DNA from: an uncultured Bacteroidales bacterium
GTDB taxonomy: Bacteria; Bacteroidota; Bacteroidia; Bacteroidales; Paludibacteraceae
Direction of reading: 5' to 3'
NCBI GenBank assembly: GCA_902799185.1
Contig: CADBZO010000021.1
Coordinates: forward strand, 1 to 35,028
DNA length: 35,028 bases
This document shows positions 1 to 35,028 of the stretch, piece after piece; position 1 is the first letter of the stretch; each line of letters starts with the position of its first letter. Below the pieces are notes generated by a model. That model ran no database searches and was not told where the DNA came from. It worked only from the letters and a program-made list of their open reading frames with translations. A program made the translations under genes and the position numbers.

Positions 1-2385
1 GGGCTCCAGCCGGAGAAAGTATAGTAGTAATGCTCCTCGGAGTACTTGGAGGGGATGAGGCTCGTGGCAGGCGTCTCGCCGTACTGCACCGTCACCTGAT
101 CCAGCACCGTCACGCCGTCCTCGTAATAGAAGGTGACGGTGTAACTGTTGCGTACGCTATCATAGGTGGCAGTATAGGTGGCGTCGCCCTCCACCGGTAC
201 TATCTCCTTGTCCCAACCGGCAAACGTGTAGGTGTACTCCGCGGTGGTGGGGCGAGAAGGCTTCTCGCCGGTATAGACAGGTGACTCACCATAGGCCACG
301 GTGGTTTGGGCTAACGGCGAATTATCCGAATTGAGCCAATTTATCGTGTAGCTGTTCTTCGTTGCCGTGAAGGTAGCCGTGTATTCGGCGTTGCCGGTAA
401 CAGCCTCTACTTGCGGAGTCCAGCCCGCGAAGGTATAGGTCCATTCGGGTGTGTTCTCCTTAACTATATCCGCGTGCGCGGGCGTGGCTCCGTACTCAAG
501 CGTCTCACTCTCGATGACACTACCATCTTCGTTTTTCCAAGTAATGGTGTAGCTGTTCTTGGTGGTTGTATAAGTAGCGGTATATTCTGCATCACCAGTA
601 ACGGCTACAATAGTAGGTGTCCAACCAGCAAAGGTGTAGGTGTTCTCACTATCGGTAGGCTTGGTAGGCGTGGTCGGCTCAACAGGCATTGCTCCGTACT
701 CTACATTTGCGGAACTAATCGTAGTACCGTCTTCATCATTGAAGGTAATGGTGTAGCTATTCTTGGTAGCTGCATACGTAGCCGTATAAATCGCTGCCTC
801 TGTAACCGATGCTATTTCTTTATCCCAACCGTTGAACGCGTAGGTATATTCCGCCGTGCTTGCTTTGGTCGGATCTTCCGGAGCTACAGGAGTTACACCA
901 TATTCGAGTTCTTCACTCTTTAATATGGTACCATCCTCGTCCTTGAAGGTAATGAGGTATTTGTTCTTCGTAGCCGTGAAGGACGCAGTATAAGTGGCAT
1001 CGCCGGTTACTTCTGCAATAGTAGGTGTCCAACCTGCAAAAATATAGGTATATTCTGCCGTACTCTCCTTATATATATCCGCGTGCGCAGGCGTAGCTCC
1101 ATACTCCAGCGTTTCACTCGCTATTACACTGCCATCTTCATTTTTCCAAGTAATCGTGTAACTATTCTTTGTTGCCGTGAACGTAGCGGTATATTCTGCA
1201 TCACCAGTAACGGCTACAATAGTAGGTGTCCAGCCCGCAAAGGTATAGGTGTTCTCACTATCGGCAGGTTTGGTGGGTGCGGTTGGTTCAATAGGCATTG
1301 CGCCGTACACTACATTTGCGGAACTGATTACACTACCGTCTTCGTCTTTGAAGGTGATGGTATAACTATTCTTTATGCTATCAAAGATCGCCGTGTATTC
1401 GGCGTTGCCGGTAACTGCCTCTACTTGCGGAGTCCAGCCCGCAAAGGTATAGGTGTATTCGGGTGTGTTCTCCTTAGTTATATCCGCGTGCGCGGGCGTA
1501 GCACCGTATTCGAGCGTCTCGCTCGCTATGACGCTGCCGTCCTCGTTGAGCCAAGTGACGGTGTAGCTGTTGCGTACGCTGTCGTAAGTAGCTATGTATT
1601 CTGCATCACCCGTTACAGCTTCTACTTGCGGAGTCCAACCGGCGAAGGTATAACTCCACTCAGCCGTATTAGCTTTTGTCGGATCTGACGGTGCGGTAGG
1701 CATTGCACCATACTCTACTTCACTGCTTTGGAGAACCATACCGTCCTCATCCGCAAAGGTAATAGTGTAACTATTTTTGGTGGCATTGTAAGTCGCTGTA
1801 TAGGTAGCAGCCTCCTTTACGGGCACTACCTCTTTGTTCCAACCGGTGAAGGTATAGGTGTTTGCGCCATCGGCAGGCTTGGTGGGGGTAGTAGGAATGG
1901 TAGGCATTGCACCATACTCGTAGGTTTCGCTGCTCAGAACCGTACCGTCCTCATTCTGGAAGGTGATGAGGTAGGAGTTCTTGGTTTGGGTAAAGGTTGC
2001 TGTGTATTCTGCGTCGCTTGTTACGATACCTATGCCCGGCGTCCAGCCGGTGAAAGTATAGGTATATTCTGCTGTATTGGCTTTGGATGCATCCTCATGC
2101 GTCGGCATTGTGCCATACTCCGCAGTCGTTTGGTCAATCAGTGTACCATCTTCATTCTTCCAAGTAATGGTGTAAGTCTTCTTGACAGCAGTGAAGGTAG
2201 CCGTATAGGTGATATTAGCAGTCACCGGAGCCAATGCAGGTGTCCAACCGGAGAAGGTATAGGTATTCTCCGTATCGGCAGGCTTGGTAGGTGTAGAGCC
2301 GGAATATACAGGCGTTTCGCCCTCTTGGGCTGTTGTATTTGCCAATACTTGACCATCATAATTGACAAAACGCACCGTATAGAAA
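1..2385 (-). repeat. Twelve tandem InlB-B / Listeria-Bacteroides modules
   Basis: The GWTP/GWDK/GWSP core recurs about every 200 bp (near 2250, 2045, 1847, 1640, 1436, 1238, 1033, 829, 630, 424, 222 and 12). Each 66-69-aa unit reads: KNSYTITWKNEDG, a short strand, YGATP or YGAMP, a proline/lysine linker, Y.YTFAGW, then VTGDAEYTATF. The last copy is cut by the window edge. Neighbouring copies are very similar at DNA level, for example around 421-640 and 1230-1450, which suggests recent expansion or recombination. Confidence 0.85.
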
Positions 2386-5300
2386 TGCGGGTCGCAATCA
2401 TAGAAATAGTGATTGTCAGTAAAGGAAATTACGATACCATAGGTATTCCATGAACCGGTTATTTCCCGGCGCAGGGTGGCTTGCGCATTATCGTATATCT
2501 TTTCGTTGCGTCGTGTGAACTGCCATTGTTCATTTCGCCAGCGGTATTCGTTATTTTTAACCACCTCGCTTCCTCTGTATTCGTGTACGTACCATTGGCT
2601 GTTTTGCCAATTCCCATCCGAATACCCCTGAACAAGTTGCTCTATTTCATGATTGGCAGCATCATATGTATAAAGATACCGGAATAGGCCCACCCATTGA
2701 TTGTTTTGCCATCTGTACATGACTTGCAGTGCATATTGGCCGTTAGGGGCGTATTCATAATCATATTTCGAACTACCCTTCCAAGAGTCGGTCGAACTAT
2801 TCCAATCACCATAATACGTATAGGATGTTTGTTGTCCAAAATCATTGTATTCATATTCATATAGATAATGCCCTACCCATTTGCCATTATTCCAATCCAT
2901 ACGGCAGTTTTTCACCTCACGATCCGCCTCGTCATACGTATGTTCAATCTTGTACGTAGGCACCCAATCATTGTTCGCCCACGAATTATAATGTGCTTCA
3001 AATAGTTTCTTGCCGGTCGCAGAATAAGCAGCCGTGTCTTTTCGAACGCCTTTCCATATTGAGTCCGCTCCACATCGCCATTGCGCATTGAGAAGCTGTT
3101 TTCCATCATCTACAATGATATCTGTACGGATTATAGAGATCATTTCCCATGCATTGTTCTGCCATTTGGAAGTATGAGTCATGATATTTGTACCGCTTGC
3201 ATTGAACGTATTAACTATGCGACTATACCTGTTCCAATCATTGTTGCTATATGTATAGGCAGTAGTCGTGTCATTTTTGTTATCAGCATTGAAATGGTAA
3301 TCCGTGCGTTTGACGCCTACCCATGCATTGTTCAACCAAGAATAATACACCTCTTGTGTCTTATTAGCTCCCGAGTAAACCGTAGTTGTACACGTTCTGT
3401 TTACCCAATCCGTTGCTCCATTAGGCCAGTTCTGATTAATCTTCTCAATCTCTTTCCCGTTTTCTTTGGTTGTCAATGTGCGCGTGCCGGTCCCCACCCA
3501 TGCGTTATCAACCCAATTATAGGAACATTTCTCATTAGGGGTATCAACCGTATTATTGACGCTCCATGTTTTATAGACAAACGCATTACTGCCGGCATCC
3601 CATACGGAAGTCATCGTACTCGTTTTTGTTGAGCCGCTGAAGGTATATTCTTCCTTTTTTGTACCTTTCCATACATTATTCGTTAAAGAGTAGTTCTCTA
3701 CCAATATTGTATTTCCCTGTGCATCATAGTTGGTGATTTCTCGCAAATTAACTACCCAATCACCATCTGACCAATTGTATTTCTCGTGAAGGGTCTGTTT
3801 GTTGGCAGCATTGAACGCCCAGATTTCTTTGGACGCACCTACCCAATCGGAACCTGCCCAAGAATACGTGACAAAGGAGATCTTCAGGCTGCCGGAATAG
3901 GTATATTCCTCTTTTTTGGTTCCGGTCTTGGTGCCGTTTGTCCAAGCGTAATTCTCTATCTTGGTGATGTTCGCGCCGGAGTAGGCGGTGTTCTCCTGAA
4001 GGGTGATAGACCAGTCGGTTGCGCCCCATGCGTAGGTCTCATGGAGGGTCTGCTTGCCGGAGGTATAAGCCCAGATTTCCTTGGACGCACCTACCCAATC
4101 AGTACCCGCCCACGAATAGCTGATAAAGGACGTCTTCTGGCTGCCGGAATAGGTGTATTCCTCTTTCTTCGTACCGGTAGCTACGCCGTTGGAATAGCTG
4201 TAGTTCTCTACGCGGATGAGGTTAGCGCTGCTATACTCATTCTCCTCGCGGAGGGTCTTTGACCAATCGTCATTTACCCATGCGGATTTCTCATGAAGCG
4301 TCAGTTTGCCACTGGTGAAAGCCCAGGTCTCCTTGGTGGCATTCACCCATGCGCCGTTCGACCATGCATAGGTTACGAACTCCGTCTTCTTACCGGACGC
4401 ATAGGCCGTTGTCTCTTTCTTGGTACCTGTTGCTACGCCGTCCGCATAAGTATAATTCTCCACGCGGATGAGGTTCGCACCATCATACTCGTTCTCCTCG
4501 CGCAGGGTCTTGGACCAGTTGTTACCATCACCGATGAACTGCTCATGAAGCGTCTGTTTGCCACTGGAGAAAGCCCAAGTCTCTTTGGAGGAGCCTACCC
4601 AAGCGCCGTTGGAGATAGTATAGGTGGCATACATGGTCTGTGTGCCGTTTCCGTCAAACGCCCACTCTTTCTTGGTGCCGGCTGTCCATTTGCCGTTGGC
4701 ATAAGCGGTATAGAGCGTCTCCAAGGTCTGGAGGTCGTCAGTCCACGACTGCTCACGGCCTTTGACGGGCTGCAACTCGTTGGTGGAAGTATTGCGGCGG
4801 TACTCGAAATAGGAAATCTCGCGGAGGGAAGCGTCGTAATCGTAGGTGAAGCGCTGGTCTGCCACCCATGCACCGTTGAGCCAGACGGAGGAGGTGCTGG
4901 AGGTCATCTTCTTCTCTCCGGCGAACGTCTTATAGACATACTCGTATTTCTCCGTACCCTTCCAGTCGTTGGCAGCGCCGTCCCAGATATAGACGGCGGT
5001 CATGGTCTGTGTGCCGGCGGCATCGAAGGCATATTCGTTCTTGCTCTTGCCGGTCATTGTGCCGTCGGGGCTGTAAGACCAAACGGTGGTACTGATCACA
5101 TTGCCTTTGGCGTCGTACTCGTAGTAGGTGCCTTCGGTGAGTACGGAGTCGATATTGAAGGTCTGAACAGCCTCTACTCTTGTACAAGACGCAGCCGCAG
5201 CCGCAGCACGCTTGGGCGCGCGCAAGGGAGCGGGGATGACGGGCTCTACATACCATTCCGGATCGGTATTGTCTATGGTATCTGCCGCAAGGGTAGCCGT

Positions 5301-5480
5301 AACGAGTGTATCCAGAGCAAGCTCCGTCTCCTGCGCCTGCGCGCAGGCAGGGACAGTCGGGAGCAAACCTGCCACGAGAAGAAGGGCCGCAAAGAAAAAC
5401 TGCGGAACGCACGCATAGAGATGCGCAAACAGGCGGCACTCACGTAAAGTGAGCACCGCCTGCTGCGTTGCTAATTCCAA
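1..5480 (-). CDS. Giant secreted repeat protein (3' end outside window)
   Basis: The minus frame was read through several sections and spot-checked elsewhere, and I found no stop from 5480 to the window edge, giving over 1,820 residues. The N-terminus has a hydrophobic stretch (FFFAALLLVAG) and an Ala-Cys-Ala-Gln-Ala cleavage-like site, so the protein is probably exported. An Ala/Arg linker follows, then about thirty aromatic repeats of 28 residues (pattern Y.YxxG..T...Y.W.N..W.G..K), then twelve copies of a 66-69-residue Listeria/Bacteroides-type (InlB B-repeat) module with the signature YTFAGWTP. Such modules form elongated beta-rich stalks on surface proteins. The function is unknown; adhesion is an inference. 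The start is uncertain. TTG at 5480 follows AGGAGGTGAT by 0-4 nt, GTG at 5456 is an alternative, and an ATG at 5416 would give a cleaner signal peptide but is out of frame by one base. Any C-terminal sorting domain is not visible. Confidence 0.85.
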   Translation of the reverse strand, partial: MELATQQAVLTLRECRLFAHLYACVPQFFFAALLLVAGLLPTVPACAQAQETELALDTLVTATLAADTIDNTDPEWYVEPVIPAPLRAPKRAAAAAASCTRVEAVQTFNIDSVLTEGTYYEYDAKGNVISTTVWSYSPDGTMTGKSKNEYAFDAAGTQTMTAVYIWDGAANDWKGTEKYEYVYKTFAGEKKMTSSTSSVWLNGAWVADQRFTYDYDASLREISYFEYRRNTSTNELQPVKGREQSWTDDLQTLETLYTAYANGKWTAGTKKEWAFDGNGTQTMYATYTISNGAWVGSSKETWAFSSGKQTLHEQFIGDGNNWSKTLREENEYDGANLIRVENYTYADGVATGTKKETTAYASGKKTEFVTYAWSNGAWVNATKETWAFTSGKLTLHEKSAWVNDDWSKTLREENEYSSANLIRVENYSYSNGVATGTKKEEYTYSGSQKTSFISYSWAGTDWVGASKEIWAYTSGKQTLHETYAWGATDWSITLQENTAYSGANITKIENYAWTNGTKTGTKKEEYTYSGSLKISFVTYSWAGSDWVGASKEIWAFNAANKQTLHEKYNWSDGDWVVNLREITNYDAQGNTILVENYSLTNNVWKGTKKEEYTFSGSTKTSTMTSVWDAGSNAFVYKTWSVNNTVDTPNEKCSYNWVDNAWVGTGTRTLTTKENGKEIEKINQNWPNGATDWVNRTCTTTVYSGANKTQEVYYSWLNNAWVGVKRTDYHFNADNKNDTTTAYTYSNNDWNRYSRIVNTFNASGTNIMTHTSKWQNNAWEMISIIRTDIIVDDGKQLLNAQWRCGADSIWKGVRKDTAAYSATGKKLFEAHYNSWANNDWVPTYKIEHTYDEADREVKNCRMDWNNGKWVGHYLYEYEYNDFGQQTSYTYYGDWNSSTDSWKGSSKYDYEYAPNGQYALQVMYRWQNNQWVGLFRYLYTYDAANHEIEQLVQGYSDGNWQNSQWYVHEYRGSEVVKNNEYRWRNEQWQFTRRNEKIYDNAQATLRREITGSWNTYGIVISFTDNHYFYDCDPHFYTVRFVNYDGQVLANTTAQEGETPVYSGSTPTKPADTENTYTFSGWTPALAPVTANITYTATFTAVKKTYTITWKNEDGTLIDQTTAEYGTMPTHEDASKANTAEYTYTFTGWTPGIGIVTSDAEYTATFTQTKNSYLITFQNEDGTVLSSETYEYGAMPTIPTTPTKPADGANTYTFTGWNKEVVPVKEAATYTATYNATKNSYTITFADEDGMVLQSSEVEYGAMPTAPSDPTKANTAEWSYTFAGWTPQVEAVTGDAEYIATYDSVRNSYTVTWLNEDGSVIASETLEYGATPAHADITKENTPEYTYTFAGWTPQVEAVTGNAEYTAIFDSIKNSYTITFKDEDGSVISSANVVYGAMPIEPTAPTKPADSENTYTFAGWTPTIVAVTGDAEYTATFTATKNSYTITWKNEDGSVIASETLEYGATPAHADIYKESTAEYTYIFAGWTPTIAEVTGDATYTASFTATKNKYLITFKDEDGTILKSEELEYGVTPVAPEDPTKASTAEYTYAFNGWDKEIASVTEAAIYTATYAATKNSYTITFNDEDGTTISSANVEYGAMPVEPTTPTKPTDSENTYTFAGWTPTIVAVTGDAEYTATYTTTKNSYTITWKNEDGSVIESETLEYGATPAHADIVKENTPEWTYTFAGWTPQVEAVTGNAEYTATFTATKNSYTINWLNSDNSPLAQTTVAYGESPVYTGEKPSRPTTAEYTYTFAGWDKEIVPVEGDATYTATYDSVRNSYTVTFYYEDGVTVLDQVTVQYGETPATSLIPSKYSEEHYYYTFSGWS
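2430..5130 (-). repeat. About thirty aromatic 28-aa repeats
   Basis: The coding strand alternates strands rich in Tyr and Trp with N/D-G turns, with a basic period near 28 residues (84 bp). Between about 3760 and 4620 three units form a higher-order 252-bp repeat: the segment encoding GTKKEEYTYSGS recurs at about 3889 and 4141, with a diverged form at about 4393. The pattern resembles YD/RHS-like beta strands but lacks the strict YDxxGN spacing, so no named family is assigned. Confidence 0.75.
5432..5460 (-). promoter_or_regulatory. Strong RNA hairpin at the start of the repeat-protein gene
   Basis: On the minus strand GGCGGTGCTCAC, loop TTTAC, GTGAGTGCCGCC forms a 12-bp stem with no mismatch if two adjacent G-U pairs are allowed. 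It lies about 18 nt after an extended Shine-Dalgarno-like AGGAGGTGAT (5490-5481), a motif that Bacteroidota seldom use. It sits inside the N-terminal codons if translation begins at TTG 5480, or in the 5' leader if it begins further on. Translation control or transcript protection is possible. Confidence 0.5.
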
Positions 5481-5568
5481 ATCACCTCCTAATACGACAT
5501 TTTCGTAATGGGGGGGGTAATTTTGAACATCAGATTTTTCATCTCTGCATTTTACTCAAAATCGCTTG

Positions 5569-5600
5569 CAAAATTACGCATAATTTTTCATATGACCAAA
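5569..5600 (-). promoter_or_regulatory. Bacteroidota promoter for the repeat-protein gene
   Basis: On the minus strand TTTG (5600-5597), 20 nt, then TAATTTTG (5576-5569) matches the Bacteroidota primary sigma consensus (-33 TTTG, -7 TAnnTTTG). The expected start lies near 5562, leaving an 80-nt leader that includes a run of eight C (5510-5517). Confidence 0.75.
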
Positions 5601-5783
5601 TTTTTTACCAAAAATCTATCGCTAAAGAGCATTTTTTATTCAAAATGTACAAAAAACACCGTCTTCCCATCGAAAGATGACAAGTGGTCAATTCGCATAG
5701 GAATGGAGTCCGCCGAGGAGATAAGAAACGCCGAAATTCCCAAAACAGGCAATCCCCAAAAATAGTGAAATTAGCCCGCACTA

Positions 5784-5814
5784 TTGCTCATGTCGCATTT
5801 TTTTTGTAATTTTG
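5784..5814 (+). promoter_or_regulatory. Bacteroidota promoter for the hemerythrin-LuxR gene
   Basis: TTG (5784-5786), 20 nt, then TAATTTTG (5807-5814) fits the -33/-7 consensus. Transcription would start near 5821, 18 nt before the chosen ATG. This supports the ATG at 5839 over the TTG at 5812, which lies inside the -7 box. The 5481-5838 intergenic stretch otherwise holds only AT-rich sequence with the two divergent promoters. Confidence 0.6.
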
Positions 5815-5838
5815 CAGCAAATTTGCAAAATTACGTAT

Positions 5839-6711
5839 ATGTACAAGTCCACAGACAAGATTTGCGACCTGATGTCGCATGAGGAAGACGCCATCCAAAT
5901 CATCAGCCGTTTCGGTTTGGAGATGGGCGTAGGCGAAAAGACGATAGGCGAAGTATGTGAGGTACATGGCGTTCACACCCCGACATTCCTTGCCGTTGTC
6001 AATTACAAGGTTTTTCATCATAGCGTATTGCCGGAAGAGATAGATATCCCTACCCTCCAACGTTATCTGCGTAACGCGCACACGTACTTCTTAGATTTCC
6101 GCCTTCCACGGCTACGCAGGGAGTTGATAGAAGCAATCATCCCCGCCGACCCAATGACTAAAATCCCCGGACTGATATTACGATGCTACGACGAGTTCGC
6201 AGATGAAATCCGTACCCATATAGAGCACGAGAACGAAGGTCTGTTTGACGAGCACGAACACGACGACCAGCGTATAACCGACAAGTTGACAGAGATCAAG
6301 AACCTGATTATCAAGTACTATCCCACCAATCCGACTTTCACGGAAGGGACCGTGACATACACGCTGATAAGCGTAATGAGCGATCTATGGCATACAGAGC
6401 AGGATTTTGCAGACCATTGCGCCATAGAGGACAACATACTGCGTCCGGCTCTGACGAAAGTACAGCCCCCCGCACACCGCCGTCATCAGATGCCGAAAAC
6501 AGAAGAACTGTCAGAACGCGAGCGCGATGTGCTCATCCAAGTGGTGCGCGGGCTGAGCAACAAAGAGATAGCCGATGTCCTGTGTATCTCCACCCACACG
6601 GTCATCTCCCACCGCAAAAACATCGCCCGCAAACTTAATATCCATTCCACAGCCGGTCTGACCATCTACGCGATAGTCAACAAATTAGTAGATTTGAACA
6701 GCTTGGAGTAA
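5839..6711 (+). CDS. ScdA/hemerythrin-like domain fused to LuxR-type HTH regulator
   Basis: This 290-aa cytoplasmic protein has three parts. Residues 6-55 resemble the ScdA N-terminal domain (ICDLMSHEEDAIQIISRFGL, then IGEVCEVHGV). Residues about 75-205 look like a hemerythrin HHE bundle with candidate iron ligands H81, H127, H130/E133, H185, H193 and E197 (THIEHENEGLF, DHCAIEDNIL). Residues 223-285 are a LuxR/FixJ-type HTH (LSERERDVLIQVVRGLSNKE). Hemerythrin/ScdA (RIC) proteins bind di-iron centres and respond to NO, O2 or iron-sulfur damage, so a redox- or NO-sensing transcription regulator is the likely role; this is inferred from the fusion. It stands alone, with its own promoter and a terminator directly behind it. 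The targets are unknown. Confidence 0.85.
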   Translation: MYKSTDKICDLMSHEEDAIQIISRFGLEMGVGEKTIGEVCEVHGVHTPTFLAVVNYKVFHHSVLPEEIDIPTLQRYLRNAHTYFLDFRLPRLRRELIEAIIPADPMTKIPGLILRCYDEFADEIRTHIEHENEGLFDEHEHDDQRITDKLTEIKNLIIKYYPTNPTFTEGTVTYTLISVMSDLWHTEQDFADHCAIEDNILRPALTKVQPPAHRRHQMPKTEELSERERDVLIQVVRGLSNKEIADVLCISTHTVISHRKNIARKLNIHSTAGLTIYAIVNKLVDLNSLE

Positions 6712-6716
6712 TCCGG

Positions 6717-6926
6717 TTAGGCCGTCCTTCGGGGCGGTCTTTTTTGTTGCCTCTCCGCGCGCTCCGTCCGTCGGCTATATATGCCCGTCTTTTGAAAAAG
6801 CTGTGAGCGGAGCGTAATAATCGACATAGCAAAGCGGCGAAGAACCCAACAAGCCGTGCGCACGAAGGCGCACCCGAAGATGCACATTGCTGTAGCGAGG
6901 ATCAGTTGCAGAAGAGACTTTTTCAT
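6717..6926 (-). CDS. Possible small membrane/lipoprotein-like ORF
   Basis: This 69-codon ORF starts with ATG and a plausible export signal (MKKSLLQLILATAMCIFGC), 37 nt after the stop of the 103-aa gene on the same strand. No family is recognised. Its last 25 codons are simply the antisense of the dispersed terminator repeat and are Arg-rich (RRTERAERQQ), which argues against a conserved C-terminus. It may be a real short gene truncated by the repeat, or chance. Confidence 0.3.
   Translation of the reverse strand: MKKSLLQLILATAMCIFGCAFVRTACWVLRRFAMSIITLRSQLFQKTGIYSRRTERAERQQKRPPRRTA
6720..6745 (+). terminator. Intrinsic terminator after the hemerythrin-LuxR gene
   Basis: GGCCGTCC, loop TTCG, GGGCGGTC forms an 8-bp stem (two G-U pairs) followed by six T, starting 8 nt past the stop codon. 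Confidence 0.85.
6720..6793 (+). repeat. Dispersed terminator-plus-tail repeat, copy 1
   Basis: The terminator and about 48 bp behind it (GTTGCCTCTCCGCGCGCTCC, then GTCCGTCGGC, then a TA-rich step and GCCCGTCTTT) recur almost identically in inverted orientation at 30525-30595, downstream of the tRNA synthetase gene. The copies differ by about three substitutions in the hairpin and one TA dinucleotide. Confidence 0.85.
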
Positions 6927-6963
6927 TGTACCGGACTTTTAATCAGCCATATATTGCTGATGC

Positions 6964-7275
6964 TTAATCTCCGAGTTTGGCATACTCCATTGCAAAGACG
7001 TAACCGCTGAAGTCGCTGTACTTCTTCTGGTTCTTGAAGGCAGTGAGGTACGCTGCTTTCTGTTCTGGATCAGCGAGGGCGGTCTTGGCGTTGGCTCTGG
7101 CGGTGGCGAACTTGGTGCGCTGCGCCAGTTGGGATGCCGTGGGTTCTTTGGTGGAGGGGTTACAGATCTTGCCGGAGAACACTTTGCCGTTCTTGCGGAA
7201 GAAATACATGTCGGAGTGACCACAGATTTTGCCACTCATGGACTCAATAAGTCCCATTGGCTTTACTTGACTCAT
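6964..7275 (-). CDS. Conserved small Bacteroidales protein, function unknown
   Basis: This 103-aa soluble protein has no signal peptide. It begins MSQVKPMGLIESMSGKICGH and contains SDMYFFRKNGKVFSGKICNP followed by an Ala/Lys-rich helical half (QLAQRTKFATARANAKTALA). Similar small proteins occur in Bacteroidales with the core IESMSGK..; I know no function. It has a good promoter (TATCTTTG at 7333-7326) with an array of decamer repeats over the -33 region, so it is probably regulated. The small HTH gene upstream on the same strand is an obvious candidate regulator, by position only. Confidence 0.7.
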   Translation of the reverse strand: MSQVKPMGLIESMSGKICGHSDMYFFRKNGKVFSGKICNPSTKEPTASQLAQRTKFATARANAKTALADPEQKAAYLTAFKNQKKYSDFSGYVFAMEYAKLGD

Positions 7276-7325
7276 AATAATGTAGTTGTTTGATGTTAAT
7301 AAATGGGGTATTTTGAAATCGAGTG

Positions 7326-7333
7326 CAAAGATA
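7326..7333 (-). promoter_or_regulatory. -7 element for the 103-aa gene
   Basis: TATCTTTG on the minus strand fits TAnnTTTG; the predicted start is near 7319, about 44 nt before the ATG. No TTTG is seen at -33. That position is occupied by a GTGGGAC repeat, which suggests the promoter needs or is blocked by a DNA-binding protein. Confidence 0.6.
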
Positions 7334-7350
7334 CGATACGGGGGAATTGC

Positions 7351-7410
7351 AGTGTCCCACTGCGTCCCACTAAGTCCCGATTATACACAATAAGTCCCAC
7401 TCCGTCCCCC
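7351..7410 (-). promoter_or_regulatory. Helically phased decamer repeats (putative operator)
   Basis: The heptamer GTGGGAC, or a near match, occurs on the minus strand at plus-strand positions 7354, 7364, 7374, 7394 and 7404, always in register with a 10-bp period and with one unit (7384) replaced by an AT-rich decamer. A 10-bp spacing places all copies on one DNA face. The array covers the -33 region of the 103-aa gene and ends before the stop of the HTH gene. Confidence 0.6.
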
Positions 7411-7446
7411 CAATAGGTGGCGCGCGTATATATATCGACATAGGTA

Positions 7447-7644
7447 TCATTCTATATCAATCTCAAATGATTGGCAGATATATTTGACAGCAGCAGGCGG
7501 AAGGGCTTTGGCTTTAGGTACAACACCCAAAGTACGCAGTTTGCGCCGGTGCATAGGATCTTGAAGCCAACGATAAAGCGTCCGGCGGTTAATACCTGCA
7601 TGTTCTGCCAACTCCGAATAGGACATAGCTTTGTATTTTGGCAT
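7447..7644 (-). CDS. Small helix-turn-helix DNA-binding protein
   Basis: This 65-aa protein is mostly one HTH: YSELAEHAGINRRTLYRWLQ (about residues 9-28) is a typical helix-turn-recognition-helix with an NRRTLYRW recognition segment, and a short basic tail follows. It has no sensor or oligomerisation domain. It is a regulator or a nucleoid or mobile-element accessory protein. Three palindromic repeats lie immediately upstream, the nearest ending 17 bp before the ATG, so they occupy its leader or promoter. The decamer array lies downstream, before the next gene. Confidence 0.65.
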   Translation of the reverse strand: MPKYKAMSYSELAEHAGINRRTLYRWLQDPMHRRKLRTLGVVPKAKALPPAAVKYICQSFEIDIE

Positions 7645-7661
7645 AATGGTTGTTTTTTTGT

Positions 7662-7774
7662 GTCGTCAACTAGACGGCGTAATTCGAAGAAGAATAATTA
7701 CCGTCAACTAGACGGCGTAATACGAAGAAGAATAATTAGATACCGTCAACTAGACGGCGTAATACGAAGAAGAG
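7662..7774 (+). repeat. REP-like palindromic repeats, cluster A (3 copies)
   Basis: Copies begin at 7662, about 7700 and about 7742. Each has a palindromic head CCGTC-AACTA-GACGG (the first has GTCGTC against GACGGC) followed by GTAATACGAAGAAGA. They belong to the same family and orientation as clusters B and C around the transposase gene 21 kb away, but are packed at 38-42 bp rather than about 55 bp. The rest of 7775-7820 shows nothing recognisable. Confidence 0.9.
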
Positions 7775-7820
7775 ACGCAACGGAGGAGGACGGGGATGGA
7801 ATGGAGAGAAAAGGCACATA

Positions 7821-7852
7821 AAAGAAAACCCGCTACACTCACGTGCAACGGG
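7821..7852 (-). terminator. Terminator of the utilisation locus
   Basis: On the minus strand CCCGTTGCAC, loop GTGA, GTGTAGCGGG forms a 10-bp stem with two G-U pairs, followed by TTTTCTTT. It lies about 38 bp after the stop of the esterase gene, the last gene of the locus. A second weak ATACC/GGTAT hairpin lies between the two. Confidence 0.8.
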
Positions 7853-7889
7853 GTCAAACTAATACCATGAAAAAACGGTATGGCTTAGG

Positions 7890-9392
7890 TTATTTCAGTT
7901 TCAGTGTTTTGAGAATAATCGGTTCCATGATGTCATATCCGGCATCGTTCGGATGCACTTCATCGCCGCTCAGTCCGGACCGTAGTCCTCCGTCAAAATC
8001 AACCATGGCTGAGTAGTAGTCCACATAAGGGATATGATACGTATGTGCGTAGTTTCGGATAAGCGTATTAAGTTCGCGTATCTGTTCGGGGGCATCGGAA
8101 ACGTAGGGGTTCCATCGGAAAGACCTCGCAGGAAGGACGGAACAGAGGACGGGTCGGATATGATGTTTTTTTGCCAGCTCGCACATCGAGATGATATTAC
8201 CCATGATATGTTCAATAGAAATCGTTCCGTTGTTCTGGGCAATGTCGTTGATGCCGCAGAGAATGACGACCGTCTTCGGACGGAGGTCGATGACATCCTG
8301 CCGGAATCGGACGAGCATTTCAGCAGAGGTCTGCCCGCTTATACCGCGTCCGATGAAACCGTGTGCCAGGAAGAAGCCTGGTCGCATCTTATACCAGTTT
8401 TGGGTGATGCTATTGCCATAGAAAATAACAGACACTTTTGATTTCCGAGCCTTCAATTCGTCATTAGCCTGGGCATACCTATTGAATTTTGCCCAGTCAC
8501 GTTGTCTTTTCTGTTGAGAAGCAAGCGTCTCAGAAGGTCTTCCTGTGACAAAGGCAGTAATCGCTTCATCAATGCGGTCGCGGTCGGGGAATTGGCGGGA
8601 GAAGCCCCAACCATGCTTGCCATACGGTACGATGAGCAGGGACGAGGGTACGTTATGGGCGGTGAGGGCTTCGTAGAAGCGGATGGAGTTGGTTATGGGA
8701 ACGGTAGGATCATCCTGACATCCAACGATAAGACAGGGAGGCGTAGCAGATGTGACATGCTTGTCGCACGACCAGTAGATGCGCTGTTCATCGGTCGGGT
8801 TGTCACCGAGGAGTTGGCGGCATGAACCGCGATGGGTGAGCGTGGAGTCCATGGAGATGACGGGATAGACGAGGACACCGTAGTCGGGTCGTGTGATTGA
8901 GTCGGTATAATGCGTCAACAGGGATGCAGCGAGGTGTCCGCCTGCGGAGAAGCCCATAACACCGACAGTCACATCGGGCGTATGCCAGACGGAGGCACTA
9001 TCACGCAGGATACGCATAGCTTGCAATGCATCGTGAAGGGGGATGTTCTCGTGCCCATTGGGAAGGCGGTATTTGAGAACTGCCACGATATAACCGCGCG
9101 GGACAAAGAAATCCGCTACTTTGATGCCTTCATTGCCCGATGAAACGAAAGAATATCCACCTCCCGGAATGGAGAGGATGATGCCTTTGGGGGCAGTGTC
9201 GGGGTGGTATATATCCAAGCGCGGTTCGGCTATTTGATATATCTTTGTTTCGCTTTTGACATATTCATCGGAAGCGGTATAGCCATTGGAATCGGGAGCG
9301 CCGTCGGGATAGAGTACAACGGTTTGCGCCGGGGGCAATGCGTACATGCCCAGCGAGAGCAACACAAAAACAAAGCAGATAAAAGACCTCAT
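7890..9392 (-). CDS. Secreted two-domain esterase: alpha/beta hydrolase + SGNH hydrolase
   Basis: This 500-aa protein has a signal peptide (MRSFICFVFVLLSLGMYA). Domain 1, about residues 25-285, is an alpha/beta hydrolase of the BD-FAE/acetylxylan-esterase type, with an oxyanion loop IPGGGY (75-80), nucleophile GFSAGG (Ser149), Asp227 or 228, and His260. Domain 2, about 318-500, is an SGNH/GDSL hydrolase with GNSIT (Ser328), an RGISGQ block, GIND (Asn382) and DEVH (Asp477, His480). Both catalytic sets look complete, so the protein probably removes two kinds of ester group from one substrate in the periplasm or outside the cell. It is the last gene of the locus, 6 bp after the transporter gene. 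Acetyl or aminoacyl ester substrates are both possible; the sequence does not decide. Confidence 0.9.
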   Translation of the reverse strand: MRSFICFVFVLLSLGMYALPPAQTVVLYPDGAPDSNGYTASDEYVKSETKIYQIAEPRLDIYHPDTAPKGIILSIPGGGYSFVSSGNEGIKVADFFVPRGYIVAVLKYRLPNGHENIPLHDALQAMRILRDSASVWHTPDVTVGVMGFSAGGHLAASLLTHYTDSITRPDYGVLVYPVISMDSTLTHRGSCRQLLGDNPTDEQRIYWSCDKHVTSATPPCLIVGCQDDPTVPITNSIRFYEALTAHNVPSSLLIVPYGKHGWGFSRQFPDRDRIDEAITAFVTGRPSETLASQQKRQRDWAKFNRYAQANDELKARKSKVSVIFYGNSITQNWYKMRPGFFLAHGFIGRGISGQTSAEMLVRFRQDVIDLRPKTVVILCGINDIAQNNGTISIEHIMGNIISMCELAKKHHIRPVLCSVLPARSFRWNPYVSDAPEQIRELNTLIRNYAHTYHIPYVDYYSAMVDFDGGLRSGLSGDEVHPNDAGYDIMEPIILKTLKLK

Positions 9393-9398
9393 AATGAT

Positions 9399-10784
9399 TT
9401 ATTTTTTGCTACGTGCTTTATGCCACACGACACATACGAGGAGTACGGAGAGGGTGGCAGCGGTTATCCAGAAGATAAGGGCGGGAGTGAAGTCATAGGT
9501 ATATTGCTCCACTCCATCGATGGTGGCGGTGACTGTTTTGTGGGTATCGATGAGCAGACCGGAGGCGATGTCTTGGAGTCCGGCAGCTGCATAGGATGCG
9601 ATGCCGACGACACCGAGGGCTGCACCTGCCGCTTCTCGCGGGACGATGTCCACCGCCATGAGTCCGCCGAGGAAACAGATGAGCACACCGATGGCGATAC
9701 CGAAGAGTACCATGGCAAGTATGTTCACCCATCCGGCATCACCGCCAAAGGCAAAGAGGAGGAGCGCAAGCACTTCGAGGATACCGGCTGCGACGGCAGG
9801 GATGTAACGATTGCCCTTGAAGGCGACATCCGAGAGCCATCCGGAGAAGACCGTACCGATGATACCGAGCAGGGCGTTGATGGAGATTATCTGCGTAGCA
9901 TTGGCGAGGGTGAAGCCTTTGGTCTCTTGCAGGAAGAGGACTCCCCATCCGTTGACGGCATACCGGGACACATACATGAAGGCGGACGCGAAAGCGAGTA
10001 CCCAGACATAGGGGTTACGGAGGACGGCTTTCTGCGAGAAGCCGATGGAATGGTCTTTCTTCTGCTCGGTTTGTTCCTCGCCAGCCATAACGACAACGGA
10101 GGGCATTCCTTCCGCTTCGGGTGAGTCATGGAGGAGGAAGACGATGAGCAGGAAGCCGATGACACCAGCGATGGCTGCACCGATGAAACCGAACTGCCAG
10201 CCGAGGACGGAGACGAGTCCGCCGACGAGGAGGAAAGAGAAGAACTCCCCGAGGTTATGGGAGAGCGACCAGAACCCATAGAAGGTGCCGCGACGGGAGA
10301 GCGGATACCAGCGCGAGAGTGCTACGACGCATGGAGGCGCACCCATGGACTGAGTCCAACCGTTGATTCCCCAGAGGATGGCGAAGACGGTGTATAACGC
10401 ACCTTGGGATATTGCCATTTGGGAGGCGGTGATGATACCGAGCAGTCCGACGACGATGTTCGCGACGGTGGAGATGAGCAGACCGGTAGCCATGAAGCGG
10501 CGTATGTTCGAATGGTCGGCAAGGAAGCCGTTGACGAACTTACCGATAGCATAGGTAAAGAGGAGCGCGGAGGAGATGACACCGAGTTGTTTGGCATCAA
10601 GTACTCCAGCATCCATGATGGGTTTCTTGACTACGTTGAGGGATGTCCGGCATACATAGTACATGCTGTAACCGAGCGTGACGGCAAAGAAGGAAGCCCA
10701 TTGCATTCGTTTGAAACGGGCGTTGCGTTGCTGTTCCGATTCGTTACGTAACGGAGCAGCAGGTGATTTGGAGAAGAAACTCAT
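9399..10784 (-). CDS. Organophosphate:phosphate antiporter (GlpT/UhpT-like, MFS)
   Basis: This 461-aa inner-membrane protein has twelve predicted hydrophobic segments and a central charged loop near residues 220-250. It matches the OPA branch of the major facilitator superfamily. Arg46 (MYYVCRTSLN) and Arg274 (MYVSRYAVNGW) fall where GlpT has its phosphate-binding Arg45 and Arg269. OPA carriers exchange glycerol-3-phosphate or hexose-phosphate for inorganic phosphate. The start codon overlaps the stop of the glycerophosphodiesterase gene by 4 bp (ATGA), indicating translational coupling, so glycerol-3-phosphate released by that enzyme is the likeliest cargo. UhpC-like sensing or hexose-phosphate uptake cannot be excluded. 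Confidence 0.88.
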   Translation of the reverse strand: MSFFSKSPAAPLRNESEQQRNARFKRMQWASFFAVTLGYSMYYVCRTSLNVVKKPIMDAGVLDAKQLGVISSALLFTYAIGKFVNGFLADHSNIRRFMATGLLISTVANIVVGLLGIITASQMAISQGALYTVFAILWGINGWTQSMGAPPCVVALSRWYPLSRRGTFYGFWSLSHNLGEFFSFLLVGGLVSVLGWQFGFIGAAIAGVIGFLLIVFLLHDSPEAEGMPSVVVMAGEEQTEQKKDHSIGFSQKAVLRNPYVWVLAFASAFMYVSRYAVNGWGVLFLQETKGFTLANATQIISINALLGIIGTVFSGWLSDVAFKGNRYIPAVAAGILEVLALLLFAFGGDAGWVNILAMVLFGIAIGVLICFLGGLMAVDIVPREAAGAALGVVGIASYAAAGLQDIASGLLIDTHKTVTATIDGVEQYTYDFTPALIFWITAATLSVLLVCVVWHKARSKK

Positions 10785-11695
10785 CGCAGGTGTTTCGATT
10801 GGAGGTAATTAATCAGATATTGAGGCCGGTCGGTCTGGATGATACGAAAACCGAGCGAGTCGATGAGATAGCCGTAATGGGCATCGGGATCGTTGTAGGC
10901 TTCGTCATCTTCATGTCCGCCGCAGAGAGTGTCCCAGAGACAGTTAACCCAGAGGAGAGACTTGCCTTGTGCGAGCGCAGATGCCTGCTTGACATAGGTA
11001 TCATCGTCACGCCAGCACAGTTCAAAAGCGCATGGGTTGCTTGCGAGGTGGGCAGTGAAGGTCTCCACGGAAGCGGAATCGTTCATGTCCACAATGGGCA
11101 TATAAATGACCTCATCGAGGTATTGGCCATAGAGAGCCCGCACTTCGTCTGCCGGTTTGCGTCCTTTCATGATGATCTGGCGGGTCGTACCGGTCTCTTG
11201 AAGGATAGGCACAACGAGGTCGAAGTAGCGATCGGCTTTATCGAGATTGATGAGCACGCGGTCTTTACAGAGGAGCAGCACTTCGCGGAGGGTCGGTATC
11301 TCATGGCGGGTCTTGATGGAAACGCCGTTCTTGAGCCGGAAAGTGCGGATGGAGTCGAGTGTCATTTCGGCGATGACTCCTTTGCCGGTAGTGGTGCGGT
11401 TCAGTTTGGAATCATGCATGATGATGAGTTGGCTGTCCGCAGTACATTGCAGATCGAGTTCAACGATATCTACGCCCATCGCGATAGCGGACTCAATGGC
11501 AGGGATGGAATTCTCGGGCCATCCTCGCCAATCGGCACGGTGGGAAGCCACGAGCACACGTGGACAGTCGGGGTTAAGCAGGTCGGCACGGATCTGTTCG
11601 GAACGGGATAACTGCTCTTTCGGAGCGGAACAAGCCGTCAGAAAGGACAAAGTGACGATGTACAAAGTACAAAGGATAAAACTATATCTTCTCAT
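10781..11695 (-). CDS. Glycerophosphodiester phosphodiesterase lipoprotein
   Basis: This 304-aa protein has a lipoprotein signal (lipobox LTAC, Cys22). The GDPD TIM-barrel starts near residue 46, with family motifs ASHRADWRGWPENS (His52, Arg53, Glu61), VELDLQ (Glu79, Asp81) and MHD (His94). These are the metal and acid-base residues that hydrolyse glycerophosphodiesters to glycerol-3-phosphate and an alcohol. Membrane anchoring puts the activity in the periplasm or at the surface. It is coupled by overlap to the OPA transporter gene and follows the GH65 gene by 4 bp. The hydrophobic core of the signal (FILCTLYIVTLSFL) is encoded by a 30-bp dispersed repeat. Confidence 0.92.
   Translation of the reverse strand: MRRYSFILCTLYIVTLSFLTACSAPKEQLSRSEQIRADLLNPDCPRVLVASHRADWRGWPENSIPAIESAIAMGVDIVELDLQCTADSQLIIMHDSKLNRTTTGKGVIAEMTLDSIRTFRLKNGVSIKTRHEIPTLREVLLLCKDRVLINLDKADRYFDLVVPILQETGTTRQIIMKGRKPADEVRALYGQYLDEVIYMPIVDMNDSASVETFTAHLASNPCAFELCWRDDDTYVKQASALAQGKSLLWVNCLWDTLCGGHEDDEAYNDPDAHYGYLIDSLGFRIIQTDRPQYLINYLQSKHLR
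11643..11680 (-). repeat. 30-bp dispersed repeat inside the GDPD signal peptide
   Basis: The minus strand reads CCTTTGTACTTTGTACATCG then TCACTTTG. Nearly the same word occurs at 13844-13873 on the opposite strand and, more diverged, at 13714-13750 on the minus strand. Confidence 0.7.
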
Positions 11696-11699
11696 TGTA

Positions 11700-13769
11700 T
11701 CATGGTTTGATTACCATATCGGGGTGTCCTTTGCGGCGGATGGTGAGCGAACGCCATTCGGCAGGAAGGACGGGTTTATATGCTTGTTTGAGCCCTTTGC
11801 CGGTTATGTCAAGTCCGGCAAAGCCGAAGAGAAGCGTCTGGAGCGTTCCTCCTGCGCCGGTGATGAAATAGGGGTTGGTGCCGCCGTTAAACTCCGCTAC
11901 TACGCGGAAAGGCGGGTTGAGGTTGGGCAGGTAGGAGTCACGCCACCAGAAGAGTGCTTTTTCGGCATCGCCGAGCCGCGCATAGAGGGTGGCATAGATG
12001 GATTTGGTCATCGCAGGTGTCTTTTTCTCAGGCACAGTAGCGATGTAATATTCGAGATTACGGAGGATTTCCTGTTTGTCGGTGAGGACATGCAGAGGGA
12101 ATGCGAGTAATGCTACATCGGCTTGCTTGACAGGTTCGCCGTTGTAGGTGGAATGCTCGGCGATGATGCCGGAAGGCAGGTAAGACAGATGCAGTTTGGA
12201 GGCGGTCTGCTGCCAAGCGGGATCAGGTTTGATACGCAGTACTTTGGCGGCAGCCGCTGCGGCACGGAGGGTTGTTTGTGCCGCCCCGATGGTATAGGCG
12301 TTGTTGTTCACCTGTTTACCACCGTAGATGTTTTGGTTCCATTCATCGGCACCGATGATGTTAATGATGTCGCCATTGGGTTCGATACGGCTTACCCAGA
12401 AATCCGCCGCTTCGCGGATGAGGGGATAACCGACAGAGGCGAGCCATTGTTTGTCACGGGTGACGCAGAAGTATTGCCAGCAAGCATTGGCTATGTCGGC
12501 AGTGATATGGTTCTCGGCTTCTGAATAAAGATTCGGGAGAGGAGTCTCTTCATGTCCGGAAGCAGCACTCTCCCAAGGGAACATGATACCTTTGTACCCG
12601 TGCATATAAGCGTTTTGCCGTGCGGCAGGCAAGCGGTCGAAGCGGTATTGGAGCATCTGCCGAGCCATGTCGGGTTGCATGAGCAGAAGTACGGGGTACA
12701 TCCATGTCTCGGAGTCCCAGAAGACATGTCCGTTATAACCCAGTCCGGAGAGTCCCATGGGTGAACAGGACGAGGGCGCATCGGTCCGATAGAAGGCATA
12801 ATGGTGATAGAGCATGGAGCGGATGTCCTGCTGTGCTTGCGGATCCCCTTCTATGATGATGTCGGATTGCCAAAGGTCCGCCCATGCCTCGTTATGCCGT
12901 TGCCAGAGCCGGTCGTAGCCTTCGAGCAGTTGGAAGAGGGTGAGCCGTTCGGTCTCGTTGCGTGTATCGGGTATGACGTTGGAGGCAAGGATGTTTCCCA
13001 CGAGACACACATGGAGAGTATCGCCTTGGGCAAGATGACAGGTGAATGCCATTCCGTTGGCACGGGAGGTGGAGTCTTCGATGAGCACTGGTTTATAGGG
13101 AGTACCTTGTGCCGGTGCATCAGGAAAGAGGAAAGCTGTGGTCGCAGCAAGGGTGTGTCTGCCAGAGGGCGACTGCGCGGTCGTGGAAAGCAGATAGTGC
13201 ACGGGGTATTTCTTGACAAACGGACTACCGTTGTTCTTGACACGCGAGAAAAAGGAATGCGGTTCGGGTAGGTTGTCGGGCACGCGATGACGGTTGGTAA
13301 CTGTGATGTCTATGTTCGCGAGAGCAACGAGACGCATGTCAGTAAGGAAGCCATAGGGCATATGTCGCAGGGCAACGGTGGTGTACTGCACTTGTAGTTG
13401 GTCCGGACAGGTAAAGGTGCCGGTGAAAGCAGCGTTATGGAAGTCGAGTTGCTGGGAGTAGTCTGCGACGGATTCGGGTTGTATTTGTGTACCGTTGACT
13501 TGGATGAGTATGTCAAGCGGGTTGATGTTCGGGAAGAAGTTGTTGACTCTGCCCGAACCGTATATGTCATACAGTCCTCCGACGACTACTTTGTCCACTT
13601 GGAGGGGATGGCGACTGCTGACAAGTCCTATCTGTCCATTGGCAGAGGTGATACCGTAGTAATCCCCTTGCAGGGGTTGGTCTGTACGGATAGTCCAAGG
13701 GTCTTGCGACCATAGAGACAAAGGAACCAAGTACCATGTACAAAGGACTAAGAATAACGCTTTTCTCAT
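11700..13769 (-). CDS. Secreted GH65-family alpha-glucosidase
   Basis: This 689-aa protein has a signal peptide (to about Ser21-Gln22), an N-terminal beta-sandwich (to about 270) and an (alpha/alpha)6 barrel typical of GH65. Diagnostic blocks are NGHVFWDSETWMYP (346-359), MFPWES (396-401), GADEWNQ (Glu476, expected general acid) and VAEFNGGTNPYFITGAGG (Glu626). From memory, GH65 hydrolases such as human PGGHG and the Flavobacterium johnsoniae kojibiose hydrolase have a general-base Glu in that last region, which GH65 phosphorylases lack. This and the export signal favour hydrolysis of an alpha-glucoside over phosphorolysis. alpha-1,2 (kojibiose-type) specificity is the best guess, not proven. 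It lies 2 bp after the EEP fusion gene and 4 bp before the GDPD gene. Confidence 0.88.
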   Translation of the reverse strand: MRKALFLVLCTWYLVPLSLWSQDPWTIRTDQPLQGDYYGITSANGQIGLVSSRHPLQVDKVVVGGLYDIYGSGRVNNFFPNINPLDILIQVNGTQIQPESVADYSQQLDFHNAAFTGTFTCPDQLQVQYTTVALRHMPYGFLTDMRLVALANIDITVTNRHRVPDNLPEPHSFFSRVKNNGSPFVKKYPVHYLLSTTAQSPSGRHTLAATTAFLFPDAPAQGTPYKPVLIEDSTSRANGMAFTCHLAQGDTLHVCLVGNILASNVIPDTRNETERLTLFQLLEGYDRLWQRHNEAWADLWQSDIIIEGDPQAQQDIRSMLYHHYAFYRTDAPSSCSPMGLSGLGYNGHVFWDSETWMYPVLLLMQPDMARQMLQYRFDRLPAARQNAYMHGYKGIMFPWESAASGHEETPLPNLYSEAENHITADIANACWQYFCVTRDKQWLASVGYPLIREAADFWVSRIEPNGDIINIIGADEWNQNIYGGKQVNNNAYTIGAAQTTLRAAAAAAKVLRIKPDPAWQQTASKLHLSYLPSGIIAEHSTYNGEPVKQADVALLAFPLHVLTDKQEILRNLEYYIATVPEKKTPAMTKSIYATLYARLGDAEKALFWWRDSYLPNLNPPFRVVAEFNGGTNPYFITGAGGTLQTLLFGFAGLDITGKGLKQAYKPVLPAEWRSLTIRRKGHPDMVIKP
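13714..13750 (-). repeat. Diverged copy of the 30-bp word in the GH65 signal peptide
   Basis: The minus strand reads CCTTTGTACATGGTACTTGG then TTCCTTTGTC and encodes LVLCTWYLVPLSL of the signal peptide. It shares CCTTTGTAC.T.GTAC with the other two copies. Confidence 0.6.
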
Positions 13770-13771
13770 GA

Positions 13772-16108
13772 TTATAACCGGTTACCTAAGGCATCATAGC
13801 GGATGCCGTTTTTGATAATGACCAAATGTCCGTTCTCAATAACCTTTGTACATTGTACATTGTCACTTTGCACGTCTTCCACACCTTCGGGTTGGTCGTT
13901 GCCGGTAAACTCGACGGCACCGACGCAGGACTGGAGGTTGCGATTCCGGTTGACCATATCGCGTATGACGGAGCCGCTGATGGAGCCGTCGCCGTTGAGG
14001 TCATAGGTAAAGGCGGACTCGCACATACGCTGGTTGGCAGGCAGACAAGCGATGGAGTATGTACCGAGTATCTTCTGATAGATAGGGTATGCTCCATTGG
14101 TTTTGATATGCGGCGTATATTGTCCACCTGTGAGTGTACCGCCGAAGGCATCGACGATGGTGTTCTCCCAACCGGTTATCTCGGTAGAGGATGAATAGAG
14201 GTTGTAGGTGTCTCTCCAGAGGTTGACATCGGAAGTCACGGTATAGAGGTCCACCCAGACGGGTGCAGCATCCCCTATCTTCTGGTCGTTGGCAAGGATG
14301 AGGTTGTCCATGAGACAGAGTTTGCCTTTGAACACCGACAAAGCACCGCCGCCGAAGTTGTCAGCAGTGCCGGTGAAGGTGGTATGGTTTCCCATGAACG
14401 TACAAAGACCTATATTGAGCGGGATGGTGTTGGCGGTCATATCCGCCCAGAGGGCAGCACCACCGTAACGTTTGGTAGCAGTAGCCATGCCTTTCTTGGC
14501 GGAAAGGGTGTTGTTTAGGAAAGCGCAGTTAATGATATGTGCTGCTTTGGGTGCCGTAGCGGGAGACATGTCGAGTGCTCCGCGTGCAGTTGCGGTATTG
14601 GCGTTGAATGCACACCGCTGCACATCGAAGATGGTGCATCCCATCATCTCGACGGCGCTACCTGCCGTGGTTGCGCTGTTGGCAGTGAATATGCAGTCAT
14701 GGATGGTCACTTGGTCCCGTTCCTGAAACCACACAGCACCTCCGTTGGCGGCGCTGTTGTGCTCGAAACGGCAACCTGTGAGTTGCATATCTTCTCCTTT
14801 ATGCACAATGGTTCCTCCGTTTTTGGTAGTTGCATTATGATGCAGATAGCAGTCAATAAGTGTCAGTATCGGTCCACATGAATAGACGACAGCCCCCCCG
14901 CTCATAGCAGTGCTGTTTGCACCGGAGATCTCCAGATGATCGAGTGTGAGGTTGAAATAATGCGGGATATTAATGATCGGATCTGCCAAGTTATTGACTT
15001 GCAGAAGGGAATTTCCCGTTTGGGTAGTGAATGCCGCATCCCATCCTCCGCTGATTGTTATGGAGCAATCGGGAGTAATGGATTGTGTAAGGTTGTAGGT
15101 TCCCTCCGCAAGACGGATGGTATCCCCCATCTTGACGTTTTCTAATGCGGAGTTCAGAGTAGTCTCATCTATTGCCTGATAGGAGGTAGGATGATCAGCA
15201 GGTCTCAAACGGAAACGTCCTAATACAGGATAGTGATCGGACGGATTGACGGTTCGTCCTGCTTCAGGATAATACTCGGTGATGATATGCCGCGAGAGGG
15301 GTATCATGTTCTTGTAGAAGAGGTAATCATATTCATTACCGCTTTTGGTTTTCACGGCCGGAGTCCATTCTGTGGTAGTAGTTGTTATCTGTGGTCCGTC
15401 CGCAGGCAGGCATATATTTTCAGGAGCCGTTAATGCGAGATCATAGAAATGGGCGGCATACCACCGATAGCAATCTTCATGTGAAGATCGCTGCATATTA
15501 AAGTCTCCGACCAAGATGATAGGTTTTTGTCCGGCCAAATCACTAATTCGTTGGCTGACCAGTTTGGCCCCCTGTATGCCGCTTTCTGTAGCGCCAAAGT
15601 TAGCATGAGTACATACAAAATAGAAGTCTTGTCCTGACGCATTATCCGTTAGGTGCAGCCATATGCATGTACGCGATATGTCTCCATCCCAACCGGTACC
15701 TGGGGTCTCCGGATGTTCGTTGACATAGAAACGTCCCTTGTCCAAAAGGGTGTATTTGGATTTCTTGTAGAAGATGGAGTTATAGGAATAGTTTTTTCCT
15801 TCCCGTTCTACCGAATAATCGGCATAGCCGGTAAGCATATCGCGCAAGTCTTGGAGCTGCGATTTGCCGGTAGAAGCATCTTTATTGTTACCTGTCACTT
15901 CTTCGAGTCCGACGATGTCGAAATCAAATCCGGTGATATTCTGCACCACATAGGTACGTCGGTTCGCCCACAGTTTTTCGCCGGTGTCCCCGTTATTGGC
16001 ATTGACATAGCGGACGTTATAGGTGGCAAAGCGATGCACGCCCGCCTCTTCGGCATGCCCCGAGAGGCATGCCAGAAGCGGTAGAACGAACAGGAGTCTT
16101 TTCATCAT
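13772..16108 (-). CDS. Secreted EEP-type phosphodiesterase fused to a beta-helix domain
   Basis: This 778-aa protein has a signal peptide (MMKRLLFVLPLLACLSGHA). Residues about 25-300 form an endonuclease/exonuclease/phosphatase (EEP) domain with all expected catalytic positions: ATYNVRY (Asn31), GLEEV (Glu69/70), THANFG (His168), GDFNM (Asp202, Asn204) and SDHYP (Asp291, His292). EEP enzymes cleave phosphodiesters or phosphomonoesters in nucleic acids, sphingomyelin or inositol phosphates. Residues about 310-720 are a right-handed parallel beta-helix with an SGGW motif shared with the 947-aa protein of this locus. The C-terminus (VIIKNGIRYDALGNRL) resembles a type IX-like sorting tail. In this context a role as secreted phosphodiesterase on a glycan or teichoic polymer is plausible; an extracellular nuclease is the alternative. 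Confidence 0.85.
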   Translation of the reverse strand: MMKRLLFVLPLLACLSGHAEEAGVHRFATYNVRYVNANNGDTGEKLWANRRTYVVQNITGFDFDIVGLEEVTGNNKDASTGKSQLQDLRDMLTGYADYSVEREGKNYSYNSIFYKKSKYTLLDKGRFYVNEHPETPGTGWDGDISRTCIWLHLTDNASGQDFYFVCTHANFGATESGIQGAKLVSQRISDLAGQKPIILVGDFNMQRSSHEDCYRWYAAHFYDLALTAPENICLPADGPQITTTTTEWTPAVKTKSGNEYDYLFYKNMIPLSRHIITEYYPEAGRTVNPSDHYPVLGRFRLRPADHPTSYQAIDETTLNSALENVKMGDTIRLAEGTYNLTQSITPDCSITISGGWDAAFTTQTGNSLLQVNNLADPIINIPHYFNLTLDHLEISGANSTAMSGGAVVYSCGPILTLIDCYLHHNATTKNGGTIVHKGEDMQLTGCRFEHNSAANGGAVWFQERDQVTIHDCIFTANSATTAGSAVEMMGCTIFDVQRCAFNANTATARGALDMSPATAPKAAHIINCAFLNNTLSAKKGMATATKRYGGAALWADMTANTIPLNIGLCTFMGNHTTFTGTADNFGGGALSVFKGKLCLMDNLILANDQKIGDAAPVWVDLYTVTSDVNLWRDTYNLYSSSTEITGWENTIVDAFGGTLTGGQYTPHIKTNGAYPIYQKILGTYSIACLPANQRMCESAFTYDLNGDGSISGSVIRDMVNRNRNLQSCVGAVEFTGNDQPEGVEDVQSDNVQCTKVIENGHLVIIKNGIRYDALGNRL
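13844..13873 (+). repeat. Inverted copy of the 30-bp word in the EEP gene tail
   Basis: The plus strand reads CCTTTGTACATTGTACATTG then TCACTTTG, about 27 of 30 bases equal to the copy at 11643-11680 but on the other strand. It encodes SDNVQCTKV next to the sorting tail. Confidence 0.7.
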
Positions 16109-16112
16109 TCTA

Positions 16113-17765
16113 TTATTTTATGATTTTCTGACCATTGACTACATATACACCGGCAGGAAGGGCATTGATGTCTTCGCCGAGGTAATGACCGAGCAGCGAA
16201 TATACGCCGGTACGTGCAGCGGTAGCAGAGACATTATCAATCGCTTCATGCGGATCATCGTCATCATCTTCCGGTGCTACGCCGTTGGGGTCATAGGAAC
16301 CCGATACGGTATTGGAAGCACGTGTGTAACGACGTTGGTCTTTGGTCAGATCCATCACTTTGGCGATGTTGTCCACCGGCCACGTGTTCACAACAGCTTG
16401 CACCGCATTCACGTCCATAGCCACATTGGCGATCGGCGCTACGACATCGCTTACGCCGCCTTGGTTGGCGATTTGATTGCTGCCGAAGATGCTCTCGATG
16501 GTGTTAACAGTAGCCAAAGATGTCGGGATATTATCGGAAGAGATAAAGCCACCGGCTTGTGTACTATTGTTGGTAACGGTACCCATAACGTTGTATCCTG
16601 CAGAAGCGACAGTAGCCGCAGCATTCTGGATATAAACGACAGGATCGGTAGCAGTATAATCATCGTTTTTCTCATACTCCACCATGATGTTTCCGGCATA
16701 GTAAGTATTGGAGTTATTGCCGGCAGAAATAGCCGAACCATTGTTCGAACCACGGCTGCTACGTTGGCGACAGGGGTTGTTATAGAAAGTATTGCAGATG
16801 AAGTATGCTTTGGTATTCGTACCCAATCGAAGGCCCACACCGCGGTACCAGCATTTACTATCTGCCAAAAGGCAGTTGACCATATAGAGGGTACCACCGT
16901 TATCGGATACAGAAGCAGCACCTCCGTAGGTACCCCAAACCTGCTTTTCGGGTGTACTGGTAACGGTATTATAGGTAATGTTGTTACGGAACTCGCAACG
17001 CTCGAAATAAGCAATGGAGTAATCGGCAGGATCTGTAGTGGAAGAGTTGGACTTACGCGCACGAACTTGGAACGCAGAGCCCGAACCTTTGGCTGTGATA
17101 TTATCACGGAAGATACAATCGAAGCAACGCACGGCACTACCCCATATCTCTATGGCACCATTAGAACCATCGCTATCCGGATCGCCTTGCGAGTCATTAT
17201 TAAGGAAACGGCAGAAATGGAAATCCACTTGTGCTGCTTGTACGAACACCATGTTTCCCCAATACTTACTATTCATGTAACGGCCGTCACGGAAGGTAAT
17301 GCCCCATATTTCCGTTTTCTGCCAAGTAGAATAGTATGCCTCACTCTTCTCATCCGGCGTGCCATCGCCGATATAAACGAAGGCATAGTCGGTATTGTCA
17401 CCTACGCCATCACCGTCAAGGTCAGCAGAGAAAACAGATTGGCCACCTTTGGAGAAGGCATACTTAGTGTTGGTACCGGTCATGGTTGCAGGATAACCAC
17501 CTTTGAGGATGACACCTTGCGGAATGATCCAGCGGTTGGTGTTGACATCGGGTGCATAGGCACCTTCCATCAGATAGAACTCCATTCCCGGTTCAGCGGA
17601 TGCGAGCGTAGCACCGAGCATGTCAGCCGGAGCTGCATTTTCCCATGACGTACCGTCGTTATCGCCGCTACCGGCGGGGGAGAAGAAATAACGAATTGTC
17701 TCATCTTGAGCATTGAGACTCAGTGTGAGTGCTGCAAGCAGCATCGAAAAGAAAATCTTTCTCAT
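16113..17765 (-). CDS. Secreted parallel beta-helix protein with type IX sorting tail
   Basis: This 550-aa protein has a signal peptide (MRKIFFSMLLAALTLSLNAQ) and a right-handed beta-helix of the pectate-lyase-like kind, rich in N/G turns and short strands (for example CRFLNNDSQG, CEFRNNITYN, CNTFYNNPC). An acidic linker (EDDDDDP) precedes a C-terminal domain ending LPAGVYVVNGQKIIK, the classic form of a type A T9SS sorting signal. No catalytic motif of a known lyase family is recognised. It may bind or cleave the polymer handled by the locus. It lies 31 bp after susD and 4 bp before the EEP gene. Confidence 0.8.
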   Translation of the reverse strand: MRKIFFSMLLAALTLSLNAQDETIRYFFSPAGSGDNDGTSWENAAPADMLGATLASAEPGMEFYLMEGAYAPDVNTNRWIIPQGVILKGGYPATMTGTNTKYAFSKGGQSVFSADLDGDGVGDNTDYAFVYIGDGTPDEKSEAYYSTWQKTEIWGITFRDGRYMNSKYWGNMVFVQAAQVDFHFCRFLNNDSQGDPDSDGSNGAIEIWGSAVRCFDCIFRDNITAKGSGSAFQVRARKSNSSTTDPADYSIAYFERCEFRNNITYNTVTSTPEKQVWGTYGGAASVSDNGGTLYMVNCLLADSKCWYRGVGLRLGTNTKAYFICNTFYNNPCRQRSSRGSNNGSAISAGNNSNTYYAGNIMVEYEKNDDYTATDPVVYIQNAAATVASAGYNVMGTVTNNSTQAGGFISSDNIPTSLATVNTIESIFGSNQIANQGGVSDVVAPIANVAMDVNAVQAVVNTWPVDNIAKVMDLTKDQRRYTRASNTVSGSYDPNGVAPEDDDDDPHEAIDNVSATAARTGVYSLLGHYLGEDINALPAGVYVVNGQKIIK

Positions 17766-17796
17766 GATTTAATCATTTAAGCGTTATACATGTTAA

Positions 17797-19623
17797 TTAG
17801 AAATTGATATTATCATTCCATCCGGGGTTTTGTGTTAGAGCTCCAAATGTCATTGTTCTATCCGTAACAGGCACGGGATAGAGATAATCTTTGTTCTCAT
17901 CCCATATGAGTGTCATATCCTTGTATGCGACCATGTTTCCCGATGTGCCATCGGAGAGGACGATGTCCTGGTCGAAGACGAGGCAGGTGACACCTAAACC
18001 TCCGGATCTCTTGGTAGGCGAAAGAAGGATGTTGGCTTTCCCGTCACCAGTGAGGTCGTACTTGCCTTCACCCGGGAAGAAGAGTCCTTTTCTTTCGAGC
18101 GTAAAGAGATGTCCTTCGCGCCAGCGGATGATGTCCCACAGATGGAGTCCTTCGAGCGGCGTCTCCACCATTCTTTCCCTTCGGATTTCCAGAAGCACGC
18201 CTTTGTTTGGATGCGCGAGGAGCACAGGTGAAGAAAATCCATAGCCATTAGCATCGGTGAGAGAGGCATCGGGATTGGCGTTCGCCGCAGCCATATCCAG
18301 ATGCGCCATTCCTACGCGGTCACGCAGAAGGTTGACGGACATGTCAAGGTCGGACTGGGTGAGTGTACCGAGTTCGGCTTTGGCTTCAGCATAGTTGAGA
18401 TAGACCTCGGCTATACGGAATATCGGCATAGACGTGATACTGCTACCCCAACCGTTGTAGATGGACTCCATGATGTACTTGATATACTTATATCCTGTAT
18501 AGGTCATCTGGAGATTGACCGCTGTTGTTTTGTCCGCTCCCAGTTGTATGTATCCCGGTGCGTGGATGGTCTGCGCCATGCGCGGATCACGATTGGTAAA
18601 GACGTTGAGATAGGTAATCGTGTCGAATCCCGGTTTGTCGGTGAAGCGGGTGCCATCGGTCATGAGATAGAGGTCGGCATGGCGTTTGGTGAAACCGGTA
18701 GCACGTGCGACGGACCATCCCTGCGCATTATGCTTGATGTCGAGATCTTTGCTGAAATAGCGTGCCCATATCATCTCTTCGTCATGTGGAACGATGGTTG
18801 CAAAGAGCATACGATAAGGTTCCGTGCCGGTTGTATAGAGCCGATAACCACCTTCCTGCATCAGTTTGTAAGACGCATCTGCGGACTGCTTGAGCAGGTC
18901 ATCCCACGGCAGTTGTTCACGATACACATCGCCGCTACCATTGAAGACCGTACCGGCATGGTACTTGCGGAACGTTCCTTCAAAGAGGCATGCACGGGAT
19001 TTGAGCGCGAGTGCGGTATAAGCATTCACTTCGCCGGTTGTATGTATCTTCGGCAGCAGTTCATAGGCTGCATCGAGGTCAGCGATGATATGCCGGATGA
19101 TTACTTCGCGCGAGTCCCGTGGTTTGCGGAGGGCATCCTCGTCATCGGCGTTGATGGCTTCGTCGTACCAAGGTACGGCACCGAAATAGCGGAGCATGTC
19201 GAAATAGAAATACGCGCGGAAGAAACAGGCTACACCTTTGTAGTGGTTCCGAGCTTCTGCATCTTCGCATTGGTCGATATTGGCAAGGAGATAATTGACC
19301 TTGCGCAGGTTCCGCCATGTATCTTTGGACCAGAATGCTTCACCGCTATGGATATTACGTGTTCCGAGGATGAGATCGTTAGGAGCGGGAGCAATGAAAT
19401 GTTCTCCTTCTTCAGCGTACATTGTCTCGGGATCAGGCATCATACGGTAGAAATAATTGCTATACTCGCGTAGCGCATTTTCCGAGGTGAAGTAAGTGGC
19501 GGTAGAGAGCTGGTCTTCGGGGACGAGATCCATGTTGCAACTGGATAGACCGCCTGCAAGCAGGCTCAAAGTCAAAAGACCGCTTACGCTAAAAGATAAA
19601 AGACTATTTTTCATACTCATCAT
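17797..19623 (-). CDS. SusD/RagB-family surface glycan-binding lipoprotein
   Basis: This 608-aa protein has a lipoprotein signal ending LAGGLSSC, then the usual SusD start (DLVPEDQLSTATYFTSENAL) and TPR-type helical repeats (KVNYLLANIDQ, ACFFRAYFYFDMLRYFGAVP, AYTALALKSRACLFEGTFRK). The C-terminal half carries PIFRIAEVYLNYAEAKAELG and EIRRERMVET, both standard for the family. It acts with SusC at the outer membrane to capture ligand. It starts 3 bp after the susC stop. The first of three close ATG codons is chosen; the third (19614) would give a shorter signal. Confidence 0.95.
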   Translation of the reverse strand: MMSMKNSLLSFSVSGLLTLSLLAGGLSSCNMDLVPEDQLSTATYFTSENALREYSNYFYRMMPDPETMYAEEGEHFIAPAPNDLILGTRNIHSGEAFWSKDTWRNLRKVNYLLANIDQCEDAEARNHYKGVACFFRAYFYFDMLRYFGAVPWYDEAINADDEDALRKPRDSREVIIRHIIADLDAAYELLPKIHTTGEVNAYTALALKSRACLFEGTFRKYHAGTVFNGSGDVYREQLPWDDLLKQSADASYKLMQEGGYRLYTTGTEPYRMLFATIVPHDEEMIWARYFSKDLDIKHNAQGWSVARATGFTKRHADLYLMTDGTRFTDKPGFDTITYLNVFTNRDPRMAQTIHAPGYIQLGADKTTAVNLQMTYTGYKYIKYIMESIYNGWGSSITSMPIFRIAEVYLNYAEAKAELGTLTQSDLDMSVNLLRDRVGMAHLDMAAANANPDASLTDANGYGFSSPVLLAHPNKGVLLEIRRERMVETPLEGLHLWDIIRWREGHLFTLERKGLFFPGEGKYDLTGDGKANILLSPTKRSGGLGVTCLVFDQDIVLSDGTSGNMVAYKDMTLIWDENKDYLYPVPVTDRTMTFGALTQNPGWNDNINF

Positions 19624-19626
19624 ACA

Positions 19627-22600
19627 TTAGAAGGTTGCGGTTATACCGAAAGTGAATGATTTAGAAAAGCCATATGTGATGGCTTGCGAGGAAGAGACTG
19701 CGGATTCAGGGTCGATGCTCTTGCAGTAACGCAGCAACGGGCTCCAGTACCACAGGTTTTCTCCCGAGAAATAGATACGGAATTCGGAGAACACTTTCTT
19801 CCAGCACGGGAGAGTATAACCAACGGTAAGGTTTTTAAGCCGGATGTATCCGATGTTCTGGATGTAACGGCTGTTGGCGGGACCAAGGCTGTTGGCAGCC
19901 CCAAGTGCTTCATAGGCACGATAGCGCGGGAAGTAACCGTCGGGGTTATCTTCGCTCCACACATGAGACATGAAGTCTTTCTCCATAAATCCCTGATAGG
20001 GACGCGAATAAGGTCCCCAGAAGGTGGTTGCTTCATTGTTCGGATACCAGTCGCATTTTCCTACGCCTTGGAAATAGATACCGAGGTCCACGCCGTACCA
20101 GTCGGCAGAGACATGGAAGTTATAGTTATATCTGGGCAGTCTGTTTCCGATCACTTTCCTGTCACCCGGGTTGTCCACGGTGTTGTTTCCGGAAGTGATG
20201 ACACCGTCGCCGTTGAGGTCCACATAGCGTACATCGCCCGGATGGAGTCCCGGCGCGGCGGAGTTGACTTCTTTGATGATGTCGGTATATACTTCGGAAG
20301 AAACGGCATCAATTTGTGCGAGGTAGTCATCCACTTCCTGTTGGGAAGCAAAGAGTCCGTCTATCTCGTAGCCCCATATCTCGCCGAGGACTTGCCCTTC
20401 GTAATAGGTAGATAACAGCTTCTCGGGGTTGTTATATTTGGTGATGACGGTCTTGTAGTTACCGACACCGCCGCATATCTCATAGCTGAACGGTTTGCCG
20501 CACACGTTGTGTTTATCCCGCCAAGCGAGAGACACTTCCCATCCTTTGGTGGACATGTTAGCAGAGTTCTGCTTGGGGTCGGTTGCTCCATAGACAGAAG
20601 GCAGTGCCGATCCGGTATTGAGCATTCCTTCGGTATTACGCATATAAATGTCCCCGGTAATAGAGAGGCGGTTATTGAAAAAGCCGAGGTCCAAACCGAG
20701 GTCGTAGGTAGTCATTTTCTCCCATGTGAGTGTACCGGCATTTGGGTCCGCTTCGGTAGCATAGGAGAGGACAGATGTGCCATCCAACGTGATGTCCTGC
20801 GTGAACATACCGTCGGCATTGACAGACTGGATGTAGTCGTAGTAGCCGGTCATCTGGTTTGCGAGTTGTCCGGCGGAGAAACGTATCTTGGCATTGGACC
20901 ACCAGTCTTGTATGGGTTCCCAGAAGGGCTCTTCGGACATACGCCATCCGAGGCTACCGCCCGGAGTAACTGCCCAACGATAGCCGGGTGCAAAGCGGGA
21001 CGATGCATCGGCACGCACGCTGACCTCGAAGAGGTAACGTCCGTTCCAGTCATAGTTCACACGTCCAAAGAAGCCGTTGGTAGCAACAGTCTTGATAGAT
21101 TCGCTGAGGTCGGTTACTTCGCCTTTAGCAAAATTGAAGGACGACAGTTCTTCGCTCATCAGATCCATGCGTTCCGCCACAGTGGAATGATAGCGGAACA
21201 TCTCCCCGTTATAACCGGCGGTGATGTTCAGGTTGTGTTTGCCCCATGTCGGTGCCCAGCGGACGTAGACGTTGTAGTTATGGGTCTGATAGCGCGCGAG
21301 TTGCTGGCGGTAGGAATCGACGGACCGGAAGTCCTCAATGAGGTCGGTTGTTCCCTCCTTGCAGGAGTACGGCACTTTGACGGAGCGGTTGCAGATCTCC
21401 TTCATACGCCATGTGAACGAGTAGTCCGCATTGAGTGTCAGATCTTTGTAGAGGTCAAAAGTGAGACTGTTCTTGATAATCATCTCGCGGTTGCGGTTGA
21501 CATTCTTATGCTTGCCGTTGAGCAGTATGGCGCTCATGCCGTTACCGACCGTTCCGTTACCCGAGTATATCCACGGGTTGAGATAGACGAAAGAGCCGTC
21601 GGGGTTGGTGGCGGGTATGTATGCCATAGCATGAAGTGAGCCGACACGGAAGACCTCGCGCGAAGACTCCGTACCCGGGTAAGTATATTTGGAGGAGAAG
21701 AACGAGAAATTGACGCCGTAATGAAGCCAAGGCTTGATGTTGATGTTCACCTTGGCACGCGTAGAGAACTGATGCCAACGGTCGGTATTCTGTCGGAACA
21801 TACCATCCTCCATGAAATAGCGACCGGATACATAGTAGTTGATACGGTCGTTACCGCCCTTGAGGGATATGTTATAGTCCTGCATCGGGCGTGTGGACTT
21901 GAAGTAATGTTTGTACCAATCGAAGTTCGCGTAATACTTGTAGGAACCGTCAGATTGGGTTACCACCCACGGACGTTCGGAGTCTTCTGTATCGTCATTG
22001 ATACGCATCCACAGTTCGGCATAGTCGGCATCGGTATAGGTTGTCATGGCATAGTTGGTATGCTGACGGAGGAAGATGTCGCTGATGTATGCCGACCAGA
22101 AACCGGAGGTGATGAAGTCATGAGAGGTGGTCTCTGTCTTGAAACCAGCTTTGGCATCGATGGTTACCTGCGGTGCGAGTCCTTCTTTACCGGACTTGGT
22201 GGTGACGAGGATGACACCGGCGGCTGCTTTGGAACCATAGATGGCAGAAGCGGATGCATCTTTGAGGATGGAGACAGACTCTATATCGTTTGAGTTGACA
22301 CGTGCCAGATCCATCTCGACACCGTCCACAAGGACGAGGGGCTTGGTGATAGAGGCGTTGTTGATAGACGCCGCACCACGGATGTTAAAGTTATATCCGG
22401 CCCCCGGTCCTCCGGCAGAGGGTGTGATATTAAGGGCAGGGTCGGCACCTTGCAGGGCAGTAGCCATGTTCGGCGTCGGACGTCCGACGATGTCTTTCTG
22501 ATCCACTACGCTGACGGCACCGGTGAGGTTCACTTTCTTCTGTGCACCATAGCCGACGACAACCACTTCTTCAAGTTGTGCGGTTGATTCCGCCAATGCG

Positions 22601-23124
22601 ACCCGATAGGAATCGGAGTTAGCGCTGACGCGCTGCTCATAGGTCTCATACCCGAGGTAGGAGATCTGGAGATATTGTCCCGTGGCCGCATCGAGTGAAA
22701 AATTTCCGTCGAAGTCGGTGACAGTACCTTGGGTGGTACCTTTGATGACGACCGAGGCGCCTATGACGGGTTCGTTGGTAACTTTATCGACCACTATACC
22801 GCTGACGGTCCGTGCGGCGGTCTTCTTCTCTTCGGGGGAAAGGACGATGACTTTGTTCTCCGCCATTTTGTAGGCGATGCCTGTACCGGAGAACAGTTTA
22901 GACAGCACTTTGTCGAGCGGTGAGTCGGTCACGTTGAGCGTGACGGGGGTGTCCAGTCCTTGGAGAGAGCTGTTGTAAAAGAAATGGTAATCGCATTGCT
23001 GTTCCACCATCGGAAGCACATCCTTCAAGGGTTTGTTGCTTACGTTGAGAGTGAGCGTCTGCGCCTGAAGTGTCAACAACGAAAGCAGCATCGTAAACAA
23101 TGCAATGGTAAAAAGGCGTTTCAT
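19627..23124 (-). CDS. SusC/RagA-family TonB-dependent transporter with STN domain
   Basis: This 1,165-aa outer-membrane protein has a signal peptide (to about 21), then a secretin/TonB N-terminal signalling (STN) domain (about 22-98, LTLNVSNKPLKDVLPMVEQQ), a carboxypeptidase-regulatory-like beta domain (about 106-190, VSGIVVDKVTNEPVIGASVV), the SusC segment EEVVVVGYGAQKK, a plug (PLVLVDGVEM, KDASASAIYG) and the 22-strand barrel. It imports the substrate bound by SusD using TonB energy. The STN domain is the usual partner of a FecR anti-sigma factor, which matches the ECF/FecR pair upstream and suggests substrate-triggered induction of the locus. Confidence 0.96.
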   Translation of the reverse strand: MKRLFTIALFTMLLSLLTLQAQTLTLNVSNKPLKDVLPMVEQQCDYHFFYNSSLQGLDTPVTLNVTDSPLDKVLSKLFSGTGIAYKMAENKVIVLSPEEKKTAARTVSGIVVDKVTNEPVIGASVVIKGTTQGTVTDFDGNFSLDAATGQYLQISYLGYETYEQRVSANSDSYRVALAESTAQLEEVVVVGYGAQKKVNLTGAVSVVDQKDIVGRPTPNMATALQGADPALNITPSAGGPGAGYNFNIRGAASINNASITKPLVLVDGVEMDLARVNSNDIESVSILKDASASAIYGSKAAAGVILVTTKSGKEGLAPQVTIDAKAGFKTETTSHDFITSGFWSAYISDIFLRQHTNYAMTTYTDADYAELWMRINDDTEDSERPWVVTQSDGSYKYYANFDWYKHYFKSTRPMQDYNISLKGGNDRINYYVSGRYFMEDGMFRQNTDRWHQFSTRAKVNINIKPWLHYGVNFSFFSSKYTYPGTESSREVFRVGSLHAMAYIPATNPDGSFVYLNPWIYSGNGTVGNGMSAILLNGKHKNVNRNREMIIKNSLTFDLYKDLTLNADYSFTWRMKEICNRSVKVPYSCKEGTTDLIEDFRSVDSYRQQLARYQTHNYNVYVRWAPTWGKHNLNITAGYNGEMFRYHSTVAERMDLMSEELSSFNFAKGEVTDLSESIKTVATNGFFGRVNYDWNGRYLFEVSVRADASSRFAPGYRWAVTPGGSLGWRMSEEPFWEPIQDWWSNAKIRFSAGQLANQMTGYYDYIQSVNADGMFTQDITLDGTSVLSYATEADPNAGTLTWEKMTTYDLGLDLGFFNNRLSITGDIYMRNTEGMLNTGSALPSVYGATDPKQNSANMSTKGWEVSLAWRDKHNVCGKPFSYEICGGVGNYKTVITKYNNPEKLLSTYYEGQVLGEIWGYEIDGLFASQQEVDDYLAQIDAVSSEVYTDIIKEVNSAAPGLHPGDVRYVDLNGDGVITSGNNTVDNPGDRKVIGNRLPRYNYNFHVSADWYGVDLGIYFQGVGKCDWYPNNEATTFWGPYSRPYQGFMEKDFMSHVWSEDNPDGYFPRYRAYEALGAANSLGPANSRYIQNIGYIRLKNLTVGYTLPCWKKVFSEFRIYFSGENLWYWSPLLRYCKSIDPESAVSSSQAITYGFSKSFTFGITATF

Positions 23125-23137
23125 GGGCGGTATGTTT

Positions 23138-23548
23138 TTATTCTACATTCAGTGTAACGGGTATCTGTATGGGTTGGAAATCCCAATTAGGATACTCCAG
23201 CCTGCCCCAGAAATAGATACGCACTTCGCCTGCTTGGGTGAGGGCTATCTTGCCGGAGGTGAAACAGATGGTGCCTGCGATCGTATCGGGTGTACAGAAG
23301 TCCGCTGTCTTTTCCGGATCTGATCCCCACCAAGAGGTATAGAACCAGTAGGTGGCTTTCTTGAGCGAAGGGTCTCCCGGGCTCAACATGGTGATGGACG
23401 CCTGTACGGTGTCACCAAGGGCATAGACCGCTTTGGAGGGACTCAGCGTAATCTCGCTGAACTTCGGCAACTCCCTCTGCTGCTCCTTCTTGCAGGCAAC
23501 GAACGCCGGCAAAAGGAGCATAAGGAAGATATATAAACGGAGTTTCAT
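23138..23548 (-). CDS. Small surface lipoprotein, Ig-like
   Basis: This 136-aa protein has a lipoprotein signal (LLLPAFVAC) and one predicted beta-sandwich (SPSKAVYALGDTVQASITML, then TLNVE at the end), like PKD or SusE-type N-terminal modules but without the carbohydrate-binding domains of SusE/F. It lies 13 bp before susC. It is probably an outer-membrane accessory lipoprotein of the SusCD complex; this is by position and no family is named. Confidence 0.75.
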   Translation of the reverse strand: MKLRLYIFLMLLLPAFVACKKEQQRELPKFSEITLSPSKAVYALGDTVQASITMLSPGDPSLKKATYWFYTSWWGSDPEKTADFCTPDTIAGTICFTSGKIALTQAGEVRIYFWGRLEYPNWDFQPIQIPVTLNVE

Positions 23549-23583
23549 ATAATCAGGATTTAAGATATGTACACGATAGCGTA

Positions 23584-23733
23584 TCAGTCTCCACCATTCA
23601 GGTGGTATGTATCGGCAGGTATGTAGGACTGTATTCCAATATCCCCTTTATCGCCACTACCGCTCAAGAGGCGGCACATCGGGAGCACTTCTGTATGCTC
23701 GGTACAAGGTTTTATATACATCTTTTTTTCCAT
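23584..23733 (-). CDS. 49-aa peptide between beta-helix and lipoprotein genes
   Basis: ATG at 23733, two bases after the stop of the beta-helix gene, opens 49 codons to TGA at 23584-23586: MEKKMYIKPCTEHTEVLPMC and so on, ending TYHLNGGD. Its form (basic start, KP.TE.TEVLPM, then a Gly/Ser/Asp-rich tail) is like the short peptides commonly found near secreted-protein genes in Bacteroidales. The coupled start and fixed strand support a real gene. Function unknown. Confidence 0.6.
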   Translation of the reverse strand: MEKKMYIKPCTEHTEVLPMCRLLSGSGDKGDIGIQSYIPADTYHLNGGD

Positions 23734-23735
23734 GG

Positions 23736-26579
23736 TTATAGTTGTTGTCCTAAAGCGTTATACATTTTTCCGTCGCGGAGGATGAAGAGTTGTCCATCAA
23801 TAATCAATTTACGATTAGACGATTTACCATTTACTATTTGATCCATGTCCGTAGTGGTGTTCGGAGCCTGGTGGATGCCGAGTACTATGCGGCGCGGAGA
23901 CGGAGCGTAACCGCCGCCCGGTGCATCCGGCACTTCCGAGAAGACGAGGTAGGCTCTGTTAGCAGCCAAAGTTATTTCCACGTCGGAGGAAGTGGCTTCG
24001 TTGTAGGTCTGTCGGAGTTCGTTGTCTTGCAGCACATACTTGCCCGCGCCGCTGACGGTGGTGCCGGAGATAGTACCATACAAACCATTCTCATGATCAT
24101 CAGCAGCGGCGTCACCTTGTTCCGTATATGCGAAAGATACCGTGTCGCTTTCAGCGAGGAAGAAATACGGTTTGCCTGCTACGAGAGCATCCACCTCTTC
24201 CAATAACAATCCGTTTTTCTCATTGGTTGCGAAAGAGAGCACTTTATACACTTTGGCATTTTCAAATTCCGCTACCGCATACGGGAGGCAGATAGTACCA
24301 AACTTGCCTTCCTCAACCCTACGACCATTTACGCGCTGCTCGTAGCAACCACGGTCCATTGTTCCTTGTTTACGTTTGTTGCCTGCCAAGTCAGTAGTAC
24401 CATGGAAATAGCCGCCATGACCTGTATCGATCAGACCGGATGCGAGCGTCGGTGTGAAATCTCCATTAGCTGCATCCTTGAAAGGATCTGCCGTTAAGAA
24501 AATCGTACTGGGCACATTGAAATCAGCGCCATCAGCCAGTTTGCCATTCCATACAAGCGCATTGTTTACAAAGTTATTGGCCTGCGCAGCATACGATGCA
24601 GAAACCAGAATCTGGCTTGCTTGTACTTCATTATTGGCTTTGTTGCCCCATACAATATTATTGCAGAACTGCAACGGACCACCTACATTCAAACGCACGC
24701 CGCACCAGTCGGGATTGGTAGAAGATGCCTGCGAGTTATTCACAATCGTGTTACCAAACACGGTATGCGTCTTACTCTCTAATGACAAACCACCTATACG
24801 GTTTGTTGCATGATTGCCAACTATCAGACAGTTAGCAAGCGTACCGCTAGTACCGCTAGAACTTCCGCTCATACGAACGCCGCCCATATCAGCATTGGAT
24901 ACTGTTCCTGCTATATTGTTGCGAATAATACAATTATACATACAACCACCGTTGAACAAGTGAACACCGCCACCGGCGTTATTCGTAGTGGAGTTCTCTT
25001 CAATGATCGAGTTTTGGATAGTACCTACAATACGGACACCACCACCGTGCGTACCTTGGTTGCGACGAATAATACAATCATCGACTAATACATCCGAATG
25101 TTCATTCACTTCGTTATTCGCGACACCGCCACCTTGGCAGTTGGCACCTGTATAGGTAAATGTATTATCCTGAATAATACAATGCTTTACCTGTCCGTTT
25201 TTGCGGAGGAACACACCCGAGCCGTATGTATCCACATTGGCGTTCAAATTACCATGTTGGATAGTGAGGTTACTCCAAACGGTAAGGTTCGCGAAGTTGG
25301 CAGTCTGGTTAACGACACGACCACTATTTTGGGCATCCAGAATAGTGGCATAATCGGTTTGGTTCTCAAAAGTAGCATCCCAACCGCCGCTGACGTTCAC
25401 ACCGTCTTTCATGGTGAAGTTGCCATAATAGGTACCTGCCTCTACATAAACGGTCTCACCTACCGGAGTAGCATCAATTGCCTCTTGCAAATCCTCGTCC
25501 GGATGTACATAATTGTCCGCCAATACCGGATATTGGTATTCATAGCAACCGATATCCACCGTTGTGCCGGAGATACGTGCATTGCCTGCTACATCATATT
25601 CTACCGTTGATCTCTCATTGCTTCCTTTATCTACCAATATAGAGGTGGATACGAGCGAGAAGTCTCCATTGGCAGCATCCGTAAAGCCCGGGTCATCAGC
25701 AGACAGATTGATGCTTCCCGTACCGGTTGGCTGGTTGTAAACGGCATTGTTAATTATTTGGTCCGCAGGATAGCGCGATATATAAAAGATCTGCGCGCTG
25801 TTGACAACACCTTTGTGCTTATTACCCCAGATGATATTGTTTGCCAGATAATGGCCTGCAGAGATACTGCTACTTTTCGCACAGGTCAGACCACAACGGC
25901 TCTTATCGCCATCTGTGTCGCTACTCGTATTCTGGTCATTTCCGACAATCGTATTACCGATAATGTCGGCATCCGTCTCTGATTGGATACCACCGCATCT
26001 TTTGGTTGCGATATTATTGACAATTAGGCAATTGATCACTTTTCCTGCAGAACCGTTTATACGCACACCTCCAGCATCGCCGGTAGCGGTATTATTGCGG
26101 ATGATACAGTTATACAACTGACCACCGTTATAGAGCTGTGCGCCACCTCCTGCTTTGCCGGAACCACCGGTGGTGTTACCTTCGATCAGACAGTGATCCA
26201 AGCGGGCATTGGCACGCAGGTGTGCACCACCTCCGCCATCAGCCGGATTACCGTTGGTAAGTTTGAGATTACTCCATACGGTGAGCGCCGTCAGATTCGT
26301 AGTGGACGATACCGGACGACCGCTGTTGTTGGCATCGAGGACGGTTGCGTAGTCGGTTTGGGATGTGAAGTCTTCATTCCAACCTCCGCTAACGTTCACT
26401 CCGTCTTTAAAAGAGAAGTTACCGGTGAATGTTCCGGCATGAACGCGAACCTCATCTCCTGAAGTTGCAGAATTGATTTTTGCTTGCAAATCGTCTCCTA
26501 CCGAGACTTGAATAATTGCTGCTTGGGCACCTGTCCAACAGAGCAACCCAACGAACAAAGGAATAAATGTTTTTTTCAT
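23736..26579 (-). CDS. Large secreted protein with two beta-helix domains
   Basis: This 947-aa protein uses the ATG at 26579, which starts a clean signal peptide (MKKTFIPLFVGLLCWTGAQA); an in-frame codon eight residues upstream is less likely. Two homologous right-handed beta-helix domains follow, about 22-355 and 365-760, each opening with the same elements (DLQAKINSATSGDEV or DLQEAIDATPVGETV; KDGVNVSGGW; QTDYAT.LDA.NSGR). A smaller beta-rich module and a tail (KLIIDGQLFILRDGKMYNAL, then GQQL) resembling the EEP fusion protein tail end the chain. It is the first structural gene after fecR (42 bp gap). A role in binding or cutting an extracellular polymer is inferred. Confidence 0.82.
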   Translation of the reverse strand: MKKTFIPLFVGLLCWTGAQAAIIQVSVGDDLQAKINSATSGDEVRVHAGTFTGNFSFKDGVNVSGGWNEDFTSQTDYATVLDANNSGRPVSSTTNLTALTVWSNLKLTNGNPADGGGGAHLRANARLDHCLIEGNTTGGSGKAGGGAQLYNGGQLYNCIIRNNTATGDAGGVRINGSAGKVINCLIVNNIATKRCGGIQSETDADIIGNTIVGNDQNTSSDTDGDKSRCGLTCAKSSSISAGHYLANNIIWGNKHKGVVNSAQIFYISRYPADQIINNAVYNQPTGTGSINLSADDPGFTDAANGDFSLVSTSILVDKGSNERSTVEYDVAGNARISGTTVDIGCYEYQYPVLADNYVHPDEDLQEAIDATPVGETVYVEAGTYYGNFTMKDGVNVSGGWDATFENQTDYATILDAQNSGRVVNQTANFANLTVWSNLTIQHGNLNANVDTYGSGVFLRKNGQVKHCIIQDNTFTYTGANCQGGGVANNEVNEHSDVLVDDCIIRRNQGTHGGGVRIVGTIQNSIIEENSTTNNAGGGVHLFNGGCMYNCIIRNNIAGTVSNADMGGVRMSGSSSGTSGTLANCLIVGNHATNRIGGLSLESKTHTVFGNTIVNNSQASSTNPDWCGVRLNVGGPLQFCNNIVWGNKANNEVQASQILVSASYAAQANNFVNNALVWNGKLADGADFNVPSTIFLTADPFKDAANGDFTPTLASGLIDTGHGGYFHGTTDLAGNKRKQGTMDRGCYEQRVNGRRVEEGKFGTICLPYAVAEFENAKVYKVLSFATNEKNGLLLEEVDALVAGKPYFFLAESDTVSFAYTEQGDAAADDHENGLYGTISGTTVSGAGKYVLQDNELRQTYNEATSSDVEITLAANRAYLVFSEVPDAPGGGYAPSPRRIVLGIHQAPNTTTDMDQIVNGKSSNRKLIIDGQLFILRDGKMYNALGQQL

Positions 26580-26621
26580 GATAATAAAGGTTTTTAATTG
26601 CAATTAAACATATATATGTTG

Positions 26622-27590
26622 TTATCTTTTTTTGCGCGGGTATATATACACCATCGTGTCATTGTCCACATGATAACTCATATCCGACGCGAGACAGAGC
26701 ACATCAAGGATGTTACGCAGGGACGAGCGTCCGAGGTAGCCGTTGAACCGCTCCTGCTTGAGTTCGTTAGAGGTGATAACGAGGTCGATATTATAGTTTC
26801 GTGACAGCTCGGCAGCTATCTCTTCAAGGGTCTGGTTGTTGAACTTGATCTCACCGTTGAGCCACGCGGTATAGTCGGAAGGCGTAACGGTATGCTTGGA
26901 GAGGGCGAGGGTCTGCCGATCCATGAGCACACGGCTGCCGGGTTCCATCGTGAGGTCGGCATCACGGGCGTTGACCCGCACCTTGCCGTCACGGAGGACA
27001 ACGGAGGCATTGGACTCGTCGCTGTAGTTACGCACATCGAAGGACGTACCAAGACAGGTGACGGTCATGCCGTTGGCGTTGACCACGAACGGATGCTCGG
27101 GATCACGTGCCACTTCAAAGAAGGCTTCGCCGTCGATGGAGACCTGACGTTTGCCGTCAGCGAGGTTATAGCGCACAGTGGTCTGGGCATTGAGGGTGAG
27201 GGCTGTGCCGTCAGGAAGGGAGACACGGCTGTGCTCGCCCATACCCGTCGTGACAATGATGTCACGAATTGGATTATTTGAGATTTGAGATTTGAGATTT
27301 TGATTTTGGATGCCAAAGAGGGTCCAGCCGAGGGCACCGGAGATGATGAGGATGAGCATGACAGCAGCTATCGACCAGCAACGACGGCTGATTAGAGGAC
27401 GCTGTGTACGCGCGTAAACATTATTTAGAATACGCTCGCGTATGGGTTCGGGCATGCCGCCCTCGGCAAACTCGATGTCCGCCCGAAGCCAGCCACCGAG
27501 CTGTTCGTCCGCATGGAGCTGACGCAGCAAGGTCTCCCGCTCCTCAGCGGTAGCATTACCTGCCAGATATTTCTCGAATAATTGTTTCAT
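26622..27590 (-). CDS. FecR-family anti-sigma factor
   Basis: This 322-aa inner-membrane protein has a cytoplasmic sigma-binding N-terminus (MKQLFEKYLAGNATAEERET), one transmembrane segment (about 72-94, IAAVMLILIISGALGWTLFG), the periplasmic FecR domain (VSLPDGTALTLNAQTTVRYN, GEAFFEVARDPEHPFVV) and a C-terminal DUF4974/STN-like domain (FNNQTLEEIAAELSRNYNID). It would hold the ECF sigma factor until the STN domain of SusC signals ligand. The stretch LKSQISNNP just after the membrane segment is encoded by a simple repeat (TTTGAGA units, 27275-27305). Confidence 0.94.
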   Translation of the reverse strand: MKQLFEKYLAGNATAEERETLLRQLHADEQLGGWLRADIEFAEGGMPEPIRERILNNVYARTQRPLISRRCWSIAAVMLILIISGALGWTLFGIQNQNLKSQISNNPIRDIIVTTGMGEHSRVSLPDGTALTLNAQTTVRYNLADGKRQVSIDGEAFFEVARDPEHPFVVNANGMTVTCLGTSFDVRNYSDESNASVVLRDGKVRVNARDADLTMEPGSRVLMDRQTLALSKHTVTPSDYTAWLNGEIKFNNQTLEEIAAELSRNYNIDLVITSNELKQERFNGYLGRSSLRNILDVLCLASDMSYHVDNDTMVYIYPRKKR

Positions 27591-27610
27591 TGAATTTTGC
27601 CTTTCTACCT

Positions 27611-27638
27611 ATAAGACAGCCGAACTTGGCACATCCCC
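27611..27638 (-). promoter_or_regulatory. Duplicated leader motif upstream of fecR
   Basis: On the minus strand GGGGATGTGCC (27638-27628), 8 nt, CTGTCTTAT (27619-27611), preceded by a CCCTA/TAGGG palindrome, starts just after the sigma gene stop. The identical arrangement, with the same 8-nt spacing, precedes the sigma gene. It is either an ECF-sigma-dependent promoter or a shared RNA element. Confidence 0.6.
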
Positions 27639-27656
27639 TAATAGGGAGGAGGATTT

Positions 27657-28184
27657 TTAATCATTTAGATGGTTTTTCAATTCGCGGATGGCGAGGGTGA
27701 TGTGGACCTCGACCGTTTTCTCGCTGATATGGAGGGCGGCTGCAATCTCTTTGTTGGTCTTATGCTCAAAGCGACTCATGGTGAAGACACGTTGCCGCAT
27801 AGGAGGCATATTCGAGACGACTTGCTTGAGGTAGTCTTCGAGGGAACGGGCTTCCTGTCGGTTTTCGGGTTCGTTCGTTGTCTCCGAGCCATGCTGCATG
27901 ACGTACTCCTCATAGACATACCGAACCATATCGTGCTCGCAGTAGTTGAGGAAGATATGCTTGGCAGTAGAGAAAAGGTAGCCAAGTGCCGCCTGCTGAT
28001 CACGGAGACTATCCCAGTGCTCCCACAGGCGTACAAAGGTCTCCTGCACAATCTCCTCGGCGAGGTACGAATCCCCGCCGGTCAAGCGCAAGGCAAAGCC
28101 ATAGATATGGCGGCTATACGCGTCGTATAGTTGCTCAAACTCGCGTTTTCGAGCGGCTACCATATGATTGCCGAATATGCTCAT
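27657..28184 (-). CDS. ECF-type sigma-70 factor
   Basis: This 175-aa protein has region 2 (FEQLYDAYSRHIYGFALRLT, EEIVQETFVRLWEHW) and region 4 with a good HTH (PPMRQRVFTMSRFEHKTNKE, IAAALHISEKTVEVHI). It belongs to the FecI-like Bacteroidetes type that pairs with the adjacent FecR. It should direct transcription of the downstream susCD locus and possibly itself. ATG at 28184 is used; Met8 (28163) is possible because the motif upstream lies only 7 nt before the first ATG. Confidence 0.95.
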   Translation of the reverse strand: MSIFGNHMVAARKREFEQLYDAYSRHIYGFALRLTGGDSYLAEEIVQETFVRLWEHWDSLRDQQAALGYLFSTAKHIFLNYCEHDMVRYVYEEYVMQHGSETTNEPENRQEARSLEDYLKQVVSNMPPMRQRVFTMSRFEHKTNKEIAAALHISEKTVEVHITLAIRELKNHLND

Positions 28185-28191
28185 TCTATGA

Positions 28192-28219
28192 ATATGACAG
28201 TTGAGATGGGCACATCCCC
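28192..28219 (-). promoter_or_regulatory. Duplicated leader motif upstream of the sigma gene
   Basis: On the minus strand GGGGATGTGCC (28219-28209), 8 nt, CTGTCATAT (28200-28192), with the perfect CCCC-GATTA-GGGG palindrome at its head (28228-28216). It matches the copy before fecR. Autoregulation by the ECF factor is the simplest reading. Confidence 0.6.
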
Positions 28220-28241
28220 TAATCGGGGTGTGATTTTTTAG

Positions 28242-28281
28242 AAAAAAAGCGCAGGACCTGTATTTTGTTACTTGTCCTGCG
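28242..28281 (-). terminator. Terminator of the structured RNA
   Basis: On the minus strand CGCAGGAC (28281-28274), a 16-nt loop and GTCCTGCG (28257-28250) form a perfect 8-bp stem, followed after one C by TTTTTTT (28248-28242). It separates the RNA from the sigma gene leader. Confidence 0.8.
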
Positions 28282-28535
28282 GTTCAGAAGCTCTGCTACA
28301 AGCTTTGTTATAACCGAACAAGCAACACAGAACCTACGCTAAAAAAGTATATCAATCTCCCACTGCCGGGAGCATAATATACCCTACGCATATATCTATT
28401 GTTGCATTGCTTTGACTATAACAATTTGGAACGTAGCAGTTTTCCGAACCGTCAAAACACGCGCTAATAAACGCCTTTTATGTAATCGCTTATAACACCA
28501 ACGATCAGAGCGGAAAGGATCTATATGCACCCTTT
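28242..28535 (-). ncRNA. Rod-shaped structured RNA, 6S-like candidate
   Basis: A strong promoter and an intrinsic terminator delimit a transcript of about 290 nt without an ORF. Positions 28280-28451 fold as one unbranched rod. Plus-strand blocks 28280-28285, 28287-28289, 28293-28299, 28305-28312, 28322-28327, 28347-28352 and 28357-28361 pair in order with 28446-28451, 28442-28444, 28433-28439, 28417-28424, 28400-28405, 28377-28382 and 28368-28372. At 28286/28445 only the minus-strand RNA can pair (G-U), supporting that strand. A 172-nt rod with internal bubbles and an apical hairpin is the architecture of 6S RNA. tmRNA, RNase P and SRP RNA signatures are absent. The 80-nt part before the rod is unusual for 6S, so the identity is tentative. 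Confidence 0.6.
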
Positions 28536-28541
28536 TGGGTG

Positions 28542-28573
28542 CAAAGATACTGATTTTTTCGCAAATAACCAAA
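28542..28573 (-). promoter_or_regulatory. Bacteroidota promoter of the structured RNA
   Basis: TTTG (28573-28570), 20 nt, TATCTTTG (28549-28542) is a consensus promoter. A perfect GCACCC-AAAA-GGGTGC palindrome (28542-28527) overlaps its downstream edge and the expected start. Confidence 0.8.
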
Positions 28574-28640
28574 TTTTTCGTATAAAATCGTAAAGAAAAC
28601 TGTATTTTGAAGCGAAATCAAAGGGGAATAGCGGAGAAGT

Positions 28641-28949
28641 GTCGGCAACTAGCCGACGTAATACGAAGAAGAGATAGAAGCGGCGGGGGGGATGTCAGCA
28701 ACTAACTGACGTAATACAAAGAAGAGATGTGGCGCGGGTGGGTATGTCGTCAGCTAGACGACGTAATACAAAGAAGAGCACAGGAGGGGCGCCGGCGCGG
28801 GCGGGGAGATGTCGTCAGCTAGACGACGTAATTCGAAGAAGAGATACAGAGAAGCGGATTGTCGGCAATTAGCCGACTTAATACGAAGAAGAGGCAGAGA
28901 AGCGGGCGGGGGGATTGTCGTCAGCTAGACGACGTAATACCAAGAAGAG
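28641..28949 (+). repeat. REP-like palindromic repeats, cluster B (6 copies)
   Basis: Copies start at 28641, 28694, 28746, 28811, 28861 and 28917 (50-65 bp apart). Each is a palindrome GTCGGC or GTCGTC, loop A(A/G)CTA or AATTA, GCCGAC or GACGAC, then GTAATACGAAGAAGAG with small changes. The second copy uses GTCAG/CTGAC. Stem halves change together. The spacers are G-rich and similar to one another (GGCGGGGGGAT-like). The last copy ends 18 bp before the transposase stop. Confidence 0.92.
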
Positions 28950-28967
28950 ATATAGAGGGGGATATAA

Positions 28968-29993
28968 TCAACGGGCGGAGATTTCCTCTGCCATTTGATT
29001 GAGGGCGACGCACTCGGCGCGAGTGATCGTGCGTTTATTAGGATCGTGCGTCCAGGGAGAGAGGATGAGCAGGCGGCCTGCGGCGACGGCATCGAAGAGA
29101 AGGTCGGAGGGTTTGAAGTAATTGCCGAAGCCGTTGTCAGAGAGGTAGATGATATAGCGATTGTCATGGAGGAGCGCATGGAGCACTTCCTGTTCATCAC
29201 GAGAGATGAAAGGCGAGACCATGACCGTGCCTTTGGAGGCAGCTTCGAGGCAGGCGGCTTTGTAGTCTTTGAGGGGCTGGTCGTAGCCATGTTCGGCGGC
29301 ATCTTTGACCCACATACTACGCACGTGGACGGGCTTGCGGAACTGCTCCATGAGGACACCGATATTACCGACGGCATCGTAGATACGGCCGTTGATCTCG
29401 ACGTTGTGCTGGACACAGAAGAAGCCGGGTTTGAGGCGCTTGGTAGCGAGGCGGGCGGGGTTCATGTCGAGATAGCGGATAGCAGTGGGTAGTTGGCGAT
29501 ACTGCGACATGGGACGCAGGAAAGGCTTGTCTGTGAAGACAGGCGAGAGAGCATAGAAAACATCATTGCCAATCTGCGTGCGGAGTAAGGCGGGGTCGGG
29601 GTAGTAACGGTCGTCTGCCGGGGTTACGATAGAGGACAGATAGGAATAGGCGCGGCCGAGTGTGCGGGCTGCCCGCCAGAAGCCAGCAATGACAGAAGAG
29701 ATACCTTTCTTCATCGCCCGACGGACGTACAAGACCGCGTGCAGGTGGTTTGGCATAAGGCAGAAATGGAGCACTTGTACCTCGGGATAGAACTTCGGTA
29801 TACGGAGCAGACGATCAACGACCGCATCACCAAGATCCGTGCGCTTCACGAAGGCCTGCAGGGGGTCGTTATCGAGGATGACGAGTTCGCCGAAAAGCGG
29901 CTGACGAGAGGGGACGACCATGGTGACATGATACAAACCGGTGCCTTTCCACACCGTGTCGGGTTGTTGCCATTGCCATGTGTCGTGATCCAT
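28968..29993 (-). CDS. REP-associated-type HUH transposase (RAYT / Y1 family) with extra C-terminal domain
   Basis: This 341-aa protein starts at ATG 29993 (a TTG eight codons upstream is less likely). Residues about 15-190 match the transposase IS200-like Y1 fold, with YHVTMVVPSRQPLFGEL, the HUH motif LMPNHLHAVL (His83, His85) and the late block PTAIRYLDMNPARLA. The catalytic Tyr is not certain: the usual Y of Y.D.VIR corresponds to PFLRPMSQYRQL here. Residues about 250-341 form a second domain (VMVSPFISRDEQEVLHALLH, then FDAVAAGRLLILSPW) that looks like a Rossmann/DprA-LOG-type fold. RAYTs are single-copy, non-self-mobile relatives of IS200 transposases that act on REP palindromes. Six such palindromes flank each side of this gene, which strongly supports the assignment. 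Confidence 0.82.
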   Translation of the reverse strand: MDHDTWQWQQPDTVWKGTGLYHVTMVVPSRQPLFGELVILDNDPLQAFVKRTDLGDAVVDRLLRIPKFYPEVQVLHFCLMPNHLHAVLYVRRAMKKGISSVIAGFWRAARTLGRAYSYLSSIVTPADDRYYPDPALLRTQIGNDVFYALSPVFTDKPFLRPMSQYRQLPTAIRYLDMNPARLATKRLKPGFFCVQHNVEINGRIYDAVGNIGVLMEQFRKPVHVRSMWVKDAAEHGYDQPLKDYKAACLEAASKGTVMVSPFISRDEQEVLHALLHDNRYIIYLSDNGFGNYFKPSDLLFDAVAAGRLLILSPWTHDPNKRTITRAECVALNQMAEEISAR

Positions 29994-30045
29994 ACTACCG
30001 AATTTTCTCTGCCACAAGGGCGCGATTATTTTTCAAATTCTGGTG

Positions 30046-30076
30046 CAAAGGTACGAAAAAATCCGCACATACGCAA
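30046..30076 (-). promoter_or_regulatory. Promoter of the RAYT gene
   Basis: TTG (30076-30074), 20 nt, TACCTTTG (30053-30046) fits the Bacteroidota consensus. Cluster C begins 27 bp upstream of it, so the repeats flank a complete promoter-gene unit. Confidence 0.7.
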
Positions 30077-30102
30077 GAGAAAAATGCAGATTTATATGAA
30101 AT

Positions 30103-30410
30103 GCCGTCAACTAGACGGCGTAATTCAAAGAAGGGAGATTGCGCGGGCGTGGGAATGTCGGCAGTTAGCCGACGTAATACGAAGAAGAGGAACAGGAGCG
30201 GGCGTGGGGATGTCGGCAACTAGCCGACGTAATACGAAGAAGAGGAACAGGAGCGGGCGTGGGGATGTCGGCAACTAGACGACGTAATACGAAGAAGAGC
30301 GGAAATGGAGCGGACGTGGGGATGTCGTCAACTAGACGACGTAATACGAAGAAGAAACACAGCTATAGCGAGAGAATGTCGGCAGCTAGCCGACGTAATA
30401 CGAAGAAGAG
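30103..30410 (+). repeat. REP-like palindromic repeats, cluster C (6 copies)
   Basis: Copies start at 30103, 30157, 30212, 30267, 30324 and 30378, a nearly constant 54-57 bp. Stems are GCCGTC/GACGGC, GTCGGC/GCCGAC (three), GTCGTC/GACGAC and, in the fourth, a hybrid GTCGGC/GACGAC with one mismatch. All share the tail GTAATACGAAGAAGAG or a close form. Spacers such as GAACAGGAGCGGGCGTGGGG are repeated, so the whole 55-bp unit has been amplified. Confidence 0.92.
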
Positions 30411-30463
30411 ACAGAGAACGTCTGCACCGCGAGCCATCGCCCTACAAGCAAAAGAAGCCCAAT

Positions 30464-30496
30464 GGTAGCGCAGAGGTAGCACAGAGGTAGCGGATT
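30464..30496 (+). repeat. Three 11-bp tandem repeats
   Basis: GGTAGCGCAGA, GGTAGCACAGA, GGTAGCGGATT follow without gap. The surrounding 30411-30524 stretch holds no gene that I can support. Confidence 0.6.
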
Positions 30497-30524
30497 AAGA
30501 GTGAAACGGAACGAGCAAAAAAAG

Positions 30525-30595
30525 AAAGACGGGCATATAGCCGACGGACGGAGCGCGCGGAGAGGCAACAAAAAAGACCGTCCAGAAGGACGGCC
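30525..30595 (-). repeat. Dispersed terminator-plus-tail repeat, copy 2
   Basis: This is the inverted copy of 6720-6793, in the same orientation relative to the upstream gene: hairpin, T run, then GTTGCCTCTCCGCGCGCTCC and GTCCGTCGGCTATATGCCC. Confidence 0.85.
30570..30595 (-). terminator. Terminator after the tRNA synthetase gene
   Basis: On the minus strand GGCCGTCC, loop TTCT, GGACGGTC (one G-U pair), then six T, starting 5 nt after the stop. It closes the ribosomal-protein/tRNA-synthetase transcript. Confidence 0.85.
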
Positions 30596-30599
30596 TTGA

Positions 30600-31976
30600 T
30601 TAAGGAGCCACGCGGTTGATGTCACGCGGGAACATCGAACATTCCTTGACATTAGCGATGCCTAAGAAACATGCTGTGATACGCTCCAGTCCGATAGCGA
30701 AACCGCCATGAGGCGGCATACCGTTCTTGAAGGTATCAAGATAGAAATGGAACGCATCGGGGTTCATGCCGCGGCGGAGCATCTTCTCGCGATAGTCCGC
30801 CTCTTTATGCATACGCTGGCCTCCGGAGGTGATCTCCAGACCGCGCATGAGGAGGTCGAAGCTCAACGTGAGCGACGGGTCCTCGGGGTCGTCCATCGCG
30901 TAGAAAGCGCGGTGCTCGGAGGGGAAATGGGTGACGAAGACAAAGTCCGAGTCATATTTCTCCTTGGCGTACTTGCAGATAGCGCGCTCCTCTTCCGGCG
31001 CGAGGTCGTCCTCGCCGCGGTGGTCCGCCTCGCAGAGGTGGTTCTCAAAGAGAATCTCATGCACCTCGCTCAGTTTCCAGGCCGGCACCTGCTCCGGAAG
31101 AACCGGATTGACGGCATTGAGGAGATTAAGCTCGTGCGCACAGTCTTTCTCCACGGTAGCGATGATATGACGCAGCAGCGCCGCCTCGAGAATCATGACG
31201 TCCTCCTGACCTTTGATAAAGCCCATCTCCACATCGAGTGAGATATACTCGTTGAGGTGGCGGGAGGTAGCGTGCTTCTCGGCGCGGTAAGCCGGCGCAA
31301 TCTCGAAGACACGTTCATAAACACCTACGCCGATCTGCTTGTAGAACTGCGGAGATTGCGCCAGATAAACCTGCTTGCCGAAATAATCCATCTTGAAGAC
31401 GTTGGCTCCGCCTTCTGCTCCCTCGGAGACAATCTTCGGGGTGAAGATCTGGGTAAAGCCGTTCGCACTCAAGAACTCACCGAATGCGCGGGCGATAGTG
31501 CTCTGCACCTTGAGGATAGCCATATCACGCGGGTTGCGAAGGGTCACCTGGCGGTTGTCGAACTTATAGCGGAGGAGTGTCTCCTCGTCACCGAACTTCA
31601 AGGCGTTCATATCGACTACCTCGGCGGTCGTAGGACGGGAGAGTACATGTACCTCCGACACTGCGATCTCAATGGTGTTGTAGAACGCAGCGGGGTCTTT
31701 GATCTTCGCCTCGTTGACCGTACCGGTGAGGGTAACCGCCATCTCGCGGCAGAGGTCGTTCATCGCAATCCCGTTGCCAGCTTCGTCGAAGAATTTCGAG
31801 GTCTCGTTGGAGACTACCGCCTGCAGCAAGCCACGGCTTTTTCGAAGTACAATAAATCCGCCCCACTTGGTGACGCGGACATTGTGTATCATACCGCTGA
31901 CGGTAACACTATCGCCAACCTTGCAGTTGTCAATAGTGATACCTTGCGGTTGATGGTTATTTACATCCAGAAACAT
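30600..31976 (-). CDS. aspS: Aspartyl-tRNA synthetase, archaeal type
   Basis: This 458-aa class IIb enzyme starts at ATG 31976. It has an N-terminal OB-fold anticodon-binding domain (VTVSGMIHNVRVTKWGGFIV) and a catalytic core with motif 2 (FEIAPAYRAEKHATSRHLNE) and motif 3 (GFAIGLERITACFLG). The ending (SMFPRDINRVAP) and LEITSGGQRMHK match the archaeal/eukaryotic AspRS branch; bacterial AspRS is longer (about 590 aa, GAD domain), and bacterial AsnRS ends with FPRTPG. It charges tRNA-Asp with aspartate. Enzymes of this branch can be non-discriminating and also make Asp-tRNA-Asn for GatCAB. It follows rplQ with a 33-bp simple-sequence gap, so it may be cotranscribed. Confidence 0.82.
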   Translation of the reverse strand: MFLDVNNHQPQGITIDNCKVGDSVTVSGMIHNVRVTKWGGFIVLRKSRGLLQAVVSNETSKFFDEAGNGIAMNDLCREMAVTLTGTVNEAKIKDPAAFYNTIEIAVSEVHVLSRPTTAEVVDMNALKFGDEETLLRYKFDNRQVTLRNPRDMAILKVQSTIARAFGEFLSANGFTQIFTPKIVSEGAEGGANVFKMDYFGKQVYLAQSPQFYKQIGVGVYERVFEIAPAYRAEKHATSRHLNEYISLDVEMGFIKGQEDVMILEAALLRHIIATVEKDCAHELNLLNAVNPVLPEQVPAWKLSEVHEILFENHLCEADHRGEDDLAPEEERAICKYAKEKYDSDFVFVTHFPSEHRAFYAMDDPEDPSLTLSFDLLMRGLEITSGGQRMHKEADYREKMLRRGMNPDAFHFYLDTFKNGMPPHGGFAIGLERITACFLGIANVKECSMFPRDINRVAP

Positions 31977-31979
31977 GAT

Positions 31980-32011
31980 AATTGTCAATTATCAATTGTC
32001 AACTATCAATT
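31980..32011. repeat. Simple-sequence junction repeat (TTGTCAA/TATCAA)
   Basis: The spacer between rplQ and aspS consists of alternating ATTGTCAA, TTATCAA, TTGTCAA and CTATCAA words. Confidence 0.6.
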
Positions 32012-32492
32012 ACTCAGCAGCGGGTGCCTCGGCAGCCTCAGCCTGTGCCTCTGATACTTCCTCCTTAACGGCCTTCTTGCCGGCACGGCGGGTAGCTTTC
32101 TTAGCTGCTTTCTTGGTCTCCTTGAGCATGTTCTCGTTGTAGTCAACGAGCTCAATGATAGCCATCTCGGCAGCATCACCCAGACGGAAACCGGTGCGGA
32201 GGATACGGGTGTAACCACCAGGACGGTTAGCGATCTTCTCGCCTACATTCTGGAAGAGCTCGGTTACGACCTCTTTCTGTTTGAGCAGGGAGAAAGCCAG
32301 ACGACGGTTGTTCATATTGTCCTCTTTGGCACGAGTGAGGATGGGCTCCACAAAGACACGGAGCGCTTTTGCCTTAGCGAGCGTGGTGTTGATACGCTTG
32401 TGCATAATCAGCGAGCATGCCATGTTGGACAACATCGCAGCGCGGTGGTTAGCCTTGCGGCTAAGGTGGTTAAATTTTTTATTATGTCTCAT
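32010..32492 (-). CDS. rplQ: 50S ribosomal protein L17
   Basis: This 160-aa protein begins [20 protein letters not shown] with the L17 core ([40 protein letters not shown]). It lines the peptide exit tunnel of the large subunit. A Lys-rich then Glu/Ala-rich tail (about 125-160) lengthens it beyond the roughly 120 residues usual in other bacteria, as is normal in Bacteroidota. It is last in the alpha operon order here. Confidence 0.97.
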
Positions 32493-32517
32493 AATTTTTA
32501 ATGCTATTAAAAATGTT

Positions 32518-32587
32518 ATTTCCGTTGTTTCCGTAGATTTCGTAATTTACGTAAACTACGCAGACTACGAAAACTACAAAAACTACC
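32518..32587 (-). repeat. Degenerate 9-bp tandem repeats between rpoA and rplQ
   Basis: The minus strand reads GTAGTTTTT, GTAGTTTTC, GTAGTCTGC, GTAGTTTAC, GTAAATTAC, GAAATCTAC, GGAAACAAC, GGAAATAAC: nonamers in register that decay toward rplQ. Confidence 0.8.
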
Positions 32588-32593
32588 TTTCAT

Positions 32594-33586
32594 TTAATCC
32601 AGCGCTCTGTAGCGCGAGATGTCCATACCAAAGGCGAGACCGTTACGCTCAAGCAGTTCGTCCAGCTCGGTAAGCGATTTCTTACCGAAGTTACGGAACT
32701 TGAGCAGGTCGGCACGGTGGTACTTAACGAGTTCGCCAAGGGTCTCCACCTCCGCTGCCTTGAGGCAGTTGAGCGCACGTACGGAGAGGTCCATATCCTG
32801 GAGCTTCTGGTTGAGGAGCTGGCGCATACGGAGCATCTCTTCATCGAGTGCGTTATTGTTCTTCTTGGTCTCCTCCTCCAGCACGATACGCTCGTCGGAG
32901 AAGAGCATGAAGTGGTAGATCAGAATCTTGGCGGCTTCGGTCAGTGCTTGCTGCGGGGCAATAGAACCGTCCGTAGTAATCTCGATGGTCAGTTTCTCGT
33001 AGTCGGTACGCTGCTCGACACGGTACTGATCAACAGAAATCATGACGTTACGGATAGGCGTGTAGATGGAGTCGATAGCAAGGGTGCCGATAGGATCGTC
33101 CTTCTTGCGGTTCTCATCACCGGGCACGTATCCGCGACCCTTGTTGATGGTGATCTCAATCTCGAAATCGGCTGACTCGTCGAGTTCGGCGAGCTGCAGG
33201 TCGGGGTTGAGCACCTCGAAGGACTGCAGCACGGTATTGAACTCTCCGGCAAGGAACGCTTTCTGCTTATGCACGTGGAGTTTGACCGTTTCGGTCTCCT
33301 CCTCAATGCCCTCCTTATGGAGGAAGCGGACCTGCTTGAGGTTGAGGATCAAGTTGGTAACGTCAGTGATTACACCGGGGATCGTTGCAAATTCATGATC
33401 AATACCGCTGATCTTGACAGAGCAGATAGCATATCCCTCGAGGCTGCCCAGCAGCACACGACGGATAGCATTGCCTATCGTAATACCGTACCCCGGCTCG
33501 AGCGGGCGAAACTCAAAGACACCTTTGTTCGCGCTCGAATCCAACATTATCACCTTGTCAGGTTTGATGAAATTTAATATTGCCAT
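32594..33586 (-). CDS. rpoA: RNA polymerase alpha subunit
   Basis: This 330-aa protein has the N-terminal assembly domain (about 10-230, [50 protein letters not shown]), a flexible linker and the C-terminal domain with the two-helix-hairpin DNA- and activator-binding fold ([40 protein letters not shown]). It dimerises to nucleate RNA polymerase. It sits in the usual place between rpsD and rplQ. Confidence 0.98.
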
Positions 33587-33597
33587 GAATTTATTTA

Positions 33598-34203
33598 TTA
33601 TTTAGAGTACAACTCAACGATTAATTGCTCCTTAATGTTCTCCGGGATCTCTGCGCGAGCGGGAACATTGAGCAACTTACCGGCTTTCTCGCCCTCGTTC
33701 CACTCGAGCCAACCGTATTTAGCGTGGTTGAAGCCCTGGAGGGACTCGTTGATGACCTCGAGCGATTTGGCTTTCTCGCGAACTGCCACCACCTGACCGG
33801 GTTTTACCTCATAGGAGGGGATGTTCACTACCTTGCCGTCCACTACGATGTGGCGGTGGGAAACGAGCTGACGGGCAGCAGCGCGGGTAGGCGCCATACC
33901 GAGACGATACACAATGTTATCAAGACGGCACTCGAGAAGCTGGATCAGAATCTCACCGGTAATACCTTTGGTACGAGCTGCTTTCGCGAACAGAAGGCGG
34001 AACTGTTTCTCCAGTACACCATAGGTGTATTTAGCTTTCTGCTTCTCAGCAAGCTGGGTACCGTACTCAGAGTTTTTCTTACGACGGTTAACACCGTGCT
34101 GTCCGGGTGCGTACGGACGTTTTGCCAGCACCTTATCCTCGCCGAAGATTGCCTCGCCGAAACGGCGTGCGATGCGAGATTTTGGGCCAATATATCTTGC
34201 CAT
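33598..34203 (-). CDS. rpsD: 30S ribosomal protein S4
   Basis: This 201-aa protein begins [20 protein letters not shown] and has the S4 RNA-binding domain near 92-155 ([34 protein letters not shown]). It binds 16S rRNA early in assembly and in many bacteria represses its own operon. It is separated from rpsK by a 112-bp gap that contains the nonamer repeats. Confidence 0.98.
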
Positions 34204-34242
34204 AATTGTTATATTTTACGTTAAAGGGTTTAACTTTAAATG

Positions 34243-34315
34243 TTGTTTACGTAGTTTTCGTAGTTTACGTATTTTACGTAGATTACGCGAAGCCAACTAC
34301 GCAAACTACGTTTAC
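34243..34315 (-). repeat. 9-bp repeats with inverted half between rpsK and rpsD
   Basis: The plus strand reads GTAGTTTTC, GTAGTTTAC, GTATTTTAC, GTAGATTAC, a GCGAAGCC interruption, then AACTACGC and AAACTACGT in inverted sense, so a hairpin can form. It is the same word family as in the rpoA-rplQ gap. Confidence 0.8.
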
Positions 34316-34705
34316 TTATACACGACGACGTTTCGGAGGACGGCAACCGTTGTGCGGCATCGGAGTCACATCTACGATCTCCGTTACATCGATACCTGCT
34401 GCTACGCAGGCACGGATAGCCGACTCACGTCCTTGTCCGGGACCCTTAACGTATGCTTTTACTTTACGCAAACCGAGGTCGTATGCGACCTTGCAGCAAT
34501 CGGCTGCTGCCATCTGGGCTGCGTACGGAGTATTCTTTTTGCTGCCACGGAAGCCTTGTTTTCCGGCGGAAGACCAGCTGATAACCTGGCCGTCTCCGTT
34601 AGCAACAGTAACGATTACATTGTTGAAAGAAGACATCACGTGAAGCTGGCCAACGCCTTCGATCTTCACTACGCGCTTCTTAGCTGCAATAGCTTTCTTT
34701 GCCAT
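34316..34705 (-). CDS. rpsK: 30S ribosomal protein S11
   Basis: This 129-aa protein has a Lys-rich start and the S11 core ([40 protein letters not shown]) and ends with the conserved basic tail [13 protein letters not shown]. It is a platform protein near the mRNA exit. It follows rpsM by 37 bp. Confidence 0.98.
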
Positions 34706-34742
34706 AATGATGAATATTCTTTACTGGTTATTACACTAATGA

Positions 34743-35028
34743 TTACTTCGTTGCTTTTTTCTTGTTTGCAACAGTTTTCTTACGTCCCTTGCGCGTACGG
34801 GCGTTGTTCTTGGTGGACTGACCACGAACGGGGAGACCGATACGGTGGCGTACACCACGGTAACAACCAATATCCATCAATCGTTTGATGTTCAATTGTG
34901 TTTCCGAACGGAGATCACCTTCCACTTTGAATTTAGCACCGATGATCTCACGGACTTTAGCTGCTTGGTCATCCGTCCAATTCTCTACCTTGATGCTTGG
35001 GTCAATGCCTGCCTCTGCGAGAATTTTC
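34743..35028 (-). CDS. rpsM: 30S ribosomal protein S13 (5' end outside window)
   Basis: The frame is open to the window edge; the visible 94 residues begin [20 protein letters not shown] and contain [20 protein letters not shown], the S13 signature, with a basic C-terminal tail. The first 25-30 residues are missing because of the window edge. It contacts the head of the small subunit and the P-site tRNA. Confidence 0.97.

Follow-up and report, generated by a model that had tools for sequence, protein, structure and literature searches.

A Sus-like locus of an uncultured Bacteroidales bacterium that probably serves a phosphate-linked polymer carrying alpha-glucose

Introduction

Twelve co-oriented minus-strand genes, running from position 28184 to 7890 in a contig of an uncultured Bacteroidales bacterium, probably form a Sus-like locus that is induced by its substrate, a glycan or polyol polymer with phosphate linkages and alpha-glucose decorations. 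Among specific substrates we tentatively favour alpha-glucosylated poly(glycerol phosphate), as in wall teichoic acid. The locus resembles a polysaccharide utilisation locus crossed with the described PusCD systems, and its GH65 enzyme has an acceptor site that sets it apart from other members of the family in the comparison. Throughout, the window is the whole stretch of DNA that was analysed (35,028 nucleotides).

Organization of the Locus

The run combines adjacent SusC and SusD genes with regulatory genes and an enzyme that acts on glycans, the composition of a Sus-like polysaccharide utilisation locus. Pfam and NCBIfam placed the genes named in a preliminary description (SusCD, EEP fusion, GH65, GDPD, OPA transporter, esterases, and ECF/FecR) where it had put them (Table 1). 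Proteins of 955, 550, and 136 amino acids are additional to that description. The last nine genes are tightly packed, with eight intergenic gaps of −4 to 31 bp, and a terminator-like stem-loop lies past the final gene; a scan of the region for such stems found 6 against 2.3 expected. Since an ECF sigma/FecR pair occurs together with a SusC bearing an STN domain, induction is predicted to follow the substrate rather than phosphate, with these proteins as the proposed sensors.

Table 1. Features of the locus, in order of transcription.
Feature	Position	Strand	Basis
ECF sigma factor	27657..28184	-	Pfam Sigma70_r2 and r4_2
FecR-type anti-sigma factor	26622..27590	-	Pfam FecR, FecR_C
955-aa secreted beta-helix-like protein, T9SS-like C-terminal tail	23736..26603	-	NCBIfam choice-of-anchor Q above cut-off
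136-aa lipoprotein, directly before SusC also in relatives	23138..23548	-	Lipobox FVAC
SusC-type TonB-dependent transporter with STN domain	19627..23124	-	TIGR04056, 828 bits; STN (Pfam)
SusD-type lipoprotein, phosphoesterase-linked group	17797..19623	-	Pfam SusD_RagB; gene-neighbour association
550-aa secreted protein beside SusD	16113..17765	-	Conserved adjoining SusD in relatives
EEP phosphoesterase domain (about 1-300), beta-helix, and T9SS-like tail	13772..16108	-	Pfam Exo_endo_phos, Beta_helix
GH65 alpha-glucosidase, hydrolase type, changed acceptor site	11700..13769	-	Pfam Glyco_hydro_65m; NCBIfam KJHdlse; PDB 7fe3; active-site comparison; tree
GDPD with DUF4996, lipoprotein	10781..11695	-	Pfam; PDB 3i10; lipobox LTAC
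OPA-family organophosphate transporter	9399..10784	-	MFS/OPA family match; R46, K82, H176, R274
Double esterase: BD-FAE alpha/beta hydrolase and GDSL hydrolase	7890..9392	-	Pfam; Ser motifs
Terminator-like stem-loop past last gene	7829..7852	-	Pattern match only

Two of the products are candidates for export by the T9SS. The T9SS-like tail of the 955-aa protein was read by eye, and that of the EEP fusion is common to 20 other places in the genome; these tails matched none of the curated tail models in Pfam or NCBIfam, and the genome does contain SprA_N of the T9SS. For the 955-aa gene, the ATG at 26579, eight codons past the TTG, is the more likely start, and its product scores below the cut-offs for NosD and Pfam DUF5123. 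The 550-aa protein has zero family matches in Pfam or NCBIfam, and its structure prediction (mean pLDDT 34) gave an unusable model; a beta-helix fold is a guess. Its identity is 50-73% in loci of the same genus and 23-27% in diverged loci.

The observations made here are of gene content, conservation, active-site residues, and gene-neighbour association; the locations, the order of steps, and the substrate given below are inferred. At the cell surface, the secreted EEP/beta-helix fusion and the other secreted proteins would bind and clip the polymer, and SusCD would import the fragments. In the periplasm, the double esterase would remove acyl groups, GH65 would strip an altered, perhaps charged, acceptor of its alpha-glucose, and GDPD would cut glycerophosphodiester bonds, after which the OPA transporter would carry the released phosphate ester into the cytoplasm.

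Phosphoesterases, Transporter, and Esterase

The EEP domain keeps the residues that are invariant among EEP enzymes in a sequence comparison. The preliminary description had termed the protein an EEP phosphodiesterase fusion. The fusion stands, and the phosphodiesterase activity is putative: in a Foldseek search with the predicted model, the nearest PDB entry whose title names a function is 4c1r, the mannosyl-6-phosphatase BT3783 (about 24% identical). This is likewise an EEP enzyme from a Bacteroides species, but it was solved as a lone EEP domain, whereas the domain of the locus is joined to a beta-helix and a T9SS-like tail.

The remaining assignments of the preliminary description hold up. 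The GDPD lipoprotein is recognized by its family match and lipobox, and it carries the site residues of the GlpQ type (H52, R53, E79, D81, and H94); by eye, the third acidic residue of the motif is Asp152 in place of Glu152 in GlpQ. Both domains of the double esterase are found by Pfam, and in the relative L088 an esterase is fused to GDPD. The OPA transporter retains both of the arginines said to bind phosphate, R46 and R274, which we take to be the phosphate-site arginines of GlpT. Its best PDB match is GlpT 1pw4, at 150 bits versus 104 for glucose-6-phosphate exchangers. Against NCBIfam it missed all cut-offs, including that of the GlpT equivalog (201 versus 632.55 bits).

The SusD protein links the locus to phosphorylated substrates more generally. 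In 38 of 67 loci that hold its relatives, at least one of the next four co-oriented genes downstream encodes a phosphoesterase, versus 1 of 14 control loci (Fisher p=0.0006, with a small, hand-picked control and loci that share descent). Several phosphoesterase types are involved, and the association makes a phosphorylated substrate likely. If this reading is true, specificity for phosphate esters is likely in a broad group of SusD relatives.

The GH65 Enzyme and Its Acceptor Site

The GH65 protein exceeds the cut-off of the NCBIfam kojibiose hydrolase model NF053734 (831 versus 800 bits) and retains the acid E476 and the base E626. Subsite −1 is kept and the phosphate-binding serines are absent (W351, D352, K548, Q549, P585, and A586), which agrees with the hydrolase-type residues noted in the preliminary description. 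The comparison with the Flavobacterium johnsoniae kojibiose hydrolase that it had called for places both enzymes in one NCBIfam family but separates them at the acceptor site. At subsite +1, where positions were hand-mapped from the PDB-search alignment, W391 and E392 are kept, T407 is replaced by Tyr, and the O6 guard R74 by Ser. In kojibiose hydrolase, R74 blocks O6 of the +1 glucose, according to the available part of its description (PMC10316084).

K60, a Tyr in position 407, and a GGK insertion next to the acid are present in 17/17 GH65 rows (14 distinct) from loci of this kind, against 0/12 others. K60 and K485 are absent from all 12 other rows, and the basic residues gained are specific in part, Lys being present at 53 in 2/12 and at 589 in 1/12 of those rows. 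Loss of R74 is unspecific: six GH65s outside the clade lack the Arg and one is gapped, and all seven keep T407. L106 is an exception to the rule of context: R74 is retained in its GH65 and position 407 is Ser, although an EEP gene adjoins its SusD. The Tyr and the GGK insertion point to an altered, perhaps charged, acceptor, and kojibiose itself may therefore not be the substrate. The GH65 family also includes a 2-O-glucosylglycerol phosphorylase (PMC8626586, in the part available). A collagen-type Glc-alpha-1,2-Gal substrate, suggested by PGGHG being also a GH65 enzyme, is not favoured given the phosphoesterases. If the proposed reading of the locus is right, the clade with this changed acceptor site offers testable GH65 enzymes whose specificity may differ from that of kojibiose hydrolase.

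Conservation in Related Loci

The order SusC-SusD-550aa-EEP-GH65-GfoIdh-GDPD-OPA is kept in 14/14 complete loci of the same genus, and the window shows the same order minus Gfo/Idh, which is otherwise constant in relatives. By their titles, many of the related contigs were recovered from ruminants or from the gut. The Gfo/Idh protein was considered as a GH109 alpha-GalNAcase and rejected: among the best 60 of 76 PDB matches, and among nine NCBIfam models listed for either of two members, every name is dehydrogenase, oxidoreductase, or unspecified, and the protein is treated as an oxidoreductase.

The preliminary description had staked its reading on homologous loci keeping the phosphodiesterase and transporter genes. 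EEP, GDPD, and OPA do persist in the 14 same-genus loci, but of six diverged loci (L050, L085, L087, L088, L089, and L090) 5 have a labelled EEP, 5 an OPA, and only 1 a GDPD, which weakens the glycerol part of the idea there. Glycosidases vary among the diverged loci while EEP and OPA mostly persist: L087 has an EEP-GH3 fusion, GH89, GH97, and a histidine phosphatase; L085 has GH20 and two EEPs (two other L085 proteins are without an EEP domain by Pfam); and L050 combines an NAGPA phosphodiester glycosidase with EEP. A 578-aa protein of L104 yielded no EEP domain. A NagB/PIG-L gene lies inside the operons of L065 and L066 (2 of the 14 same-genus loci); NagB is Pfam-supported in L065 only, and the L066 copy matches it at 100% identity across the parts that were labelled. 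Near OPA in L089 and L090 lie PIG-L proteins whose N-terminus weakly resembles NagB, Pfam giving PIG-L alone in L089.

Comparison With Known Systems

PUSI and PUSII of F. johnsoniae share with the locus a SusCD pair beside phosphodiesterases or phosphatases, and other PUS clusters carry pectate-lyase-like exoproteins (PMC8115612, available sections). The run likewise places SusCD with the EEP and GDPD families, both predicted phosphoesterases. The same sections describe PUSI and PUSII as induced by phosphate starvation and without CAZymes, whereas the locus has ECF/FecR, GH65, OPA, and an esterase; the presence of GH65 thus departs from the CAZyme-free PusCD type. The likeness is one of gene content.

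The branched dextran locus FjDexUL is a SusCD polysaccharide utilisation locus whose FjGH65A belongs to the same NCBIfam family of hydrolases. As far as its available descriptions go (PMC10316084, PMC8626586), it has SusR, GH66, GH31, and GH97 and no phosphoesterases, and the GH65 of the window differs in the replaced R74 and T407 and the added GGK loop. The teichoicase GlpQ of Bacillus subtilis has the GDPD fold and acts on poly(glycerol phosphate), namely on wall teichoic acid from its own kind (PMC7086022, in part), whereas the predicted GDPD of the window belongs to an uptake locus of a Bacteroidota member and includes DUF4996.

The Probable Substrate

The preliminary description had proposed a glycerol-phosphate, teichoic-acid-like polymer. 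Of this proposal, the analysis supports phosphate esters in the substrate and a glucosidase of the alpha-1,2 type; teichoic acid as the polymer and glycerol-3-phosphate as the imported unit are candidates. Lipoteichoic acid is disfavoured if the GDPD is stereospecific like GlpQ. Lipoteichoic acid is built of sn-glycerol-1-phosphate and wall teichoic acid of sn-glycerol-3-phosphate, and because of this opposite stereochemistry a GDPD of the GlpQ kind would be matched to wall teichoic acid and not to intact lipoteichoic acid (PMC7086022, available portion). The same source has GlpQ halting at glycosylated or alanylated glycerol phosphate, which would explain why an esterase and an alpha-glucosidase accompany the GDPD. 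It may be, and we propose this with reserve, that this is the first locus known in Bacteroidota to be devoted to the uptake of glycosylated wall teichoic acid. Its GH65 would then represent a clade with a new specificity, taking alpha-glucose off a glycerol-phosphate (or sugar-phosphate) acceptor, and in sister loci other glycosidases would be exchanged to match other decorations of teichoic acid. Among the titles listed in open-access PMC, none describes a Bacteroidota locus for teichoic acid. If right, gut and rumen Bacteroidota would farm the phosphate-rich walls of Gram-positive neighbours, so that nutrients would pass between the two main gut phyla.

Asp152 of the GDPD, the scores of OPA below every NCBIfam cut-off, and the lack of Gfo/Idh in the window count against the main reading, as does central metabolism. 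In a profile search, GlpD (PF16901) and GlpA (TIGR03377) were absent from 15/15 locus genomes, and GpsA was present in 14/15, so glycerol-3-phosphate would have to enter lipid synthesis or reverse via GpsA. A control Bacteroides genome likewise lacks GlpD and GlpA, and the absence may therefore be a phylum-wide feature.

This absence, with the missing GDPD in 5/6 diverged loci, also fits a capsular or wall polymer of sugar phosphate in which the phosphate is 6-linked, a possible alternative on the unlikely side. The imported unit would be hexose- or hexosamine-6-phosphate instead of glycerol-3-phosphate: EEP and/or GDPD would expose the 6-phosphate, GH65 would take alpha-1,2 glucose off the 6-phosphorylated sugar, and the OPA transporter would be UhpT-like. 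The NagB/PIG-L genes of L065 and L066, with PIG-L near OPA in L089 and L090, suggest hexosamine-6-phosphate and oppose the glycerol-phosphate reading. The mannosyl-6-phosphatase, nearest to EEP among structures with a named function, counts against teichoic acid as well, and GH65 has gained basic residues and lost Arg74, which in kojibiose hydrolase keeps O6 of the +1 glucose blocked (PMC10316084, in part). Conversely, GDPD is constant in all 14 same-genus loci and esterase-fused in L088, NagB is unlabelled in 12 of the 14 same-genus stretches and in the window, and the OPA transporter matches GlpT above the glucose-6-phosphate exchangers.

Phosphorus scavenging of the PusCD kind, drawing on a mixture of organic phosphodiesters (lipid headgroups, for example) and leaving GH65 a side activity, is unlikely. 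PusCD systems do pair SusCD with PDE/PME under phosphate starvation, some PUS clusters with pectate-lyase-like exoproteins (PMC8115612, in the sections available), and the SusD relatives are tied to several phosphoesterase types. Against this, the ECF/FecR pair and STN-bearing SusC predict induction by the substrate, GH65, OPA, and Gfo/Idh are constant in the 14 relatives, and the change in the GH65 acceptor site is conserved.

Kojibiosyl lipids and the archaeal phosphoglycolipids of the rumen are candidate glycerophospho-glycolipid headgroups. Such headgroups would offer a bond to each of GDPD, the esterase, and the alpha-1,2-glucosidase, and the ruminant or gut titles of related contigs are compatible with them, but SusCD and the secreted EEP/beta-helix proteins suggest a polymer and the run contains no lipase family besides the esterases by Pfam and NCBIfam, making this substrate quite improbable.

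It is highly improbable that the locus serves an alpha-glucan, branched dextran, in the manner of FjDexUL and that its phosphoesterases are incidental, and a plain alpha-glucan locus is rejected on gene content and the GH65 acceptor site: GH65 is akin to FjGH65A, and among the next closest GH65s that of L039 has a GH13 neighbour and that of L040 a GH31 and a GH97, but the run in the window has zero Pfam matches to GH66, GH31, GH97, or GH13, the acceptor site differs, and its SusD falls in the phosphoesterase-linked group.

Gene organization of the locus

The preliminary description had read this region as a utilisation locus for a glycerol-phosphate (teichoic-acid-like) polymer; more broadly, the substrate is probably a phosphorylated, alpha-glucosylated polymer. 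The genes form a single run, with gaps of -4 to 31 bp between neighbours among the last nine. The C-terminal tail of the EEP protein is found again at 20 other places in the genome, and the end of the 955-aa protein is similar to it as judged by eye. Since the tail recurs and the genome contains SprA of the type IX secretion system, surface export of both proteins is likely, as far as sequence features indicate. The tRNA ligase and ribosomal genes upstream place the locus next to the end of a ribosomal operon. Two further open frames gave no match in Pfam and NCBIfam: one of 1826 aa, whose repeats we take to resemble InlB-type repeats, and one of 349 aa, whose motif is presumably like that of Y1/REP-associated transposases.

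Features of the gene run and its surroundings in the window
Feature	Position	Strand	Basis or remark
Run of 12 genes	28184-7890	minus	
ECF sigma		minus	in run; Pfam/NCBIfam
FecR		minus	in run; Pfam/NCBIfam
SusC, STN domain at N-terminus		minus	in run; Pfam/NCBIfam
SusD		minus	in run; Pfam/NCBIfam
550-aa secreted protein	16113-17765	minus	in run; no family match (Pfam, NCBIfam)
EEP domain, then beta-helix, one protein		minus	in run; Pfam/NCBIfam
GH65		minus	in run; Pfam/NCBIfam
GDPD + DUF4996		minus	in run; Pfam/NCBIfam
MFS transporter, OPA kind		minus	in run; Pfam/NCBIfam
BD-FAE + GDSL protein (esterase)		minus	in run; Pfam/NCBIfam
Beta-helix-like protein, 955 aa		minus	in run
136-aa lipoprotein		minus	in run
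Terminator-like stem	7852-7829		closes run; pattern match
Aspartate/asparagine-tRNA ligase, L17, RpoA, S4, S11	30600-34705	minus	upstream of run
1826-aa open frame	3-5480	minus	runs off contig start; repeats
349-aa frame	28968-30017	minus	MPNHLH motif

Conservation in related genomes

A SusD match at E 1e-60 or better occurs in 34 of 358 genomes of the family, the window's own counted, and 36 stretches (L-numbers) were fetched around the other matches. The order SusC-SusD-550 aa-EEP-GH65-Gfo/Idh-GDPD-OPA recurs in 14 of these, from 14 same-genus genomes (L061, L062, L063, L065, L066, L068, L069, L071, L074, L078, L079, L080, L081, L082). Some copies are not whole: L081 has a partial SusC and L082 a short one, the stretches of L065 and L066 end within OPA, and the Gfo/Idh frame as called is short, at 374 aa, in L062, L069 and L074. 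The GH65s of L081 and L082 are identical. Additional genes (a HAD gene, a second EEP, NagB, small genes) are interspersed in some of the 14, and some remaining same-genus stretches end earlier, at contig ends. An esterase follows OPA in 8/12 loci whose stretch extends past it, with both domains in two. Unlike the 14, the window's locus has no Gfo/Idh gene, and no copy was found at E 1e-20 in its genome (86.7% complete). In L065, L066 and L069, EEP and GH65 are set apart by a pair of short genes of 129-137 and 123 aa, whose L065 and L069 copies agree at the ends compared.

Six diverged loci have EEP labelled in five (not L090), OPA in five (not L050) and GDPD in one (L088, fused to esterase). 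Their glycosidases vary: GH89, GH97 and a GH3 fused to EEP occur in L087, together with a histidine phosphatase; L085 combines GH20 with Gfo/Idh and two EEP genes; and L050 encodes a NAGPA phosphodiester glycosidase. A core of phosphate genes that persists while the sugar enzymes change would fit phosphate polymers with variable sugar decorations.

Beyond these, GTDB genomes were scanned with a SusD alignment, and of at least 520 related loci the 80 best were kept. Three of the 80 (L098-L100) match same-genus loci fetched before; a SusD ORF was present in 78 and a co-oriented gene after it in 67. With labels from outside the set, Pfam-backed or homology-based, a phosphoesterase lies among the four co-oriented genes downstream of SusD in 38/67 loci (EEP in 24 of the 38) vs 1/14 loci with other SusDs (one-sided Fisher test, p=0.0006). 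This p-value is a guide only, because the few controls were chosen by hand and the loci are related by descent. Labels including examples from the set raise the count to 50/67. The families include EEP, NAGPA, calcineurin-like, GDPD, histidine phosphatase, type I phosphodiesterase and PHP. Two named species, Hoylesella timonensis (L129) and H. enoeca (L177), carry SusCD-EEP-GH89-GH3 loci belonging to this SusD group; EEP and GH89 are identified by Pfam in the former, and in the latter the GH89 and GH3 labels fall in a single 1562-aa frame and the frames of SusC and SusD are fragmented. In the SusCD locus of L104, one protein (14788-16881) joins a histidine phosphatase to a NAGPA phosphodiester glycosidase.

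The GH65 acceptor site

The window GH65 scores above the NCBIfam kojibiose hydrolase cut-off, and its best match among solved structures is the Flavobacterium johnsoniae kojibiose hydrolase FjGH65A, from whose structure-search alignment residue positions were mapped by hand. Both the catalytic pair (acid and base) and the residues of subsite -1 are conserved. In excerpts of the sources, Arg74 of FjGH65A blocks O6 of the +1 glucose (PMC10316084), and W391, E392 and T407 line subsite +1 (PMC8626586). Comparing 17 rows (14 distinct sequences) from phospho-loci with 12 other rows, Arg74 is Ser, Pro or Thr in all 17 (others: kept in five, replaced in six, gapped in one), and Thr407 is Tyr in all 17 but Thr or Ser in the other 12. 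All 17 also have an insertion with an invariant Gly-Gly-Lys after the catalytic acid (0/12 others), K60 (0/12), R53 (Lys in 2/12) and K589 (1/12), and in the tree they form one clade with full support. Together, these changes make it likely that the phospho-locus acceptor is charged or of different shape; the new basic residues may reach the acceptor site.

Substrate candidates

Of the single candidates, wall-type teichoic acid ranks first, though tentatively. GlpQ, the Bacillus subtilis teichoicase with a GDPD fold, has relatives for which excerpts of PMC7086022 give specificity for sn-glycerol-3-phosphate, which would point to wall rather than intact lipoteichoic acid. Against teichoic acid, GlpD and GlpA, searched with one family each, were found in none of 15 locus-bearing genomes (seven with completeness of 90% or more and contamination of 5% or less). 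Their absence may be a trait of the whole phylum, since the control genome Bacteroides ihuae lacks both as well; GpsA is present in 14/15, and glycerol-3-phosphate could enter phospholipid synthesis despite the absence. The main rival is a hexose- or hexosamine-6-phosphate glycan, somewhat less likely than wall-type teichoic acid. In its favour, and against teichoic acid, L065 and the closely related L066 contain a NagB/PIG-L gene, and L089 and L090 have PIG-L proteins in which one part weakly resembles NagB. The closest EEP structures point the same way: after two whose titles give family membership comes the mannosyl-6-phosphatase BT3783.

For teichoic acid, no Bacteroidota locus was found in the open-access literature, judged from titles. 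The described systems that come closest are the SusCD-type phosphate utilisation clusters (PusCD) known from Flavobacterium (PMC8115612) and FjDexUL, a locus for branched dextran (PMC10316084); as excerpted, both share features with the present locus, which corresponds in part to their definitions.
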